Position numbers and translations under genes: made by a program. A stretch of DNA of 64,000 bases, taken from the NCBI RefSeq assembly GCF_003143515.1, contig NZ_CP029343.1, positions 124,001-188,000 of the forward strand, written 5' to 3'. The notes below the pieces were generated by a model. The model made no database searches. It was not told the origin of the DNA and saw only the letters and a program-made list of their open reading frames with translations. Of the stretch, positions 1-64,000 are shown one piece after another (position 1 is the first letter of the stretch; the number at the start of each line of letters is the position of its first letter). The DNA comes from Massilia oculi (GTDB lineage: Bacteria > Pseudomonadota > Gammaproteobacteria > Burkholderiales > Burkholderiaceae_D).

Positions 1-51
1 CCGCTCAAGGAAGCGGCTACTTGACCCAGTGGATTTATGATCAGTATTCAT
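1..51 (-). CDS. Partial 5' end of an array gene, function unknown
   Basis: Only the first 17 codons lie in the window; the gene continues beyond position 1. The ATG at 51-49 is preceded by AAAGGAAAA, the strong ribosome-binding sequence seen at many junctions of this array, and by the stop codon of the next gene 14 bases away. The visible N-terminus begins MNTDHKSTGSSRFLER, which is polar and shows no signal peptide. It is called a gene because of the start signal and array position. No function can be given. Confidence 0.55.
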   Translation of the reverse strand, partial: MNTDHKSTGSSSRFLER

Positions 52-65
52 TTTTCCTTTGATGC

Positions 66-347
66 TCACTCAAACCGTTCAGGCCATTTGACGAAGTACA
101 CATACCGACCGATAAACCATATCGCGGCCAAGATCGAAAGCCCGCTGCCACCTAGTAGGAAGGCGCTGACCGTAGACCGAACCGGTTCAACTAAGACCGA
201 GAATTGCCCAGCATCGTTGCCACCGATATCGCTCGCCACAACGGCGAGAACCAGCAAGAAGACGGCCAGAACACCGTAGCCTACAGCTTTGCGCTCTGAT
301 TGCTTCAGCATTGTGACATAGGGGTCAATAGAGTTTCTGTAGCCCAT
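66..347 (-). CDS. Small membrane protein, unknown
   Basis: The product is 93 aa, starting MGYRNSIDPY. Two hydrophobic stretches stand out: one around residues 22-40 (VGYGVLAVFLLVLAVVAS) and one around residues 62-82. They predict two transmembrane helices joined by a short acidic loop. The start codon follows CGGAAAAGAT, and the upstream gene stops only 10 bases away, so the two are probably co-transcribed. No family is recognised. Small two-helix membrane proteins are common in cassette arrays and toxin or defence islands, but nothing here proves such a role. Confidence 0.7.
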   Translation of the reverse strand: MGYRNSIDPYVTMLKQSERKAVGYGVLAVFLLVLAVVASDIGGNDAGQFSVLVEPVRSTVSAFLLGGSGLSILAAIWFIGRYVYFVKWPERFE

Positions 348-357
348 ATCTTTTCCG

Positions 358-735
358 CTAACGTTGTTTGTTCTTGCCGGCCGCCTTGAACTTGGCCATA
401 TCCAGTGAACCGAGACCTCCGGCCATGCACTTCGCGTAGACAGTCGCTCGCGCATGCTGTGCACTCGGGCCGACTGTATAGACCCAGTTAACGACAGCCG
501 TATCCCGTTCATCAAGCATCTTCTGCTGCGCTTTTGGGCGTTTGAAGTCGGACATCGCAGGATCGAGCATGCTCGCCAATACTTGTTCTTCGGGCTGACC
601 AAGGTGCATAAGGTTTGCGGCTGACTGGGCGAACTTTCCAATGCCAAGGCATAGTTCTTCCGTCTGAGCGTATGCAGCTGGGGATAGATGAGCGAGCGAC
701 AGAACGAAGATAGATTTTAGAAGCCGTATATTCAT
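358..735 (-). CDS. Small secreted protein, unknown
   Basis: The product is 125 aa with a clear Sec signal peptide (MNIRLLKSIFVLSLAHLSPAAYAQ, cleavage after AYA). The mature part is helical and charged, with two cysteines (in ELCLGIG and AKCMAGG) that could form a disulfide. It resembles in size and layout the secreted protein at 3638-4039, though the sequences do not align obviously. The start ATG at 735 follows an A-rich stretch downstream of a hairpin junction element. The product is probably periplasmic; its role is unknown. Confidence 0.7.
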   Translation of the reverse strand: MNIRLLKSIFVLSLAHLSPAAYAQTEELCLGIGKFAQSAANLMHLGQPEEQVLASMLDPAMSDFKRPKAQQKMLDERDTAVVNWVYTVGPSAQHARATVYAKCMAGGLGSLDMAKFKAAGKNKQR

Positions 736-739
736 TTTT

Positions 740-800
740 TGCGATCTCTTCTCGGCTTCCGGCCGGCTCGGGGCGCCTTCTCGGCACCATATCGTTTTCC
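740..800 (-). repeat. Short-type hairpin junction element
   Basis: Read on the minus strand, this spacer starts with CGGAAAACG and runs through GGCGCCCCGAGCCGGCCGGA into the A-rich start region of the next gene. It shares order and wording with the spacers at 3580-3634 and 12149-12202 (CGGAAAAC, then GGCGCCC, then CCGG, then an A-rich end). Another 100 bp lie between it and the upstream stop at 902. They contain a small palindrome (GCACTTCAGTGC) and no convincing gene. Confidence 0.5.
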
Positions 801-901
801 GTAGCGTTTGGCCGCCGCTCAGAGCTTTGCACGTGCGACGTTGCGATTCATATTAGCGAGCGTTTAGTCTGGCTTCTTTTATGGCAGGCACTGAAGTGCT
901 G

Positions 902-2146
902 TTAGCTAGATTCGCTCCATCGAAGAGCAAATAATAAATATGGGTCGCGGATATCAAGAACGTCTTTATCTCCATCCCATTCAATGATTGCAGCATTTGC
1001 TGCGTCGTTTGCGAGTGCGGACATATGGGCGCACGCGCCAGTTACACTCGACCCTTGAGGGTGCTCGCGGAGGCACACATCTGAAATGCGTTTAAGTAAG
1101 TCAGGGTAACTTAAGGTAAGTTGAGGAGGAGGAAAGGCGAGCGCTTTTACTATAATTGGATAGACGTCGCTAGCAGTTTGATCTTTCAGTACATACGGTT
1201 TGCGATCTGTACCACGAACCTTAGGCCCTTCTTTCATAACTCGCATTACCGAACGGTAATCATTTGTTTGTGCGGCACGACGACAGATTCTATCAATCAG
1301 ATCAATAGTACCTGTTACGATAAGTTTCTCAGGCGTCGTTTCCTTAGCGTCGATCTCAAAGCACAGATTGAGGCACAACGATTGCATAAGTTGGGGAGAG
1401 CCAGCAGCCTCCATAGCAAATGCTGAAATTATCGAATCGGAAACCTGCATATTCAGTTCTTTGAAACCTTTTGAGGCGATTTTTGACAGTTCAGGTGCGT
1501 CCCAGTAATCGAAGTCGAGATTTAACATACGCCCTCGAAGATCCGCATTCGCAATTACAACGTCATCGGAGTGATACGGGACAGCGGCAAGTATGAACTG
1601 CGCCCCCTGGCGTACGGCTTCTTTTATTACTTCAGCAACTTGGACTTGAACTTCTTTCGCAATATAATGGAAATCGTCAACAAAGACGACAAGTCCGCTA
1701 CCCTTTAGCTCCGTTACTAGAAGAGCTAAGTAATCTGGGCGAACGTCGGCCGTTGTGCTCCCTGTACTAGTCCATTTTCCCCCGAGACTCACCGTTCCCT
1801 TGGTCACAAGTGGCACACCACCTTCAATGCTTGCGCTGCTGTTTACCTCTGAAATTTTCGAGTCGAGCGCGGTGGAAGGAATTGGAGTACCGATGACTGT
1901 AAAGATCCGCCTCCATAATTCCTCAGCTGCTGTAATGTTTGCTCCGCTTACATGAATCAAGTTATCGCGACCTATTACTGATTCGACAAAAACAGTTTTT
2001 CCCGATTTGGATGGCCCGGAAATCACAATCACGCTACCGCCAAGTTCGAGATTTTGCTCAAGGATCTTGGTTTTTTCTTTTAAATGTTCACCAACCAAGG
2101 TGACAGTGGGTAGATCGTTGGGAGTAAATACTTCAGTGCGTTTCAT
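902..2146 (-). CDS. P-loop ATPase (AAA/STAND-like), unknown role
   Basis: The product is 414 aa from the ATG at 2146, chosen because AAAGG sits five bases upstream; a GTG at 2227 with AAAGGAAAAA upstream is an alternative that adds 27 residues. A Walker A motif (GPSKSGKT) lies near residue 45 and a Walker B motif (GLVVFVDDFH) near residue 155, followed by an NTPase-like helical region. The C-terminal third has no recognisable sensor or effector domain. It is the largest gene in the array. Lone ATPases of this type occur in defence islands, but no partner effector is identified here, so a defence role is speculation. Confidence 0.75.
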   Translation of the reverse strand: MKRTEVFTPNDLPTVTLVGEHLKEKTKILEQNLELGGSVIVISGPSKSGKTVFVESVIGRDNLIHVSGANITAAEELWRRIFTVIGTPIPSTALDSKISEVNSSASIEGGVPLVTKGTVSLGGKWTSTGSTTADVRPDYLALLVTELKGSGLVVFVDDFHYIAKEVQVQVAEVIKEAVRQGAQFILAAVPYHSDDVVIANADLRGRMLNLDFDYWDAPELSKIASKGFKELNMQVSDSIISAFAMEAAGSPQLMQSLCLNLCFEIDAKETTPEKLIVTGTIDLIDRICRRAAQTNDYRSVMRVMKEGPKVRGTDRKPYVLKDQTASDVYPIIVKALAFPPPQLTLSYPDLLKRISDVCLREHPQGSSVTGACAHMSALANDAANAAIIEWDGDKDVLDIRDPYLLFALRWSESS

Positions 2147-2248
2147 ATGAGCCTTTAGCGAATATCGGTTAGGACGCGGCGTATAATTTTGTATGCTTTT
2201 TCGATGTTTCGAGAGCGGGAAAAACACCGCGCTATTTTTCCTTTACGT

Positions 2249-2782
2249 TCAGGCACTCACAAAGTGTGACAGCTTTAATGACAACGGAAAGACGTCTCCG
2301 GCGCGATAGTCGCGCTGTACCGGTTCTAGGTCGCCGAGCTTTCCCGAAATTAGACCGTGCTTGCCTTCTCCAGGGCCAGTTACAGACAGGCCGAAGTTGC
2401 GCCAGAAGGTTGCAACTGCCGGGCGGTCGTCGGTTATAGTGCCATGGATCCGCGTCTGCGAATTGATCCATGGAGATCGCTGCAATACCTGAATGGCGAG
2501 GTTGACTAAGAGCTTACCGTAGCCCTTCTGATGCCGATTTCTAGAAATCGGCTCAGGACCGTTACCTACAAGGTCCATAAAACTGACTCGCGACGGACCG
2601 TAATTGATCATCAGCGCGACCTTGTCGTCTTGCCGACTCGATAGCAGAACCTGCAGCGTCAGATCACCAGAGGTATCCCCAGAGATCCGTACTTTTGGAT
2701 AGCTTTCTCCCGACGGATATTTAACCCGGTAAGGTGGACGCATCAGGCCACCGTTTTCGCAAATTTGGTTACTCGAACTCAT
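2249..2782 (-). CDS. GNAT-like acetyltransferase, tentative
   Basis: The product is 177 aa starting MSSSNQICEN. The segment NRHQKGYGKLLVNLAIQVL looks like the acetyl-CoA-binding motif A of GNAT enzymes (Q/R-x-x-G-x-G/A followed by a helix). It is followed by a FWRNFGLS segment like the usual GNAT C-terminal strand. Substrate and pathway cannot be read from the sequence. The start is uncertain because the best Shine-Dalgarno (AAGGAG) lies about 16 bases upstream. The spacer to the upstream gene is 25 bp and has no hairpin. Confidence 0.55.
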   Translation of the reverse strand: MSSSNQICENGGLMRPPYRVKYPSGESYPKVRISGDTSGDLTLQVLLSSRQDDKVALMINYGPSRVSFMDLVGNGPEPISRNRHQKGYGKLLVNLAIQVLQRSPWINSQTRIHGTITDDRPAVATFWRNFGLSVTGPGEGKHGLISGKLGDLEPVQRDYRAGDVFPLSLKLSHFVSA

Positions 2783-2807
2783 CTTAATAGCACAGTTCTC
2801 CTTGGAA

Positions 2808-3572
2808 TTATCCCGAAAGCCCAAGCATAGTCGCGGCAGTCGCAGCAAGTGCATAGCCGCCCTGGATCTTTGTTGCAATGTCACAGGCGTTCGCAACATC
2901 GCCGACTACCTTACCCACCCGCTGCATGATGCTCCGCTCCTGCTCAGACAGCCCTTGTGTAACTTCTGATAGCGTGGCCGCCTCATGGCCACTTATACCG
3001 TTAATACTTTGCATTGCATCACGCAGCCGCTCCGTTCCAGAAACTTTATAGTTCCACAACGCGCTGCGAATGGCCCGAAGATGGCGCAGTAAGAAAAGCC
3101 TCAAAGTGCTTGGGAGATTCGAGCTTTCGATATCAGAAATTAATTTATCAATCTCAACTGCAAGCGTTTTTACTTCGTCTGCGATATCTGTCGATCCGTC
3201 CGGGCCTAAGACAAACCCAGCCCACTGAAGCATAACGATTTGTTCCTCCCGAACCATCTTCGCAATGTCATCCCAATGACTGTGCATATTACGAGTCGAA
3301 GTGACCGACTTAAGTTGTGTGAGATGGGGTTGATATAGTTCCACGGGAACTCCACGATCACGCAGCAGCACCCCCAGATGAGCAACCTCTTGATTTACTG
3401 CCAGGGCAGACTCAGCAGCAATCTCGTCAAGTTCCAGCCCTGCCGGCCCGTGCCTTTCAAATAATGTTGACCAGGCGTCCACCCCGCTTGGTGGCATATT
3501 GCGAACCGACGTTTCCGGCTTGATCGAGCGAAACTGCACGAACAGATGATGTAATCGCTGAGCTGAGTTCAT
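2808..3572 (-). CDS. Hypothetical protein, helical
   Basis: The product is 254 aa, mostly alpha-helical and charged. It ends in a small hydrophobic glycine- and alanine-rich tail (GGYALAATAATMLGLSG) that could insert in or pair with a membrane. No catalytic motif or known family is recognised. The middle part (residues 120-190) has heptad-like spacing. The gene follows a short hairpin junction and precedes the GNAT-like gene by 25 bp, so it may be co-transcribed with it. Confidence 0.6.
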   Translation of the reverse strand: MNSAQRLHHLFVQFRSIKPETSVRNMPPSGVDAWSTLFERHGPAGLELDEIAAESALAVNQEVAHLGVLLRDRGVPVELYQPHLTQLKSVTSTRNMHSHWDDIAKMVREEQIVMLQWAGFVLGPDGSTDIADEVKTLAVEIDKLISDIESSNLPSTLRLFLLRHLRAIRSALWNYKVSGTERLRDAMQSINGISGHEAATLSEVTQGLSEQERSIMQRVGKVVGDVANACDIATKIQGGYALAATAATMLGLSG

Positions 3573-3579
3573 AAATGAT

Positions 3580-3634
3580 CTTCTACTTGTCCCGACTTCC
3601 GGTCAGGTGGCGGGGCGCCGTAGCGCAGTTTTCC
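3580..3634 (-). repeat. Short-type hairpin junction element
   Basis: On the minus strand the upstream gene stops at 3638 and is followed at once by TCGGAAAACTGCGCTACGGC, then GGCGCCCCGCC and an A-rich end before the next ATG. The head of the element (TCGGAAAAC) is identical to the one at 12149-12202, which lies behind an unrelated gene. That points to a shared mobile or recombination-derived spacer rather than chance. Confidence 0.55.
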
Positions 3635-3637
3635 GAT

Positions 3638-4039
3638 TTAGTCCATACGCTGCAAAATTTGCCCGATCTTCTGATATGAACTCGCACATGCTGGATTTAA
3701 TGCCCCTACCATTCCCAACGGGGTAACAAACGATGAAAGCGTGTTGAAGGCGTTCTGTCTGGCTTGTTTTTTAGCGCAATTGACCGCAGTTTCTCGCTCC
3801 CCTAGTTGGGTAACGGAGTCACGTAACATCTTGCTGAGCGTCTCGGGTACTTTTTGGCGTTTGAGTTCTTCCGCCTCGTCTGGCTTCTCTATTTGCAAGA
3901 ACTCTACGGAGTTGTCGACACACGCGCGAAGCGCGTCTACGACTATTTGACAGGCCGAGGGAATATTCTGTGCCGACGCAGAACCGGCCATGCTCAGCAA
4001 GCCGACACTAACAAACGTCGCAAACCCTAGTTTTGACAT
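3638..4039 (-). CDS. Small secreted protein, unknown
   Basis: The product is 133 aa from the ATG at 4039, supported by AGGAG seven bases upstream. A Sec signal peptide (MSKLGFATFVSVGLLSMAGS, cleavage after ASA) precedes a helical mature protein. Four cysteines (SACQIV, RACVDN, VNCAKK, PACASS) probably form two disulfides. No family is recognised. The likely location is the periplasm. A hairpin element separates it from the 59-aa gene upstream. Confidence 0.7.
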   Translation of the reverse strand: MSKLGFATFVSVGLLSMAGSASAQNIPSACQIVVDALRACVDNSVEFLQIEKPDEAEELKRQKVPETLSKMLRDSVTQLGERETAVNCAKKQARQNAFNTLSSFVTPLGMVGALNPACASSYQKIGQILQRMD

Positions 4040-4060
4040 CCAAATTCTCCTATGCATTCA

Positions 4061-4143
4061 TTCCTTGGGCTGGCACCACGCCCCCCCTTCCACTGCTGGC
4101 ACAGCCGCGTCGAACGCGGCGTGGGTACTACTGGGCGTTTTCC
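4061..4143 (-). repeat. Long-type two-hairpin junction element
   Basis: On the minus strand it opens with GGAAAACGCCCAGTAGTACC, then holds a strong inner stem (GCCGCG / CGCGGC around TTCGA) and ends with GGCGTGGTGCC and AAGGA. It aligns end to end with the spacers at 4372-4465, 7492-7576 and 11204-11287, which lie between unrelated genes. The outer parts (CCACGCC and GGCGTGG) are complementary, so the whole element can fold into one long imperfect hairpin. Confidence 0.65.
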
Positions 4144-4151
4144 GCTGCTAG

Positions 4152-4331
4152 TTAGTCTATGCGACCGACGCTGTATCGGAAGAAAGGCGAGTAGTCTTGC
4201 GGGCCAGTTTGTTCCTGCCCAGTGCCGACAGCCAAAAGAATCCAGCCTTGTTCCAGCAAGGGATTCAGCTGAGGCTCAAAAACGTGACGTACTTCCTTGA
4301 CCTTATGCAATGGCGACGTATCTTGGCTCAT
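4152..4331 (-). CDS. 59-aa hypothetical protein
   Basis: This short gene fills an otherwise unexplained 230-bp gap between two hairpin elements. It runs from ATG at 4331 to TAA at 4152 and begins MSQDTSPLHKVKEVRHVFEP. It continues with a compact sequence rich in Trp, Leu and Gln (EQGWILLAVG) and ends in SVGRID. The protein-like composition, array-like position and lack of any competing frame support it. No signal peptide, membrane segment or known family is seen. It is too short for most automatic gene callers. Confidence 0.6.
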   Translation of the reverse strand: MSQDTSPLHKVKEVRHVFEPQLNPLLEQGWILLAVGTGQEQTGPQDYSPFFRYSVGRID

Positions 4332-4371
4332 GTTCTACTCTCTGATTCGTTGGATATGAAAGCTAGCACTG

Positions 4372-4465
4372 TCCTAGCGTTTAACTCCCGGGGAAAGCAC
4401 CGCGCCTGCCCTTTCAATGCCGCAGCCCCGTCTAGCGGGGCGCCGGGTGCTGCTTTGCGATTTCC
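4372..4465 (-). repeat. Long-type two-hairpin junction element
   Basis: Read on the minus strand: TGGAAATCGCAAAGCAGCAC, then an inner stem GCCCCG / CGGGGC around CTAGA, then GCGGCATTGAAAGGGC, GGCGCGGTGC and finally GCTAGGAC. It keeps the order of parts of the other long elements. The head is worn (GGAAAT in place of GGAAAA). Confidence 0.55.
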
Positions 4466-4466
4466 A

Positions 4467-4664
4467 TTACGACGTTGCGGCATACTTTGCACGCTGTTCA
4501 GCGATGTACTCTGCACAGTGTTCAGCTAGCAAATCGGAACACGACCAGTCATCAACGACGGGAGATTCGGTGGAGGTGAAATGGGACAAGCCCAGCTCGA
4601 CTAAGCGTGCATCCACGCGATTCTGGTAATCTTCGCTAGCGCGGCGGTGGGGTTGCATGCTCAT
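4467..4664 (-). CDS. 65-aa hypothetical protein
   Basis: The product is 65 aa starting MSMQPHRRASEDYQNRVDAR. It is hydrophilic, with two cysteines in the second half (WSCSDLLAEHC) and a helical C-terminus. The start follows a run of A residues without a canonical Shine-Dalgarno, so the second ATG two codons on is an alternative. No family is recognised. It sits directly upstream of a long hairpin element. Confidence 0.5.
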   Translation of the reverse strand: MSMQPHRRASEDYQNRVDARLVELGLSHFTSTESPVVDDWSCSDLLAEHCAEYIAEQRAKYAATS

Positions 4665-4723
4665 TTTTTCGTAATCCCTAGAGTTTCGCTTTAGTTGCGA
4701 AGTGACATTTCCTTGACGACTGA

Positions 4724-5074
4724 TTATGGTTTTCGGCTGCACACAAAGTTCACCAAGTCGGACTTGCTCGATCCGGAGAGAACGTCGGTCCACCTGCCAG
4801 GTGCGCCCGTAAGCTTGTCCGGTCCGTCCTCGCTGTAGCCCATATCGCGATACTGCATGGACTTGCAGTTGATCTCAGTTTTCGAGTAACCAGTTTCATT
4901 GACGCCAACACGTTTATGCAGCGTGGTAATAATCCCGCCTTTGGTCTTCGCGTCCAGCAGGTAATACTTGCCTTTGTCAGCCATGGTGCGAGGAATCTGA
5001 GCCTCTGTAGCATGGGCTGCGATACCGGAAGCCGATGCTACGATCATCAGGCTCGTGGCCAATACTTTGCGCAT
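4724..5074 (-). CDS. Small secreted protein, unknown
   Basis: The product is 116 aa from ATG 5074, six bases after AAGGAG. The N-terminus (MRKVLATSLMIVASASGIAA) is a typical Sec signal peptide. The mature protein has two cysteines (EINCKSMQY, NFVCSRKP) and a beta-rich pattern with many Gly, Lys and Tyr. It looks like a small periplasmic domain of the kind often encoded in cassettes and genomic islands. The function is unknown. Confidence 0.7.
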   Translation of the reverse strand: MRKVLATSLMIVASASGIAAHATEAQIPRTMADKGKYYLLDAKTKGGIITTLHKRVGVNETGYSKTEINCKSMQYRDMGYSEDGPDKLTGAPGRWTDVLSGSSKSDLVNFVCSRKP

Positions 5075-5137
5075 CTTGGTCTCCTTCTTTGGTTGATGAA
5101 ACACGTGGTTGCTTTTCCGGGACCGTAAGGTGTTCCC

Positions 5138-5482
5138 TCATTTGACGCGACGATATTCCATCGACCCGGCGCCTGTTGGCATGAGTAGGGTGTCAGTGTC
5201 CTTGACGTAGCTGACCCTGGAGGAACCGAAAAAGCCCGATATCTCCAACATGCCATCCTTGAAAACTGCCGGGAGAACTTGCGTGTCGAGATGGTTTCGT
5301 CGGAATGCGGACGGCTCAGTGACTTTGATTACGAAATTGTCGCCATTTCGCTCGATAGCTGCCGTGCGATTCTTGTATTCCTTCGCCTGCCAATTGCCGA
5401 CATACTCGCCGCCCTGCTGACCGCATGCCGCGAGTGTCACAGCGACGGCAACGTGGGCAAGGCCTTTCATCCACTTTTTCAT
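5138..5482 (-). CDS. Small lipoprotein, unknown
   Basis: The product is 114 aa starting MKKWMKGLAHVAVAV, with a lipobox (LAAC) whose cysteine is residue 20. The mature part is a likely beta-barrel or lipocalin-like fold: YVGNWQAKEYKNRT, followed by alternating strands. YVGNW is a frequent opening of small secreted beta proteins. A longer reading from ATG 5557 is possible but runs through the hairpin spacer and would bury the signal peptide, so the shorter start is preferred. Confidence 0.65.
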   Translation of the reverse strand: MKKWMKGLAHVAVAVTLAACGQQGGEYVGNWQAKEYKNRTAAIERNGDNFVIKVTEPSAFRRNHLDTQVLPAVFKDGMLEISGFFGSSRVSYVKDTDTLLMPTGAGSMEYRRVK

Positions 5483-5565
5483 CTTTTGTCCTAGCCGGCC
5501 ACCGGCCGGTGCGGGGCTTGCGCCATGTTCTATTATTGATAGCTCACCGACTTCCATTTTTTCGG
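5483..5565 (-). repeat. Divergent hairpin junction element
   Basis: This 87-bp spacer follows the stop of the Pmp3-like gene. On the minus strand it contains CACCGGCCGGTGGCCGGCTA, a GC-rich palindrome just before the start region, and begins ACCGAAAAAA, a worn version of the GGAAAA head. It shares the CCGGC-TAGGA ending with the element at 11204-11287. Membership of the family is likely but weaker than for the others. Confidence 0.4.
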
Positions 5566-5569
5566 TAGA

Positions 5570-5764
5570 TCATCCGCGCTGCCGAAGTGCGCGTTCGATC
5601 TTCTGGTCGGTTTTGTATTGGCTGAGCGCATACACGGCCCAGATAGTCGCGGGAATCCAACCGATGAGGGTGCACTGCAGGATCAAGCAGATGACTCCGG
5701 CAAAAGGGCGCCCAATGGTGAAGAAGGTCAGCCAGGGGAGAATCAAGGAAATGATGAGACGCAT
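5570..5764 (-). CDS. YqaE/Pmp3-like small membrane protein
   Basis: The product is 64 aa with two hydrophobic helices (residues 3-24 and 28-47) and a short basic tail. The pattern ILPWLTFFTIGRPFAGVI followed by CTLIGWIPATIWAVYAL matches the YqaE/Pmp3 proteolipid layout (P-rich first helix, second helix with G-x-x-P, then A-x-Y). Members sit in the inner membrane and have been linked to membrane potential and salt stress in other organisms. The match is by eye. Confidence 0.6.
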   Translation of the reverse strand: MRLIISLILPWLTFFTIGRPFAGVICLILQCTLIGWIPATIWAVYALSQYKTDQKIERALRQRG

Positions 5765-5828
5765 TTGTTTTCTCTTTCAGTGCCCCTGTTTACGCGAGGC
5801 GCCGCTCGGGCTTAGGCCCATCTTCTTG

Positions 5829-5851
5829 AAAGCGACCGTTCCGGTCGCTTT
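5829..5851. terminator. Strong stem-loop, possible terminator
   Basis: This is a perfect 10-bp inverted repeat (AAAGCGACCG / CGGTCGCTTT) with a 3-base loop, lying between the stop of the 5865-6125 gene and the Pmp3-like gene. It ends in only three T residues, so it may be a weak terminator or another form of junction hairpin. The same spacer starts with TAGGAAAACAC, the array's boundary motif. Confidence 0.45.
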
Positions 5852-5864
5852 GTTCAGTGTTTTC

Positions 5865-6125
5865 CTAGAGCTTTCCAGACGGATTACAGATTGCACATTT
5901 CGCCGGACCAGGGAGTCGGTTATCACAATTAGTGCTAAGTTTTGTTCGGGCGCACACGCGGCCGTCCTGCTTGAACTCGATATTAGCATTAAGGCTGTCA
6001 TATTGTGCGCGAATCTCCACACGCTTTTTCGCATAGTCTTGCTTTAGTCGTACCCGCTCTTGTTCCTGCTTCGTGGTCCCAAGGCGCTTCCAATTCAACG
6101 CCCTTCGTCGTTTTCTTTGTCGCAT
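5865..6125 (-). CDS. Hypothetical basic protein
   Basis: The product is 86 aa starting MRQRKRRRALNWKRL. It is strongly basic at the N-terminus with a helical middle (KQEQERVRLKQDYAKKRVEI). The C-terminus holds three cysteines (GRVCART, STNCDN, AKCAICN). The start follows GCTAGGAAAAAA directly after the upstream stop. It may bind nucleic acid through the basic region, which is only a guess from composition. No family is recognised. Confidence 0.5.
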   Translation of the reverse strand: MRQRKRRRALNWKRLGTTKQEQERVRLKQDYAKKRVEIRAQYDSLNANIEFKQDGRVCARTKLSTNCDNRLPGPAKCAICNPSGKL

Positions 6126-6137
6126 TTTTTTCCTAGC

Positions 6138-6446
6138 TCAATCACTGTCATTTTGCGCACGTCCGACAGTCTCGCAATTCTCTGAGTGCTGAACTGAGGT
6201 TCTACGAACGCTGGGCCAGATCGCTTTTGCTGCGTCAAAAACCAGCTTGGGATTTTCGCCACCAACGATGCTGATCGCGAAAGTGACGTATATGGAATCC
6301 CTAGTTGGGGGAGCATACGAAAATTCGAGACGATGATTTGGAAGCGCCGCAGCCAACCGGTCTTGATACACTTTCTGGTCTACTTTGTAGTCAAGCAGCG
6401 TTTGAACATCAAAGGAGACGCGGATGACATTTGACATGTTATTCAT
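6138..6446 (-). CDS. Hypothetical protein, 102 aa
   Basis: The product starts MNNMSNVIRVSFDVQTLLDY. It has a regular beta-alpha pattern (VIRVSFDVQ, helix, HRLEFSYAPP, SIYVTFAISIVGG, helix) and looks like a small folded domain. The first ATG (6446) is used because the stop of the upstream gene overlaps its ribosome-binding sequence (TAGGAAAGT). That tight spacing suggests translation coupling with the TIGR02391 gene upstream. No known function. Confidence 0.6.
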   Translation of the reverse strand: MNNMSNVIRVSFDVQTLLDYKVDQKVYQDRLAAALPNHRLEFSYAPPTRDSIYVTFAISIVGGENPKLVFDAAKAIWPSVRRTSVQHSENCETVGRAQNDSD

Positions 6447-6452
6447 ACTTTC

Positions 6453-7247
6453 CTAGGTGATAGTCCTGTCGAGCCGGCGATGGATTAGGGACGCCATCGA
6501 CAGCAAATCCTCGGCGTCATCCTTAGACATATTCCAGTGAATGCGGGCTTCGTGCGCAGTCGTATTCCTGAACATTCCGGCGACTCCTCGTAGCAGGTTT
6601 GCGAACCCTTTTTGCTCGCTTCGTTCGCTGTCGGTCGACAATGGATTGATACGAACCAGAGGACATTCACCCGCAAGTGCCTTGTCAATAAGCGCCGCAC
6701 CATCTTCATTAAGTCCGCTTTTCGACCGGAGTTTGTCCATAACACTCTTTACGGCCTCCAAAACTGCATGAAAGTAGTTGTTTACCAGAAGCTCTTCTCT
6801 ACAGAATTTTAGGACGTCAGCGTGCACGCCTCGTTTCACCAGGTCGGCGCGAAGCTCTTCAGCACGGACCCTTGCCTCCGAAATTGTGCGCGCCTGCGCT
6901 ACCTCTTGGAGCAAGCCACTATGATCAATTGCCAACCCAGCGAACAATAGAGCTTGGTTCAGGCGAACACGCATGGGCTCGAAGCGATCAGGGTTGGATA
7001 CGTATCGTTCAGGCTTCATTGACTTCCGGATGAACGCGAGTACATGCAGCCTATCCTGTCTGCTATTCTGGTCAAGAGCGAAAGCATTGTAGAGCCGAAT
7101 GCGTTTGGTCGCGCTCGGATCGACGTCCGTGATACGGCTCGCGCTGAGCAGAAATCCGATTTCTGAGCCTGTTAGCCCGCTTGAGGTATCACCGAGCGCA
7201 GCAGCAATTGCTTCCAATTGCGTGTCGGTAAAGAACAGAGAACTCAT
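6453..7247 (-). CDS. TIGR02391 family protein with HEPN-like motif
   Basis: The product is 264 aa. The C-terminal half matches the TIGR02391 (Ymh) pattern: a conserved NPLSTDSERSEQKGFANLL segment, then FRNTTAHEAR, then LLSMASLIHRRLD. The piece RNTTAH (residues 227-232) has the R-x4-H spacing of HEPN ribonucleases. Such domains occur in abortive-infection and toxin systems, which makes an RNase role possible. The N-terminal half is helical and unrecognised. The start ATG follows GCGGAAAAAT. The next gene is only 6 bp away and may be its partner. Confidence 0.75.
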   Translation of the reverse strand: MSSLFFTDTQLEAIAAALGDTSSGLTGSEIGFLLSASRITDVDPSATKRIRLYNAFALDQNSRQDRLHVLAFIRKSMKPERYVSNPDRFEPMRVRLNQALLFAGLAIDHSGLLQEVAQARTISEARVRAEELRADLVKRGVHADVLKFCREELLVNNYFHAVLEAVKSVMDKLRSKSGLNEDGAALIDKALAGECPLVRINPLSTDSERSEQKGFANLLRGVAGMFRNTTAHEARIHWNMSKDDAEDLLSMASLIHRRLDRTIT

Positions 7248-7267
7248 ATTTTTCCGCTTTGCTGTGG

Positions 7268-7483
7268 TCAGGTGCTAACGGCCTCGATGTCAGCCACATT
7301 AACGAAACAAACAGTGCCCGAATCCGACGTGATGTTCACCACATTCGGCGCTTTCATTGGATCCCACTGCGAGAGCGTGCCGCTGAATTGGTTTCCTCCG
7401 CGCGTATAGATTGTGATCGATCTGAAGTAACCTTCTGCGTCCTTTTTTAGGTAGGTGTCCAGTATTGCTCTGATAGTATTCAT
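7268..7483 (-). CDS. Hypothetical protein, 71 aa
   Basis: The product starts MNTIRAILDTYLKKDAEGYF. After a short helix it is beta-rich (RSITIYTRGGNQFSGTLSQW, then NVVNITSDSGTVCFVNVADI), suggestive of a small barrel. AAGGA lies eight bases before the ATG. It follows one of the best conserved long hairpin elements. No family is recognised. Confidence 0.6.
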   Translation of the reverse strand: MNTIRAILDTYLKKDAEGYFRSITIYTRGGNQFSGTLSQWDPMKAPNVVNITSDSGTVCFVNVADIEAVST

Positions 7484-7491
7484 TCGTCATG

Positions 7492-7576
7492 TCCTTGTTA
7501 AGTCGGCACCGTGCCGGCCTTCTCAATGCTGCTGCCCCGTCAAGCGGGGCAATGGGCGCTGCTGGGCCTTTTCCTT
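7492..7576 (-). repeat. Long-type two-hairpin junction element
   Basis: On the minus strand: TGAC-AAGGAAAAGGCCCAGC follows the upstream stop; then comes an inner stem GCCCCG / CGGGGC around CTTGA, the linker AGCATTGAGAAGG, a second stem GCCGGCAC / GTGCCGAC and an AAGGA end. It is the clearest partner of the element at 11204-11287: both have two stems in the same order and the linker GCATT-A-AGA. It gives the family its consensus. Confidence 0.65.
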
Positions 7577-7577
7577 G

Positions 7578-7844
7578 TCAGTTCTGGTGATGCTCAATGT
7601 AGGCCGCTTTGCTTGTAAAGACCTTATCCGCGCCGGCCAGGTGCAGCGTCAGACGGAGCCGCGCTGCGAGCCTGACAAATGCATTATCGGGGCGGTTGAT
7701 GAGCATGCGGCCCGCGCACTGCTTATCCGTCTTCTTGCGGCAAACGAACGAGTCGGCCGACAAAATGTCCGACATCCGTTCAGCACCCAGCCAACCCTTC
7801 AAAGTGTCTTTGCGAAAGGGGCAGTCTTGACAGGGCGCCTTCAT
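7578..7844 (-). CDS. Small Cys-rich protein (CPFR motif, DUF6283-like)
   Basis: The product is 88 aa and opens MKAPCQDCPFRKDTLKGWLG. It has a CxxCPFR motif near the N-terminus and two more cysteines (SFVCRKK, KQCAGRM), which together could bind a metal. This layout matches the small CPFR-type DUF6283 proteins found in phages and islands. The stop codon is followed within four bases by the junction motif. The start is ATG 7844; the 16-bp spacer upstream has no hairpin. Confidence 0.6.
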   Translation of the reverse strand: MKAPCQDCPFRKDTLKGWLGAERMSDILSADSFVCRKKTDKQCAGRMLINRPDNAFVRLAARLRLTLHLAGADKVFTSKAAYIEHHQN

Positions 7845-7860
7845 GTTCGGCAGCGATCCA

Positions 7861-8616
7861 TTAGCGATTCCCGGACTGACTTAGATGCGACTTTGCAAAG
7901 ATGTTCTCGCCACTCAACCATGCCTGTTCTGGAGCCGCATGATCTAACGCAGTGCTAACTGCAGCGGTAAGCTCAAGCCAATTAGTGTCTGCCTCAGGAA
8001 CGGCAATCGCCAGACCATCTTGCAGTCCCTGCCGCACTGCGTTGAAAGCAATCATGCGAGCTTTCTCATGAATCAGCCCGAATGGTTTGAAGCCAATCCG
8101 TTTGCCTCGTTTGCAAGCTTGGACGTCGTACGATGTGAACTCCGAGCAGGCTAGTGGCCGTACCGCGTAGATCGTGCAGCAACCATCTGCGCTTAGAAAC
8201 GCGCACGGTTTTTTGATATTGACCCGTGCTTTCAAACTGGTGCCGCGAGTTGCCTTGTCAAGGCTTCGTACGCGCCCCACAACTTCTTCCATTTGAATGC
8301 GTGACGTCGATGCTCGCAGGTAGCGGACGATTCGGAATACCTCCGGTGCGGACACTGAGACAAGCTGGTAGCAGCAGTGTGAGCAGCCGGTCGAACAAGC
8401 CACCGGTGGGGAAGCCGGGTCGAGGTGCTTTGCAGTCGCAGCCTCAGCAAAACCATCAGCATCTTCGATAACGCGTTGCAGGAGATCTGGGCTGGGAGTC
8501 GGAAGCAAAACTTCCGAAACCGCCTCCTGCTGAGCTTGCCGAATGCGTTCCTGGAGCCGCAGTTCAGCCTCGCTAGTTTCAGTCACCACTACACCGCTAC
8601 GTTGATCAGTTCTCAT
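7861..8616 (-). CDS. YkgJ family cysteine cluster protein
   Basis: The product is 251 aa from ATG 8616 (MRTDQRSGVV). An upstream ATG at 8652 overlapping the previous stop is an alternative that adds 12 residues. The YkgJ pattern is clear: CSTGCSHCCYQLVSV, then CAFLSADGCCTIYAVRPLAC, together eight cysteines with the typical R-P-x-x-C ending. YkgJ-type proteins are predicted Zn- or Fe-binding domains of unknown biochemical role. The C-terminal 80 residues are helical. No partner enzyme is identified in the neighbouring genes. Confidence 0.8.
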   Translation of the reverse strand: MRTDQRSGVVVTETSEAELRLQERIRQAQQEAVSEVLLPTPSPDLLQRVIEDADGFAEAATAKHLDPASPPVACSTGCSHCCYQLVSVSAPEVFRIVRYLRASTSRIQMEEVVGRVRSLDKATRGTSLKARVNIKKPCAFLSADGCCTIYAVRPLACSEFTSYDVQACKRGKRIGFKPFGLIHEKARMIAFNAVRQGLQDGLAIAVPEADTNWLELTAAVSTALDHAAPEQAWLSGENIFAKSHLSQSGNR

Positions 8617-8644
8617 TTTTTTCGGGTTCGCTCTTGGACGCTGA

Positions 8645-8890
8645 CTAGGCATACCCCTGGCATACCAAGGACGTTCCGCAGCGCGTGTGATGTTGAAGAA
8701 CTGCTGCAACGACCTGCTGTTCGCTAACGCCGGCCGCGGCGGCCGCGAGGGAAAGGGTCCAGGTTCTGCGCAACGCCTTGCCGAGAGCGATCGCGCCCAC
8801 ATCGTCAAGCACCTCGCCCGAAGTGGGAAGCATAGCCGCCGCGTCGACGTCAAACTGGATCAGGGCCGCAGCCGCAATTTTCGCACTCAT
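8645..8890 (-). CDS. Hypothetical protein, 81 aa
   Basis: The product starts MSAKIAAAALIQFDVDAAAM. It is alanine-rich and helical with a short hydrophobic segment (WTLSLAAAAAGVSEQQVV). Its start lies three bases after the stop of the 8894-9271 gene, a spacing typical of coupled genes. There is no boundary motif at this junction, so the two genes may have moved as one unit. No family is recognised. Confidence 0.5.
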   Translation of the reverse strand: MSAKIAAAALIQFDVDAAAMLPTSGEVLDDVGAIALGKALRRTWTLSLAAAAAGVSEQQVVAAVLQHHTRCGTSLVCQGYA

Positions 8891-8893
8891 CGC

Positions 8894-9271
8894 TTACTTC
8901 CAGTGCACTTGCAGGGCCTTAATTCCGTTTGCGGGTACGATGAGATCGCCCAGTTGAGATGCGCGGGCCCAGAGCTGCTTGGCGTCGTCAGCAGGAATCG
9001 CATTCAGGTTGAACTGGCAGAGCAGCTGGCGCGAACGCCAAGTGGTCTTCGCCGCTTCAAGGCCTCGACGGAGGCCGTCCAGGCTATCGATCAAAACTGC
9101 TTGCTGAGGGGCGAACAGCACCGTTACACCGTGTTGCTGGCCCAATCGAGCAAGATGGGAATAGTCATCGCTGCCAGATTGATAGTCCAACTCGACTAGC
9201 TTACTTTTCTGCCGTTCAATCAGTGCAATGGCAGATGCTCTGTCTTGAGCCTGGATTGGATCAGATTGCAT
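8894..9271 (-). CDS. Hypothetical protein, 125 aa
   Basis: The product starts MQSDPIQAQDRASAIALIER. It is helical at the N-terminus, followed by an alpha/beta pattern (GVTVLFAPQQAVLIDSLDGL). The stop codon of the XRE gene overlaps the GGAAAA before this start (TAGGAAAACGAAC then ATG), so the two are likely coupled. No function is recognised. Confidence 0.6.
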   Translation of the reverse strand: MQSDPIQAQDRASAIALIERQKSKLVELDYQSGSDDYSHLARLGQQHGVTVLFAPQQAVLIDSLDGLRRGLEAAKTTWRSRQLLCQFNLNAIPADDAKQLWARASQLGDLIVPANGIKALQVHWK

Positions 9272-9281
9272 GTTCGTTTTC

Positions 9282-9614
9282 CTATCGTAGTTTGATCCCA
9301 AGCAGCACTGACACGGCGTGCAGTTTTTCATCTGTTAGTGCCGCCAGATTGCGGGCGAGTTTTTCTACGCGACGGACCTCCAGAGGCGGCGTCTCATCGT
9401 TTAGCATTGTGCCATTGCCCGTCGCGAGCCATCGAGCTTCAACGCCGAGCACATCCGCTAATGGAAACAAGAGGCTGGCTGAAATGCCGCCATCAGGACG
9501 ATTCTCGTAATTCCATGCCGCCTGCGCGCTGACGTCGATAGCTTCCCCGACTTTCGCTAGCGAGAGGCAGGAATGTTCGCGAGCCAGCTTGAATCGTTCA
9601 GCAAAAGTAGTCAC
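9282..9614 (-). CDS. XRE-family helix-turn-helix regulator
   Basis: The product is 110 aa with a GTG start at 9614, supported by the adjacent ACGGAAAACT. Residues 5-60 form an HTH_3 domain: FAERFKLAREHSCLSLAKVG, then EAIDVSAQAAWNYENRPDGG and LFPLADVLGVEARWLATG, the usual Cro/C1 ending. The C-terminal helix may dimerise. It probably controls its own operon or neighbouring array genes. No operator could be assigned. Confidence 0.8.
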   Translation of the reverse strand: MTTFAERFKLAREHSCLSLAKVGEAIDVSAQAAWNYENRPDGGISASLLFPLADVLGVEARWLATGNGTMLNDETPPLEVRRVEKLARNLAALTDEKLHAVSVLLGIKLR

Positions 9615-9628
9615 AGTTTTCCGTTGGT

Positions 9629-9868
9629 CTAGATTGCTTCACTGATGGGGACGATACGACCGTCGATACGCATCATGAAAAGCGAGGCGCGTTCAATCAA
9701 TGCCGGCGCCAGGTGAAGATCGGATTCGTCCAAGACGCGGTCCTTAAATTCGGCCGTAACCAAGTCGGCGCGCCCAGGCCGCAAGATAAGTTCGACGCCG
9801 GCAGGGATGTCGGTCAATAAGGCCGACAGCTTTGCAGCCAATGCCGCCTGTTGTTTTGTCAGTGCCAT
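9629..9868 (-). CDS. Hypothetical protein, 79 aa
   Basis: The product starts MALTKQQAALAAKLSALLTD, a coiled helix. It then runs through a mixed segment (GVELILRPGRADLVTAEFKD) to end in MMRIDGRIVPISEAI. It starts right after the stop of the repeat protein gene and its GGAAAAG. It lies just before the XRE gene and may be co-expressed with it. No family is recognised. Confidence 0.55.
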   Translation of the reverse strand: MALTKQQAALAAKLSALLTDIPAGVELILRPGRADLVTAEFKDRVLDESDLHLAPALIERASLFMMRIDGRIVPISEAI

Positions 9869-9883
9869 CTTTTCCGGTCTCGT

Positions 9884-10849
9884 TTAGTCGTTGGACTCGA
9901 GCTGGCTGCGGATATTCTGCTGACGCTCGATCATCTGGCTGGCAACGAATTCGGCCATGCCGTGATTGCCGCCGTCGAGGTAGCCGGCGAGCTGCTTTGC
10001 ATCGCTGTCACGGCCCTTGTAGTTGATCGCTTCGGCGTTCACCTGGTCGATCATTTTTTGCAGCTCGGCGGGCAAGCCGTGTTCCTGCGCTTGGCGAAAC
10101 TTCTGCTGACGCTCGAGCATCTGGCCGGCGACGAATTCGGCCATGCCGTGATTGCCGCCGTCGAGGTAGCCGGCGAGCTGCTTTGCATCGCTGTCACGGC
10201 CCTTGTAGTTGGTCGCTTCCGCGTTCACCTGGTCGATCATTTTTTGCAGCGCGGCGGGCAAGCCATGTTCCTGCGCCTGGCGAAATTTCTGCTGACGCTC
10301 GAGCATCTGGCCGGCAACGAATTCGGCCATGCCGTGATTGCCGCCGTCGAGGTAGCCGGCGAGCTGCTTTGCATCGCTGTCACGGCCCTTGTAGTTGATC
10401 GCTTCGGCGTTCACCTGGTCGATCATTTTTTGTAGCTCGGCGGGCAAGCCGTGTTCCTGCGCCTGGCGAAACTTCTGCTGACGCTCGATCATCTGGCCGG
10501 CGACGAATTCGGCCATGCCGTGATTGCCGCCGTCGAGGTAGGCGGCGAGCTGCTTTGCATCGCTGTCACGGCCCTTGTAGTTGGTCGCTTCCGCGTTCAC
10601 CTGGTCGATCATTTTTTGCAGCGCGGCGGGCAAGCCGTGTTCCTGCGCCTGGCGGATATTCTGCTGACGCTCGATTATCTGGCCGGCAACGAATTCGGCC
10701 ATGCCATGATTGCCGCCAGCGACATATCCTTCTACCTGACGAACATCACTGTCGCGCCCCCGGTACTCAATAGCACCTTGGTTAATTTGGTCAATCAGGT
10801 TTTGCAGATGCGCAGGTAGCGTTCCACTAAATGCAATTTGTTGTGACAT
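9884..10849 (-). CDS. 62-aa tandem repeat protein
   Basis: The product is 321 aa made almost entirely of five copies of a 62-residue unit. A typical unit contains HGLPAELQKMIDQVNAEA, YKGRDSDAKQLAGYLDGGNH and GMAEFVAGQ. The first copy is the most divergent and the inner ones are nearly identical. Each unit predicts two or three helices, so the whole is likely an alpha-solenoid that binds a protein or nucleic acid. There is no signal peptide or membrane segment. The function is unknown. RBS AAGGAAAAAT precedes the ATG. Confidence 0.7.
   Translation of the reverse strand: MSQQIAFSGTLPAHLQNLIDQINQGAIEYRGRDSDVRQVEGYVAGGNHGMAEFVAGQIIERQQNIRQAQEHGLPAALQKMIDQVNAEATNYKGRDSDAKQLAAYLDGGNHGMAEFVAGQMIERQQKFRQAQEHGLPAELQKMIDQVNAEAINYKGRDSDAKQLAGYLDGGNHGMAEFVAGQMLERQQKFRQAQEHGLPAALQKMIDQVNAEATNYKGRDSDAKQLAGYLDGGNHGMAEFVAGQMLERQQKFRQAQEHGLPAELQKMIDQVNAEAINYKGRDSDAKQLAGYLDGGNHGMAEFVASQMIERQQNIRSQLESND
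9900..10830 (-). repeat. Five 186-bp tandem repeats inside a gene
   Basis: The DNA units behind the 62-aa protein repeats are 186 bp long and in frame. The central units differ by only a few bases, including paired changes such as GAGCTG/GCGCTG before CAAAAAATG. Such near identity at the DNA level indicates recent duplication or gene conversion, and copy number may vary between strains. Confidence 0.75.
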
Positions 10850-10851
10850 AT

Positions 10852-10941
10852 TTTTCCTTGCGCCGGCGCCGGCCGGGCGCGGGCGCCATTAGGCGCGGTT
10901 CGTTCAATTTCGCGGCCGAGAAAAATACGGCAGCGTTTTCC
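10852..10941 (-). repeat. Hairpin junction element, long variant
   Basis: On the minus strand the spacer begins CACGGAAAACGCTGCCG shortly after the upstream TAA. It ends GGCGCCGGCGCAAGGAAAAA before the next ATG, so the GGAAAA motif appears at both ends. The inside holds GGCGCCCGCGCCCGGCCGGC, which shares TGGCGCCCGC with the short element at 12149-12202. Confidence 0.55.
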
Positions 10942-10948
10942 GTGCTCG

Positions 10949-11200
10949 TTAAGCGTCTCGCAATTCGTATGGGCCCAGTGAACCCCGGCATTCGCGCGCT
11001 TTTACGTCATACACAAAGACGCGGTCCGGCGAGAGGGCAATATGCTTGAAGATACCGATAACCGGCCCATTGCTAATGCTTACCTTTACTTCATCGTAGG
11101 CGGAGAGAAATACGAAAATTTGCAGGTCACCGTCGACGAAATCTGGAGTGTCGTTGATCGCAAAAGTGTGGTCGAAATTTTGAAGTACGACTCGTTTCAT
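10949..11200 (-). CDS. Hypothetical protein, 83 aa
   Basis: The product starts MKRVVLQNFDHTFAINDTPD. It is beta-rich (LQIFVFLSAYDEVKVSISNG, then DRVFVYDVKAREC) and likely a small soluble domain. TAGGAAAAATC precedes the ATG. No family is recognised. Hairpin elements flank the gene on both sides, so it looks like a complete single-gene unit. Confidence 0.6.
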   Translation of the reverse strand: MKRVVLQNFDHTFAINDTPDFVDGDLQIFVFLSAYDEVKVSISNGPVIGIFKHIALSPDRVFVYDVKARECRGSLGPYELRDA

Positions 11201-11203
11201 GAT

Positions 11204-11287
11204 TTTTCCTAGTTGGCCGGCACCATGCCGGCTCTCTTAATGCACCAGCCGCGTCGAGCGCGGCGTGGATAATGCTAGGTATTTTCC
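11204..11287 (-). repeat. Long-type two-hairpin junction element, best preserved
   Basis: On the minus strand the upstream stop is followed by ACAAGGGAAAATACC. Then come stem 1 (GCCGCG / CGCGGC around CTCGA), the linker TGCATTAAGAGA, stem 2 (GCCGGCA / TGCCGGC) and CAACTAGGAAAAATC before ATG. GGAAAA thus brackets the element. It matches 7492-7576 part by part although the flanking genes are unrelated. Confidence 0.65.
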
Positions 11288-11292
11288 CTTGT

Positions 11293-11565
11293 TCAGCCGC
11301 GCTTGATGCCGGTTGTCTGCATTGCACCATCCGATGCGATGGAGATGTCCAGAGTCTGCCCATTATCGTTGGCACGAGACACCATTTCACGCAGAACGTT
11401 CTTTCGCTCTAAGTTGTATTCAAGCTCTCGTGCGGCCCTATTGGTGATCTCAAAGTCGCCGCAAGTGGCATTAGAGCAAACGATATAGCGGCGGTTGCCG
11501 CTGTCAGTCTCTTTCCCTTTTGCTCGCTGTCCGCAGAGGATGCAAGTTGTGTTTTCGGCGTTCAT
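11293..11565 (-). CDS. Small zinc-ribbon-like protein
   Basis: The product is 90 aa and opens MNAENTTCILCGQRAKGKET. It has a CxxC pair (CILC) and a second pair (CSNATC) about 20 residues on, which forms a plausible treble-clef or ribbon metal site. The rest is a helix (RAARELEYNLERKNVLREMV) and a short beta end. AAAGGAAAAAT precedes the ATG. It may bind nucleic acid or protein; the function is unknown. Confidence 0.6.
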   Translation of the reverse strand: MNAENTTCILCGQRAKGKETDSGNRRYIVCSNATCGDFEITNRAARELEYNLERKNVLREMVSRANDNGQTLDISIASDGAMQTTGIKRG

Positions 11566-11583
11566 ATTTTTCCTTTAGCCCAC

Positions 11584-11778
11584 TCAACGTCGGCTCGGGC
11601 TTTTCGCGCGGCCGCATAGCGCGGCACCCACGATGAGTGAGACTATGCTTAATCCAGCGAATAGCCATGAGATACGTGCGGCGTTCCAGTCGTTCGCATA
11701 CCACATCAATCCAACACCCGTGGCCGCGACCAGGCCGTAGACGACGCTCTGTTCAAACCACCATTTAAAATTCCTCAC
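11584..11778 (-). CDS. Small two-helix membrane protein
   Basis: The product is 64 aa with a GTG start (MRNFKWWFEQSVVYGLVAAT). Hydrophobic segments at about residues 10-27 and 36-54 predict two transmembrane helices, followed by a basic tail (GRAKSPSRR). The upstream junction has TCGGAAAACGTCA then GTG. No family is recognised. Confidence 0.6.
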   Translation of the reverse strand: MRNFKWWFEQSVVYGLVAATGVGLMWYANDWNAARISWLFAGLSIVSLIVGAALCGRAKSPSRR

Positions 11779-11808
11779 TGACGTTTTCCGAGGTCAAACA
11801 AATTAAAC

Positions 11809-12144
11809 CTATTCGGCACCAGGCTTGTCCAGAACGACCTCATGCATTTTTCTGATCGCGGTAATAACGATGCGTCCGTCATGGTAAAGGTGGGTTCGAT
11901 GGGTTGATCTTGCTGAGCCGTCCCAATAGCACGGGTCACCGTCCATATCCTTCCAGCCAAATTCGCGCTGAAAACCATAGACATGCATCCGCTCACCATA
12001 ATTATTTCGATCCAATCCGGATAGCTCATCCTCTACTTCGTCCATGATCCGCGTCATGAGCGCTAGGGCATCTTCCCGGCCTTGAGCTGGCCTTGCTTTT
12101 TTAAGCCTGGCCAAGAATATGGCAAAGCGGTCCGCTCTTTTCAT
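11809..12144 (-). CDS. Hypothetical protein, 111 aa
   Basis: The product starts MKRADRFAIFLARLKKARPA. It has a charged N-terminal helical half and a Trp/Tyr-rich second half (MHVYGFQREFGWKDMDGDPC, then YWDGSARSTHRTHLYHDGRI). It is likely cytosolic. The start lies behind AAGGGAAAATGTT at the end of a short hairpin element. No family is recognised. Confidence 0.6.
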   Translation of the reverse strand: MKRADRFAIFLARLKKARPAQGREDALALMTRIMDEVEDELSGLDRNNYGERMHVYGFQREFGWKDMDGDPCYWDGSARSTHRTHLYHDGRIVITAIRKMHEVVLDKPGAE

Positions 12145-12148
12145 AACA

Positions 12149-12202
12149 TTTTCCCTTGTGCCGGCACCGCCAGCTGCGGGCGCCACCAGGACGCCGTTTT
12201 CC
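12149..12202 (-). repeat. Short-type hairpin junction element
   Basis: On the minus strand: TGA-TCGGAAAACGGCGTC, then GGTGGCGCCCGC, AGCT, GGCGGTGCCGGCAC and AAGGGAAAATGTT before ATG. GGAAAA occurs once directly behind the stop and again in front of the start. The GC-rich centre can fold as an imperfect hairpin. Confidence 0.6.
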
Positions 12203-12204
12203 GA

Positions 12205-12843
12205 TCAATTTCCAGCGGTAGTAACACGGAGCTGATACGCAGCTCGCTCACCAGCGATTTTGTCGCGAAGCTCGCGAAGTTGCGCGTCTCGATCCCAACC
12301 ATTAGGATTAGCCGAAATAGGTGGCAACCCGGCATGCTCGCGCAGTCGTTGAGCAATCTCCGACACTTCAAGGCCAAGAACTGCATAACCATGCTGACGA
12401 GCCCAAAAAAACTCAGCGTATTCCGGAGGATCGTCGTACTCGCCGACACCAGAAATATACTGCTGGAGTTGTTCGACTCGATGGGGTAAGCCCAGGATGT
12501 CATACATCAGTCCACCAGGTAGGGCTTTCCAGTTCACTTCAAACTCAAGCGGATCGAACGTGGGTGATGCAACCGTCACCTCATGACAGCCGTTACTTGC
12601 AGCCGGGCACCCTTCTTCTGTTCCATCGTCATGTGCAACGTGGAGACATTGGTTCGCAAACCTATCCAAGTGAGCGGCAACAAAAATCGCCAAGTAAACG
12701 GTCTCCTTCTTATTACGCTCTAGCTCACGTGCCTCTTCGCGCTGAGACGTTAAACGTCCGCCGAGCCATACACCTCCAAGGCCAGCAGCCGCAGAAATCA
12801 CAGGTGAGATCACGCCGGGAACCAGACTCCAATCAACTGCCAT
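12205..12843 (-). CDS. Hypothetical membrane-anchored protein
   Basis: The product is 212 aa from ATG 12843, chosen because AAGGA lies six bases upstream. A single hydrophobic segment near the N-terminus (GVISPVISAAAGLGGVWLGG) is followed by a charged coiled region (SQREEARELERNKKETVYLA). A soluble C-terminal domain with four cysteines in the middle follows. The layout, one short membrane helix then a cytosolic domain, is common in island and phage-linked proteins. No family is recognised. Confidence 0.6.
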   Translation of the reverse strand: MAVDWSLVPGVISPVISAAAGLGGVWLGGRLTSQREEARELERNKKETVYLAIFVAAHLDRFANQCLHVAHDDGTEEGCPAASNGCHEVTVASPTFDPLEFEVNWKALPGGLMYDILGLPHRVEQLQQYISGVGEYDDPPEYAEFFWARQHGYAVLGLEVSEIAQRLREHAGLPPISANPNGWDRDAQLRELRDKIAGERAAYQLRVTTAGN

Positions 12844-12878
12844 GTGCATTCCTTAAAACTGACTAAAAAGGCTTTCCT

Positions 12879-13136
12879 CTACTCGGCGCCGATCATGCGG
12901 CGCACTTTAGTCAATGCCGCTTCACCGGACCTGGAGTCGAGCTTGCCAGCTGCGAGTGCTTTAGCTTCGGCAGGAGTGAACGACACAGTAACGCCGCTGA
13001 CAACGGTGGGGACAATCTTGATCTCTCCCATCGTCACTAGGACATCAAGTTCTTGGCCGTCCTGGAATCCTGCCTTGTTGAGCATCTCGCGGCTGAATGT
13101 CGTCCCTTGCGAGTTACCGATTTTTCTTAGCTTCAT
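12879..13136 (-). CDS. AbrB/MazE-like DNA-binding protein
   Basis: The product is 85 aa starting MKLRKIGNSQGTTFSREML. The N-terminal 45 residues match the swapped-hairpin AbrB / SpoVT fold of MazE and VapB antitoxins (R-K-I-G-N-S-Q-G-x-x-x-x-x-x-x-L, then GQELDVLV and GEIKIVP). No toxin gene follows; the next gene encodes an unrelated membrane protein, so it may be an orphan antitoxin or a regulator. It is the first gene of the array behind the promoter at 13158-13186. RBS GAGGG lies five bases before ATG. Confidence 0.75.
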   Translation of the reverse strand: MKLRKIGNSQGTTFSREMLNKAGFQDGQELDVLVTMGEIKIVPTVVSGVTVSFTPAEAKALAAGKLDSRSGEAALTKVRRMIGAE

Positions 13137-13157
13137 TGCCGCCCTCAGAGTGATTAC

Positions 13158-13186
13158 ATCGTAACCACTTATGCAAAAGTTGTCAA
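13158..13186 (-). promoter_or_regulatory. Sigma70-type promoter at the head of the array
   Basis: Minus strand: TTGACA (13186-13181), a 17-bp spacer, then TACGAT (13163-13158). The -35 box is perfect and the spacing ideal. The promoter lies between the stop of the decayed recombinase and the first array gene, pointing into the array. Its position recalls the Pc promoter of integrons. Confidence 0.65.
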
Positions 13187-13212
13187 AGAGAATGTTATCA
13201 CACGTAGCTACG

Positions 13213-13884
13213 CTAGAGCACGCTCTCAAACATCCTTTCAAGCCTTCTTTGCGACACCTGCAGGTACGGACGAACATGGTCCAATTCGGCGTGTCCGAGA
13301 AGCAGCTGGACGGTCTCGACCGACTCGCCCTGCTGGATGAGCCGTGATGCCATTGTGCGCCGGCCGCTGTGTGATGACCCGCCACGTATGCCGGCATCAC
13401 GATACAGCTTCGTGACGTGAGATTGGAGGCTGTCGCATGCCTAGTAATCGACCGGTTCACCGGCCCAGTTTAGGCGTCGTTTGGTGTTCAAGTGGAACTT
13501 GTACCCTTTACGAGTAAGCATCAGCTTGCTCGACGGCTCCAAACCTCGATAGCGGCCCGGATTGTCAAATATCCGCAAGCGCCCTACGATCCGAAGGTCC
13601 TAGTACCTATCGACTGCTTCAATGGCTTTGGCATGACCCAGGTAGATGCACCGCTGTCGGCATCCTTTTCGTTATCGCTGCGCGTAGGCTGATTTCGGTA
13701 CGCAATGCGCCTGAAGGGAACAATACGTCCTGCACTTCAATCTGTGCGATTTCTGTTATGCGCATTCCAGCAGTCAGACCCAGCCACAGGTTCAAGCAGT
13801 CCCTTTATGGATGCCGACTTGTAGAAGCTGTGACGCGAAGAAGATGACGAATTTGCCCCGGCTGGAGCGTGGTGGCTTGTGCCA
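13213..13884 (-). pseudogene. Decayed minimal tyrosine recombinase
   Basis: Translation from ATG 13884 gives MAQATTLQPGQIRHLLRVTA and so on, then an in-frame TAA. A clear integrase follows: LGLTAGMRITEIAQIEVQDV (Arg I), a frameshift near 13666, CRQRCIYLGHAKAIEAVDRY, two more in-frame TAG codons, and the catalytic end [28 protein letters not shown] and HVRPYL (His, Arg, His and Tyr of the tyrosine recombinase family). Intact, it would be about 220 aa, a form lacking the usual N-terminal arm domain. Three stop codons and one frameshift mean it is dead. It reads towards the array. Confidence 0.85.
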
Positions 13885-13925
13885 TGCGAACCTCTGAATA
13901 GGATGAGTTGGAGATAAATTCAGAG

Positions 13926-13948
13926 AAAGAGCCGCGCGGGCTCTTTTT
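13926..13948. terminator. Rho-independent terminator, likely bidirectional
   Basis: AAAGAGCC / GGCTCTTT form an 8-bp stem with a GCGCG loop, followed by a T run on the plus strand and preceded by AAA on the other side. It lies just outside the recombinase gene and may mark the edge of the element. Confidence 0.65.
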
Positions 13949-15251
13949 CGAGCATATCACGGCATGTTCGCTGGCGTCCTCGGAAAAACCGCCGGCGATG
14001 ATAGCGGTGTTTTGGAATCACCCACTACCGCCACAGCGACGAAAAATTGCGGCTATGCCTCTGACAGCTCATCCCCTGCAACGATATCTCATTGAAATGG
14101 GTCGCCCGAGCGGACGGCTTCACGCAACAGCAAAGCTGGAAATCAACGGATCGCGGTCGACGGGTGTTGCGTTCAAAACCGGCGCATGCGCAACACTCGG
14201 TGGAAATTTGCGAACGCAACACGGATCGATGGAATATTCGATATTCAAGAATATGGATGCACGCAACACCACCCCAAAACTACCAAGAATGCGAAGTAAG
14301 GCCGACGAGCTCGCCGACCGTCTGATCTACCCGAACTTGCAATAGCCATCTGAAGCAAAGCTGTCAGACGCCGCTCTCCGCATCTGTCTCACAAACTTGC
14401 TTCCAACCGCTTCCAGAAAATGCGTTGGGCCATTCGCTGGACGTGCTGTACGCGCGCGCGGCCGTTTCCCAGCCTCACCCTACCGCATCCTGCGCTCGAC
14501 CAGTTGTGCCTCGAGCACGGATGCCTGCGCCTCGACGGCCTGCAGCTGCTCGACTTTCTTCGCCTGGTTGCGGCTGGCTTCGCGTTAAAGATGCGGAGCC
14601 TGCTCGACCGAACCCATTTCCGTCGCGAGCGCGGCCGCCTCGTTGTTCAACCGCGTCAATTCCTCCTGCTTGTAGGACGCCGCGATAATGGACAATGTGC
14701 GCGCACTCGGCGGCCACGACGTACGCAGTGGCGGCTTCCTGTATCGCCCATCGACCGGCGCACGTGACGTCAACGAGCTGATCGACCCAGCGTTAGGCTA
14801 CACAATGCCTATCCGCAGGCGGTTAACGACCGTCAGCAAATCATGGGACTCGGCTGCAAGGAATTGTCGTGCCGGCCGGTACTACAGGATCCTCTGAGCC
14901 ACCAGGCGGAAGCTTCGCACGGGACCTCCACCGTCGACGCGATCCTGAAGAAGCGCGAACTACAGTAACTGTCACTCCTGAAGTTCCGAAATCGCCGCAC
15001 TGCCCGCCTGACGCTCGCTAATAAGCAATCCTGCATCTGCGGGAGTGGCCATACAGTATATTCCGCCACTCGAGAAGATACGGTAAGCGCTCTAATTGAC
15101 ACTGCAGCAGTGGCGATTTTAGTGAGACATTGGCGCCGCAGGCCGAGACCAAGAACCTGGTTCGGTGACGGCTTTCCTCTGCACAAGCAGCGTGCAATTG
15201 TAAGTGCGCCTTAACCCCATCCTTCCTGGCTAGCGAATTCGCAGGATCCAG
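13949..15251. other. Gene-poor stretch with coding debris
   Basis: No convincing intact gene is seen. The plus strand has an open frame at 13908-14345 with an unfamiliar product; it is not called. On the minus strand, 14773-14460 encodes a coiled-coil-like piece (EELTRLNNEAAALATEMGS), a stop, then REASRNQAKKVEQLQAVEAQ, another stop, and so on; this is a broken gene of unknown family. Around 14160-14275 the word CGCAACAC and its inverse recur four times (for example TTGCGAACGCAA), source unknown. The stretch probably marks the decayed border between the island and the core chromosome. Confidence 0.5.
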
Positions 15252-15665
15252 TCACGCACTTGCCGGCGGAATGAAGGCCGACAGCTTCACCTGATTAAAC
15301 TCCCGCAACAAGGCGCCTGCCGCCTGCGCCATCGCCACCTCGAGCGCGCTATTGATTGCGTGCTCCTGAGCACAACCCGGATGATCGACATTCGCGCCGA
15401 TGGCGAAGATCACCGGTTCCTCGAGCGCCTGGTACACATCCAGCACCGTGATGCTGTCCGGATCCGCCGCCAGCACCCAGCCGCCATTGCGGCCAGCCGT
15501 CGACCGCACATAACCCGCATCGCGCAAACCGCCCATCATGCGGCGTACCAGGACAGGATTGGTGTCCAGCATCACGGCCAGCTCCTCCGAACTCGTCGCT
15601 CCCTTGCGTCCGTGTATATGAGCCAGCGCATGCAGCATGCGCGCCAGCCGAAAGTCAGCTCTCAT
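15252..15665 (-). CDS. Rrf2 family transcriptional regulator
   Basis: The product is 137 aa from ATG 15665, with AGGAGG six bases upstream. The winged helix is typical of Rrf2: MRADFRLARMLHALAHIHGR, then SSEELAVMLDTNPVLVRRMM, then LRDAGYVRSTAGRNGGWVLA and the wing. Only one cysteine (HPGCAQ) lies in the sensor region, so a three-Cys Fe-S cluster as in IscR is unlikely. It belongs with the YwnA-like members. It probably represses a nearby or divergent gene; the target is not known. Confidence 0.85.
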   Translation of the reverse strand: MRADFRLARMLHALAHIHGRKGATSSEELAVMLDTNPVLVRRMMGGLRDAGYVRSTAGRNGGWVLAADPDSITVLDVYQALEEPVIFAIGANVDHPGCAQEHAINSALEVAMAQAAGALLREFNQVKLSAFIPPASA

Positions 15666-15992
15666 CGATATCCTCCTGACGCAAGGATACCGCAACTTCG
15701 AAAGTATCGGTATAGGGATGGGCAATCGCCACTGCAGGAGTTTCGTTCTCGGCGATGCATTGCAATGCCCCGCCCTCGCCTGGTCGCATTGGTTGTCGAC
15801 CACCATCCCTTGGTGGCCTATGTCTCTTGTGTTGGCTCTGCCGAAGTTCGCGACTTTTCGGATCAATTGCATGTGGATTAGCTTCGTTGGTTAGTTACGT
15901 TTTTTGAGGGGCGTGAAGATAGTAAGAACACCAGCTTCATCAGCAGCTTTGGCACACAAGATTGTTGCAGCCCAGTATTTAATAACCGACAA

Positions 15993-16006
15993 TGATTGCG
16001 CAATCA
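15993..16006. promoter_or_regulatory. Palindromic operator candidate upstream of GH43 gene
   Basis: TGATTGCGCAATCA is a perfect 14-bp palindrome with a central CG, as in LacI-family operators, located 77 bp before the GH43 start. The 11-mer AATGATTGCGC recurs upstream of the TonB-dependent receptor at 53390-53400. The rest of the 417-bp gap 15666-16082 shows no gene. Confidence 0.45.
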
Positions 16007-16082
16007 ATTTGTGTCGCTCCCTTGCCGATCCGAGCTCGCCCTACTAGGCCTGCCATGCAAGGGCAACTTTTTCGAGGTCATC

Positions 16083-17786
16083 ATGATTTCTCTACGCACC
16101 CTGGCGGGCATCGCTTCGCTGGTCGGACTGGCGGCCTGCTCGGCTCCGGGCAGCCAGACCGGCGCCAACGGCGTATCGGCCGCAGCAGCCCTCTTCGAGC
16201 GCTTCAGCTACGAAGGCCGAGCGCAAGAAACGGCAACGCCCACCGCCTCCCAATACCGCAACCCGATCCTGTCCGGCTACTACCCCGACCCGTCCGTGCT
16301 GCGCGCGGAGGATGACTATTACCTGATCAACTCGTCGTTCACGAACTTCCCCGGCCTGCCGCTGTTCCACTCGCGCGACCTGAGCACCTGGACCCAGATC
16401 GCCAACGTGATCACCCGTCCCTCGCAGGCGAATTTCCAGGGCCTGCGCTCGTCACGCGGCATTTATGCCCCCGACATTTCGCACCACAAGGGCGTCTTCT
16501 ACGTGGTCACCACCTGCGTCGATTGCGGCGGCAATATGGTCATGACGGCGTCCAAACCGGAAGGCCCCTGGTCCGAGCCTGTCAAACTGGCGTTCGGCGG
16601 CATCGATCCTTCGCTGTTCTGGGATACGGATGGCAAGGTTTACCTGGTCGGCAACGACGCGCCGGCCGAACAGCCCCGATACGATGGCCACCGCGCCATC
16701 TGGGTCCAGGAATTCGATCCTGCCGCCCTGGCCGTCAAGGGCGAGCGCACCCTGCTGGTCAATGGCGGCGTCGACATCGCGGCCAAGCCGAGCTGGATCG
16801 AAGGCCCGCACATCTTCCGCCGCGGCGCCTACTACTATCTGATCGCCGCCGAAGGCGGCACCGGCGACAACCACTCCCAGGTGGTGTTCCGCTCGGCCAG
16901 CGTGCGCGGCCCGTTCACGCCTTACCCGCACAATCCTATCCTCAGTCAGCGCAAGCTCGATCCGGCGCGCCCGAACCCGGTGACGTCGGCCGGCCATGCC
17001 AAGTTCGTCCAGACCCCGGATGGACAATGGTGGGCCACCTTCCTGGCCACCCGCCCCTACCGCGACGGCTTGTACAACATCGGACGCGAGACCTTCCTGC
17101 TGCCCGTCAGCTGGAAGGACGACTGGCCGATGGTACTGGAGGACGGCAAGCCGATTCCCTTCGTCGCCGCGCGGCCGGCGTTGCCGGCGCAGGCGCGCCC
17201 CGCGTTGCCACTCTCCGGCGACTTCGCCTATGTCGACGAATTCGACGCCGCACGCCTGTCCGACGCCTGGATCGGCGTGCGCACGCCGGCGGCGCCGTTC
17301 CACCGGCTGGAAGCGGGCCGCCTGGTGCTCGAGCCGCGCGGTCGGCTTGGCGATCTGGACGGCACGCCGGCCTTTCTTGCGCGCCGCCAGCAGCACCACA
17401 TCGCCACGGTCGGCACCAGCCTGCGCTTTCGTCCCGTCCGTGAAGGCGACCGCGCCGGACTGGTGGCTTACCAGAGCGATGCTTCGCACCTGTTCTATGG
17501 CGTGACCCGGATGGGCCAGCGCAATGTGCTGGCCCTGACCAAGCGCGCCAAGTCCGACGCCGACAGCCTGCTGGCCAGCGTACCGGTGAGCGATGACGCG
17601 ATCGACCTCGAGATCCGCATCGACGGTGGCCGCATGGACTTCTTCTACACTGCCGGCGGCGTGCGGCGCGAACTGCGCTCCGGCGTCGATGCAAGCTTCC
17701 TGTCGACCAGCAAGGCCGGCGGATTCACCGGCACGATCATCGGCCCGTATGTCTGGCGCGCCGACGGTGCGGATGCGCCGTATTGA
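16083..17786 (+). CDS. Glycoside hydrolase family 43 (beta-xylosidase / arabinofuranosidase), lipoprotein
   Basis: The product is 567 aa from ATG 16083, with GAGG upstream. A signal peptide ends in a lipobox (LAAC), so it is likely anchored in a membrane facing the periplasm or outside. The GH43 five-blade propeller shows the catalytic base in GYYPDPSVLR, the pKa-modulating Asp in GGIDPSLFWD and the acid Glu in WIEGPHIFRR. A C-terminal beta-sandwich (from about residue 380) is typical of the xylosidase subgroup. It probably removes xylose or arabinose from xylan oligosaccharides. It is followed by a GH2 gene on the same strand. Confidence 0.85.
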   Translation: MISLRTLAGIASLVGLAACSAPGSQTGANGVSAAAALFERFSYEGRAQETATPTASQYRNPILSGYYPDPSVLRAEDDYYLINSSFTNFPGLPLFHSRDLSTWTQIANVITRPSQANFQGLRSSRGIYAPDISHHKGVFYVVTTCVDCGGNMVMTASKPEGPWSEPVKLAFGGIDPSLFWDTDGKVYLVGNDAPAEQPRYDGHRAIWVQEFDPAALAVKGERTLLVNGGVDIAAKPSWIEGPHIFRRGAYYYLIAAEGGTGDNHSQVVFRSASVRGPFTPYPHNPILSQRKLDPARPNPVTSAGHAKFVQTPDGQWWATFLATRPYRDGLYNIGRETFLLPVSWKDDWPMVLEDGKPIPFVAARPALPAQARPALPLSGDFAYVDEFDAARLSDAWIGVRTPAAPFHRLEAGRLVLEPRGRLGDLDGTPAFLARRQQHHIATVGTSLRFRPVREGDRAGLVAYQSDASHLFYGVTRMGQRNVLALTKRAKSDADSLLASVPVSDDAIDLEIRIDGGRMDFFYTAGGVRRELRSGVDASFLSTSKAGGFTGTIIGPYVWRADGADAPY

Positions 17787-17836
17787 TGAGTCCCCAGTCT
17801 CCTGGTCGCAGCTGGAACTGCGGCCAAGGTTATTCC

Positions 17837-17851
17837 TAACAAATTTTGTTA
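17837..17851. promoter_or_regulatory. 15-bp palindrome before the GH2 gene
   Basis: TAACAAATTTTGTTA is a perfect palindrome around a central T (7-bp arms), 81 bp before the GH2 start and 50 bp behind the GH43 stop. No T run follows, so an operator is more likely than a terminator. The regulator is unknown. Confidence 0.35.
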
Positions 17852-17931
17852 TGCGCTACCATTTTAAGTTTAGCAATGGTAGGCTTGCCGGACAACGTGC
17901 AGGAAGCATAACAATATCCATAGGAGGAGAC

Positions 17932-20762
17932 TTGGACCGACATCCGCCAACATTCAGCGCAGGCATGCCCGCGCCCCGCGCAGTCACGGCCGCTTGCCTG
18001 CTGGCCGCGACGCTCGGCGCAACACTGGCCATGGTGCCGGCTGCCGCGCAGCAGGCGACCCGATCATCCGCGCCGGCAACGCAGCCCGAAGGCCGCCAGC
18101 GCATCGGCTTCAACGAGGGCTGGCGCTTCACCCTGGGCGATCCGGGCGGCGATTCGGCGCCCTACCTGTACGACGTGCGCCCCGAGGTCGGGAAGTCGGC
18201 CGACGGCAAGGACGCCGACGCCAGGCCCGACCAGGCGGTCCAGGTCGAGCGCAGCGGCGTTGCCCTGCTCAAACCATGGATCCTCCCGAGCGGAAACGCC
18301 TTCATCAAGGATCCGGCGCGCCGCCACGCGCGGCCGGCGCTTGACCCGGCCATCGATGCGCCGTTCGCGCGCCTGGGGTTCGACGACAGCGCCTGGACCC
18401 AGGTGCGCCTGCCGCACGACTGGGCGATCGCCGGCCCGTTCCTGGAAACCGGGCCGTATGGCGGCATGGGCCGTCTCAAGACCTGGGGCCCGGCGTGGTA
18501 CCGCAAGACGCTCGAGCTGAGCGCGGCCGACCACGGCAAGCAGATCTACCTCGACGTCGACGGCGCCATGGCCTACGCCAGCGTCTGGGTCAACGGCCGC
18601 CTGGCCGGCGGCTGGCCCTATGGCTACAACTCGTTCCGCATCGACCTCACCCCTTACGTGACGCCGGGCGCCAGCAACCAGGTGGCGATCCGCCTCGACA
18701 ACACACCCGAATCGGCCCGCTGGTATCCTGGCGCGGGCCTGTACCGCAACGTCTGGATCACCAAGACGGCGCCGCTGCACGTCGGCCAGTGGGGCGTCCA
18801 GGTCACGACGCCGCGGGTGTCGAAGGAATCGGCCCAGGTGGCCTGGCGCGTCACCCTCGACAACAAGGGCACGGCGCCGGTCAAGGCCGATGTGGTCACC
18901 GAACTCTTTGTGCTCGACGCCCAGGGCAGGCCGACCGGCAAGCCGGTAGCAACCGTGACGTCTCCCGCATCGACGGTCGCGCCGGGCGCCAGTGCCAGCG
19001 TGGACGGTAACGCGACGCTGGCCAAGCCGCGCCTGTGGGGCCCGCTGCCGACCCAGCAGCCCAACCGCTACCTGGCGGTGACGACGGTGCGCCAGGATGG
19101 CCGCGTCGTCGACCGCGTCGAGACGCCGTTCGGCATCCGCACGCTGCGCTTCGACGCCAAGGAAGGCGTCTTCGTCAACGGCGAGAAGATCGTGCTGCGC
19201 GGCGTGAACAACCACCATGACCTCGGCGCGCTCGGCGCCGCCTTCAACGTGCGCGCGGCCGAACGCCAGCTCGAACTGCTGCAGGAAATGGGCGCCAACG
19301 CCCTGCGCCTGGCCCACAATCCGCCCGACCCACAACTCCTGGCCCTCACCGACCGCATGGGCATCCTGGTGGTGGACGAGGTATTCGACTCCTGGCAGCG
19401 CAAGAAGACGCCGCTCGACTTCCACCTGATCTTCGACGACTGGCACGAGCAGGACCTGCGCTCCATGATCCGGCGCGACCGCAACCACCCGTCGATCATC
19501 ATGTGGAGCATCGGGAACGAAGTCGGCGAGCAGTACACCGGCAAGGAAGGCGCCGAGCTCGCGCGCCGCCTGCACGGGATCGCGCGCGACGAAGACCCGA
19601 GCCGGCCGACCACCCTGTCCATGAACTACGCCAAGCCGCACATGCCGCTGCCGGCCGAGGTGGACATCATCAGCCTGAACTACCAGGGCGAAGGCATCCG
19701 CCAGGATCCTGAGTTCGAGGGCACCGACCGTATCCGCACGCCGCCGCAATATCCCGGCTTCCACCAGGCCTTCCCGGACAAGGTGATCCTCACCAGCGAA
19801 TCGGCGTCGGCGTTCAGCAGCCGCGGCGTCTATTTCTTCCCCGTCCATCCCGCCAACAGCTCGATCGTGCGCGATGGCCGCGGGGCGACTCGACACTGCA
19901 GCAAGTGAGCTCCTACGAACTGTATGCCGTCGATTTCGGCTCATCGGCCGACAAGGTATTCGCCTCGCTCGACCGCCATCCCTATGTCGCCGGCGAATTC
20001 GTCTGGACCGGCTTCGACTACCTGGGCGAGCCGACGCCGTACTATGGCGCGCGCAGCTCCTATACCGGCATCCTCGACCTGGCCGGCTTCAAGAAAGACC
20101 GCTTCTGGCTGTACCAGTCGCGCTGGCGGCCAAGCCTCAAGATGGCCCACATCCTGCCCCACTGGACCTGGCCGGATCGGGTTGGCCAGGTCACGCCGGT
20201 GCACGTGTTCACCTCGGGCGACGAAGCCGAGCTGTTCGTCAACGGCAAGTCGCAGGGCCGCAAGAAGAAGGCACCGTTCACCTACCGCCTGCGCTGGGAC
20301 GATGTCAGGTACGAGCCGGGCGAGGTGCGCGTGGTGAGCTACAAGGCCGGCAAGGAATGGGCGCGCGCATCGGTCCGGACCGCGGGCGAGGCGGCCGCGC
20401 TGCAGGCCAGCGCCGACCGCGCGACGATCGACGGCGATGGCCGCGACCTGTCCTTCGTCACCGTGCGCATCGCCGACAAGGCCGGCATCGATGTGCCCCG
20501 CAGCATGCAGCGGGTGCGCTTCACGGTCGAGGGTCCGGGCGAACTGGTGGCCACCGACAACGGCGATCCGACCAGCTTCGAGCCGTTCCCGTCGCCTGAG
20601 CGCGCCGCCTTCAACGGACTGGTGCTGGGCATTGTGCGCGCCAAGCCGGGCGCCAGCGGCCCGATCACGGTGCGGGTGACGGCCGACGGCCTGGCGCCGG
20701 CGTCGGTCACGCTGCAGGCAAGGCCGGCGGATAAGGCGATCGAGACCCACCAGCGGCCGTAA
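17932..20762 (+). pseudogene. GH2 beta-galactosidase-like enzyme, frameshifted
   Basis: The gene encodes a GH2 enzyme of about 940 residues in two frames. A TTG start at 17932 behind AGGAGG is preferred; ATG 17965 is the alternative. A signal peptide is followed by the GH2 sugar-binding and immunoglobulin-like domains, then the barrel with the acid/base Glu in MWSIGNEVGEQ and the nucleophile Glu in ILTSESASA. The first frame ends at 19908. The rest (SSYELYAVDFGSSADKVFAS, a DUF4982-like and a C-terminal domain) is in another frame from about 19886. One missing G in the GGGG run 19882-19885 restores the frame. It is either a real mutation or a sequencing error. Confidence 0.85.
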
Positions 20763-20776
20763 TCGTCGCCCTGGCG

Positions 20777-20934
20777 TCAAGCCCCTTGCGCGTCGATCGG
20801 CAGCGGCGCGTCGGGCGCCACCAGTCCTGGTTCGCGCAGCGCATGCCAGAAGGCGGGCGGGGTGTCGGCCTGCAGCGCCAGCTGGTCTTCGGCCACCCGC
20901 GCTGGACGACGCGCGCCGGGCAGCGCCGCCGCGC
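20777..20934 (-). pseudogene. Aldo/keto reductase C-terminal fragment
   Basis: Minus-strand translation gives AAALPGARRPARVAEDQLAL, followed by PPAFWHALREPGLVAPDAPL and a stop. The first part matches the conserved C-terminal end of aldo/keto reductases (I-P-G-A-R-x-x-x-x-x-x-x-N/D). The rest of the enzyme is absent; upstream is the intact CGNR gene. This is a leftover of a deletion. Confidence 0.6.
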
Positions 20935-20936
20935 TG

Positions 20937-21530
20937 TCAGGCCGCGGCGCGGGTCCTCTTGCGGAATTCGGCCGCCTTGTGCCGGTTGCCACACAGCGCC
21001 ATGCTGCACCAGCGACGGCGATGCGATTTGGTCCGGTCATAGAACCACAGCACGCAATCGGGGTGCTCGCACTGTCGCACGTATTCGAACTGCCCGTTGG
21101 CCAGCAGCTCCGCCACCGACTCGGCCACCTGCCCCAGCGCCTGTCGCGGCGACGGCGTGGAACGCCGCCGCCTGAGCAGCGGACCGTCCTCGCTCCACTC
21201 CAGCACCGGCGCCGACTGCATCGCCGCCAGGTAACGGTTGATCCGCTCCGGATTGCCCCGCTCCCCCTGCTTGCGCCGCTCGACCAGCTCGCGCGCGATC
21301 GCCCTCAGCTCCCTGGCGTCCCATAGCAGGGCATCCCCGGCTTCGCCGTCGCCAGGTGGGCCGACATCGATGCCGCAGCGCTCCAGCCAGCGCAGCACAT
21401 CATCGCCGCTGCGCCAGAAATCGACGTACTGCTCACCGCGACCCGCTTCCGTATTGAGCAGGTCGAGCGCCGGATGATCACCCACGAGCAGCGGCTCGGT
21501 CAGGGCGGCTTCCTGTTTGTTGTGGGACAT
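20937..21530 (-). CDS. ABATE / CGNR zinc finger regulator
   Basis: The product is 197 aa. The N-terminal ABATE domain (LLVGDHPALDLLNTEAGRGE) is followed by a C-terminal CGNR zinc finger: CEHPDCVLWFYDRTKSHRRR, then WCSMALCGNRHKAAEFRKR. The family acts as one-component regulators that sense a small molecule with the N-terminal domain. It is transcribed away from the hydrolase at 21665, with a 134-bp gap between them, so it may control that divergent gene. Confidence 0.9.
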   Translation of the reverse strand: MSHNKQEAALTEPLLVGDHPALDLLNTEAGRGEQYVDFWRSGDDVLRWLERCGIDVGPPGDGEAGDALLWDARELRAIARELVERRKQGERGNPERINRYLAAMQSAPVLEWSEDGPLLRRRRSTPSPRQALGQVAESVAELLANGQFEYVRQCEHPDCVLWFYDRTKSHRRRWCSMALCGNRHKAAEFRKRTRAAA

Positions 21531-21664
21531 GGTCTTCCTTTCGCAATAACCATCAACATTATACTTGAACGGTTACAGAAAGCGTGCCATACTGGGCCAC
21601 ATAACCTCTTATGGCAAGTTTTAAAGGTTACTCGAATAACCCCATCTCATACAGGGAGCCCATC

Positions 21665-22615
21665 ATGAAAAGCATTCTGAACCCACTGTTCATGGCCGCC
21701 GCGATCGGCAGCGCCGGCGCCGCCCAGGCAGCCGCCCAGGCAAATGACAACGCGCCCGCCGTGCGCTACGACACGGTCCAGGTCAAGGGCGTCGACGTGT
21801 TCTTCCGCGAAGCCGGTCCGAAGGACGCGCCCGCCGTGCTGCTGCTGCACGGCTTCGGCGCCTCTTCGCACATGTTCCGCGACCTGATTCCGCAGCTGGC
21901 CGGCGGCTACCGCGTGATCGCGCCCGACCTGCCCGGCTTCGGCCTGACGCGCGCGGACAAGTCGTTCAAGTACACCTTCGACAACCTGGCCGACGTGATC
22001 GATGCCTTCACCACCGCCAGGGGCCTGCAGCGCTATGCGATCTATGTGTTCGACTATGGCGCGCCGGTGGGCTGGCGCCTGGCGGTGCGCCATCCCGAAA
22101 AGATCACGGCGATCGTGAGCCAGAACGGCAATGCCTACGAGGAGGGGCTGAGCCCCGGCTGGGCGCCGATGCGGGCCGCCTGGGCCGATCCGACGCCGGC
22201 GAACCGGGAAGCGCTGCGCAAGTTCAATACCCTGGACATGCTCAAGTGGCAATACGTCGAGGGCGTGAAGGACACGTCGACCGTGGCGCCCGACGGTTAC
22301 CTGCTGGCCCACGAGGCGATCGAGCGCATCGGCGTCGACCCGCAGATGGACTTGCTGGTTGACTACGGCCAGAACATCAAGCAATACGCGCAGCTGCACG
22401 CCTACTTCCGCCAGCACCAGCCGCCGCTGCTTGCCATCTGGGGCAAGAACGATCCCTTCTTCCTGCCGCCCGGCGCCGAAGCCTTCAAGCGCGACAATCC
22501 GAAGGCGGAAGTGCGCTTCCTCGACACCGGCCACTTCGCGATCGAGACCCATGGCGCCGAGATCGCGCAGGCCATGCGCGCCTTCCTGGACCGCCACCTG
22601 GGTGCAGGCAAGTAA
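21665..22615 (+). CDS. Secreted alpha/beta hydrolase, haloalkane dehalogenase-like
   Basis: The product is 316 aa from ATG 21665 (GGGAG upstream). A signal peptide (AAAIGSAGAAQAAAQA) is followed by an alpha/beta fold: oxyanion motif LLLHGFGASSHMFRDL; nucleophile elbow VFDYGAPVGWRLA with Asp as nucleophile (dehalogenase and epoxide-hydrolase type, not Ser); Asn/Asp region GKNDPF; His in DTGHFAIE. The natural substrate is unknown. Export to the periplasm is likely. It is divergent from the CGNR regulator. Confidence 0.85.
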   Translation: MKSILNPLFMAAAIGSAGAAQAAAQANDNAPAVRYDTVQVKGVDVFFREAGPKDAPAVLLLHGFGASSHMFRDLIPQLAGGYRVIAPDLPGFGLTRADKSFKYTFDNLADVIDAFTTARGLQRYAIYVFDYGAPVGWRLAVRHPEKITAIVSQNGNAYEEGLSPGWAPMRAAWADPTPANREALRKFNTLDMLKWQYVEGVKDTSTVAPDGYLLAHEAIERIGVDPQMDLLVDYGQNIKQYAQLHAYFRQHQPPLLAIWGKNDPFFLPPGAEAFKRDNPKAEVRFLDTGHFAIETHGAEIAQAMRAFLDRHLGAGK

Positions 22616-22732
22616 GCCCACGACCCGGCGCCGGACGCCGGCCGCGTAGCCGGTGGCCAACTCGCCGCATGCGCCCTGGCCCTGGCCCTGCCAGTCCTTC
22701 CGGCCGGCCTCCCGCGCCGGCCAGGCGCTCCC

Positions 22733-23191
22733 CTATCCCGCCGTCGTTCGGCAGGCTTCCAGCACCTTCAGCTGCTGCGCACGCATGAAGCTGCTGCAGA
22801 TCAGGATCTCGCGCATCAGATAGACCAGGCCGACGATCAGCGCCAGCATGCCGCCCACGAAGCACAGGGCGATGTACTGGTCGAGCGGCAGGTCGGTGGT
22901 ATCTCCCAGGAACAGCATCGCGATCACGACGCAGATCAGCAGCCCGCAGAGAGTGCTGGCGGCGATGCCGACGTTGATCAGATGGGCCCGGTGATACAGG
23001 CTGAGCAGTTCACCCTTGCATTCATTGTCGGGATCGGCCTTGAGGCGGTCTTCCAGCACCCGGCTGCGGTCGATCAGTCGACCCAGCCGGTTGGTCAGCA
23101 CGATCAGCATCGTGCCCACCCCGGCCAGCAGGAATACCGGCGCGATCGCCAGCTGGATGGCTTCGCCGATGTCGCTGAGCTGAAGGTTCAT
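22733..23191 (-). CDS. DUF2721 membrane protein
   Basis: The product is 152 aa starting MNLQLSDIGEAIQLAIAPVF. A first hydrophobic helix is followed by a charged loop (RLGRLIDRSRVLEDRL) that is the hallmark of DUF2721, then two long transmembrane helices (residues 70-92 and 105-128) and a short tail. The function of the family is unknown. The start is the internal ATG; an upstream ATG at 23233 is possible but lacks a ribosome-binding site. It stands alone. Confidence 0.85.
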   Translation of the reverse strand: MNLQLSDIGEAIQLAIAPVFLLAGVGTMLIVLTNRLGRLIDRSRVLEDRLKADPDNECKGELLSLYHRAHLINVGIAASTLCGLLICVVIAMLFLGDTTDLPLDQYIALCFVGGMLALIVGLVYLMREILICSSFMRAQQLKVLEACRTTAG

Positions 23192-23394
23192 GGGAACGGC
23201 GTGGTAACGGACATGCGGCAAGTGTAGCAGCATGGCACGTCACGTCGCTTTTCGTCTCCTACTTGTCGGAGAAGGAGGTCGGCCGTTGTTATCGCAACTC
23301 CAGGAATGCCATTTAAACCCGCGCGCTTTGCCGCGTGCCGGACAAGCTAAACGTTGAGCAAGTGGTACGATGAAATTTTTGCAAGACACTTGCT

Positions 23395-24423
23395 ATGCAT
23401 TCCGACCTACCCTCTACCGGCGCGTCCCTCGCGGCACGCCTGCGCGCGGCGCTCCTGTCCCTGCAGGATGCCCCGCCAGCGGCCGCGTTGAATCGGCTCG
23501 TCACCTTGCGCCTGGACCGCCTGCCGCTGCCCGGCCACGGCGCCACGCTCGAACGCTGGCGCGCGCTGGCGGCCGTGGGCGCCCACGACCTCGCGCTCGC
23601 CAAGCTGTACGAAGGCCATGCCGACGCCCTGGCCATCCTCCATGAGGCTGGCGCCCATGGCGGCGCCGACGACGCGCTCTGGGCCACCTGGTGCGCCGAG
23701 CCGCCCAATGCGCGCCTGGCGCTTTCCCCCGACAGCCATGGAGGGCTGCGCCTCGACGGGCGCAAGGCCTGGTGCTCGGGCGCGCGCGACGTCACCCACG
23801 CCGTGGTGAGCTGCTGGGATCCGGACGGCGCCGCGATGCTGGCGGCGGTCGATCTGCGCCAGGCCGGCGTCACGGTGACCGGCGATGGCTGGAACGCGGT
23901 CGGCATGGCGAACAGCGGCAGCGTCGACATGCTCTTCGATGGGGTTCAGGCCCGGGCGCTGGGTGGCCCGGGATTCTATGTCGAACGCGCCGGTTTCTGG
24001 CACGGCGGCGCCGGTGTCGCGGCTTGCTGGTACGGCGCCGCGACCCGTCTCGCCGACGCCCTGCGCGAACGCGTGGCCGGCCGCGGCGATCCTCACCGCC
24101 TCGCGCAACTGGGCGAAGCGGCGGTGGCGCTGCAGGCAAGCGCCGCGCTGATGCGCGAAGCCGCGGCGCGGATCGACCGCACACCGCAAGCCAACGCGAT
24201 GGGCGACGCCCTGTCGGTACGCCTGAGCGTCGAAGCCAGCGCCGGCCTGGTGCTGGGCGCGGCCGGGCGCGCGCTGGGCGCCGGGCCGCTGTGCAAGGAC
24301 GGGGCGCTGGCGCGGCTGTACGCCGACCTGCCGGTCTTCATGCGCCAGAGCCACGCCGAACGCGACCTCGAAGCGGTCGGTCGTCTCGTCAGCGAGTCGG
24401 GAGCGTCGCCATGGACGCTGTAG
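23395..24423 (+). CDS. Acyl-CoA dehydrogenase-like protein
   Basis: The product is 342 aa. The central part has acyl-CoA dehydrogenase features: LRLDGRKAWCSGARDVTHAV resembles the flavin-binding beta domain (G-x-K-x-W/F-I/C-T-N/S-G), and the helical C-terminus has the usual ADALRERVAGR layout. It is shorter than standard enzymes (about 380 aa) and the start of the helical N-terminal domain is reduced, so it may act on an unusual substrate. It overlaps the next gene by 13 bp and heads a four-gene operon. Confidence 0.75.
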   Translation: MHSDLPSTGASLAARLRAALLSLQDAPPAAALNRLVTLRLDRLPLPGHGATLERWRALAAVGAHDLALAKLYEGHADALAILHEAGAHGGADDALWATWCAEPPNARLALSPDSHGGLRLDGRKAWCSGARDVTHAVVSCWDPDGAAMLAAVDLRQAGVTVTGDGWNAVGMANSGSVDMLFDGVQARALGGPGFYVERAGFWHGGAGVAACWYGAATRLADALRERVAGRGDPHRLAQLGEAAVALQASAALMREAAARIDRTPQANAMGDALSVRLSVEASAGLVLGAAGRALGAGPLCKDGALARLYADLPVFMRQSHAERDLEAVGRLVSESGASPWTL

Positions 24424-25184
24424 CACGCTCGCGCCATATCGCCGGCGCGGGCACCCCGGCCGCGGCCTGGCGCCTCGCTCCGGAGCTGGCGACGGCGCCG
24501 TCCACTACCCTCGACCGGCTCGTGCCGCGCGGCACGCGGGTCGCGGTGGTCGCGCCGCATCCGGACGACGAGATCCTCGCCTGCGGCGCGCTGCTGTACA
24601 TGCTGGCGCGGCGGGGCGACGCCCCGCTGGTGGTGGCCGTCACCGATGGCGAAGCAAGCCATCCCGGCTCGACCGACTGGCCGCCGGCGCGCCTGCGCGC
24701 GCAGCGGATCCGGGAAACCGAGACCGCGCTCGCCTGCCTGGGCGTAGCGCGCCCGCGCATCGAGCGGCTCGGCATTCCCGACGGGGGCGTTACGGCGGCC
24801 GAGCCGATGCTGGCCGCCCGCCTGGCCGCGCTGCTGCGGCCGGGCGACCTCGTGATCACCACCTGGCGCCACGATGGCCATCCGGATCACGAGGCCACGG
24901 CGCGCGCCTGCGCCACGGCGGCGAACGGACGGCAAGCCCGCCTGCTCCAGGCGCCGGTGTGGGGCTGGCACTGGAGCGCGCCGGGCGATGGGGCGATGCC
25001 CTGGGGGCAGGCCAGCAAACTCACGCTGCCGCCCGATGCGCTGGCGCGCAAGCGCGCCGCGCTGGCCTGCTTCACCAGCCAGGTCGAGGGCGACGCCAGC
25101 ACCGGCGCCGCCCCGATCCTGCCTGCCTTCGCCATGGAGCGCGTGCTCCATCCCTTCGAACTGTTCTTCGACTGCCATGACTGA
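24411..25184 (+). CDS. PIG-L family deacetylase
   Basis: The product is 257 aa. The zinc site of PIG-L/LmbE enzymes is visible: PHPDDEILACGALL (His, Asp, Asp) and, downstream, TWRHDGHPDHEATARA (His pair). These enzymes remove N-acetyl groups from sugars such as GlcNAc-linked lipids or mycothiol precursors. The ATG overlaps the end of the upstream gene. The neighbours suggest a glycoconjugate or lipid-linked sugar as substrate. Confidence 0.9.
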   Translation: MDAVARSRHIAGAGTPAAAWRLAPELATAPSTTLDRLVPRGTRVAVVAPHPDDEILACGALLYMLARRGDAPLVVAVTDGEASHPGSTDWPPARLRAQRIRETETALACLGVARPRIERLGIPDGGVTAAEPMLAARLAALLRPGDLVITTWRHDGHPDHEATARACATAANGRQARLLQAPVWGWHWSAPGDGAMPWGQASKLTLPPDALARKRAALACFTSQVEGDASTGAAPILPAFAMERVLHPFELFFDCHD

Positions 25185-25187
25185 ACC

Positions 25188-25778
25188 ATGACTGACTCCC
25201 GCCTGCGTCACTTCGAGGCGCTTTACAGCGCCAGCGACGATCCATGGAACGTGCATGGCGCCTGGTACGAACGGCGCAAGCGCGCCATCCTTCTCGCCAG
25301 CCTCGCCAGGCCGCACTACCGCAATGTCTTCGAGCCCGGCTGCGGCAATGGCGCGTTGAGCGCCGCCCTCGCGCCGCGCTGCGAACGCCTGCTTGCCAGC
25401 GACGGCGCGGCCGCCGCGCTCGATGCGGCGCGCAAGAGTTTGCCGCCCGCCCTGGCCGACGCGGTACGCTTCGAGCAACGCACCCTGCCGAACGACTGGC
25501 CCGATGGCGAGACGTTCGACCTGATCGTCATCAGCGAACTGGCCTATTATTTTCCGCTACCCGAAGCCGCCGCGCTGCTGGCCCGCGCCGCCGCCAGCCT
25601 GGCGCCCGACGGTGAGTTGGCGATGTGCCATTACCTGCACGACTTCGACGACCGCGCCTGCGGCACGGAAGCGCTGCACCGGACCGCCGGCGATATGCCC
25701 GGCCTGCGGCGCAGCCTGGTGCATCGTGACCAGGATTTCGTGCTTGAGACCTGGACCGCCCATGGAGGCCGGCCATGA
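25188..25778 (+). CDS. NodS-like SAM-dependent methyltransferase
   Basis: The product is 196 aa. Motif I is FEPGCGNGALSAALA, the acidic residue of motif II lies in LLASDGAAAALDAA, and motif IV is FDLIVISELAYYFP. The opening (FEALYSASDDPWNVHGAWYE) matches the NodS family, which N-methylates amino sugars after deacetylation. This fits a two-step path with the PIG-L enzyme directly upstream (3-bp gap). It ends 4 bp inside the next gene. Confidence 0.85.
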   Translation: MTDSRLRHFEALYSASDDPWNVHGAWYERRKRAILLASLARPHYRNVFEPGCGNGALSAALAPRCERLLASDGAAAALDAARKSLPPALADAVRFEQRTLPNDWPDGETFDLIVISELAYYFPLPEAAALLARAAASLAPDGELAMCHYLHDFDDRACGTEALHRTAGDMPGLRRSLVHRDQDFVLETWTAHGGRP

Positions 25779-26494
25779 TCGGCGTCGCCATCCCGGCCCA
25801 TGACGAGGAAGCCTGCCTCGACGCCTGCCTGCACGCTCTGCTGCGCGCGGCGTGCCATCCGGCGCTGGCGGGAGAGGAAGTGCGGGTCTGTGTGGTGCTC
25901 GACGCCTGCAGCGACCGCTCGCTGGACGTCGTCGTCACGCATGAGGCGCTGTTCGAGGCGGCGGGCTGTCGCCTGGAGTCGCGCGAAATCTCGGCGCGCC
26001 AGGTCGGCGCCGCGCGCGCCGCCGGCGCCCGGCGCCTGCTGGAAAGCGGCGCGCGCTGGCTGGCATTCACCGATGCCGACACCTGCGTCGCGCCCGGCTG
26101 GCTGGCGGCGCAGATCGCGCTCGACGCCGATGTGGTGTGCGGATCGGTCGGCGTCGAGGACTGGACGGCGCATGGCGAGCAGGCCGCCGTGCTCTGCGAA
26201 CGATTCAGTGGTGACTACCAGGACCGCGACGGCCATCGCCACATCCACGGGGCGAACCTCGGCGTGAGCGCCGAGGCCTACCTGGCGGCGGGAGGATTCG
26301 CCTGCGTCGACTGCCACGAAGACGTGCTGCTGGTGCGCGCACTGGAAAGCATCGGGGCCCGTTTCGCCTGGAGCGCGCAGCCCAGGGTGGTCACCAGCGC
26401 CCGGATCGACGCGCGGGCGCGCGGCGGCTTCGGCGACACGCTGCGGGCACTGGCCGCCGGCCTGCTGCCCGCAACGCCGCGCCCCGGGTCCTAG
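25775..26494 (+). CDS. Glycosyltransferase family 2
   Basis: The product is 239 aa. The GT2 Rossmann start (IGVAIPAHDEEACLDACLHA) is followed by VVLDACSDRS and the DxD metal site in FTDADTCVAPGWL. HIHGANLGVSAEAYLAAGGF is the acceptor loop. It lacks membrane helices, so it is likely cytosolic or peripheral. As the last gene of the four-gene operon it probably adds a sugar to the same product. It ends one base from otsA, which converges on it. Confidence 0.9.
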   Translation: MIGVAIPAHDEEACLDACLHALLRAACHPALAGEEVRVCVVLDACSDRSLDVVVTHEALFEAAGCRLESREISARQVGAARAAGARRLLESGARWLAFTDADTCVAPGWLAAQIALDADVVCGSVGVEDWTAHGEQAAVLCERFSGDYQDRDGHRHIHGANLGVSAEAYLAAGGFACVDCHEDVLLVRALESIGARFAWSAQPRVVTSARIDARARGGFGDTLRALAAGLLPATPRPGS

Positions 26495-26495
26495 C

Positions 26496-28133
26496 CTACG
26501 CCAAGCCCCACTGGCCGGCACGCGCCGGATCCGGGCGCGCCGTACGGCGCGCCGCGACGCGCACGCCGTCGCCCAGCAGGCGGGCCGCCCAGCCGAACAC
26601 CGTGTTCTGGCCCACCACCCCGCGCATCGCGCGCATGCGCGTGGCCTGCTCCTGCGGCGGCATGTCCAGTGCGCGGCCGATGGCGCGGGCGATGCCGGCG
26701 ATGTCGCGCGGCTCGACCAGCAAGGCCTGCTCCAGCTCGGCCGCGGCGCCGGCCTGGCGGCTGAGCACCAGCGCACCGCGCAGGTCGTTACGCGCCGCCA
26801 CGAACTCCTTGGCCACCAGGTTCATTCCGTCGTGCAGGCTCGTGACCAGGCACACGTCGCTGGCGCGATAGCAGTCGGTGACGGTGGCCGCATTGGCGCT
26901 GGCGGCGTGCAGGACGACCGGCCGCCACGCGCCATTACCGAAGCGCTCGTTGATCCGCTCGGTGAGCGCCTTCACCTGGCGTGAGATTTCCTGATAGGCC
27001 GGCAAGGCGCCACGGCATGGCGCGCCGATCTGCAGCAAAGTCACCTGGCCCAGCAGTTCCGGGCGCTCCTCCAGCAGCAGCTCGAAGGCCTGCAGCCGCT
27101 CGGGAATGCCCTTGGTGTAATCCATGCGGTCGACACCGACCAGCAGGCGCACCCCTGGCGCAATGCCGAAGCGGCGCCGGACGTCGTCGCCCAGGCCGGG
27201 CGCAGGCGGATCCTGGCGGCCGGGCCAGGCGATCGAGATCGGATAGGCATCGATGTGAGCACTGCCCTCGACCCGAGCGCAGGCAGCGCGCGCCAGCCTG
27301 AAGTTGGCCGCGTCGGCCGGGGTCTGCAGGCCGACCACGGTGCTGGCCAGCAGGCCCGCCATTACCTGTTCGCGCCACGGCAGGCGTGCCAGGCGCTGCG
27401 GCGCCGGGAACGGGATGTGCCAGAACAGCACGATGACGGCCTCGGGCAGGCGCTCGCGCACCATCTGCGGCACCAGCGCCAGGTGGTAATCCTGCACCAG
27501 CACCACCGGACGCGCGGTCGCAGCTTCGGCCACGACGGCCTCGGCGAAGCGGCGGTTGACCTGCACATAATGGTCCCAGTCGGCGGCGCGGAAGCTCGGC
27601 TCGACGTCGGTGCGATGGCACAACGGCCACAGCCCCTCGTTGGACAGGCCGTCGTAATAGCCGGCCACTTCGTCCTCGTCCAGCCACAGGCGGCGCAGGC
27701 GGTAGGGAGCGTCCAGGTATTGCTTGCGCACGTGGTCGCGCTCGTCGCAGGTGGCGCGGTCGGCATCGCCGCTGCCGTGCGCGATCCAGCATCCGCCTTC
27801 CTGGGCCAGCACGGCTTCGAGCGCCGTGACCAGGCCGCCGGCGGGGCGCTGGGAGACGATGCCGTCGGGCGTATGGGAATGGATGCAGGGGGCGCGGTTC
27901 GAGACCACGATCAGGTCGTCGCCGCAGCCCAGCTGTTCGAGCAGGCGGGCCAGGTCGGCGCTGTCGCGCACGTCGGCCGGGGTGAGCAGGCTGGACGGCG
28001 TGTTGAGGTTGCGCTCGTGGCGGCGGCGCTCGCCGGGCAAGCCTTCAGGCAGCTTGCTTGGCAGATGAGTCGGTAGATGCGCTGGATTGCCGCGCACCCG
28101 CATGGTGGGGTGGGTTTGGTATCTCGCTGTCAT
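26496..28133 (-). CDS. otsA: Trehalose-6-phosphate synthase
   Basis: The product is 545 aa. OtsA joins UDP-glucose and glucose-6-phosphate to trehalose-6-phosphate in osmotic or desiccation protection. The GT20 landmarks are clear: LIVVSNRAPCIHSHTPDGIV, the HIPFPAPQRL active-site segment, VGVDRMDYTKGIPERLQAF, and SLHDGMNLVAKEFVAAR. No OtsB phosphatase is seen nearby. About 70 residues precede the conserved core; the start is uncertain and ATG 28103 is an alternative. Upstream lies a short AT-rich palindrome (TTAATATATTAA, 28143-28154) that may be part of the promoter. Confidence 0.92.
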   Translation of the reverse strand: MTARYQTHPTMRVRGNPAHLPTHLPSKLPEGLPGERRRHERNLNTPSSLLTPADVRDSADLARLLEQLGCGDDLIVVSNRAPCIHSHTPDGIVSQRPAGGLVTALEAVLAQEGGCWIAHGSGDADRATCDERDHVRKQYLDAPYRLRRLWLDEDEVAGYYDGLSNEGLWPLCHRTDVEPSFRAADWDHYVQVNRRFAEAVVAEAATARPVVLVQDYHLALVPQMVRERLPEAVIVLFWHIPFPAPQRLARLPWREQVMAGLLASTVVGLQTPADAANFRLARAACARVEGSAHIDAYPISIAWPGRQDPPAPGLGDDVRRRFGIAPGVRLLVGVDRMDYTKGIPERLQAFELLLEERPELLGQVTLLQIGAPCRGALPAYQEISRQVKALTERINERFGNGAWRPVVLHAASANAATVTDCYRASDVCLVTSLHDGMNLVAKEFVAARNDLRGALVLSRQAGAAAELEQALLVEPRDIAGIARAIGRALDMPPQEQATRMRAMRGVVGQNTVFGWAARLLGDGVRVAARRTARPDPARAGQWGLA

Positions 28134-28227
28134 GCAAACAGCTTAATATATTAACGTTCTACCCTACCGTGCGCCAGCGTACTCAAACTGACAATTTCCA
28201 TGATAGCAACTCTCAGCCCGCGATGAT

Positions 28228-29157
28228 TCAAAGCCCGATGAAATGATCCAGCAGCAGCGCCGCGAACAGCAGCGCCAGGTACATGATCGACCAGGCGAAG
28301 GATTTGCGCGCGATCTGGTCGCTGTAGCGCTTGTGGACCAGCCAGCCGTAGCGCAGGAATACGGCGTTCAGCGCGCAGGCGGCCACCAGGTACACGACCC
28401 CGCTCATGCCCACCACCCACGGCAGCGCGGTGCCGGCCGCCAGCGCCAGGCTGTAGCGCCACACCTGCAGGCCGGTGTGCGCCATGCCGTGCGTGACAGG
28501 CAGCATCGGCAGGCCGGAGCGGGCGTAGTCGTCGCGCCGATACATGGCCAGCGCCCAGAAATGTGGCGGCGTCCACAAGAAAATGATCAGGACCAGCAGC
28601 CAGGCCTCCATCGGCACCGCATTGGCGACCGCGGCCCAGCCCAGCGCCGGCGGCATGGCGCCGGCGAAGCCGCCGATCACGATGTTTTGCGGGGTGTTCG
28701 GCTTGAGCAGCAGCGTATAGATGAAGGCATAGCCGGCGAAGGTGGCCAGGGTCAGCCACATCGTCAGCGGATTGACCCGGGTGTACAGCAGCGCGGCGCC
28801 GGCGGCGCCCAGCACCAGCGAAAAGATGACGGTTTGCAGCGCGCTCAGGCTGCCGCTGGCGGTCGCGCGGCGGGCGGTGCGCGCCATGCGGGCATCGATC
28901 CGCGCCTCGAGCAGGCAGTTGACGGCGAACGCGGCGCCGGCCAGCAGCCAGATGCCGGCGCCGCTGGACAGCAGCACGCCCCAGCCCGGGAAGCCGTCGC
29001 TGGCCAGCAGGCTGCCGATGACGGCGCAGAACACGGTCAGCATCGTGACGCGCGGCTTGGTCAGCGCCCAGTACTGCGAGCAGTAGCGGGCCAGGCCGGC
29101 AACGGCGCCGTCGCCCGGTGCCGCCGTTTCTAAATCTACAACTTTGACGTTCGACAT
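28228..29157 (-). CDS. ctaB: Protoheme IX farnesyltransferase (heme O synthase)
   Basis: The product is 309 aa with about eight transmembrane helices. UbiA-type motifs: [20 protein letters not shown] (first aspartate-rich site) and [20 protein letters not shown] (second site). It attaches a farnesyl group to heme B to make heme O for cytochrome oxidase. The nearby SCO1 and PCuAC genes (copper delivery to the same enzyme) support this job. The symbol cyoE is also used. The oxidase subunits are not in the window. Confidence 0.93.
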
Positions 29158-29281
29158 GATCGCTCGACCGCGGTGCGAAGATGGCGGTCCTTACCCAAAA
29201 CCCGACATCCTAGAGGAAATCGCGGTGCAGACAAACGGGCAAAATGTCCCAGTTGCCGTCCATGCTATGGAATCCGGGCTG

Positions 29282-29968
29282 TCAACTCACTTCTTCGGGC
29301 GCCACCGCGGGCGCACGCACGACGTCAGGCACGCGTTTTGCCGGTATCTGATGCACAAAAACCACATGCTGGACCATCCATAGCGCGACATAGGCCAGCA
29401 GCTCGCACAATTCCTCGAACATCTGGGCACTGGGAAGGACGCTATCGAGATGACAGGACATATGGCCCTCGGCGCAGGTCGACCCCATTGCCGCCGCCAG
29501 CAGCACCATCAGGACCATCCAGGGAATGCGCCGGGCGAAGGCGGCCCGCAGCGGCCCGTCGATCCGGTAATACACCGCACCCAGCACCAGGGCCGCCAGC
29601 AGCACGGCGGCGCCGGACCGGACCAGCGGCGGGAACCAGGGCGCCATCGCGGCCAGGGTATCGGTCGCGCTAGCCGGGTCGGGCAACCATGCCCTGCCCC
29701 AGCTGAGCTCACGCCCCGCCAGCAGCAGCCAGACCGGCGCGACCCACAGCGCCAGCATGGCCACGCGCGCCGGCCGGGTGCGCATATACATCAGCAGCGC
29801 CAGGATGCAGCCGCTGCACAGCACCAGCACCTGCAGGCTTTCCAGCAGGCCGCCCTCGCGCGCCCAGGCCGCGGGCAACACCAGGCTGGCCGGATAGCAG
29901 GCCGCCAGCGCCGCCAACAGCGCCCATTCGCCACGGCCGGCGGGCAACCATGAAGGACTTGTTCGCAT
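29282..29968 (-). CDS. Hypothetical multi-pass membrane protein
   Basis: The product is 228 aa with six or seven hydrophobic segments. Short loops include AGRELSWGRAWLPDPASATD (conserved-looking E-L-S-W) and STCAEGHMSCHLDSVLPSAQ, with two cysteines and a pair of histidines before a last helix. The sequence MFEELCELLAYVALWMVQHV fits an integral membrane enzyme or sensor. No family is named. It lies upstream of heme O synthase in the same direction, with a 124-bp gap. Confidence 0.65.
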   Translation of the reverse strand: MRTSPSWLPAGRGEWALLAALAACYPASLVLPAAWAREGGLLESLQVLVLCSGCILALLMYMRTRPARVAMLALWVAPVWLLLAGRELSWGRAWLPDPASATDTLAAMAPWFPPLVRSGAAVLLAALVLGAVYYRIDGPLRAAFARRIPWMVLMVLLAAAMGSTCAEGHMSCHLDSVLPSAQMFEELCELLAYVALWMVQHVVFVHQIPAKRVPDVVRAPAVAPEEVS

Positions 29969-30125
29969 ATCCGCTCCATTCGCATGAAGCCGCGGCTTCC
30001 CCTGTCGGGAAACCTGTCGGCAATCCCGCGATTGTAAGGAGCGGACCCGCGCGCACGATTGGTTTTACAGAAAACCGCCACCAATAATTGTTGTTTTCAA
30101 GTCAACCACCGCACGCGGCGCCTCG

Positions 30126-30611
30126 TCAGTGGCCGGCGTGGGCCGGCCTGGCGGCGCTGTTCAGGGCCTTCACCGGCGCCTGGATCTCGACCTGCTCGCG
30201 CTTGCCGTCCTTGCCTTCGAATACCAGGGTGAACGGCACGGTATCGCCCTCCTTCACCTGGGCTTTCAGGTTCATCATCATGATGTGATAGCCGCCCGGC
30301 TTGAGCTCGACGGTTTTGCCGGCAGGCAGGTCGACGGACTGCACCTGGCGCATGCGCATCACGTCGCCCTGCATCGCCATCTCGTGCACTTCGACCGTCG
30401 GGGTCAGCGGCGAGCTGGCCGACACGAACTTGCTGTCCCTGGCGGCTTGCAGCTGCATGAAGGCGCCGGTCGCCTTCTGTTGCGGTACGGTGGCGCGCAC
30501 CCAGGCGTCCTTGACGCTGACGTTGGCCTGGGCCTGGGCCGGGGTGGCAACGGCAGTGGCGACGGCGACCAGCATGGCGGCGGCGGCGGCGGTGCGGATG
30601 AAGTGGTTCAT
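30126..30611 (-). CDS. Periplasmic copper chaperone PCu(A)C
   Basis: The product is 161 aa from ATG 30611 with AAGGAG upstream. A signal peptide (cleavage near TPAQAQA) is followed by the PCu(A)C fold. The copper ligands are in VEVHEMAMQGDVMRMRQV (H and three Met) and in KPGGYHIMMMNLK (H-x-M). These proteins pass Cu(I) to the CuA site of cytochrome oxidase. The SCO1 gene sits directly upstream in the same operon. A His-rich C-terminus (PAHAGH) may add a metal site. Confidence 0.92.
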   Translation of the reverse strand: MNHFIRTAAAAAMLVAVATAVATPAQAQANVSVKDAWVRATVPQQKATGAFMQLQAARDSKFVSASSPLTPTVEVHEMAMQGDVMRMRQVQSVDLPAGKTVELKPGGYHIMMMNLKAQVKEGDTVPFTLVFEGKDGKREQVEIQAPVKALNSAARPAHAGH

Positions 30612-30645
30612 GGTGTTCTCCTTGATTGATCTGAATGGGGATGAC

Positions 30646-31260
30646 TCAGGCGGCATGCAGCAGCTTGCGCACGTCGGCAGCGTACTCGATCGCCGACTGG
30701 CTGTGCGACAGTTTCAGGCGCAGCTTGCCCCTGGTGTCGTAGGCATAGGTGACCGAGGTGTGGTCGATGGTGTAGGAATCGCCGGTCGGCACCTTCTGGT
30801 AGATGATCTTGAACTCCTTCGCGGTTTCGGCCAGGCGTTCCGGGTCGCCATACAGGGCGAGGAAGGTCGGATCGAAGGCGGCCGTGTAGGCATTCAGGAC
30901 CTCGGGCGTGTCGCGCTCCGGGTCGACGCTGACGAACAGCACCTGCAGGCGGTCGCCATCCGGTCCGAGCAGGGTCTTGACCTCGGCCGCGCGCGCCAGC
31001 GCGGTCGGGCACACGTCCGGGCATTGGGTGAAGCCGAAGAACACCAGCACGACCTTGTCCTTGAAGTCGGCCAGCGTGCGTTCCTGTCCGGTCGGATCCT
31101 TGAGACGGAAATCGCGGCCGAAATCGGCGCCCGTGATGTCGGTGCCGTTGAAGCTGACCGAACTGCCCATGCTGCAACCGGCAAGCAGCCCCAGCGCAAC
31201 GGTCGCGCCGGACAGCACGAAGGCGCGCCGCGAGATGCTGGTTGAAACTCGTTGATTCAT
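30646..31260 (-). CDS. SCO1/SenC copper-delivery protein
   Basis: The product is 204 aa from ATG 31260. The N-terminus has RRAFVLSG and a lipobox (LLAGC), giving a lipid-anchored thioredoxin-fold domain. The copper site is visible as FTQCPDVCPTAL (CxxxC) and the distal His in TIDHTSVTYAYD. SCO proteins help load copper in cytochrome c oxidase. It is followed by the PCu(A)C gene and preceded by a DUF2946 gene in the same direction. Confidence 0.93.
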   Translation of the reverse strand: MNQRVSTSISRRAFVLSGATVALGLLAGCSMGSSVSFNGTDITGADFGRDFRLKDPTGQERTLADFKDKVVLVFFGFTQCPDVCPTALARAAEVKTLLGPDGDRLQVLFVSVDPERDTPEVLNAYTAAFDPTFLALYGDPERLAETAKEFKIIYQKVPTGDSYTIDHTSVTYAYDTRGKLRLKLSHSQSAIEYAADVRKLLHAA

Positions 31261-31374
31261 CTTGCTACTCCTGACTCTTCTGGATAAGCGCGCGGCGTGC
31301 AGGCGCAACCCCGACGGGCCACGCCGCGCTGCGCGCATGAGGACTGCGCCGGCCTTGCCGCCGGCGGGACAACG

Positions 31375-31731
31375 TCAGGTGTGTGCGGGCGGCCCGCGCG
31401 GCGGCAACGGCGCACCGGCCGTGGCGGCGACATGGAAGGCGGCGGGTGCGTGCACCACGGCAGTTGCCGGCTGTGGCGGCGGGATGCACGGCGCTGCCGG
31501 CAGCGGCGGCGCGGCGGCGGGCAGGCACAGCGGGCAATCGAGGGTATGCCCCTTGGCCTGCACGGTGGCGCCGTCGCCGTCGACGAGGACGACCTTGACG
31601 CCGCCCTCGGAACACACCAGCGCCATGGCGACCGGCTGCACCATGGGTGCGGCACTGGCGGCGCCCAGGGTGAGGACGAACCAGGCCAGGACCAGACGGA
31701 CCAGCATCGACGATGTGCGCAGGATGTGCAT
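31375..31731 (-). CDS. DUF2946 family protein
   Basis: The product is 118 aa with an N-terminal hydrophobic helix (VRLVLAWFVLTLGAASAAPM) and the DUF2946 core: ALVCSEGGVKVVLVDGDGAT, then HTLDCPLCLPAAA with a CxxC-like pair. The proline- and alanine-rich tail is low in complexity. Members often sit by copper genes, as here next to SCO1 and PCu(A)C, and may bind copper in the periplasm; the exact role is unknown. Confidence 0.8.
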   Translation of the reverse strand: MHILRTSSMLVRLVLAWFVLTLGAASAAPMVQPVAMALVCSEGGVKVVLVDGDGATVQAKGHTLDCPLCLPAAAPPLPAAPCIPPPQPATAVVHAPAAFHVAATAGAPLPPRGPPAHT

Positions 31732-31823
31732 GACCTGTGATTATTGGTGATGACTTCCACATCCGTCAACGCCAAATGCTGCATCCAAAAGCGCTTCCAT
31801 TGTGTAGATCATGAGGCATGCGC

Positions 31824-31852
31824 TTGACAGGTATTGACGTGCCGGATATCTT
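31824..31852 (+). promoter_or_regulatory. Promoter candidate for the discoidin / di-heme gene
   Basis: TTGACA (31824-31829), a 17-bp spacer and TATCTT (31847-31852) read towards the gene at 32063. This leaves a 5' leader of about 200 bases that holds a CCGATT / AATCGG stem and no recognised riboswitch. It lies in the 331-bp gap between divergent genes, which holds no other gene. Confidence 0.45.
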
Positions 31853-32062
31853 AACGTTAAAAAGTTGCCTTATAGCAATTTACCCTTGGTCTCTAGGGGG
31901 AGGTACCATAACTCGGCCCGGGAAGCACCGATTGATTCTGGCGGGGTTGGAATCGGTCAGTGGTTCGCGAGGCACGCGGAAAGAGCACGGCCTGCGCGGT
32001 GCGGACGGCGGTTGCCGCCGGCGCAGGTTTTCCATCGCAAATTGATAACCAAGGAGTATCAA

Positions 32063-33109
32063 ATGAACTTACTGCCTCGCGGGCAGTCCTCAGGCCGCTA
32101 CCGCATGCCCGGCCTGACGCTCGCGCTCACGATGTTGCTTGCCGGCTGCGGCGGTGGCGGAGATGGCGAATCGCCCATGTCCTCCATGCAAAGCGCCAGC
32201 AAGAGCCTGTTCAGGGCCTTTTCGGCGGCAGCCGAGGGGCCGGAAATGCCCCTTACCCCGAAGGGCGCCACCGCCACCTCGCGCGAGCGGGACGATCTCG
32301 ACGCCAGATTCGCCATCGATGGCGACCGCAACACGCGCTGGGGCAGCAAGTTCACGAATGACGAAGATTTCGTGCTCGAGTTCGCGGAAAGCGTGGTGAT
32401 CACCCGGGTCCGCATCGACTGGGAAAACGCGCACGCGCGCAAGTACGAACTGCAGGTCTCCGAGGACGGCGACAGCTGGACCACGATCAAGACCGTGACC
32501 GACAGCCAGGGTGGCGTCGAGGACCTGAAAGGCTTCGCCGGCGAGGGCCGCTACCTGCGCGTGAAAGGCGTCGAGCGCGCCGGGCAGTATGGCTATTCGA
32601 TCCTCGAGATCCAGGCCTTCACCGGCACCCCATCCGACCCCGACGCGCCGACCGAACCCTCTCCCGAGATCCCGGTCGACCTGAGCAAGCCGGGCGTGCC
32701 GGTCAAGCCGGCTGGCGCGACCTCGTCGCGACCCGAGAACGGCGGCATGAGCGCCTCGATGGCGATCGACGGCAAGCCGAACACCCGCTGGGCCAGCCAC
32801 CAGGAGGATGGCAATGGCGGCTGGATCCAGTTCGACTTCGCCGGCCCGACCCCTATCGGCTACATCAAGCTGAACTGGGAGAATTCCTATGCGAAGCAGT
32901 ACAAGCTGCAGACCTCGAACGACAACGTCAACTGGACCGACCTGCGCATCGTCGACAAGGGCCAGGGCGGCATCGAGGAATTCTTCAACCTCAATATCGT
33001 CGCCAAGCACGTCCGCCTGCAGGGCCTGATGCGCGCGACGCAGTATGGCTATTCGCTGTGGGAAGTCGAGTTCAAGACGCCGGGCAGCGACAACACCATC
33101 CCCGAGTAG
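32063..33109 (+). CDS. Two-domain discoidin (F5/8 type C) lipoprotein, N-terminal part of a split gene
   Basis: The product is 348 aa from ATG 32063 with AAGGAG upstream. The signal ends in a lipobox (LLAGC) followed by GGGGDG. Two F5/8 type C (discoidin) domains follow (residues about 65-190 and 215-345), each with the start pattern A-T-x-S-R and the RFAIDGDRNTRWGSK / SMAIDGKPNTRWASH motif, and WEN-x-Y-A-K-x-Y-x-L strands. They bind carbohydrate or a surface ligand. The frame ends in TAG (33107-33109), yet the same frame stays open to 35281, so this looks like half of a larger protein. Confidence 0.8.
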   Translation: MNLLPRGQSSGRYRMPGLTLALTMLLAGCGGGGDGESPMSSMQSASKSLFRAFSAAAEGPEMPLTPKGATATSRERDDLDARFAIDGDRNTRWGSKFTNDEDFVLEFAESVVITRVRIDWENAHARKYELQVSEDGDSWTTIKTVTDSQGGVEDLKGFAGEGRYLRVKGVERAGQYGYSILEIQAFTGTPSDPDAPTEPSPEIPVDLSKPGVPVKPAGATSSRPENGGMSASMAIDGKPNTRWASHQEDGNGGWIQFDFAGPTPIGYIKLNWENSYAKQYKLQTSNDNVNWTDLRIVDKGQGGIEEFFNLNIVAKHVRLQGLMRATQYGYSLWEVEFKTPGSDNTIPE

Positions 33110-33157
33110 CCGACCTCGGCCCAGGCATTCCCGGCCAACGGCAATGGCTGGACCCCG

Positions 33158-35281
33158 TTGCCGGGTTCGAACGACGCCATCGAGTCGCTCCAGTTCACGC
33201 TGCCCGACGGTACTCTGGTGACGCGCTTCGGCGCCCGCGTCCAGGATCGCCACGGTCGCGAACGCGGCGAGGAATGGAACGAGATCGGCTACGGCCCCAA
33301 CGAGACGGTCGACCCCGCCACCGGCCTGCCACGCAACAAGGCGCCGGGACGCCACCTGACCTTCGTGCCGCAATACCACCAGAACCGCACCTGGGGCGTC
33401 GAGGTCATCGACCGCAGCCGCGTGCCGAACAACACCCGTCCGGTCCTGATCGTCAACCAGTACACGCTGGTGGACTTCCTGCCGGGCGGCGTGGCGTTCT
33501 TCCGCGCCTTCGACCGGCCGGGCGACACCGGCTTCGGCTGGATGAATCCGGGCCAGCTGGTCAACGACAAGGTCGCGATCTGCCCGCCGACGCCGTATCC
33601 GCGCAATAACACGCTGTACAACGCGAACCTGGCCAACGGCGACTGCGCCCTGCAGCACTGGACCTATCCGGGCCATGCGGAGCTGAACTCCGACGGCTTC
33701 CCGAACGGCCGCACCGTCCAGGCCCGTCCGCTGGTGGCCGGCGACGTGGTGGAAATCTCGCCCTCGATGTTCTCGACCAATGCGGCGATGCAGGCCAAGG
33801 GCGACTTCGGCGGCATCCGCTACTACTCGAACGAGTGGACCTATGTGGTCGGCCAGGGCCTGCGTCCGTGGTATGGCGTGCAGCCGCGCCTGATGAACGC
33901 ACCGCTGCCCCTCGACACCCTGTCGGGCGGCATCGGCTCGGTGTCCTATAACTACAGCGACAACGGCAGTTTCATGTTCCAGCAGCCGCACAACCACACC
34001 GGCATGCAGAACATGCAACGCTTCGTCGAGGGGCGCCGCCTGGTGCACACCAACTTCACCACGGGCAAGCACAACGAGCCGGGCAACGATCCGCATCCGA
34101 ACGTGGTCGGCCTCCAGGGCCAGCGTTTCAGCCAGTCGGCCTGTATCGCCTGCCATACCAACAACGGCCGCAGCGCGGCGCCTGAAATCGGCCGCCGCCT
34201 GGACACCATGGCCGTGCGCGTCGCCAGGACCGCGGCGGACGGCGCCCAGCTGCCGCACCCGACCTATGGCACGACGGTGCAGATGAACGCCTCCACCGCG
34301 GCCGGCACGCCGCAGAACTGGGGCGGCGTGCGCGTGAAGGAGTTCGAAACGCGCACCGTCAAGCTGGCCGACGGCACCGATGTGCAGTTGCGCAAGCCGG
34401 TGCTGGTGTTCGACGGCCCGACGCCGGACACCGTGTCGCTGCGCGCGGCCCAGCCGATGATCGGCACCGGCCTGCTCGAAGCGGTGCCCGAGGCCGACAT
34501 CCTGGCGCGGGTGCGCACCACGGCCGACCAGGACGGCGTCAAGGGCGTGGCCAACTTCGTGTTCGATCCGGAAACCGGCGCGGTGCACCTCGGCCGCTTC
34601 GGCTGGAAAGCCTCGAAGGCGACGCTGCGTCACCAGACCGCCAGCGCGCTGCTGCAGGACATGTCGGTGACCTCGCCGGTCTATCCGAACCGCAGCTGCG
34701 ACAGCAACCCGGCCGGCTGCGCCTCGGCGCCGAAGCAGCGCGGCATCTCGGAAGCCGACCTGCAGCAGATCTCGAACTACTTGGCCCTGCTGGCCGTGCC
34801 TGCCCAGCGCAGCCTGCCGAGCGGCTTCCCGAAAGGCGTCTCGGCCATCGAGGAGCTGGACGTCGACAGCCGCCAGGTCGCCGCCGGCGCCAAGCTGTTC
34901 GAGGCGATGCGCTGCGTGGCCTGCCACACCGCGTCGATGAAGACCGGCTCGAACCACCTGTTCGCGGAACTGCGCGACCAGACGATCCGTCCTTACACCG
35001 ACCTGCTGCTGCACGATATGGGTCCCGGCCTGGCCGACGACTACAAGGAAGGCCAGGCCAGCGGCAGCATGTGGCGCACGCCGGCACTGTGGGGCCTGGG
35101 CTACACCGACAAGGTGCTGGACCGCGAAGGCACCGTCGGCTACCTGCATGACGGCCGCGCGCGCAACCTGACCGAAGCGATCATGTGGCACGACGGCGAA
35201 GCCGCCGCGGCGCGCAACCGCTTCGCGAAGCTGGCGAAAGCCCAGCGCGACGAGCTGATGGCGTTCCTGCGCTCGCTGTAA
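33158..35281 (+). CDS. Di-heme oxidoreductase family (DUF1111-like), C-terminal part of a split gene
   Basis: This part is in the same frame as the discoidin part, behind its TAG stop. Two heme c sites are visible (SACIACHTNN and MRCVACHTAS, both CxxCH), with LHDMGPGLADDYKEGQASGS and MWRTPALWGLGYTDKVLDRE, hallmarks of the di-heme peroxidase-like DUF1111 family. It has no signal peptide of its own, and a heme c protein must be exported. It therefore needs the upstream part, or it is not made in working form. The coordinate 33158 is only the first possible start (TTG). Confidence 0.8.
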   Translation: MPGSNDAIESLQFTLPDGTLVTRFGARVQDRHGRERGEEWNEIGYGPNETVDPATGLPRNKAPGRHLTFVPQYHQNRTWGVEVIDRSRVPNNTRPVLIVNQYTLVDFLPGGVAFFRAFDRPGDTGFGWMNPGQLVNDKVAICPPTPYPRNNTLYNANLANGDCALQHWTYPGHAELNSDGFPNGRTVQARPLVAGDVVEISPSMFSTNAAMQAKGDFGGIRYYSNEWTYVVGQGLRPWYGVQPRLMNAPLPLDTLSGGIGSVSYNYSDNGSFMFQQPHNHTGMQNMQRFVEGRRLVHTNFTTGKHNEPGNDPHPNVVGLQGQRFSQSACIACHTNNGRSAAPEIGRRLDTMAVRVARTAADGAQLPHPTYGTTVQMNASTAAGTPQNWGGVRVKEFETRTVKLADGTDVQLRKPVLVFDGPTPDTVSLRAAQPMIGTGLLEAVPEADILARVRTTADQDGVKGVANFVFDPETGAVHLGRFGWKASKATLRHQTASALLQDMSVTSPVYPNRSCDSNPAGCASAPKQRGISEADLQQISNYLALLAVPAQRSLPSGFPKGVSAIEELDVDSRQVAAGAKLFEAMRCVACHTASMKTGSNHLFAELRDQTIRPYTDLLLHDMGPGLADDYKEGQASGSMWRTPALWGLGYTDKVLDREGTVGYLHDGRARNLTEAIMWHDGEAAAARNRFAKLAKAQRDELMAFLRSL

Positions 35282-35349
35282 GCGGCATCCGGCCGGCGTG
35301 AATGGCGCCGGGAGCGATCCCGGCGCCATTTTCACATTCGAGGACGGCG

Positions 35350-35397
35350 TTGACTTAATATATGGAACGTATACAATCCCTATACGAATCATATATT
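35350..35397 (+). promoter_or_regulatory. Promoter overlapped by an inverted-repeat operator
   Basis: TTGACT (35350-35355), 16 bp, then TACAAT (35372-35377) form a promoter. The arms AATATATGGAACGTATA (35357-35373) and TATACGAATCATATATT (35381-35397) are inverted repeats with 14 of 17 matches and a 7-base spacer, covering the -10 box. This fits autorepression by the ParD-like protein encoded just downstream. Confidence 0.7.
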
Positions 35398-35409
35398 GGG
35401 AGCTTCACC

Positions 35410-35622
35410 ATGGGCATCGTCAACATCGAAGACGACCTGCACGACCAGGTCCGCCTCGCCACCAGGGTCTCGTGCCGCTCGATCAACGCGCAAGCCGCGT
35501 TCTGGATCAAGATCGGCATGCTGTGCGAGACCAACCCCACCCTCAGCTTCAACGAGATCGTGCAACGCGAGCTGGCCGCCGCCGGCGTGTCGGCGCCGCC
35601 CCTCACCCTGAGCGCGGCATGA
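35410..35622 (+). CDS. ParD-like antitoxin family protein
   Basis: The product is 70 aa from ATG 35410 (GGGAG upstream). The sequence MGIVNIEDDLHDQVRLATRV followed by SINAQAAFWIKIGMLCETNP matches the ParD_like family, a ribbon-helix-helix group (short strand, then two helices). It overlaps the methionine aminopeptidase gene by four bases (ATGA) and is thus coupled to it; no ParE-type toxin is present. The inverted repeat before it is a fitting operator. Confidence 0.85.
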   Translation: MGIVNIEDDLHDQVRLATRVSCRSINAQAAFWIKIGMLCETNPTLSFNEIVQRELAAAGVSAPPLTLSAA

Positions 35623-36392
35623 CCAAACAACCGCATGAGCTGGCGCTGATGGCCGAATCCGGCCGCCTGCTGGCGTCCGTGTTCGGGATGCTCGACCAGC
35701 TGTCCCTGGCCGGCATGACCACGCTCGAGGTCGACACCCTCGTCGAACGCTTCATCGTCGACGAGCTCGGCGCGCGGCCGGCCAGCAAGGGCCAGTACGA
35801 CTACGGTTTCGTGCTCAATTCGTCGATCAACCACGTGGTCTGCCACGGCGTGCCGTCGGCCGGCGAGGTGCTGAAGGACGGCGACATCGTGAACTTCGAC
35901 ATCACCCTCGAAAAGAACGGCTATATCGCCGACTCCAGCAAGACCTATCTGGTCGGCGCGGTCGACCTGGACGCGCGCCGGCTGGTGCAGACCACCTACG
36001 AGGCGATGTGGAAGGGCATCCGCGCGGTTCGGCCCGGCGCCACGCTGGGCGACGTCGGCTGGGCGATCGAGCGCCATGCCAAGCGCAATGGCTGCTCGGT
36101 GGTTCGCGAATATTGCGGCCACGGCATCGGGCGCGAGATGCACGAGGAGCCGCAGGTGCTGCACTTCGGGACCAAGGGCGCGGGACTCACGCTGCGCGAG
36201 GGCATGGTGTTCACCATCGAACCCATGCTCAACCGGGGTGGCCGCAGCGTGCGCACCGAGGACGATGGCTGGACCGTGGTGACGCGCGACGGATCCTTGT
36301 CGGCGCAGTTCGAGCACACGGTGGCCGTCACGGCCAGTGGGGTCGCGGTGCTGACGCTGCGTCCCGAAGAACGCGCGATGGTCGCGATCTAG
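35619..36392 (+). CDS. map: Type I methionine aminopeptidase
   Basis: The product is 257 aa. The enzyme removes the N-terminal Met from new proteins with two metal ions. Ligands are visible: Asp in VNFDITLEKNGYIADSSKTY (two Asp), His in EYCGHGIGREMHEEP, Glu in FTIEPML and Glu in AQFEHTVAVT. Its start overlaps the stop of the ParD-like gene, so it is probably an accessory copy under the control of that protein rather than the housekeeping map (not in the window). It converges on the DsrE gene with a 4-bp overlap. Confidence 0.9.
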   Translation: MTKQPHELALMAESGRLLASVFGMLDQLSLAGMTTLEVDTLVERFIVDELGARPASKGQYDYGFVLNSSINHVVCHGVPSAGEVLKDGDIVNFDITLEKNGYIADSSKTYLVGAVDLDARRLVQTTYEAMWKGIRAVRPGATLGDVGWAIERHAKRNGCSVVREYCGHGIGREMHEEPQVLHFGTKGAGLTLREGMVFTIEPMLNRGGRSVRTEDDGWTVVTRDGSLSAQFEHTVAVTASGVAVLTLRPEERAMVAI

Positions 36393-36775
36393 AAGACCAG
36401 CATGCGCCAGCCCGGCGCGCTGCCCTGCTCGACGAACGACACCATGCCTTCGACTCCGGCGCAGTGCGGCACCAGCCTGGCGCGGTCGGCGCCGCTGGCG
36501 TGCAGCGCCTGGGTGCAGGCGCGAATTTCCACGCCCAGTTCGACGCTCGCTTCCAGGTGGCGTGAGATCGGCCACTGCTCGGCCCCGAAGCCGGTCGGGC
36601 GCGCGGCGTTCTCGGCCAGCAGCCATTGCACCGACTGGCTCGAAAACAGCATCTTGACCCGCATGTCGAGCGCCGCCGCCGCTTGCGCGGTCATGAACGG
36701 GGTAGCCAGCAGTTCGGAACGCGACAGGTCGCACGACCAGACCAGGATGGCCAGTCCGCGCTCCTGCGTGCTCAC
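36389..36775 (-). CDS. DsrE family protein
   Basis: The product is 128 aa with a GTG start that overlaps the stop of the GcvH-like gene (GTGA). It has a Rossmann-like DsrE/TusD pattern: RGLAILVWSCDLSRSELLAT, a helix with MTAQAAAALDMRVKMLFSSQ, and LGVEIRACTQALHASGADRA with the Cys at the place of the active cysteine in DsrE proteins. Members move sulfur in persulfide relays. Coupling to a lipoyl carrier suggests a sulfur or acyl transfer role. Confidence 0.8.
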   Translation of the reverse strand: MSTQERGLAILVWSCDLSRSELLATPFMTAQAAAALDMRVKMLFSSQSVQWLLAENAARPTGFGAEQWPISRHLEASVELGVEIRACTQALHASGADRARLVPHCAGVEGMVSFVEQGSAPGWRMLVF

Positions 36776-37218
36776 GGCTTGATCCAGTCGTCGACCGGCT
36801 CCAGCCGCATGCGGCGTTCCGCCTGTTCGACCAGGGTGGCGCCATGCGCCAGCCGCGTGCGGTCCTGTTCCCAATCGCTGGCCTGGACCACGGCGATCCA
36901 GCCCTTGCCATACGGGTCCTGGTTGATGAGTTCGGGCTTGTCTTCGAGCAGCCCGTTGATCTCGACCACGACGCCCGAGACCGGCGCCTTGATCGTCACC
37001 ACCGTCTTGCTCAGCTCGACGACGCCCATGGTCTTGCCCTGTTCGAGCTCGGTGCCGACCGGCTTCGGCCGGCACATATAGAAGTAATTACCGCTGATCT
37101 TGACGCCAAAGGCGCTGACGCCGACCTGCATGCGGCCGTCGCCCAGGTCGCGGCACCACATATCGTTCTCGAGATCGAAGTAGCAGTCGTCCGGATAGTC
37201 GAAGCCGAGGATGAGCAT
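36772..37218 (-). CDS. GcvH-like lipoyl carrier protein
   Basis: The product is 148 aa from ATG 37218. The lipoyl domain is clear: GKTMGVVELSKTVVTIKAPV with the lipoylated Lys in ELSKTV, followed by SGVVVEINGLLEDKPELINQ and the GKGWIAVV strand. It resembles GcvH of the glycine cleavage system, but gcvT and gcvP are not nearby. It is coupled to a DsrE-family gene. GcvH-like lipoate-binding proteins serve in sulfur oxidation in other bacteria, so that role is possible. It lies right behind tRNA-Sec. Confidence 0.85.
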   Translation of the reverse strand: MLILGFDYPDDCYFDLENDMWCRDLGDGRMQVGVSAFGVKISGNYFYMCRPKPVGTELEQGKTMGVVELSKTVVTIKAPVSGVVVEINGLLEDKPELINQDPYGKGWIAVVQASDWEQDRTRLAHGATLVEQAERRMRLEPVDDWIKP

Positions 37219-37255
37219 GGTCTTGGTCAGGGGAAGAATCTGAGAAGCAACGGCG

Positions 37256-37351
37256 TGGCGGAAGGATGCGGGAGTCGAACCCACCCGGCGACGCATGGCG
37301 CCACCAACTGGGTTTGAAGCCCAGCCGCCCCACCAGGGACGATTTCCTTCC
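37256..37351 (-). tRNA. selC: tRNA-Sec (anticodon UCA)
   Basis: The minus strand reads GGAAGGAAATCGTCCCTGGT, a long variable arm region, the anticodon loop CTTCAAA within a GCTGGG / CCCAGT stem, a T arm GGGTTCGACTCCC and the end ATCCTTCCG-CCA with encoded CCA. The 96-nt length, long extra arm, UCA anticodon and 8-bp acceptor arm are diagnostic of tRNA-Sec. It supplies selenocysteine for the formate dehydrogenase about 10 kb away, together with selA and selB. Confidence 0.92.
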
Positions 37352-37383
37352 GAAGAGACCGCATTTTACCTCTTGCGGGCAAT

Positions 37384-38052
37384 TCAATCCAGTGCCGGAC
37401 TGGAACGGCGTTCCAGGATCTGCAGCTGGCCGAGGACGCTCGCCACCTTGGTGGTGATGACGTCGATCGCCGGACCGTTGGCGCCATGCGGCAGGATCAC
37501 GTCGGCCTTGCGCCTGGTCGGCTCGATGAATTGCTTGTGCATCGGGCGCACCGTGTCCATGTACTGGCCGACGATGCTGTCGAGCGAACGACCGCGTTCG
37601 GCGACGTCGCGCTGGAGCCGGCGGATGAAGCGCACGTCGGGCGCGGTGTCGACGAAGATTTTCAGCGACATCATGTCGCGCAGGTCGGCGTCGTACAGGG
37701 CGAACAGGCCCTCGATCACGATCACCGGGGCCGGCTTGACGGGAATGGTCTGGTCGGTACGGTTGGACACCGTGAAATCGTAGATCGGCATCGCGATCGA
37801 TTCGCCGTTACGCAAGGCGCGCACGTGCTCGACCAGCAGCGGCCAGTCGAAGGCTTGCGGGTGGTCGTAGTTCTGCTCGCGCCGCTCTTCCATGGTGAGA
37901 TGGGTCTGGTCGCGGTAATAGTCGTCCTGCATGACGACGGAGACGAGATCGGTGCCGAACGACGACAGCACTTGCTGCGTCACCGTCGACTTGCCACTGC
38001 CGCTGCCGCCGGCGACGCCAATGACGAAGGGTGGGGAAGAAATCTGATTCAT
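37384..38052 (-). CDS. udk: Uridine kinase
   Basis: The product is 222 aa. Walker A is IGVAGGSGSGKSTVTQ; QDDYYRDQTHL and YDHPQAFDWPLLVEHV are the uridine/cytidine-binding elements. PIYDFTVSNR and EGLFALYDADLRDMMSLKIF complete the family set. The enzyme phosphorylates uridine and cytidine with ATP or GTP in pyrimidine salvage. Length matches the family. It stands alone, upstream of selC on the same strand. Confidence 0.93.
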   Translation of the reverse strand: MNQISSPPFVIGVAGGSGSGKSTVTQQVLSSFGTDLVSVVMQDDYYRDQTHLTMEERREQNYDHPQAFDWPLLVEHVRALRNGESIAMPIYDFTVSNRTDQTIPVKPAPVIVIEGLFALYDADLRDMMSLKIFVDTAPDVRFIRRLQRDVAERGRSLDSIVGQYMDTVRPMHKQFIEPTRRKADVILPHGANGPAIDVITTKVASVLGQLQILERRSSPALD

Positions 38053-38106
38053 CCCAGCATGATACCGGAGCGCCGCCCGAATCGACAGGTGCAGATCGCT
38101 TCCGCC

Positions 38107-38541
38107 TCACCAGCCACTGCGCGCGCCCGACGGCCCGACGTCGCGCCAGGGCCACTTGCCCATGCACGCGGACGTGAGAAACACGCGGACGGTGCCCGCC
38201 TCGCTCCCCTGCACGGCTCTCCGGCGCTCCGCGTCAAAGGCGTCGACGCGCCTCCCGACCAGCGCCAGGTCGTCATCGGTCGCGCCGCCCTCGAACGCCA
38301 GCTCGAAGCTCGCGACGCCGTGGCTGGTGACCGAATTGATCTCTACGAGACGCGGCAAGCCCGTCATCATCCGTTCCAGCGGATTCGTGACCCCGGCTTC
38401 CACCCGCTCGGGCAGCCGCTCGCCGACAACATACTGGACACCGACGACCGCGCCGCTGCGCTCACAGGCGAGCGCTGCATCGCTCTTGGAGAGCCAGACG
38501 GCGACGACGGCAACTGCGGCTTTCATCTGGATCGACCTCAT
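38107..38541 (-). CDS. Stand-alone RND porter-like domain
   Basis: The product is 144 aa from ATG 38541 (MRSIQMKAAVAVVAVWLSKS), with a short hydrophobic, signal-like start. The middle (VEAGVTNPLERMMTGLPRLV, then EINSVTSHGVASFELAFEGG) matches the first periplasmic porter segment of AcrB-type RND pumps (V-T-x-P-L-E-x-x-x-x-x-L/I-x-G). The ten or more membrane helices of a pump are missing. It is either a remnant of a pump gene or a small protein built from the porter fold. Confidence 0.55.
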   Translation of the reverse strand: MRSIQMKAAVAVVAVWLSKSDAALACERSGAVVGVQYVVGERLPERVEAGVTNPLERMMTGLPRLVEINSVTSHGVASFELAFEGGATDDDLALVGRRVDAFDAERRRAVQGSEAGTVRVFLTSACMGKWPWRDVGPSGARSGW

Positions 38542-38716
38542 GGGCAATGGCGGGGACGGTGGCTGGCCACTGGGATGGTAACCCATCCGGTGACGGAATT
38601 GGCGATCTGTCATCGGGTCGTCACACACGATGTTTACGCTGGCGGCAGTCGAGTAAAACGTGTCGACAAATCAATATTGAACGGCAATATTTATTGCAAT
38701 CAAAGCCACTTTCCGG

Positions 38717-40969
38717 ATGACCGTCATGACTTCACGCCGCAGATTCCTGGGCAACAGCGCCCGCGCCGGCATCGCCGCCGCCACCTATGCCGCCTTCCCG
38801 CCCGCCATCCAGCGCGCGCTCGCCATCCCCGCCAACAATGCCACCGGCACCATCCGCGACGTCGAGCACGTGGTGATCCTGATGCAGGAGAACCGCGCCT
38901 TCGACCATTACTTCGGCACGCTGGCCGGTGTGCGCGGCTTCGGCGACCGCTTCCCGATTCCACTGCCGGAAGGCCGCAACGTGTGGCAGCAGCGCATGGG
39001 CAACAGCAACCTGATGATGCCGTTCCACCTCGACGGCAGCAAGGGCAATGCCCAGCGCGCCAACGGCACGCCGCACGACTGGCTCGACAGCCAGCTGGCC
39101 TGGGACAACGGCCGCATGGACCAATGGCCACGCTACAAGAATCCCATCTCGATGGGCTATTTCAAGGAAAGCGAAATCCCCTTCGCCTTCGCGCTGGCCA
39201 ATGCCTTCACCCTGTGCGACGCCTACCACTGCGCGATGCACACCGGCACCGACGCCAACCGCGCGTTCTTCCTGACCGGCACCAATGGCGCGGCGCCGAC
39301 CGGCACGGCCTTCGTCACCAACGAATGGGATGCCATCGACGGCCTGCCGGGTGGCGTGAATACCGGCTACACCTGGACCACGTATGCGGAGCGCCTCGAA
39401 GCGGCCGGCGTCAAGTGGATCAGCTACCAGAACATGCCCGACGAATGGGGCGACAATATGCTGGGCGCCTTCCGCCAGTTCAGGCGCGCCAATATCGCGT
39501 CGGGCTATCCGGTGTCCAGCGGCGGCGCCCCCGGCCAGCCCTACACCAATACCGGCCAGTCGCTGCCCTACAAGGCCTACGACGCGGCGACGGACAACCC
39601 GAACAATCCGCTCTACAAGGGTATCGCCAATACCCTGCCGGGTACCCGCCCCGAGCAGTACCTGGACGCCTTCAGGCGCGACATCCGCGAGGGCAAGCTG
39701 CCCCAAGTATCCTGGATCAACGCGCCGTCGATCTATTGCGAACATCCCGGCCCGTCGAGCCCGGTGCAGGGTTCCTGGTTCCTGCAGGAGGTGCTGGACG
39801 CCCTGACCGCCAACCCCGAGGTCTGGAGCAAGACCGTCCTGATCGTCAACTTCGACGAGAACGACGGCTACTTCGACCACGTGCCCTCCCCGTCGGCGCC
39901 CTCGCCCGACGGCAAGGGCGGCTACGCCGGCAAGACCACGCTGGCGCCGGGCGACCTGGCGCACGAATACTTCACGCATCCGCGCCCTCCCGGCAGCACC
40001 AGGCAGCCGGCGCCGGACGGCCGCGTGTACGGCCCGGGCCCGCGGGTGCCGATGTACGTGATTTCGCCATGGAGCCGCGGCGGCTGGGTCAATTCGCAGG
40101 TGTTCGACCACACGTCGGTGCTGCGCTTCCTGGAAGCGCGCTTCGGCGTGAAGGAGCCGAACATCAGCCCCTTCCGCCGCGCCGTCTGCGGCGACCTGAC
40201 CAGCGCCTTCAACTTCGTGTCGCCCAACGACGAGCCGCTGCCGGTGCTCTCCGGCCGCAAGAGCAGGGGCGAGGCGGACGCCTTGCGCACCGCCCAGCAA
40301 AGGCTGCCGCAGATCCCGGCGCCGTCCGCGCCGCAGATGCCCGTCCAGGCCGCGGGCACGCGCCCCTCGCGCGCGCTGCCGTATGAGCTGGCCACCAGCT
40401 GCGACATTCAGCCCGGCGCCACGATGGCGGCTGCGCGGGTGGCGCTGAACTTCATCAACACCGGCCGCCAGGGCGCGGTGTTCCACGTCTACGACCGCAA
40501 GAACCTGGCCGCCATCCCGCGCCGCTACACGGTCGAAGCGGGCAAATCGCTGGCGGACGTCTGGACACCGGCGGTCGGCGGCGCCTATGACCTGTGGGTG
40601 CTGGGGCCGAACGGCTACCACCGTCATTTCACCGGCAGCGCGCTGCGCGCCGTGGCTGCGGGCCAGCCGCGTCCCGACGTCCAGGTGCGCTGCGACGCCG
40701 CGACCGGGGAGCTGGTGCTGCGCCTCATCAATGGCGGCGTCGCGCCCTGCACCTTCAACCTGGCCGCCAACGCCTATGCGCAGCTACGCCAGCAGCACAC
40801 CCTGGCGCCGCGCACCGAACTGACGGTGCGCATTCCCGTGGCGGGCAACGACTACTGGTACGACTTCAGCGCCATGGTTTCCGGCCAGCCCGATTACCTG
40901 CGCCGCTTCGCCGGCCGCGTCGAAACTGGCCGCCACACGGTCAGCGACCCGGCGCTGGGCCGCATCTAG
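38717..40969 (+). CDS. Phosphocholine-specific phospholipase C
   Basis: The product is 750 aa. A Tat signal (TSRRRFLGNSARAGIAAATY) leads to export of the folded enzyme. The family start HVVILMQENRAFDHYFGTLA and GVRGFGDR, the metal-site region HTGTDANRAFF, FDENDGYFDHVPSP and the DUF756 beta-sandwich repeats at the C-terminus match the bacterial phospholipase C / acid phosphatase family (TIGR03396, PlcN-like). It hydrolyses phosphatidylcholine in phosphate supply. ATG 38717 is used; ATG 38726 is possible. Confidence 0.9.
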   Translation: MTVMTSRRRFLGNSARAGIAAATYAAFPPAIQRALAIPANNATGTIRDVEHVVILMQENRAFDHYFGTLAGVRGFGDRFPIPLPEGRNVWQQRMGNSNLMMPFHLDGSKGNAQRANGTPHDWLDSQLAWDNGRMDQWPRYKNPISMGYFKESEIPFAFALANAFTLCDAYHCAMHTGTDANRAFFLTGTNGAAPTGTAFVTNEWDAIDGLPGGVNTGYTWTTYAERLEAAGVKWISYQNMPDEWGDNMLGAFRQFRRANIASGYPVSSGGAPGQPYTNTGQSLPYKAYDAATDNPNNPLYKGIANTLPGTRPEQYLDAFRRDIREGKLPQVSWINAPSIYCEHPGPSSPVQGSWFLQEVLDALTANPEVWSKTVLIVNFDENDGYFDHVPSPSAPSPDGKGGYAGKTTLAPGDLAHEYFTHPRPPGSTRQPAPDGRVYGPGPRVPMYVISPWSRGGWVNSQVFDHTSVLRFLEARFGVKEPNISPFRRAVCGDLTSAFNFVSPNDEPLPVLSGRKSRGEADALRTAQQRLPQIPAPSAPQMPVQAAGTRPSRALPYELATSCDIQPGATMAAARVALNFINTGRQGAVFHVYDRKNLAAIPRRYTVEAGKSLADVWTPAVGGAYDLWVLGPNGYHRHFTGSALRAVAAGQPRPDVQVRCDAATGELVLRLINGGVAPCTFNLAANAYAQLRQQHTLAPRTELTVRIPVAGNDYWYDFSAMVSGQPDYLRRFAGRVETGRHTVSDPALGRI

Positions 40970-40991
40970 ACTAGCAATGAAAGGAATTTCC

Positions 40992-41582
40992 ATGCAATCG
41001 ATGATTCGCCATCTCGCGGTCGCTGCCGCCATGTCGCTGTGCGCCCCATTCGCCTCGGCCGCCGTGCTGAACTTCGACGACATCGTCGGCCCCGACGGTT
41101 TCGCCGCCGTGCCCGGCAACTACGGCGGCCTCGACTGGTCGGCGTCCGGCCTGAACGTGTTTACCGCGCAAAGCGCGCCGTTCACGCCCCGCTCGGGGAT
41201 GGGCCAGGTGACGACCGACTGGATCGACGGCGGACCGATCGCGAGCACCATCCGTTTCCTGGCGCCGACGGTGTTCAACGGCGCCTGGTTCTCGGGCTAT
41301 GAAGACAGCAGCGTGCGTTTCGACCTCTACTTCGCCGGCCAGCTGGTCGCCAGCTCGGCTTTGCTGCAACTCTCGGGAACGTCGGCCTTCCTGGACGCCG
41401 GCTGGGACGGCGCGATCGATGCGGTGGTCGTGCGCACCGGCGCCCAGGGGTCCTACGCGATGGACGACTTCACCTTCGTGGATGCCACGGAGGTGCCCGA
41501 ACCGGACCCACTCGCCCTGCTGCTGGCCGGCGCCGGCGGCCTGCTAGTCCTGCGGCGGAAACAGCAAGGTCCCCGGCCGTAG
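40992..41582 (+). CDS. PEP-CTERM sorted secreted protein
   Basis: The product is 196 aa from ATG 40992 (AAGGA six bases upstream). A signal peptide (cleavage near ASAAV) is followed by a beta-sandwich-like domain (VLNFDDIVGPDGFAAVPGNY). The C-terminus is a PEP-CTERM signal: [20 protein letters not shown] and RRKQ, with the motif, hydrophobic helix and basic end. It is thus processed by an exosortase. The last 39 bp overlap the selB end on the other strand. Confidence 0.85.
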   Translation: MQSMIRHLAVAAAMSLCAPFASAAVLNFDDIVGPDGFAAVPGNYGGLDWSASGLNVFTAQSAPFTPRSGMGQVTTDWIDGGPIASTIRFLAPTVFNGAWFSGYEDSSVRFDLYFAGQLVASSALLQLSGTSAFLDAGWDGAIDAVVVRTGAQGSYAMDDFTFVDATEVPEPDPLALLLAGAGGLLVLRRKQQGPRP

Positions 41583-43460
41583 CAGGTGTACGTCGCCGAC
41601 CCGGCGCAAGAAGCCGATGCGGTCGAAGAACTCGAGGATCTGGATCGCGCGCTTGCGGCCCAGGCCCGTTTCGTCGCGGAAGCGCGCCGCCGTGACCTGG
41701 CCCTGGGCATCCTCGCGCGCCAGGCGGCGCACCAGGTCGGCGGCCTGCTGCATCACGGCCGGATGGTAGAACAGGTCCTTGACGACCTGGTAGACGTCGC
41801 CGCCGCGCGCCATGCGGCCCAGCACCTGGCGCACCTGCACTTCGGGCAGGCGCGCGGTCTGGGCGATGTCGCGCACCCAGGGCGGGTCGAAGCGGCCGTC
41901 CAGCAGTTTCGGCAGCGCGTGTTCGGCCACCACCTGCTCGGCCGCGCGCAGCGCCACGCCGTGCTCCGGCAGGTGCAGGAAGCCGTTGCGGCGACTGATG
42001 CCGCCGGCCGCGATCATGTGTTCGGTCAGCTGCAGCCACAGCGCCTCGGGCATCCGCGGCGCGGCCAGGCGGCGCGCGCGCAGCAGATCGGGGCCGATCT
42101 CGTCCGGGTATTTCGCATGGAAGTCGCCCAGCGCGCGCAGCAGGCCGGCTTCGTTCTCCTGCAGCCGCGCGCGTGAGACCAGCCATTCGCCGCCGGCGCC
42201 GACCACGATGTCCGGCACGTTCTCGAGGTCGAACGGCCAGCGCGCCAGGCCGCTGCTCCTCAGCCAGGTCGCGCCGTTGACGCCATACGGCGCCTGGGCC
42301 AGCGCGCCCAGCAGGCGGACCATCGGATCCTCGGCGCGCTGGGTCTCCAGGTAGGCCAGCCGTTCCGGCGTCTGGCGGTAGCGCGCCAAGCCCAGGGGAT
42401 CGAGCACCGCGCCACCGGCGACAGTACGGATCGCCGAGGCGTCGCGCAAGATGAAGCGGTCGCCGTGCCAGACGTTGGCCGGCTTGTGCAGCACCAGCTG
42501 CGCCGGCGCCGCGGCGCCAGGCGCGATCGAGGGCTGGCCCAGTACGGCCACGGTGGCCATGCAGTCCTGGGTCGCGGCATGCAGGTGCACCAGGGTGCCG
42601 GAGCGCAGCGCACGTTCCTCGGTCGCCGCCACCTGCAGCCAGACGTCGATACGCCCGGTCGTGAGCGCAATCGCCGGGTCGCACAGTACCTGGCCGCGCA
42701 GCTCGTCGCTGCGTTCCAGGCCGGCCAGGCCGACGGCGCAGCGCTGGCCGGCGTGGGCCGCTTGCGCCGCCCGGCTGTGCACCTGCAGGCTGCGCACACG
42801 GTATTCCTTGTCCGGCGCGGCGGCCAGCGAGAGGCCGTCGCCGATGCCGACCTTGCCGCTCGAGACGCTGCCTGCGACCACGGTGCCCACGCCGTCGAGC
42901 GTGAAGGCGCGGTCCAGGCCCATGCGAAAGCCCGCGCCCGGCACGCCATCGCCGGGCGCCGCCTGCAGCGCCCGCACCAGCAGTGCGCGCAGGTCATCGA
43001 TGCCGTCGCCGCGGATGCTCGACACTTTCAGCACCGGATAATCCACGAGACCCGCGCTGGCCAGCAGGCCGGCGACCGCTGCCTCGGTCTCGGCCAGGCG
43101 GTCGGCGTCGACGCGGTCGATCTTGGTGATCACGGCGGCGCCGCGCCGCACGCCCAGCAGGGAGAGGATGGTCGCATGCTCGATCGTCTGCGGCATCGGA
43201 CCGTCGTCGGCCGCGATCAGGAGCAGGCCGAAATCGATGCCGCTGGCGCCGGCCACCATGGTGCGCACCAGTTTTTCGTGGCCCGGCACGTCGACGAAGC
43301 CGATACGGCCGCCATCCTCGAGCGGCATCCAGGCATAGCCCAGTTCGATGGTGATGCCGCGCTTTTTTTCTTCCGGCAGGCGGTCGGCGTCGATGCCGGT
43401 CAGCGCGCGCACCAGCGCGGTCTTGCCGTGGTCAATGTGTCCGGCAGTGCCGACGATCAT
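41544..43460 (-). CDS. selB: Selenocysteine-specific elongation factor
   Basis: The product is 638 aa. GTPase motifs: [52 protein letters not shown] and TKIDRVD, with EF-Tu-like domains II and III. The C-terminal half has repeated winged-helix domains that bind the SECIS RNA hairpin. SelB carries Sec-tRNA to UGA codons. It is the last gene of the fdh operon, ten bases behind selA. The 3' end overlaps the convergent PEP-CTERM gene. Confidence 0.95.
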
Positions 43461-43470
43461 GCGAAATCCT

Positions 43471-44934
43471 TCACGTCCGTTCTTGTTCTTCGACGAGCGC
43501 CGCGCGCAATGCGCCCAGTTGTCCCATCAGCTCGGCCGGGTCGTCGATGCAGCGGCAGTCGAGCAGCAGGCGGTCGTCGGCGATGCGGCCGATCACCGGC
43601 AGCGGCAAGGCGCGCAGCGCCTCGGCCAGGCTGTCCAGCGCCGTGCCCATGCCGCGCTTGCCCGACAGGTTCGGCGCGATCGCCACCCCGCTCGACGGCA
43701 GTCGGTCGATCGGGAGCGAGCCCGAGCCGATCTGGCTCAGCATCGTCTCCAGCGTCACCGTATAGCGCGGCGCCAGCGCCTCGCGCAGTGGCGTCAGGAG
43801 GGCGTTCGCCGTCGCGCCCACCTGCTCCTGGGTGCGGGTCAGCCAGCGCAGCGTCGGCAGGTCGCGCACCAGCAGTTCGGGCTGCAGGTAGAGCCGCAGG
43901 GTCGCTTCCAGCGCCGCCAGCGGTAGTTTCGACAGGCGCAGAGCGCGCTTCATCGGGAACTTGCGGATGCGGGTGACAAATTCCTTCGAGCCGACGATCA
44001 GGCCGGCCTGCGGCCCGCCCAGCAGCTTGTCACCCGAGAAGGTGACCACGTCGCAGCCGGCCGCCAGCATCTGCTGCGGCGTCGGTTCCTGCGGCAGGCC
44101 GTATTTACCCATGTCGATCAGCGAACCGCTGCCCAGGTCGCTGACCAGGGCGACGTTGCGCGCGCGCGCCAATGGCGCCAGTTCCGCTTCGGACACCGAA
44201 CTGGTGAAGCCCTGCACCGCGTAGTTGCTGGTATGGACCTTCATCAAGAGCGCCGTGCGCTCGTTGATCGCCCGTTCGTAGTCCGCCAGGTGGGTGCGGT
44301 TGGTGGTGCCGACTTCGACCATGTGGGCGCCGGCGCTGGCCATCACGTCGGGCATGCGGAAGGCGCCGCCGATTTCCACCAGCTCGCCGCGCGAGACGAT
44401 CGCCTCGCGTCCGCCGCCAAGCGCCGCCAGCGACAGCAGGACGGCGGCGGCATTGTTGTTGACCACGGTCGCGGCTTCGGCGCCCGTGATCTCGCACAGC
44501 AGGCCTTCGACGATGCTGTCGCGATCGCCCCGTGAGCCGCTGTCCAGGTCGTATTCGAGATTGTTCGGTCCGGCCATCATCGCGACCAGGTGGTCGATTG
44601 CCGCTTGCGGCAGGACGGCGCGTCCGAGATTGGTATGGATGACCGTGCCGGTCAGGTTGATCACCCGGCGCATATTCGGCGCCAGGCGTCCGGCGATACG
44701 CCCGGCCAGAGACTGGCCGAGCGCCTCCGGCGACAGCGCGCTCGCGGGGAGCACGCCTGCCAGGGCCTGCGCGCGCAGGGAGTCCACTTGCGCGCGCGCT
44801 TCCGCCGCGACCAGGGTATGGCCGTGACTGGAAACCAGCGCCTGCACGGATGGCAGGCGCAGCAGTTTATCGATCGAAGGCAGATCCTTGACTGTCGCCT
44901 TCGAGCCGTGGACCACGGACTCGTCGAGCGACAT
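43471..44934 (-). CDS. selA: L-seryl-tRNA(Sec) selenium transferase
   Basis: The product is 487 aa from ATG 44934 with AAGGAG upstream. SelA turns Ser-tRNA(Sec) into Sec-tRNA(Sec) using selenophosphate. It is a PLP enzyme: the Schiff-base Lys is in [18 protein letters not shown]. Other landmarks are [20 protein letters not shown] and the [20 protein letters not shown] block. It starts just behind the fdhE stop (2 bases) and leads into selB. Confidence 0.95.
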
Positions 44935-44936
44935 GA

Positions 44937-45968
44937 TCAATTACTCCTTGATTGACTGGATGCGCCGTCGTCATCCGACGGCTCTTCTTCGCCGCCCGTG
45001 AGCAGCAACAGGTTGACGCCATGCGGCTGGTAGCCGGCTTCCGACACCAGGATGTCCAGCGTCAGGGTGGCCACGTCGTCCGCCACCGGATCGACGTGGA
45101 GATCTCTCTCCATGCGCACGATCTTGAGGTAGTGGCCGCACTCGTCGCAGGTTTCGGCTTGCACCGATGCCTGCGCCGTGTCTTCCTGCGCGCCATCGGT
45201 GGCCAGCGCCTGCAGCGAGTGGTAGTGGATGCCCTTGGTCGACTGGCAGTGGCTGCACTTGACCCGCACCATATGCCACTGCGTCGAGCACAGCGAGCAA
45301 TTCAGGTAGCGGAAGTTGCTGCCGCCGGCATCCAGCCTGGTGACCGACGACGTCGGCAGGCTGCCGCAGCATGGGCACAGGGTCACGTCGAGCGTGCGCC
45401 CGAACGGTTCCTGGCGCGCCGCGCCATGGGCCTGCTGGACCGCCAGTACCATATGGCTCCAGTAGACCTGCAGCCCGGCCGCCACCAGCGGCGCCGCGCT
45501 CATGTCCAGGCCGGCTGCGCCTTGCAGCAGCAGTTCGGCCTGGCCTTCGAGATGGTCGTCACTGGCGGCCAGCAAGTCCTGCACGGCCGCCTGGGCCGGG
45601 CTGCCCGAAAGGCGCGGGGCCAGCAGCTCCAGCATGCGGCGCAAGGCCGCACGCCAGGCCGGGTCACGCGGCCACAGCGGCGCCGGCAGCGGCGCCTGGG
45701 CGGCGCGGCCGGCGGCCAGCAAGTCGTCGCCGCCGGGCAGCGCCACGGCCGGGTAGTCCTGCAGGACTTCATGCTGGACGCGCGCCAGTTCGGCGGCGAA
45801 CAGCAGGAAGTCGCGCATCGCATGCCCGGCCGCCAGCTCGCGCAGGCGGGTTTCACGGGTGGCGAAGAGCTCCGCCCGCACCGGGAGGTGCAGGTAGGGC
45901 ATCTGCTGCCCGGACCGGACCGCGATTTCTTCCGGGCTGAGCAGCGGTGTTGCTTTGGTAACACTCAT
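44937..45968 (-). CDS. fdhE: Formate dehydrogenase accessory protein FdhE
   Basis: The product is 343 aa. FdhE is needed for a working Tat-exported formate dehydrogenase. Four cysteine pairs stand in a rubredoxin-like C-terminal region (TLCPCCGSLP, NCSLCSTQW, VKCSHCQSTK, ETCDECGHYL). The N-terminal half is helical. It lies between the gamma subunit gene and selA in the same operon. Confidence 0.93.
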   Translation of the reverse strand: MSVTKATPLLSPEEIAVRSGQQMPYLHLPVRAELFATRETRLRELAAGHAMRDFLLFAAELARVQHEVLQDYPAVALPGGDDLLAAGRAAQAPLPAPLWPRDPAWRAALRRMLELLAPRLSGSPAQAAVQDLLAASDDHLEGQAELLLQGAAGLDMSAAPLVAAGLQVYWSHMVLAVQQAHGAARQEPFGRTLDVTLCPCCGSLPTSSVTRLDAGGSNFRYLNCSLCSTQWHMVRVKCSHCQSTKGIHYHSLQALATDGAQEDTAQASVQAETCDECGHYLKIVRMERDLHVDPVADDVATLTLDILVSEAGYQPHGVNLLLLTGGEEEPSDDDGASSQSRSN

Positions 45969-45983
45969 AGAGCAGTGAAGTCC

Positions 45984-46628
45984 TTAAGGTTTCTTGCGCG
46001 TGGCGCTGTCCTGCGTGGCTTGCGTGACTTCCTTATACCACAGCGGGTGGTGCGACTTTGCCCAGTCCGCGTGCACTGTGCCACGGGTCATGGCGCGGAA
46101 CGAGCCCTTGACCCAGATGGCGGCGTACACGTGGACGATCACGCTCAGCACCAGCGCGAACGCTGCCACCGCATGCACCAGCATGGCGATGCGGCGCAGC
46201 GGAATCGGGAAGAAGTCCGCGAACCATGGCTGCCAGAACATGAAGCCGGTGATCAGGAGCAGCACGAGGCTGACCGCGAACACCCAGAACACGCCCTTCT
46301 GCCCGGCGTTGTACTTGTGCACCGGCGGCATGTGGTGCTCGTCGCCGGTGGTCACCATCTTCGGCGCCTTCTTGACCCATTCCGTATCGGACTTGGTCCA
46401 GAAGTTGTCGCGCACCACGGCGAAGAACAGGAACACGAAACCCAGCACCATCAGCAGCCCGAAGAACGGGTGCAGCACACGGGTCCAGTAACCGCCGCCG
46501 AAGAAGACGCTGAAGAAGTACATCGAAGGATGGAACAATGCCAGCCCGGTCAATCCCGCGCAGATGAACAGCAGGGCCACGGCCCAGTGGTTCATCCGCG
46601 TGCGGTCACGATAGCGAGTGATAAACAT
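45984..46628 (-). CDS. fdoI: Formate dehydrogenase cytochrome b556 gamma subunit
   Basis: The product is 214 aa with four transmembrane helices. Heme-binding His residues are seen in RMNHWAVALLFICAG, LHPFFGLLMVL and LVHAVAAFALVLSVIVHVYA. It anchors the formate dehydrogenase complex in the inner membrane and passes electrons to quinone. The start has AAGGAG upstream. fdnI is an equally valid symbol; the N and O forms cannot be told apart here. Confidence 0.92.
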   Translation of the reverse strand: MFITRYRDRTRMNHWAVALLFICAGLTGLALFHPSMYFFSVFFGGGYWTRVLHPFFGLLMVLGFVFLFFAVVRDNFWTKSDTEWVKKAPKMVTTGDEHHMPPVHKYNAGQKGVFWVFAVSLVLLLITGFMFWQPWFADFFPIPLRRIAMLVHAVAAFALVLSVIVHVYAAIWVKGSFRAMTRGTVHADWAKSHHPLWYKEVTQATQDSATRKKP

Positions 46629-46639
46629 GGTTCTTCTCC

Positions 46640-47581
46640 TTAAACGCGCGGTTCATCGCGCACTGCATCGCGCTGGTCCGCGTCAGGCGTCGGCTGCACC
46701 GGCGGTTCGTCCACATGGGTCTCGATCGGACCCACTTTCATGTAGTGGAAGAAACCGGCCACGGCGGCGCCGATCATCGCGGCCACGCCCAGCGGCTTGG
46801 CCACGCCTTTCCACAGCGCCACGGTCGGGCTGATGGTCGGGTTTTCCGGCAGGCCGGCGTACAGGTTCGGCTTGTCGGCGTGCTGCAGCACGTACATGAC
46901 GTGCGTGCCGCCGACGCCGGCCGGGTTGTACAGGCCCGCGTTCTGGTAACCGCGCTCCTTCAGGTCGACCACGCGGTCGCCCGCGTACTCGATCATGTCT
47001 TCCTTGGTGCCGAAACGAATGGCGCCGGTAGGACAGATCTTGACGCAGGCCGGCTCCATGTTCACTGCCACGCGGTCCGCGCACAGCGAGCATTTATAGG
47101 CCTTCGAGTCCACCTTGCTGATGCGCGGCACGTCGAACGGGCAGCCGGCGACGCAGTAGCCGCAGCCGATGCAGTTCTCGCTGATGAAGTCGACGATGCC
47201 GTTGGTGTACTTGACGATCGCGCCCGGCGCCGGGCATGCCTTCAGGCAGCCCGGTTCGTCGCAGTGCATGCAGCCATCCTTGCGGATCAGCCACTCCAGG
47301 CGGTCACCCTCGTCGGGCGTCTGGGTGACGACTTCCGAGTACTTCATGACCGTCCACGACTGCGGCGTCAGGTCGCGCGGGTTGTCGTAGGTGCCGTGGG
47401 TTTCGCCGATGTCGTCGCGCAGGTCGTTCCACTGCATGCACGCCACCTGGCATGCCTTGCAGCCGATGCAGCTGGAGACGTCGATCAGCTTGGCGACTTC
47501 GGCCTTGTGGGTACGCGCCACCGGCGTCGTCGCGGTCGTTGCCGACCGCTTGGCGATATCGAGAGATTGAAGCGAAGACAT
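46640..47581 (-). CDS. fdoH: Formate dehydrogenase iron-sulfur beta subunit
   Basis: The product is 313 aa with four 4Fe-4S sites: [43 protein letters not shown] and [20 protein letters not shown]. One transmembrane helix near the C-terminus ([20 protein letters not shown]) anchors it. It carries electrons from the alpha subunit to the cytochrome. The start lies four bases behind the alpha subunit stop. Also known as fdnH. Confidence 0.94.
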
Positions 47582-47585
47582 GGTA

Positions 47586-50500
47586 TTAAGCCCTTTCGAT
47601 ATTGACCAGGAACGACTTGAATTCCGGGGTCTGGGTATTCGCGTCGCCCACGAACGGGGTCAGCGTGTTCACCAGGAAGCCCGGCTTGGTCAAACCGACG
47701 AAGCCCCAGTGGTTCGGCAAGCCCACCGTATCCACCTTCATGCCATCGCAGTCGAGCTGCGGGATACGCTTGGTGACGACGCACTTGGCCTTGATGTAGC
47801 CGCGCATCGACGACACCTTGACCATGTCGCCATTGGCGATGCCCTTGGCCTTGGCCAGCTCTTCGCCGATCTCCACGAACTGCTCCGGCTGGAGGATCGC
47901 GTTGCTCTGGACGTTCTTGGTCCAGTAGTGGAAGTGCTCGGTCAAACGGTAGCTGGTCGCGACGTACGGGAATTCCTTGGCCGTGCCGAACGCTTCCATA
48001 TCGCCCTTGAACACGCGCGCCGCAGGATTGGCGCGGGCTTTCGGGTTCTTCGGATGCATCGGGTTGACCGGGAACGGCGACTCGAACGGCTCGTAGTGCT
48101 CGGGCAGCGGGCCTTCGGCCATGCCGGTCGGCGCGAACATGCGGGCCACGCCTTCGGCCGTCATGATGAACGGCTGCACGCGGTCCTCATCGTTCGGATT
48201 GGCGTCGGGACGGATGTCCGGAATGTCCGAACCGGTCCAGCTGGTGCCGTTCCACGCGATCAGGTTGCGATGGGCGTTCCACGGCTTGCCGGTGGTCGGA
48301 TCGGCCGACGCCGCGTTGTACAGCACGCGGCGGTTCGCCGGCCATGCCCAGGCCCAGCCCAGCGTGTTACCCACGCCATACGGGTCGGCGTTGTCGCGGT
48401 TGGCCATCTGGTTGCCGGCCTCGGTCCAGGCGCCGGCGTAGATCCAGCAGCCGCTGGCGGTCGAGCCATCGTCGCGCAGCACGCCGAAGCCCGGCACCTG
48501 CTGGCCCTTCTTGAGCAGCAGCTTGGACGGATCCTTCGGATCGTACAGGTCGGCCAGCGCCTTGCCGTTGAACTCCTTGGCGAGTTCCTCGGCCGACGGG
48601 CTGTGCGGGATCTTGTACGGCCAGGCCAGGTTCACCATCGCGTCAGGGAAGGCGCCGCCATCCTTGATGTAGGCGTTCTTCATGCGGGTGAACAGGTCGG
48701 CGATGATCTCGATGTCCGGCTTCGATTCCCATGGCGCCTCGGCGCCCTTCCAGTGCCACTGCAGCCAGCGCGACGAGTTCGACAGCGAACCGTCTTCCTC
48801 GGCGAAGCAGGTGGTCGGCAGGCGGAACACGGTGGTCTGGATCGACGCGCTGTCGACGTCGTTCGACTCGCCGTGGTTCTTCCAGAACTCCGAGGTCTCG
48901 GTGTTCAGCGGATCCATCGTCACCAGGAACTTCAGCTTCGACAGGCCGGCGATGATCTTCTTCTTGTTAGGGAAGGAGCCGACAGGGTTGAAACCCTGGC
49001 AGATGTAGCCGTTCATCTTGCCCTGGCCCATCAGTTCGAAGGCCTGCAGCACGTCGTACAGCTTGTCGATCTTCGGCAGGTAGTCGAAGGCCCAGTTGTT
49101 TTCCGCGGTCGCGGCATCGCCCCACCAGGCTTTTTGCAGGCTGACGAAGAACTTGGGATAGTTCTGCCAGTAGCTCATCTGGTTCGGACGCAGCGGCTTG
49201 AGTGCGCGCGGCTTGTAGTAGGTCTCCAGATCCTGCTCGTTGTCGGTCGGCAGGGACAGGTAGCCCGGCAGCGAGTTCGACAGCAGTCCCAGGTCGGTCA
49301 GGCCCTGGATGTTGGAGTGGCCGCGCAGTGCGTTCAGGCCACCGCCGGCGACGCCGACGTTGCCCAGCAGCAGCTGCATGATGGCGCCGGTACGGATGAT
49401 CTGGCTGCCCTGGCTGTGTTGCGTCCAGCCCAGCGCATACATGATCGTCATGGCGCGGCCCGGCACGGCGGTCGACGCGATGTACTCGCAGACCTTCATG
49501 AACTGCTTGACCGGGGTGCCGGTGATCTTGCTGACCTGTTCCGGGGTGTAGCGCGAGTAATGGCGCTTCATCACCTGCAGGACGCAATTCGGGTCTTGCA
49601 TGGTCGGATCGACCTTGGCGTAACCGTCTTCGCCCATGGCGTAGCCCCACGACTTGTTGTCGTAGCGGCGCTTGGTTTCGTCGTAGCCCGAGAACAGGCC
49701 ATCCTCGAACTGGAAGTCCGGGCCGACGATGAAGCTGGCGTTGGTGTAGCTCCGGACGTATTCGGTCTGGATCTTGTCGTTGCTCAGCAGATAATTGATG
49801 ACGCCGCCCAGGAAGGCGATGTCGGAGCCGGCGCGGATCGGCGCGTAATAGTCGCTCATGGCGGCCGAACGCGTGAAGCGCGGGTCGACCACGACCAGCT
49901 TGGCTTTATTGTGGTGCTTGGCTTCGATCACCCACTTGAAACCGCATGGGTGCGCCTCGGCGGCATTGCCGCCCATAATCAGTACTACATCGGCATTCTT
50001 TATGTCAACCCAATGGTTGGTCATCGCGCCACGTCCGAACGTCGGGGCCAGACCGGCCACCGTAGGTCCGTGTCAAACGCGAGCCTGGTTATCGAAGACG
50101 AGCATGCCCATCGAACGCATCGCCTTGTGCGTGATGTAGCCCGTTTCGTTGCTCGACGCGGACGCGCACAGCATACCGGTGCTGGTCCAGCGGTTGACGA
50201 GTTTGCCTTCGGCATTGGTGGCGACGAAGTTGGCGTCGCGGTCGTCCTTCATGAACTTGGCGATGCGCGACATCGCCTGGTCCCACGAAATACGCTTCCA
50301 TTCCGTGCTGCCCGGCTCGCGGACTTCAGGATACTTGAGGCGGTTCGGCGAGTGCACGAAGTCGAGCAGGCCCGCGCCTTTCGGGCACAGGGTGCCGCGG
50401 TTCACCGGATGGTCCGGGTCGCCTTCGATATGGATGATGTCCGAGGTGACGTTCTTTGCGCCGTCGCCGATGCTGTACATCAGCAGGCCGCAGCCCACCG

Positions 50501-50660
50501 AGCAGTACGGACACGTGTTGCGCGTCTCCTTGGCCTTCGCCAGTTTATAGTGCCGGGTCTCGGCCATTGCCGGCAGCGGCGAAAAGCCGAGCGCGACGAT
50601 GGTGGACGCGGCCAGTCCCGCACCGCTCACGCGGAGGAACTGCCTACGATTCATGCCCAT
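47586..50660 (-). CDS. fdoG: Selenocysteine formate dehydrogenase alpha subunit
   Basis: The gene is one reading frame of 1024 codons with an in-frame UGA at 50075-50073 that encodes selenocysteine 196, the same position as in E. coli FdnG. The context is [21 protein letters not shown] Tat signal ([20 protein letters not shown]) and a 4Fe-4S site ([21 protein letters not shown]) precede it, and the molybdopterin (bis-MGD) domains follow. Formate is oxidised to CO2 in the periplasm. It heads an operon of six genes ending with selB. Reading the UGA as a stop would wrongly give two proteins. Confidence 0.95.
50028..50075 (-). promoter_or_regulatory. SECIS element
   Basis: Directly behind the UGA codon the mRNA has GGCC-GGUCU-GGCC (50058-50046), a small stem with the GGUCU apical loop known from E. 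coli fdhF, about 15 bases from UGA. The flanking bases can extend the stem. SelB reads this hairpin to place Sec at the codon. Confidence 0.8.
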
Positions 50661-50793
50661 CTAGGTTCTCCTACTAGTAATGGATTGCGCACGCCGCAAA
50701 AGGGTCTGCCGGGGTCGATGCCCCGGCACGCTGGTCCGATCGCGCCGCTGCCACAGCGACGTGGCGCGCGCACTTTCTATGCCCTCGACCGTG

Positions 50794-51129
50794 TTACTTG
50801 GCCGGTGGCGTGGTTGCCGCGGTGGCGCCATCGCCACCGGTTGGTTCCGATGCACCGCTGTCGCGGGGCTTGTCCGCACCCTGGCCGGCGACGACGCCGC
50901 CGATCGCGGTGCCGCCTTCGGCGGGACCCGTGCCCGCGACCACGTCCGGCGAGTTCGCCGGCTCGGCCACGATCGCGGCGTGCGGATCGGGATTCTGGGT
51001 CGCGACCGCGGCCGGCGACGCGGGATCGGTCGGCGCCGGAGAGGCCTCGACGTCAGCCTTCTTGCCGCAAGCGGACAGGGCGAGCACGGCGGCCAACACA
51101 CCGGTGCCCAACAGGATGCGATTCTTCAT
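50794..51129 (-). CDS. Small Pro/Ala-rich lipoprotein
   Basis: The product is 111 aa starting MKNRILLGTGVLAAVLALSA, with the lipobox LSAC followed by GKKADVEASPAP. The mature part is low-complexity, rich in Ala, Pro, Gly, Thr and Asp, and probably disordered. It lies 133 bp upstream of the formate dehydrogenase operon on the same strand; a link is not evident. ATG 51147 (MQPNSQ) is an alternative start, but it would place the signal peptide inside. Confidence 0.7.
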   Translation of the reverse strand: MKNRILLGTGVLAAVLALSACGKKADVEASPAPTDPASPAAVATQNPDPHAAIVAEPANSPDVVAGTGPAEGGTAIGGVVAGQGADKPRDSGASEPTGGDGATAATTPPAK

Positions 51130-51295
51130 CTGCGAATTAGGTTGCATTGCAATATCCGTTGACTTTGAGATATATGAGAAATATATATGAAATGATGAAC
51201 GCTACATATAAGTATTTTACGCAATGTGGGGAATTTCTGCGTGACATTACGTGAGAATTGAACCGTCATTGTCGTGTTAAGGTCGCCAGGGGCGC

Positions 51296-51508
51296 TCAGT
51301 GTAAAGACGTTCCGCCGTTCTCTCCCTTGCGTCGACTGCTGGCGCGCCTCCGCGCGGGCGGCTGCCCATCCGCCGCTTGCTGCGCGGCGTCGGGTTCCCG
51401 GGCTTTCCTTTCCTCGACGTCGAGCAGGCGGGTTGCGCCCAGTCCCCACCCCTGCTCTCCCAGGCGCAGCAGCGTGCTCCCCTTCATCCGCACCAGGCAT
51501 CCATCCAT
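51296..51508 (-). CDS. Possible small hypothetical protein
   Basis: The product is 70 aa starting MDGCLVRMKGSTLLRLGEQG, with an RLLDVEERKAREPDAAQQAA helix and a basic end (RRRASSRRKGENGG). It lies 33 bp behind the stop of the patatin gene on the same strand. The first 40 residues look protein-like; the rest is low in complexity. No ribosome-binding site is clear and no family is known. The remainder of the gap 51148-51541 shows nothing else. Confidence 0.35.
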   Translation of the reverse strand: MDGCLVRMKGSTLLRLGEQGWGLGATRLLDVEERKAREPDAAQQAADGQPPARRRASSRRKGENGGTSLH

Positions 51509-51541
51509 CTCGGCCTCGCTCGCGTGCCAGCGCAGGCTCGC

Positions 51542-53173
51542 CTAGCCGGCACCCTCGATGGTGATCACGTCCGGGGCCACCAGGCCGCCGGCGATGCGGG
51601 CATGCCCCGGCAGGAATGGCATGGCTTGGGTCAGGCGACTGCTGGGCCGGGCACCCATCATGCCCACCTGGGCGGCGAGAGCATCCCACAGGGCGTCCGC
51701 CTGGGTGCGCAGCGCCAGGTAGCGTTCGGCCTGCTCACGGCCATGGGCCAGCAGCGCCCGGGCCAGCAAGGGATCGCGGTCGAACTTGGAGAACAGGCCC
51801 AGTTCCTTGCGCACCACCGCGCCGACCGCCTCGCCGTCGAGCACGATGCGCACCACCTCGATCGGCTTGTCGTGGGGCCGGGAGCGCTGGCCCGGATCGT
51901 CCAGCCGGGCATTGATGGCTTCGATGAAGGCGACCTCCTGGTTCAGCGACAGGTTGCCCGACAGCGTGTCGCGCCGGTGCCACAGCTCGTCGCCCGACTG
52001 GGCGTTGCCGGGACCGGCGACCTTGCCGCTGAAGTCGTAGCGGTCCGGGTTGATCTGCAGGATCCAGACCCCGTCCGGCTTCCTGGCCGGGTCCAGGCCG
52101 GACGAGATGAAATTCTTGATCGGCGGGTTTTGCGAGAACAGGCCGTCCCAGCATGCCATGCGGCGCGGCTCGTGGGTTTCGGGGTCGACCGCCTGGACCG
52201 GCTGCGCCATGAAGACCCAGGGCAGCGAGGCCGAGGCCACCACTGCGTCGAGGGTGATGCCGGCATCGTTCGGCGCATGTTCCGAACTGAAGGCGACGAA
52301 GGCGCCGCTATCGATGTCCACCGCGCCGATCAGCAATTGCGGCAGCGCGCGGGTGGCGTGGCGCACCGCATGCGCCAGGCCGTCGAGGGTATCGCGCTCG
52401 AAGCGCAACGCCGGCAATTGCAGGCCGTCGAACACGACGCGCAGCAGCGTATCGGACGCCAGCCCGTGCGCCTTCGACCAGGCCGCGATCCAAGCGCTGG
52501 AAGACAGCCGGGCCCGGATGTCCTGCTCGATCGCAGCCTGGCGGGCGTGCAGCCGTTCGCGCTCGCCCGGCGCGCCGGCCATCCGCGCCTCGAGCGCGAT
52601 CGCCTGCCAACGCCTGATTTCTTGGGGGATGCTGCAGAAGTCGCCGATCGCGCCAACCAGGTCGAAATCGACGTGCGGGGCGATCGACTCGCGCAGCTGG
52701 AAATAGGGCCCGCGGACCCAGCCGCCCAGCGCCGGCCACATCGCGGCCATCATCGGCCAGGTCGCGGTGGCGAAACTTTCGATTTCGCGCAGCGGCGACA
52801 GATAGGGACTGAACTTGAGGTCGACCTGGGCCAGGCTGCCCATCCACTGGCCGATGTCGTTCAGCAGGCGCTCGCCCGGCGCCCGGGCGCAGTTCGCATC
52901 CCAGAAGCGCTCGAGCCCGGCCCTGGCCGCATCGGGGCCGCCTGCCAGGTATCCGTACCAGGCCAGCAAGGCGCTGATGGCGCCGCCCGAAGTGCCGCTG
53001 ATGCCGGTCAGGCGCAGCACGTCGCCCGGTTCCCCGGCCAGCATCGACTGCCCCTGGCTCGTCGCCAGCTCGGCGTTGCGAAACTGCGGCAGCAGCACCG
53101 GCAGGGCGCCGGCGGCGTAGGCAGCGTGACTGCCGCCGCCCTGGCAGGCGATGGCGATGTTTTTGACAGGCAT
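51542..53173 (-). CDS. Patatin-like phospholipase
   Basis: The product is 543 aa from ATG 53173 with GGGAGG upstream. The patatin fold shows the oxyanion loop CQGGGSHAAYAAG, the nucleophile motif GISGTSGGAISALLAW (G-x-S-x-G) and the Asp of the dyad in the CWDGLFSQNPP (DG) motif. The first ORF part is longer than needed. Without a signal peptide it likely acts inside the cell on lipids, possibly in polyhydroxyalkanoate or membrane lipid turnover. Neighbours give no further hint. Confidence 0.9.
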   Translation of the reverse strand: MPVKNIAIACQGGGSHAAYAAGALPVLLPQFRNAELATSQGQSMLAGEPGDVLRLTGISGTSGGAISALLAWYGYLAGGPDAARAGLERFWDANCARAPGERLLNDIGQWMGSLAQVDLKFSPYLSPLREIESFATATWPMMAAMWPALGGWVRGPYFQLRESIAPHVDFDLVGAIGDFCSIPQEIRRWQAIALEARMAGAPGERERLHARQAAIEQDIRARLSSSAWIAAWSKAHGLASDTLLRVVFDGLQLPALRFERDTLDGLAHAVRHATRALPQLLIGAVDIDSGAFVAFSSEHAPNDAGITLDAVVASASLPWVFMAQPVQAVDPETHEPRRMACWDGLFSQNPPIKNFISSGLDPARKPDGVWILQINPDRYDFSGKVAGPGNAQSGDELWHRRDTLSGNLSLNQEVAFIEAINARLDDPGQRSRPHDKPIEVVRIVLDGEAVGAVVRKELGLFSKFDRDPLLARALLAHGREQAERYLALRTQADALWDALAAQVGMMGARPSSRLTQAMPFLPGHARIAGGLVAPDVITIEGAG

Positions 53174-53325
53174 GATGTCCTCCCTCGTCCGATTCGACAC
53201 GCGAGGCAGGCATTCGCCCATGGATGAAGCTCAGGCACCGGAAACGCCGGCCTGTCGCTTTTAGGCAGTTGGCACGGCGCACAGTTCCCCGTTCGGTCCG
53301 GCGCCAGCGTCGAAAGCCATACGCA

Positions 53326-53400
53326 TGATAACGATTTCATCAGAATCGCAACGTTATCAATAAATATTTACAACAAGACCAACAAGCAAATGATTGCGCC
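53326..53400. promoter_or_regulatory. Dyad and shared 11-mer upstream of the receptor gene
   Basis: TGATAACG (53326-53333) and CGTTATCA (53352-53359) are inverted repeats with 18 bases between them. At 53390-53400 lies AATGATTGCGC, identical to half of the palindrome before the GH43 gene at 15991-16001. The region is AT-rich, as expected for a promoter of the receptor gene at 53516. Binding proteins are unknown. Confidence 0.4.
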
Positions 53401-53515
53401 AAACATTAGGTGTTATATTTACTGACAGGTTATGCGGTGGCCGCCTGCGGTCCGCCGTCGACCCAGGCAAAGAATCCCACAGACGGGTTCTTCACAACAA
53501 AGACGGAGACACAAT

Positions 53516-56500
53516 ATGAGTCAATTGAAGAAGTCGGCCATTGCCGTGGGCGTCGCACATCTGTGCTGGTTGTCGGCGGCCTTCGCGCAGGACGCCGCGC
53601 CAGCGACAAGCGCCGCCCCGGCCGGCCCCCAGGTGGTCACGGTGACCGGCCAGCGCGCCGCCCTCGACAGCGCCCAGCAGCTCAAGAAGAACTCGGACGA
53701 AGTGGTCGATTCGATCGTCGCCGAGGACATCGGCAAGCTACCCGACAAATCCATCACCGAAGTGCTGCAGCGGGTGCCGGGCGTGACCATCGACCGCACC
53801 ATGTCGCGCGCCGACCCCGAGCACTTCTCGGTGGAAGGCTCGGGCGTGTCGATCCGTGGCCTCTCCTGGGTCCGCTCGGAACTGAATGGCCGCGATTCCT
53901 TCTCGTCCACCGGCGGCCGGGCCCTGAACTTCGAGGACGTGCCGCCCGAGCTGATGGCCGGCGTCGACGTCTACAAGAACCCCTCGGCCGAGCAGATCGA
54001 GGGCGGCATCTCGGGCCTGGTCAACCTGCGCACCGCCCTGCCGTTCGACATCAAGGGCCAGCGCATCTCGGGCAGCATCGAGGGCACCTATTCCGAACTC
54101 AAGAAGGGGAAGACCCGGCCCGCCGGCTCGATCCTGTACTCGAACCGCTGGCAGACCGGCATCGGCGAGATCGGCGCCCTGGTCAACTTCGCCAGCTCGC
54201 GCAGCGTGACCCGCACCGACGCCTTCCAGGTCGAACCGTATTATCCGGTGGCCGGCGCCGAGCCGGGTCGCACCGTGTGGATCCCGAAAGGCGCGCAGTG
54301 GCGCACGCTGGACTTCGACCGCAAGCGCCAGGGCACCTATGGCGCGCTGCAGTGGAAGAAGGACAATACTCTCAAGAGCCACCTGACGTGGTTCCGCTCC
54401 AAATACGATATGCGCTGGGACGAGAACGCGCTGTTCTCGGCCGAAGGCAACCCGACCGACCTGCGCGTGGAAAACGGCGTCTACGATGCCAACGGCGCGT
54501 TCATGAGCGGCATCATCACCAACCCCACCGCCGGCAGCATCGAATACGCCAACAATGCCCGCACCGCGAGCCGCGATTCGACCACCACCGACATCGCCTG
54601 GAATGTCGAGTGGAAGCCGGCCAGCAACTGGACGGTGACGTCGGACTACCAACATGTCAAGGCGCGGTCGGAAGGCTTCGATTCGACGGTCGCTCTCGGC
54701 ACTTTGATGCCGCAGTTGAATCTCGACCTGACCGGCAAGCTCCCGCGCATCAACTTCAGCCCGTCGCAAGCGGCGGCGATGAGCGACCCGAACAACTTCT
54801 TCTGGGCGTTCTCGATGGAGCACCTGGATCGCAGCGTGGCCGAACAGAAGGCCTGGAAGGGCGACGTCAAGTACGATTTCGACCATCCCGTGCTGCGCGA
54901 CCTGCGCATCGGCGTGCGCCTGACCGACCGCGATGCCAAGACCATCGTGTCCAATCCCGACTTCAACTGGGTCGCCATTTCCCAGCGCTGGATGATGCCG
55001 TGGCAGATCGGCAACCTGGCCTATCTCAGCGATCCGCGCTTCCAGGCCCCGACCACGGTCAATCAGTTCAACAATTTCTTCAACGGCGATGCCAGCGTGC
55101 CCGCCATTATCTTCCCGGCGCGTTCGGTCACCGGAGGCTATCCGGGCAGCTATGCCCAGTTGCACAGTTTCCACGACATCCTGTGCGCCGACGTCGGCAA
55201 CACCTGCGCGCCATGGAAGCCGGCTGCCTTCGGAGAAGCCAATCCCTCAGGCGACAATGAGCAAGGCGAGAAAACCAAGGCGCTGTACACGCAGATGCGC
55301 TTCGGTTTCGATAACCTGCGCTTCCCGGTCGACGGCAACGTCGGCGTTCGCTACGTCAAGACCGACGCCAAGTCCTACGGCTACACGGTCTACAACTCGA
55401 CGTTCAACATTCCGCCAGGCGGCACCACCGGCCTGCCCGTCCCGGTCATCGCGCCTTTCGCCGGTCGCGAGGACTACGCGAACAGCTATCACAACTGGCT
55501 ACCCAGCCTCAATCTGCGGATGAAGGCAAGCGACGAGCTGCAGTTCCGGTTCGCGATCGGCAAGGGCATGTCGCGCCCCAACTTCGACCAATTGCAGGCC
55601 TACACCACACTCAGCCAGAACGTGACGAGCACCACGACCGGCACCGGCGCCGGCCAGGTCACCAACGTCACTTCGATCGGCCACACCGGCGAGGCCAAGG
55701 GCAATCCGCTGCTGCGCCCCGTCACCTCGCGCAACATCGACCTGACCGCCGAATGGTATTTCGCCAAGGCGGGCTCGCTTACCGTGGGCCTGTTCGACAA
55801 GCGCCTGCGCGACATCATCATCAAGCAGAGCTCGTTCTACCAGCTGACCGACTCGGCCGGTCGTGCAATCGATTTCACCGTCGCCACACCGGTCAATGGC
55901 GCACGCGGCAGCGCGCGCGGCATCGAAGTGGCCTACCAGCAGTACTTCGACCGCCTGCCGGGCTGGCTGGCCGGCTTCGGGGTCCAGGCCAACTACACCC
56001 ACGTCAAGACCAAGCGCGACCTGTACGATCCCGTCTTCTCGCCATGGTGCGGCGCAGGCAACAATGCCGCCAACCTGAACCTGAACCTGAACGGCTGCGA
56101 TACCGATGGCCGCTCCTTCGGCGACCTGCCGCTGGAGTACATGTCACGCAACTCCTACAACCTGGCGCTGCTGTACGACCGCGGCCCCTGGTCGGCGCGC
56201 CTGGCCTGGAGCTGGCGTTCGAAGAGCCTGCTGGGCAATAACAACAACGGCACCAACGGCACCAACGGGGTCGACACCAATCCCGACAGCCCGACCTTCG
56301 GCCAGAGCGTGGTCGCCTGGGGCCTGCCGATCTGGGCCGACGACTATGGCCAGCTCGATGGCGGCGTCAGCTACAAGTTCAACGACAACTACCGCATCGA
56401 CTTCCAGGCCCAGAACCTGACCGACGCGAAGTACAAGCAGATCATGAGCCACCATGTCGGCGACAAGGGCCGCGCGTGGTTCGTGTCAGGGCCGCGCTAC

Positions 56501-56527
56501 AGCGTGCGTCTTGGCGTGTCGTTCTGA
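53516..56527 (+). CDS. TonB-dependent receptor (TonB-Xanth-Caul type)
   Basis: The product is 1003 aa from ATG 53516 (GGAG upstream). A signal peptide (ends AAFAQ) is followed by the plug domain (VVDSIVAEDIGKLPDKSITE, VLQRVPGVTIDRTMSRADPE) and a 22-strand barrel ending in YSVRLGVSF with the terminal Phe. The plug sequence fits the TIGR01782 subgroup, which often imports plant-derived sugars. With GH3, GH39 and a sugar-type AraC regulator downstream on the same strand it is likely the outer-membrane importer of xylo-oligosaccharides. Confidence 0.92.
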   Translation: MSQLKKSAIAVGVAHLCWLSAAFAQDAAPATSAAPAGPQVVTVTGQRAALDSAQQLKKNSDEVVDSIVAEDIGKLPDKSITEVLQRVPGVTIDRTMSRADPEHFSVEGSGVSIRGLSWVRSELNGRDSFSSTGGRALNFEDVPPELMAGVDVYKNPSAEQIEGGISGLVNLRTALPFDIKGQRISGSIEGTYSELKKGKTRPAGSILYSNRWQTGIGEIGALVNFASSRSVTRTDAFQVEPYYPVAGAEPGRTVWIPKGAQWRTLDFDRKRQGTYGALQWKKDNTLKSHLTWFRSKYDMRWDENALFSAEGNPTDLRVENGVYDANGAFMSGIITNPTAGSIEYANNARTASRDSTTTDIAWNVEWKPASNWTVTSDYQHVKARSEGFDSTVALGTLMPQLNLDLTGKLPRINFSPSQAAAMSDPNNFFWAFSMEHLDRSVAEQKAWKGDVKYDFDHPVLRDLRIGVRLTDRDAKTIVSNPDFNWVAISQRWMMPWQIGNLAYLSDPRFQAPTTVNQFNNFFNGDASVPAIIFPARSVTGGYPGSYAQLHSFHDILCADVGNTCAPWKPAAFGEANPSGDNEQGEKTKALYTQMRFGFDNLRFPVDGNVGVRYVKTDAKSYGYTVYNSTFNIPPGGTTGLPVPVIAPFAGREDYANSYHNWLPSLNLRMKASDELQFRFAIGKGMSRPNFDQLQAYTTLSQNVTSTTTGTGAGQVTNVTSIGHTGEAKGNPLLRPVTSRNIDLTAEWYFAKAGSLTVGLFDKRLRDIIIKQSSFYQLTDSAGRAIDFTVATPVNGARGSARGIEVAYQQYFDRLPGWLAGFGVQANYTHVKTKRDLYDPVFSPWCGAGNNAANLNLNLNGCDTDGRSFGDLPLEYMSRNSYNLALLYDRGPWSARLAWSWRSKSLLGNNNNGTNGTNGVDTNPDSPTFGQSVVAWGLPIWADDYGQLDGGVSYKFNDNYRIDFQAQNLTDAKYKQIMSHHVGDKGRAWFVSGPRYSVRLGVSF

Positions 56528-56597
56528 GGCGCCAACCGGTCGCGCCGTCCGTCAAGGGCGGCGCGACCGTGATAAAAACAAACAAGGAGACAAGAGT

Positions 56598-58790
56598 ATG
56601 CAGCATGCTTTGCCGAACGCCCGCTGGGCCATTGCCCTCGCCGCCGCCTGCGCCGTCCAGTGCGCGCACGCGGCCCCCGACGACGCCCAGCAACGCGCGA
56701 CCAGGCTGGTGAGCCAGATGACCATCGACGAAAAGATCGGCATGGTGTTCGGCCAGTTCGGCACCGAATTCCAGGGCAAGCAGCCGCCCGCCGAGGCCCT
56801 GGTGCAGTCGGCCGGCTACATCAAGGGCATTGAGCGCCTGGGCATCACGCCGCAGTGGCTGACCGACGCCGGCATCGGCGTCGCCTCGCAGCCGGGCAAG
56901 CAGACCCGCGAGCGCACCTCGCTGCCGGCGGGGATCGCCACCGCCGCCACCTGGAACCCGGCGCTGGCCTTCAAGGGCGCCGCCATGATCGGCAAGGAAG
57001 CGCGCCTGTCGGGCTTCAACGTGATGCTGGGCGGGAGCGTCAACCTGGCGCGCGAGCCGCGCAACGGCCGCAACTTCGAATACACCGGCGAAGACCCGCT
57101 GCTGGCCGGGATCATGGCCGGCGAACAGATTCGCGGCGTGCAGTCGAACCACGTGATCTCGACCGTCAAGCACTATGCCTACAACGACCAGGAAACGGGC
57201 CGCAACCACCTGAACGTCAAGATCAACGACGCGGCCGGCCGCATGTCCGACCTGATGGCCTTCCAGATCGCCATCGAGCGCGGCAACCCGGGCGCGGTCA
57301 TGTGTTCGTACAACCGCATCGGCGGCGTGTATGGCTGCGAGAACGACCATCTGCTGAACAAGGTGCTCAAGCGCGACTGGGGCTACAAGGGCTATGTGAT
57401 GTCCGACTGGGGCGCCGTGCACTCGACCATTCCCGCAGCGCTGGCCGGCCTGGACCAGCAGTCCGGCTACCCCTTCGACAAATCGCCCTACTTCGACGGC
57501 GCGCTCAAGGAGGCGGTGCAGAACGGCCACGTGCCGCAGGCGCGCCTGGACGATATGGTGGCGCGCATCCTGTGGGCGATGGGCACGCACGGCGTGCTGG
57601 ATCACCCGGTCAAGGTGCGCGACAAGGAGATCGACTACGCCGCCCACGCCCGCATCTCGCAGGAAGACGCGGAGGAAGGCATCGTCCTGCTCAAGAACGC
57701 AAACAAGATCCTGCCGCTGGCACCGGGACTGAAGCGCATCGCCATCATCGGCGGCCACGCCAACAAGGGCGTGCTGTCCGGCGGCGGGTCGGCCCAGGTC
57801 TATCCGCGCGGCGGCATGGCGGTGCCGAACGAGGGACCGGCGGCCTGGCCCGGGCCGATGGTCTATCTGCCGGGATCGCCGATGCAGGCCCTGGCACGCC
57901 GCAGCAAGGCGAAGCTCGACTGGCATGACGGCAAGGACGCCGCTGCGGCCGCGAAAGCCGCCGCCGGCGCGGACGTGGTGCTGGTGTTCGCGACCCAGTG
58001 GACCTCCGAGGCGAACGACGTGCCCAACCTGTCGCTGCCGAACGCCCAGGACGCACTGATCGCCGCCGTGGCCAGGGCCAACCCGCGTACGGTGGTGGTG
58101 CTGCAGACCGGCACGCCGGTGACGATGCCGTGGGTCGACCAGGTCGCTGGCGTCGTCCAGGCCTGGTATCCGGGCACGAATGGCGGCGAGGCGATCGCGC
58201 GCGTGCTGAGCGGCGAAGTGGATGCCTCGGGACGCCTGCCGCAGACCTTCCCGCTGTCCGAGAGCCAGCTGCCGCGCTCGACACTCGATGGTCTCGACCT
58301 GCCCAAGGACAGCCGCTTCGACGTCGACTACGACATCGAAGGCGCGGCGGTCGGCTACAAATGGTTCGACCTGAAGGGCATCAAACCGCTGTTCGCCTTC
58401 GGCCACGGCCTGTCGTACACGAGCTTTACCTACACCAATCTCAAGGCCGAGGCGGCGGACGGCGCCATCCAGGTCAGCTTCGACACCCTGAACAGCGGAG
58501 CGCGCGCCGGCAAGGCGGTGCCGCAAATATACGTGTCGAAGGTCGGGGCCGGCTGGGAAGCGCCAAAGCGGCTGGGCGGCTGGGACAAGCTGGCCCTGAA
58601 TGCCGGCGAGCGCCGCGCCAGCAAGGTCGCGGTCGACCCGCGCACGCTGGCGGTGTTCGACGCGGCGTCGAACCGCTGGAAGATCGCGGCCGGCGAATAC
58701 CGGGTGATGCTCGCGACGGCGGCCGACGCCCCGGTGCAGACGGTGACCGTGCGCCTGCCGGCGCGCGAGTTCGCGGCGGGAGCGCGCTGA
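56598..58790 (+). CDS. GH3 beta-glucosidase / beta-xylosidase
   Basis: The product is 730 aa from ATG 56598 (AAGGAG upstream). A signal peptide (ends CAHA) points to the periplasm. The GH3 N domain has the nucleophile Asp in GYVMSDWGAVHS and the substrate-binding KHYAYNDQETGRN. The C domain and a fibronectin III-like end (ALNAGERRASKVAVDPRTLA) complete it. It probably releases terminal glucose or xylose from oligosaccharides imported by the receptor upstream. Confidence 0.92.
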   Translation: MQHALPNARWAIALAAACAVQCAHAAPDDAQQRATRLVSQMTIDEKIGMVFGQFGTEFQGKQPPAEALVQSAGYIKGIERLGITPQWLTDAGIGVASQPGKQTRERTSLPAGIATAATWNPALAFKGAAMIGKEARLSGFNVMLGGSVNLAREPRNGRNFEYTGEDPLLAGIMAGEQIRGVQSNHVISTVKHYAYNDQETGRNHLNVKINDAAGRMSDLMAFQIAIERGNPGAVMCSYNRIGGVYGCENDHLLNKVLKRDWGYKGYVMSDWGAVHSTIPAALAGLDQQSGYPFDKSPYFDGALKEAVQNGHVPQARLDDMVARILWAMGTHGVLDHPVKVRDKEIDYAAHARISQEDAEEGIVLLKNANKILPLAPGLKRIAIIGGHANKGVLSGGGSAQVYPRGGMAVPNEGPAAWPGPMVYLPGSPMQALARRSKAKLDWHDGKDAAAAAKAAAGADVVLVFATQWTSEANDVPNLSLPNAQDALIAAVARANPRTVVVLQTGTPVTMPWVDQVAGVVQAWYPGTNGGEAIARVLSGEVDASGRLPQTFPLSESQLPRSTLDGLDLPKDSRFDVDYDIEGAAVGYKWFDLKGIKPLFAFGHGLSYTSFTYTNLKAEAADGAIQVSFDTLNSGARAGKAVPQIYVSKVGAGWEAPKRLGGWDKLALNAGERRASKVAVDPRTLAVFDAASNRWKIAAGEYRVMLATAADAPVQTVTVRLPAREFAAGAR

Positions 58791-58799
58791 GGGCACGCC

Positions 58800-60101
58800 A
58801 TGCACGCCTTCCAACGCCGGGCGCTGCTGGCCTTCGTGGGGCTGCTCATGGCGAGCATCCTGCTTGGCCTCGCCGGTTACCGCCGCAGCTTCCTCGACGT
58901 CGCGCTCCTGAGCGGTCCGGGCGACGGCCAGGCGGCCTGGCGCGTCGTTCCGGGTGGCGACGCGTCGGCCGGCGGCGCATCGAACGTGCGGGTGCTCGAC
59001 GACGGCCGGCGCCTGCGCATGGCGCTGACCGTCGCCAGCGGCCCGGCCTATCCCTACGCACAAGCGAATCTGTTCTTCGCGGGAGCGGACGGAGAGCCGG
59101 CGCACGCCGACCTGACGCGTTATGCCTCGATATCCTTCGTCGCCACCTGCGCGCCGCGCAATACCTTGTCGCTGGTGGCGCCAACCTTCGAGGAGGGACT
59201 GTCCCGGCGCGGCGACCCGGCCAGCTACCGCGCTCCCGCGAGCTTCTTTTCCTGCAGCGAGCAAGGCAGCCGGGTCGAGCTGGACCTGACGCGCATGGAG
59301 ACGCCGCAATGGTGGTTCGCCCATTCGGGGCTGCCGCTGTCGCGCCAATCCTACAGCCTGGACCAGGTGCCCAAGCTGGCCATCGGCAGCACTTTCCAGA
59401 CGCCGCGCGACGTGCCGCTGGTGGTCGACGTCAGCAGCCTGACCTTGCACGGCCGCGACCTGCGCTGGATCTTCGTTCCCGCCACGGCCCTGCTGCTCGC
59501 CTGGGCCGGCTTCGGCCTGTGGCTGTTCCGCGCCCACGCGCGCGCCCTGCGCCGCGAGCTGCAGGACAAGCTGCAGAAGGACTTGCCGATCGTGGCCTAC
59601 CAGCAGCTCTCGCTCGAGCTCCCGCTCGAGCCGCGCCGCGACCGCGAAAAGGCGGCCATCCTGCAGGCGCTGGCGAGCCGCTACTCTGATGCCGAACTGG
59701 ACCTCGACGCCGTGGTGCAGGCCGCCGGCGTCAATCGCAACAAGGTCAACGAGATCCTCAAGGCCGAACTGGGCTTCACCTTCACCGGCTACCTGAACAA
59801 GCTGCGCCTGACCGAGGCCGCGCGGCTGCTGGCCGAAAAGGGATCGGCCACGGTTTCCGAGATCGCCCACACGGTCGGCTACAACAACGCCTCTTACTTC
59901 AACAAGCTGTTCAGGCAGGAGTATGGCTGCACGCCAAAGGCGTTCCGCGCCTCGCTGTCCGGCGCGCCGGATGCGGTTGCGGGTCAGGACACCTGCACTG
60001 ACACGTCCGGCACGATTGCTTCAACTATCCGCATGACCCACGCCACGGCGGGCGGCGCGGCGTATGCTGGCCATTCCTCACCACGGAAATGCGATCCATG
60101 A
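58800..60101 (+). CDS. Membrane-anchored AraC-type regulator
   Basis: The product is 433 aa. A helix near the N-terminus (ALLAFVGLLMASILLGLAGY) and a second at about residues 222-242 (WIFVPATALLLAWAGFGLWL) enclose a periplasmic domain of about 190 residues. A cytoplasmic C-terminal AraC/XylS HTH follows (DLDAVVQAAGVNRNKVNEIL, then SEIAHTVGYNNASYFNKLFR and QEYGCTPKAFRASL). It is thus a one-component sensor across the membrane, likely reading a sugar in the periplasm to control this locus. It sits between GH3 and GH39 and its stop overlaps the next ATG. Confidence 0.85.
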   Translation: MHAFQRRALLAFVGLLMASILLGLAGYRRSFLDVALLSGPGDGQAAWRVVPGGDASAGGASNVRVLDDGRRLRMALTVASGPAYPYAQANLFFAGADGEPAHADLTRYASISFVATCAPRNTLSLVAPTFEEGLSRRGDPASYRAPASFFSCSEQGSRVELDLTRMETPQWWFAHSGLPLSRQSYSLDQVPKLAIGSTFQTPRDVPLVVDVSSLTLHGRDLRWIFVPATALLLAWAGFGLWLFRAHARALRRELQDKLQKDLPIVAYQQLSLELPLEPRRDREKAAILQALASRYSDAELDLDAVVQAAGVNRNKVNEILKAELGFTFTGYLNKLRLTEAARLLAEKGSATVSEIAHTVGYNNASYFNKLFRQEYGCTPKAFRASLSGAPDAVAGQDTCTDTSGTIASTIRMTHATAGGAAYAGHSSPRKCDP

Positions 60102-61681
60102 GAATTCAGCCATTCGTCCGGCCCTTGCTGGCCGCCGCGTTGACATTGACTTTCAGCGCGCTGCCTTTCAGCGCGCTCGCGCAGCAGCGCACTATCGACG
60201 TCGACGTCACCCAGGTCCAGGGCAAGCTCGACCGCATGTTCAACCTGTCGGTCGGCGCCGGCCGCGCCAACGAAGGCTTGCGCGCCGACTGGCAGCAGCA
60301 ACTGGCCGAGATCCGGCGCGACGCGGGCTTTCGCTACATCCGCTTCCACGGCCTCCTGTCCGACGACATGGGCGTGTACCGGATCGACGCCCAGGGCAAG
60401 GAACAGGTCAACTTCCAGTACATCGATGCGCTGTTCGACTATCTGCTGAGCATTGGCATCAAGCCCTTCGTCGAGCTGGGCTTCATGCCCAATGCCATGG
60501 CCAGCGGCAGCAAGACGATCTTCTGGTGGCGCGGCAACGTCACGCCGCCGCGCGACTATGGCCAATGGGAGCGCTTGATCGAGGCCCTCGCGCGGCACTG
60601 GACCGAACGCTATGGCCGCGACGAGGTGGCGAGCTGGTACTTCGAGGTGTGGAACGAACCGAACCTGGACGGCTTCTGGGCCGGGACCCAGGACGAGTAC
60701 TTCCGCTTGTACACCCACGCGGCGCGCGCCATCAAGCGCGTCGACCCGGCCTACCGGGTCGGCGGGCCCGCCACGGCCGGCGCGGCCTGGATACCCGAGA
60801 TGATCGCCCATGCCGACAAGAACAAGGTGCCGCTGGACTTCGTCAGCACCCATTCCTATGGCGTGAGCCAGGGCTTCCTGGACGAATTCGGCACCACCGG
60901 GACGATCCTCAGCAAGGACGACATGGCGGTGGCCAGCGACGTGCTGAAAAACCGCAAGGAAATCGCCGCCTCCCCCATGCCGAAGCTCGAGCTGCACTAC
61001 ACCGAATGGAGTTCGTCCTACACCCCGGCCGATCCGACCCACGACAGCTACCATCAGGCCGCCTATATCCTGAAAAAGCTCAAGCAGAGCAGCGGCGCCG
61101 TGCAGTCGATGTCGTACTGGGTCTTTACCGATATCTTCGAGGAGCCCGGTCCGCGCTTCGAGGCCTTCCACGGCGGCTTCGGCCTGATGAACACGCAGGG
61201 CATCAAGAAACCGGCCTATTTCGCCTACCAGTTCCTGAACCAGCTCGGCCACACCGAGCTGAAGAACGCGGACAAGGATTCCTGGGCGACGCGCGACGAC
61301 AAGGGCAATGCCCAGGTCCTGCTATGGGACGTGACCCATACGCTGCCCGACAAGGTCAACAACCAGCAGTTCTACGCCAGGGACTTGCCCCCGAAGGTTA
61401 AGGGCCAGGTTGCGGTGACGCTGCGCGGCCTGAAGCCGGGCGCCTATGCGATGACGGTGTCGCAGGTCGGCTACAAGCAGAACGACGCCTTCACCGCCTA
61501 TATCGGCATGGGCTCGCCGAAGCAACTGACCCGGCAGCAGGTAACGACGCTCAAGGCCCACGCCACCGGCAAGCCGTCGCGGCAACAGACGGTCACCGTC
61601 GGCGCCGATGGACGGCTGGCCACCAGCCTGCCGCTGCGCGAGAACGACGTCTACCTGCTCCAGTTCGCCCCGGCAAAATGA
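60098..61681 (+). CDS. GH39 beta-xylosidase-like glycosidase
   Basis: The product is 527 aa from ATG 60098, which overlaps the regulator stop (ATGA). A signal peptide (ends LAQQ) is followed by a (beta/alpha)8 barrel. The acid/base Glu lies in YFEVWNEPNLDGFWAG and the nucleophile Glu in ELHYTEWSSSYTPADP, both as in GH39. A C-terminal beta domain follows. GH39 enzymes hydrolyse beta-1,4-xylosides; coupling to a sensor regulator suggests regulated use of xylan oligomers. Confidence 0.88.
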   Translation: MRIQPFVRPLLAAALTLTFSALPFSALAQQRTIDVDVTQVQGKLDRMFNLSVGAGRANEGLRADWQQQLAEIRRDAGFRYIRFHGLLSDDMGVYRIDAQGKEQVNFQYIDALFDYLLSIGIKPFVELGFMPNAMASGSKTIFWWRGNVTPPRDYGQWERLIEALARHWTERYGRDEVASWYFEVWNEPNLDGFWAGTQDEYFRLYTHAARAIKRVDPAYRVGGPATAGAAWIPEMIAHADKNKVPLDFVSTHSYGVSQGFLDEFGTTGTILSKDDMAVASDVLKNRKEIAASPMPKLELHYTEWSSSYTPADPTHDSYHQAAYILKKLKQSSGAVQSMSYWVFTDIFEEPGPRFEAFHGGFGLMNTQGIKKPAYFAYQFLNQLGHTELKNADKDSWATRDDKGNAQVLLWDVTHTLPDKVNNQQFYARDLPPKVKGQVAVTLRGLKPGAYAMTVSQVGYKQNDAFTAYIGMGSPKQLTRQQVTTLKAHATGKPSRQQTVTVGADGRLATSLPLRENDVYLLQFAPAK

Positions 61682-61685
61682 TGGG

Positions 61686-62441
61686 TCAGCCTTTCGCCAG
61701 GATGGCGGCGATCGCCGCATCGGAGCGCTTGTAGAACGCCGGCCACTCCTGGTCATAGCTGGCCCTCGCCTTTTGCGTGAGCGCGCCTCTGGAGGTAAAG
61801 ATGTGCCGCAGGCTGCCGTCGCGCTGCACGACGACTGCGGGCGTGACGATCTCCGACTCGATGACCTTCTCGCCCGGGTTCTTCACGATCGGCGCGAAGC
61901 GGCCGGGGACTTCATGGACCTGGACCCGGCCGTCCGCTCGCTGCCGGATTTGGATGATCCTGGTCTCACCAGGCCCCATGGCGTCGCGCAGCCGCGCGAC
62001 GCCGGCATACGCCTCACGCGCCGCCCGGGCATCGAAGCCTCTTTGCAGCATGTCGACCACGACACCGAAACCGCCGAGGTATTTCTCGATGGCCGGGTCG
62101 ACCGGCTGCGGCCGCTTGAGACCTTGCCAGGCCATGCCGAGCATGTCGACCATGGAGGCGCTGTCGAGCCCGGTCGCAGCGGCCGGTGCTGCGACGTCGG
62201 GCACCGGGGACGGCGCCGTCGCCACGGCGGCAGCGGAAGTGTCCATTGAGCTGGAGATGACGGTCGACGCGCCATCAGGGTGACGCGGATAGGTTGCCGG
62301 ACCGCCGGCGGCCGCATCCGCCGGCTGCCGTGTCTCTGCACCCGCATTGGCCGTCGGCTGCGGCCACCAATCGAATGCTGCGCAAGCTGTCAGCCCGAGG
62401 ACCGAGCCGGCGATCGCTGCACGCGCCAAGAACAATTTCAT
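61686..62441 (-). CDS. Hypothetical lipoprotein
   Basis: The product is 251 aa starting MKLFLARAAIAGSVLGLTAC (lipobox LTAC). A Pro/Ala-rich linker (residues 25-95) leads to a folded domain with KYLGGFGVVVDMLQRGFDAR, GETRIIQIRQRADGRVQVHE and a final helical part (RASYDQEWPAFYKRSDAAIA). It is probably anchored at the inner or outer membrane. No family is recognised. It converges on the GH39 gene (4-bp gap). Confidence 0.65.
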   Translation of the reverse strand: MKLFLARAAIAGSVLGLTACAAFDWWPQPTANAGAETRQPADAAAGGPATYPRHPDGASTVISSSMDTSAAAVATAPSPVPDVAAPAAATGLDSASMVDMLGMAWQGLKRPQPVDPAIEKYLGGFGVVVDMLQRGFDARAAREAYAGVARLRDAMGPGETRIIQIRQRADGRVQVHEVPGRFAPIVKNPGEKVIESEIVTPAVVVQRDGSLRHIFTSRGALTQKARASYDQEWPAFYKRSDAAIAAILAKG

Positions 62442-62643
62442 CGCGACCTCCCTGAATGTGCGTCGATAGAGGGAGTATGATGACGCGCACCGCGGGCGGC
62501 TTTTTATATCTATGACAAGGCAATCGCCGGTCAGGCCGGTGTGGCGGCGAGCATTGGCCGCGACATCCGGCTGCGTTAGAATCCTACAACGCCGGTCGCT
62601 CCGATCCGGCGTTCACTGGTCACGCAACGATACGGGAAACGAT

Positions 62644-62844
62644 ATGGCAAAGAAAGAAGAAGAACTGGACGAAGAAACATTGGCGTTCATCCAGTGGTGC
62701 ATCGAAGTGGAAGGTTTCCTGGTCGCCGGCGGCGCCACCGTCCAGCAAGCCCAGGATCATATCGAGGAAGAGATCGAATGGTTCACCGACCAGTTCTACG
62801 ACTCCCTCACACCCGAGGAGGCCGCGAAGGAAGCGCTGGCCTGA
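62644..62844 (+). CDS. Small acidic hypothetical protein
   Basis: The product is 66 aa starting MAKKEEELDEETLAFIQWCI. It is strongly acidic and helical (QAQDHIEEEIEWFTDQFYDS), with a single cysteine. Its composition suggests a soluble helical protein that may bind a basic partner. The start is ATG 62644 preceded by GGGAAACGAT. It converges on the RlmI-like gene, 6 bp away. The function is unknown. Confidence 0.65.
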   Translation: MAKKEEELDEETLAFIQWCIEVEGFLVAGGATVQQAQDHIEEEIEWFTDQFYDSLTPEEAAKEALA

Positions 62845-62850
62845 AAACCC

Positions 62851-63486
62851 TCAGCGCGGGTAGGTGAAGCCGGTGCGGATATCCATCGGCGCCAGCTTCT
62901 CGCGGGTGCGCACCATCAGGCGCTGCGGCGGCTCCTCGCCGGCCAGGGCGCCCGGCGCGAACGGCAATCCTTCGGCCTTGCGCACCAGCGCGTCGCAACG
63001 CTCGTAGACGTTGGGACAGCCGGTGGCGGCCAGCAGCGCCTGCACTACCGGCACCTTCCACAGGTCGACGCCGCCGGCGTTGAACTGGCAGACCAGGTAG
63101 CCGCCAGGGCCACCATAGCCCTGCACCACCAGGCCAGGCAGGCCGTCCTTCTCCCCGTCGACCAGCTGGATCAGCGCATCCGGCCCGACCGCACGCCAGG
63201 TATCGAGACGGCGTTCGATGGCGGCGCCCACGCGGCGCTTGATCAGCGCATGGTCGATCGCTTCATCCTCGCGCAGGGTCCAGACACGGGCCGCGATCTG
63301 CGACTTGCCGTTGTAGGCGGCGCGCGCCAGGAAGCGGCGCGACGACGACTGCACGACGGCGGTGACGCCGATCTTGTTGCGTTCGTGCGGCTTGCCCTCG
63401 ACTTTCTCGATGGCGGACTGGTAGATCCACGGGTCGCCGGCAAGGATGGATGGTTCCTTGCCCTGCTTGATGGTGATGATGAGCAT
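62851..63486 (-). CDS. RlmI-like protein without the methyltransferase domain
   Basis: The product is 211 aa. The N-terminal PUA domain (GKEPSILAGDPWIYQSAIEK, RRFLARAAYNGKSQIAARVW) and the EEHEE-like middle domain (VDGEKDGLPGLVVQGYGGPG, YLVCQFNAGGVDLWKVPVVQ) match the RlmI rRNA (cytosine-5)-methyltransferase family. The SAM-binding domain that should follow (from about residue 210 of about 390) is absent: the frame ends DIRTGFTYPR-stop. It is either a truncated gene or a family of short RNA-binding proteins. Confidence 0.7.
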   Translation of the reverse strand: MLIITIKQGKEPSILAGDPWIYQSAIEKVEGKPHERNKIGVTAVVQSSSRRFLARAAYNGKSQIAARVWTLREDEAIDHALIKRRVGAAIERRLDTWRAVGPDALIQLVDGEKDGLPGLVVQGYGGPGGYLVCQFNAGGVDLWKVPVVQALLAATGCPNVYERCDALVRKAEGLPFAPGALAGEEPPQRLMVRTREKLAPMDIRTGFTYPR

Positions 63487-63528
63487 GTGCGGCTTTCTTG
63501 ATGAAGGCCGGCATGATACCGCACTCGC

Positions 63529-64000
63529 CTACCACCCCATTCTTTGCCGCACAAAAGCAGTCAGCAAGTCGGCATTCGCCTGGTGCTGCGCCACCCGCGG
63601 GTGCTTGCCATAGCCGGTGAACGGGAAGAACAGCGTATCGATGCGCCGGTCGCCCGCTGCCTGGAGATTCCCGACCGCTGTCTTGACGTAGCCCGGCCAC
63701 GGCGAACCGGGCCGGGTCGCATCCATGCTGCCGAGCGCACAGACGATATAGGCGTTCGGATACAGCGACCGCACACGCGCGACGAAGGCCTGGTAAGCCG
63801 CGATCCGCTGCGCCTCATCGGGTTCCGGCTGCAGCTTGTGGTCGCGCCCGATCAGCCAGCTGTCGTTCTGCATAAGGTTCACCACCACCACGTCCGGCGT
63901 CCAGCGCGAGAAGTCCCAGCGGCTGTCGTTGTCGCCGACGGCGCTCAGCTGATCGTAGAAATCGGGCATGGTGAACGGGAACCAGCTGATCATGATGCCG
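63529..64000 (-). CDS. SGNH esterase, CE2-like, partial
   Basis: The 5' end lies beyond the window; at least 154 residues are present. PDVVVVNLMQNDS is the block III region of SGNH esterases (Asn in the oxyanion hole). NAYIVCALGSM and the catalytic pair in GYGKHPRVAQHQANADLLTA (Asp replaced by Lys-His context, His present) match carbohydrate esterase family 2 (acetyl-xylan esterase). It would remove acetyl groups from xylan, fitting the glycosidases nearby. Confidence 0.65.
   Translation of the reverse strand, partial: GIMISWFPFTMPDFYDQLSAVGDNDSRWDFSRWTPDVVVVNLMQNDSWLIGRDHKLQPEPDEAQRIAAYQAFVARVRSLYPNAYIVCALGSMDATRPGSPWPGYVKTAVGNLQAAGDRRIDTLFFPFTGYGKHPRVAQHQANADLLTAFVRQRMGW

Follow-up and report, generated by a model that had tools for sequence, protein, structure and literature searches.

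The one-way array of small genes in the 64,000-nucleotide stretch of Massilia oculi DNA analysed here (the window) probably, at about 80%, consists of mobile cassettes of an integron-like gene-capture system that would use another recombinase and another site. An earlier note on this DNA had suggested a different gene-capture system with related hairpin spacers between the genes; comparison with related loci supports such a system and moves the cassette boundary from the spacer to a short GGAAA motif. As judged from these sequence comparisons, cassettes recur as units at different places with ends that coincide with the motif beyond chance, and otherwise matching flanks enclose gains, losses or replacements of a single cassette and of entire arrays.

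Organization of the array in Massilia oculi

Twenty-eight minus-strand open frames run from window position 13136 to 66 (Table 1), in agreement with the one-way layout of mostly small genes reported before; most encode 60–270 aa, and two are longer, at 321 and 414 aa. The previously proposed start at 13136 held, but the array does not end at window position 1: it extends about 1.6 kb beyond the window edge into L002 (G000:C1:104001-124000), up to approximately L002:18380, where a truncated gene abuts plus-strand genes. The starts used at 11559, 5071, 4661 and 344 lie a few bases from the true start codons, and that of the gene ending at 2249 was placed at 2777 where the frame requires 2782; these offsets displace the junction edges by no more than a few bases.

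The first gene after the recombinase, which has a similar counterpart at the G164 locus, is taken as part of a fixed platform, and the GGAA[AG] site behind it as the left edge of the variable part. The promoter that the earlier note had placed at the 5' end was recovered as a sigma-70-like consensus match.

Table 1. Features of the array and its recombinase in the window
Feature	Position	Strand	Evidence
Broken catalytic-domain-only tyrosine recombinase heading the array	13216..13885	-	Frame change and stops
Promoter-like site TTGACA-17-TACGAT	13158..13186	-	Upstream of first gene; sigma-70 consensus scan, 10/12 positions, consensus match only
First gene after recombinase, small MazE/AbrB-like protein	12879..13136	-	Open frame; label by eye, without Pfam match
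First GGAA[AG] site	12873..12877	-	One base past the first gene's stop
Putative variable cassette array, 27 genes	66..12877	-	GGAA[AG] in 24/27 junctions; runs past window position 1
Cassette gene resembling a candidate defence protein	12205..12843	-	PDC-S67, 213 bits
Spacer element 1	11203..11287	-	CM R1 83.5 bits; model member
Cassette gene of near-identical 62-codon repeats	9884..10849	-	Self matches every 186 bases
DUF6283 gene cassette	7570..7826	-	Partial match in Duganella array, 74.7%; ends at GGAA in both (offsets -4/-4)
Spacer element 2	7489..7574	-	CM R1 78.6 bits; model member
Cassette gene with Hypoth_Ymh domain	6453..7247	-	PF09509; candidate defence protein PD-Lambda-3_B match, 255 bits
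Cassette common to the Duganella phyllosphaerae array (G178), other neighbourhood	4708..5119	-	Match begins at GGAA in both
Spacer element 3	4380..4465	-	CM R1 71.6 bits; model member
Spacer element 4	4056..4143	-	CM R1 65.5 bits; model member
Cassette gene, candidate defence protein, weak AAA ATPase similarity	902..2146	-	PDC-S59 93 bits; Pfam under cut-off

A family of short tyrosine recombinases heads the arrays

The recombinase at the 5' end of the window array is indeed dead, as had been proposed: tblastn with the G019 copy returned two pieces in different frames, 79–85% identical and interrupted by stops. A recombinase match was present at all 47 loci, and at 26 of them it was a single piece without a stop that looks intact. 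With few exceptions, the arrays lie directly downstream of these short (~223 aa) recombinases and on the same strand, and within 4 kb downstream the recombinase's strand held the larger number of motif-led frames at 23 of 25 loci (one equal, one lower). The family was found with arrays, both chromosomal and plasmid-borne, in Oxalobacteraceae, Burkholderiaceae, Pseudomonas, Shewanella and Vibrio, and it keeps a similar place and strand from Massilia to Vibrio.

Three relatives scored 62–76 bits against PF00589 (gathering threshold 27.1), which places them in the phage integrase fold. The R42, K73, H172, R175, H198 and Y207 columns, which we take to be the catalytic residues, were invariant among 16 relatives. 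A structure prediction from 16 sequences was too poor (pLDDT 50) and was left out of the evidence.

A GGAAA motif marks the junctions on the array strand

GGAA[AG] was present on the array strand in 24 of the 27 junctions of the window array and on the opposite strand in 2 of 27; 5000 random placements of equal segments gave a mean of 6.9 and a maximum of 15. This motif, and not the hairpin spacer, is the feature common to these junctions, whether or not they carry a spacer.

The same word stood out in the relatives. Behind the 47 recombinases, intact or broken, GGAAAA was the hexamer with the strongest strand bias (370 versus 52 in 263.9 kb), whereas upstream of the recombinases the counts were 40 versus 65 (129.4 kb). 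Its count was higher on the array strand at 41 of the 47 loci, equal at four (G415, Acid, Phor2, OS4) and lower at two (G019C103, 0 versus 2; G158, 0 versus 3), and these six loci count against reading the motif as the site. The recombinase is broken or partial at four of the six, although the Acid and Phor2 copies look intact; at OS4 its end had been placed about 220 bases too early. The near copies Bgl2 and P22B were excluded from the strand-bias, boundary, per-locus and recombinase-integrity counts, and Pcep and Pepa, which share 12.4 kb of identical sequence, both stayed in, so that one array is counted twice in the bias, boundary and per-locus counts. Loci with more distant recombinases also count against this reading, since six of nine, including one in the window's own genome, lacked a clear GGAAAA bias (nine of ten loci used, with manually placed recombinase ends; L163 was too short).

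GGAAA lay within 22 nt of the annotated start in only 43 of 97 and 23 of 38 genes of the plasmid arrays, a shortfall that counts against the reading. The non-array genes of the same plasmids had GGAAA in 13 of 163 cases and GGAG in 53 of 163; annotated genes served for this control, unannotated reading frames being too noisy. Across 212 junctions from 16 loci, aligned on the motif so that the anchor is imposed, little information was found beyond about nine positions and no further conserved arms were seen. Such a minimal core, 5–7 bases with no conserved arms, is unusual for a tyrosine recombinase and counts against the reading.

Cassettes recur as units with ends at motif copies

Cassette alignments of at least 80% identity and 90 nt (n = 42) started at a site in both sequences in 14 cases, ended at one in 18 and did both in nine, compared with means of 0.52, 0.24 and 0.003 in 2000 shifts. 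Three of these matches (pBMC401, B. glumae, P. kururiensis) represent a single cassette family, and the GGAAG at one flagged end (Bamb 2869/Bgl1 15336) occurs by chance within a gene. Self matches of repeat proteins in the window array, G356 and G324 were excluded, as were matches in or before the recombinase and those whose start lay over 20 kb behind it. In 19 of the 42 neither edge lay at a site, which counts against the motif as boundary; many of these are diverged matches that stop early, and others fall beyond the arrays, within insertion sequences or platform genes, but part of them has no such explanation. The cassette that the window shares with D. phyllosphaerae (own 10182–10593 versus G178 9379–9788, 86.7% identity) gave a shorter match under stricter scoring, with neither end at a site.

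The best comparisons came from two sets of close relatives. Massilia kyonggiensis and Massilia sp. Root133 carry the same locus, in which identity is 93% over the left flank and recombinase as far as the first GGAAAT, and 91–92% over the right flank, beginning at GGAA; the approximately 15.7 and 8.7 kb in between are unrelated for the most part. The two arrays do not preserve gene content and order as an operon would. In Vibrio harveyi, a 165-bp gene lies in a cassette that is present in p345-67 and absent from pVH3, with flanks of 98.5 and 99.3% identity; the difference is exact, one plasmid having a single GGGAAAA where the other has two, and N8T11 carries a different cassette at this point. 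Further moved segments with the motif at their edges were found in the V. harveyi plasmids. In each of them one partner's recombinase is damaged, which counts against the reading: the M. kyonggiensis recombinase carries a stop, and of the recombinase region pVH3 has only the end in common.

Elsewhere, a 687-bp segment is present twice in one array of Burkholderia ambifaria pBMC401, 100% identical and cut at GGAAAA on both sides, and the 96.6% identity between P. syringae pv. helianthi and P. avellanae stops at GTAGGAAA. GGAAA boundaries also occur far from start codons; thus, the motif does not merely mark gene starts. One-way arrays of mobile single-gene units were found in the relatives, where the same recombinase and spacers accompany different genes, as the earlier note had predicted for Oxalobacteraceae.

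Three other comparisons were set aside. The difference between the Plar and P22B plasmids (Paraburkholderia) is a deletion inside genes and off-site, which counts against the motif; two of about 50 B. glumae plasmids were compared as a strain series and had the same annotated genes to 16506, followed by insertion sequences; and the Pandoraea cepalis/eparura pair, 100% identical over 12.4 kb, was uninformative.

Hairpin spacers are a structured element at some junctions

The related hairpin spacers described before are real, as four copies in the window scored 65.5–83.5 bits, but they are not the shared boundary, occupying 4 of the 27 junctions, and were rejected as the general junction. A fifth match (13.1 bits, plus strand) was at chance level, and in the window's own genome only the four window spacers reached E <= 0.01, with 150 of 7417 first-look candidates scored. 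The covariance model proposed to probe the fold revealed covariation, the structure being derived from the same alignment in which it was counted. That alignment (A2) omitted three of 34 spacers (G178_4750, G366_7443, G415_2097), extended one by nine bases of its own locus and shortened another.

GGAA stood at the start of the spacer in 28 of 34 copies, while several spacers end, before the next gene, in another GGA word and not in GGAAA. The spacers lie mostly within recombinase arrays (16 arrays carry them), with other neighbour genes in the arrays of relatives; a weaker relative is present in Pseudomonas arrays, and three V. harveyi plasmid stretches gave no match at E <= 1. A known RNA family was also considered and rejected: in the window and L118 the spacers reached no Rfam 15 family's gathering score, and four sub-threshold matches in the window lie elsewhere. 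The spacer is a covarying structured element and not the cassette boundary itself; spacers are probably leaders of some cassettes.

Comparison with known systems

Integrons are the textbook system that collects single genes into expressed arrays, and like these loci they place a tyrosine recombinase beside an array of small genes, mostly unknown, that all read one way and move singly. Their contents also include toxin-antitoxin and candidate defence genes, as here. The integron integrase is usually divergent from its array, whereas the recombinase here reads in the same direction, lacks the N-terminal core-binding part at a length of about 223 aa, and accompanies a boundary of 5–7 bases. Its description as short and not IntI-like was borne out by three intact relatives, which scored 33.8, 41.5 and 49.3 bits against TIGR02249 (cut-off 265). 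The array contained no RYYYAAC...GTTRRRY pair spaced 30–140 apart on either strand, as had been noted, and the attC reading was dropped; this absence alone is weak evidence because shuffled sequences gave a mean of 1.1. Single cores occurred in few junctions (GTTRRRY 2/27, RYYYAAC 4/27).

The pdif modules of Acinetobacter plasmids, flanked by XerC/XerD sites, are alike in being small gene modules moved on plasmids by site-specific recombination. Sites of pdif are Xer sites of about 28 bp used by the host XerCD, whereas the present loci carry a recombinase gene of their own, their motif is far shorter, and their same-strand arrays are long and ordered; no Xer-type site of about 28 bp was found at module edges among the 212 motif-anchored junctions. 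The FimB/FimE invertases are likewise short catalytic-domain-only tyrosine recombinases (~200 aa), which invert one element; the family score here was 16–25 bits against cut-offs of 221–222. The rulB integron-like elements of Pseudomonas share the name and have tyrosine recombinases with variable genes. They are reported to integrate site-specifically into rulB as whole elements, not cassette by cassette (PMC4542609).

Alternative explanations

Another activity, such as host-encoded recombination or short-homology end joining, might move the cassettes, with the short recombinase a mere neighbour. The motif is short enough for microhomology and its junctions lack further arms, but the similar place and strand of the family from Massilia to Vibrio and the strong preference for one motif over other ribosome-binding words make this a minor possibility. 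It is unlikely that the structured spacer is the true recombination site, acting as an attC-like folded strand, with plain GGAAA junctions as remnants. Its covariation, GGAA start, concentration in arrays and Pseudomonas relative would fit this; however, the exact V. harveyi event is flanked by the short motif without a spacer match, most junctions of the window array have no spacer, and several spacers end in another word.

Quite unlikely, too, is a standard operon or plasmid segment whose genes have a Shine-Dalgarno style in common and are gained and lost through illegitimate events, with survival only of those in which gene and ribosome-binding site stay together. GGAAA does lie at the ribosome-binding position in many junctions of the window array, and the Plar/P22B difference is an ordinary internal deletion. 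Against this, non-array plasmid genes favour GGAG, breakpoints fall at GGAAA even where the next start codon is distant, the motif bias tracks one recombinase family and its strand, and genes were replaced wholesale at one locus in the Massilia pair. A degenerate chromosomal integron with decayed attC sites would account for the layout and kind of contents and for the weak integrase similarity (TIGR02249 34–49 bits; IntI4 chain 36.8 bits). It is very improbable, given that intact relatives fall far below the integron cut-off, that recent exact exchange joints, scanned for the motif and not for attC cores, show the short motif, and that the window array has no core pair.

Proposed mechanism and significance

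In the mobile-cassette model, successive copies of GGAAA(A), or of GGGAAAA in Vibrio, would delimit each cassette, and the recombinase, linked to the arrays by its position, would cut and rejoin DNA within the GGAAA core. Cassettes might be removed or inserted in one orientation, probably as circles. One promoter near the recombinase could read the whole array, and the core, being a Shine-Dalgarno-like sequence, would supply a ribosome-binding site to many captured genes. A toxin-antitoxin or small HTH-like gene beside the recombinase may form the fixed platform.

More broadly, these loci quite probably represent a second, independent class of gene capture, in which a catalytic-domain-only recombinase would move single genes at a Shine-Dalgarno core, so that joining is also translational wiring. 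This class would span the Oxalobacteraceae, Burkholderiaceae, Pseudomonas, Shewanella and Vibrio in chromosomal and plasmid copies, with a conserved structured element on part of the cassettes. The open-access literature searched, including PMC8138268, did not describe such a system; preprints and most subscription journals were outside its scope. If correct, this would suggest that gene capture evolved more than once, would explain plasmid and chromosome arrays of small genes that integron finders would miss, and would open a fresh supply of small genes, accessory ones and candidate defence genes alike. How a clamp-less tyrosine recombinase locates a core of 5–7 bases then becomes a clear biochemical question. 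As for the M. oculi copy, it is probably frozen unless helped in trans, since its own recombinase is broken.

The array and its junction motif

The array in the window consists of 28 genes, all read in a single direction on the minus strand from 13136 to 66, and extends beyond the window edge into the abutting stretch L002 (G000:C1:104001-124000), where it ends at about position 18380 with a truncated gene abutting plus-strand genes. Adjoining this far end, at L002 5587-9900 and 12162-16348, are genes that by eye resemble transposition genes of the Tn5053 type and a number of tyrosine recombinases of larger size.

The element common to the junctions of the array is GGAA[AG], frequently as GGAAAA and frequently directly 5' of the following start codon. 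It was present in 24 of the 27 junctions, compared with 2 of 27 on the opposite strand of these segments and a chance level of 6.9 on average (maximum 15) in 5000 trials with equal segments placed at random. Across the whole array, GGAAAA has 25 copies on the array strand and a single copy on the opposite one.

Features of the array and of its recombinase end in the window
Feature	Position	Strand or placement	Remarks
Tyrosine recombinase remains	13216-13885	upstream of array	two frames, stops
Promoter-like match		after recombinase remains, before array	consensus match
Small MazE/AbrB-like gene		after promoter-like match	label by eye; without Pfam match
Spacer 1	11203-11287	minus	one family with the other three
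321-aa cassette protein	9884-10849	minus	near-identical 62-aa repeats (self matches)
Spacer 2	7489-7574	minus	same spacer family
Spacer 3	4380-4465	minus	same spacer family
Spacer 4	4056-4143	minus	same spacer family

A family of short tyrosine recombinases

Of 392 sampled genomes of the bacterial family, 34 carry a member of the recombinase family (223 aa) at E <= 1e-25, distant copies (31-36% identity) being counted. A protein search gave 837 relatives at E <= 1e-10 among 1425 candidates (best 120 of 837 listed), and the recombinase was present at E <= 1e-30 in 148 of 72,556 plasmid records, in 85 of which the identity was below 60%. The flanks of close and distant copies were fetched for comparison. 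Each of the 47 loci compared was confirmed to hold a recombinase match: in 26 cases one stop-free piece of 205 aa or longer, in the other 21 a copy that is broken, incomplete or close to the end of a contig.

Residues R42, K73, H172, R175, H198 and Y207, which presumably fill the catalytic roles, were invariant in an alignment of 16 relatives. XerC and XerD family models matched the recombinase only from about model position 103 onward and, therefore, the N-terminal core-binding part is absent. The protein scored far below the cut-offs of the family models for XerC, XerD, integron integrase and FimB-type invertases. PF00589 was the sole Pfam family matched, and the top solved structures by sequence were Xer proteins, with IntI4 ranking fifth.

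Arrays behind the recombinase in relatives

In relatives, too, arrays of small motif-led genes lie downstream of the recombinase, on its strand. Within the first 4 kb behind 25 recombinases, the array strand held 134 motif-led frames and the opposite strand 15 (our sum), with the array strand ahead at 23 of the 25 loci. Downstream of the recombinase at the 47 loci (263.9 kb), GGAAAA was the most strand-biased of all hexamers (370 vs 52); the upstream counts were 40 vs 65 (129.4 kb). Per locus, the array strand was higher at 41 of 47, equal at 4 and lower at 2. In annotated plasmids, the distance from GGAAA to the start was at most 22 nt for 43 of 97 array genes on nine plasmids and for 23 of 38 on plasmid pBMC401, compared with 13 of 163 other genes of the plasmids, where GGAG was commoner (53/163).

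Among nine loci tested with distant relatives (31-40% identity), a clear GGAAAA bias of array over other strand was observed at three (G071, 11 vs 1; G319, 13 vs 0; G248 contig 42, 15 vs 1); the other six, one of them in the window's own genome, had no clear bias. That genome holds an open frame of 200 aa whose product is related to the recombinase (G000:C1:368663-368842, locus L162; 40% identity over the piece searched), with no GGAAA bias downstream.

According to the annotation, a toxin-antitoxin pair (MazEF, AbrB with VapC or ChpB, HigBA) often adjoins the recombinase, its place being taken elsewhere by a small HTH-like protein recognized by eye. At the loci BSRS, Pkur, Psab, Bgl1 and Bamb, the conserved MazEF pair gives way to variable sequence at GGAAA or within about 10 bases of it, which seems to be where the fixed part of the platform stops. 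Directly 3' of the recombinase in G366, G391, G426, G202 and L127, inspection by eye revealed an HTH-like protein of ~73-87 aa with a common pattern, which could be a regulator or a directionality factor. Burkholderiaceae arrays (L098, L106) contain a second recurrent hairpin, also seen by eye, that is shorter and has a GGAAAA motif on each side, for example before the starts at L098:15569, L098:16826 and L106:17759.

Gain, loss and replacement of cassettes

Three Vibrio harveyi plasmids, 98-99% identical up to the point of difference in the array, differ there by a single cassette gained or lost. Plasmid p345-67 reads TAACGA GGGAAAA, one small gene, and then ACTA GGGAAAA GTCG; pVH3 reads TAACGA GGGAAAA GTCG at the same point, and N8T11 reads TAACGA GGGAAAA followed by a different cassette. 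Only the end of the recombinase region of pVH3 is in common with the other plasmids, and its annotation names no recombinase there. Further segments of these plasmids, 99.0-99.6% identical, are relocated with the motif at their edges, one of them starting at the variant GGGGTAAAG.

Whole arrays are exchanged at one chromosomal locus between Massilia kyonggiensis (G009) and Massilia sp. Root133 (G414). The left flank, including the recombinase (one stop in G009, apparently intact in G414), is 93.0% identical, with identity stopping at the first GGAAAT, and the right flank is 91-92% identical, starting at GGAA in both. The interiors, about 15.7 kb and 8.7 kb respectively, showed no similarity at E <= 1e-5 over at least 60 nt except for spacers and one 264-nt match (73.5%).

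Behind the recombinases, 42 alignments with an identity of 80% or more and a length of 90 nt or more emerged from an all-against-all comparison. Their edges fell at GGAA[AG] in both sequences at the start in 14, at the end in 18 and at both in 9, against means of 0.52, 0.24 and 0.003 when the ends were shifted 2000 times; neither edge did so in 19. In the Burkholderia ambifaria plasmid pBMC401, a 687-bp segment is present twice, 100% identical and cut at GGAAAA on both sides, and one cassette family common to B. glumae, B. ambifaria and P. kururiensis has the same edges and differing neighbours. Two arrays of one Rugamonas genome have two short segments in common at different places (99.3 and 97.9% identical), two genomes of the genus Janthinobacterium have a 1638-bp segment in common (98.4%), and the matches between the window's array and that of Duganella phyllosphaerae differ in order. 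For the P. syringae group, two plasmids match at 96.6% as far as GTAGGAAA, GGAAA bounds a 93.2% cassette on either side, and the end of a 95.5% match (Psyr/Phel) does not fall at a site. GGAAA marks several breakpoints that are separated from the next start codon by a spacer or about 70 bases, and thus the edges are not simply gene beginnings. These comparisons show cassettes as units with defined edges, their gain, loss and replacement, and an association with the recombinase family.

Structured spacers

Iterating a profile search over the 47 loci brought the spacer family to 34 members in 16 arrays; 28 of the members start at GGAA. RNAalifold on 31 spacers predicted two hairpins. Changes on both sides were found in 9 of 12 pairs, a number matched by 64 of 500 shuffles; pairing cells amounted to 89.5%, compared with 74.7% when shuffled and at most 51.9% when slid, and the covariation score of 0.485 vs 0.248 was attained in 0 of 500.

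Searches of 15 whole recombinase-bearing genomes, model sources included and 150 candidates scored per genome, gave 34 matches at E <= 0.001 in 12 genomes. Of these, 28 follow a close recombinase at up to ~23 kb and share its strand, three are in the vicinity of the diverged recombinase on G248 contig 42, and three were elsewhere (G393 contig 59, G426 and one in G391 on the other strand). The spacer is thus tied to the capture system. The G426 match (G426:C1:4618931-4619028) is isolated and weak (43 bits), 2 Mb from that genome's recombinase. A P. syringae array gave weaker matches (25.0, 20.4, 19.7 and 15.8 bits; E 0.0001-0.05), and weak, diverged relatives were noted at cassette 5' ends in Pseudomonas arrays (L101 10510-11958, L100 10680-10766).

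In the window's whole genome, no spacer beyond the four in the window was detected at E <= 0.01 among the 150 of 7417 first-look candidates scored. The spacer is absent from most junctions of this array and from the exact Vibrio event. Since it often terminates in a GGA word preceding the next gene, we regard it as a leader carried by part of the cassettes, and it may have a role in recombination.

Proposed mechanism and cassette contents

We propose that the short recombinase would exchange strands inside GGAAA, by which a cassette could leave or enter between two of these sites. The GGAAA core would outlast each event and could act as a ribosome-binding site for the following gene, and the whole row may be read from a single platform promoter. 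This capture system works like an integron, yet by the features tested it is not one. No description of such a system was found in the open-access articles searched, preprints and most subscription journals lying outside that search.

The cassettes include candidate defence proteins: three of the seven proteins tested from the window's array match PADLOC candidates well (PDC-S67, 213 bits; PD-Lambda-3_B, 255; PDC-S59, 93), a count that leaves out two weak matches of the repeat protein. The many scattered, unrelated Pfam matches of that protein look like repeat artefacts. At the curated Pfam cut-off, five of 20 proteins of the array belong to a credible family (DUF6283, Pmp3, HTH_3, CxxCxxCC, Hypoth_Ymh), and 14 of the 20 scanned gave no or only weak Pfam matches. 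Elsewhere in the window, Rfam models matched a selenocysteine tRNA (37260-37351, minus strand) and a SECIS_3 element (50020-50078, minus strand), which suggests selenocysteine use.
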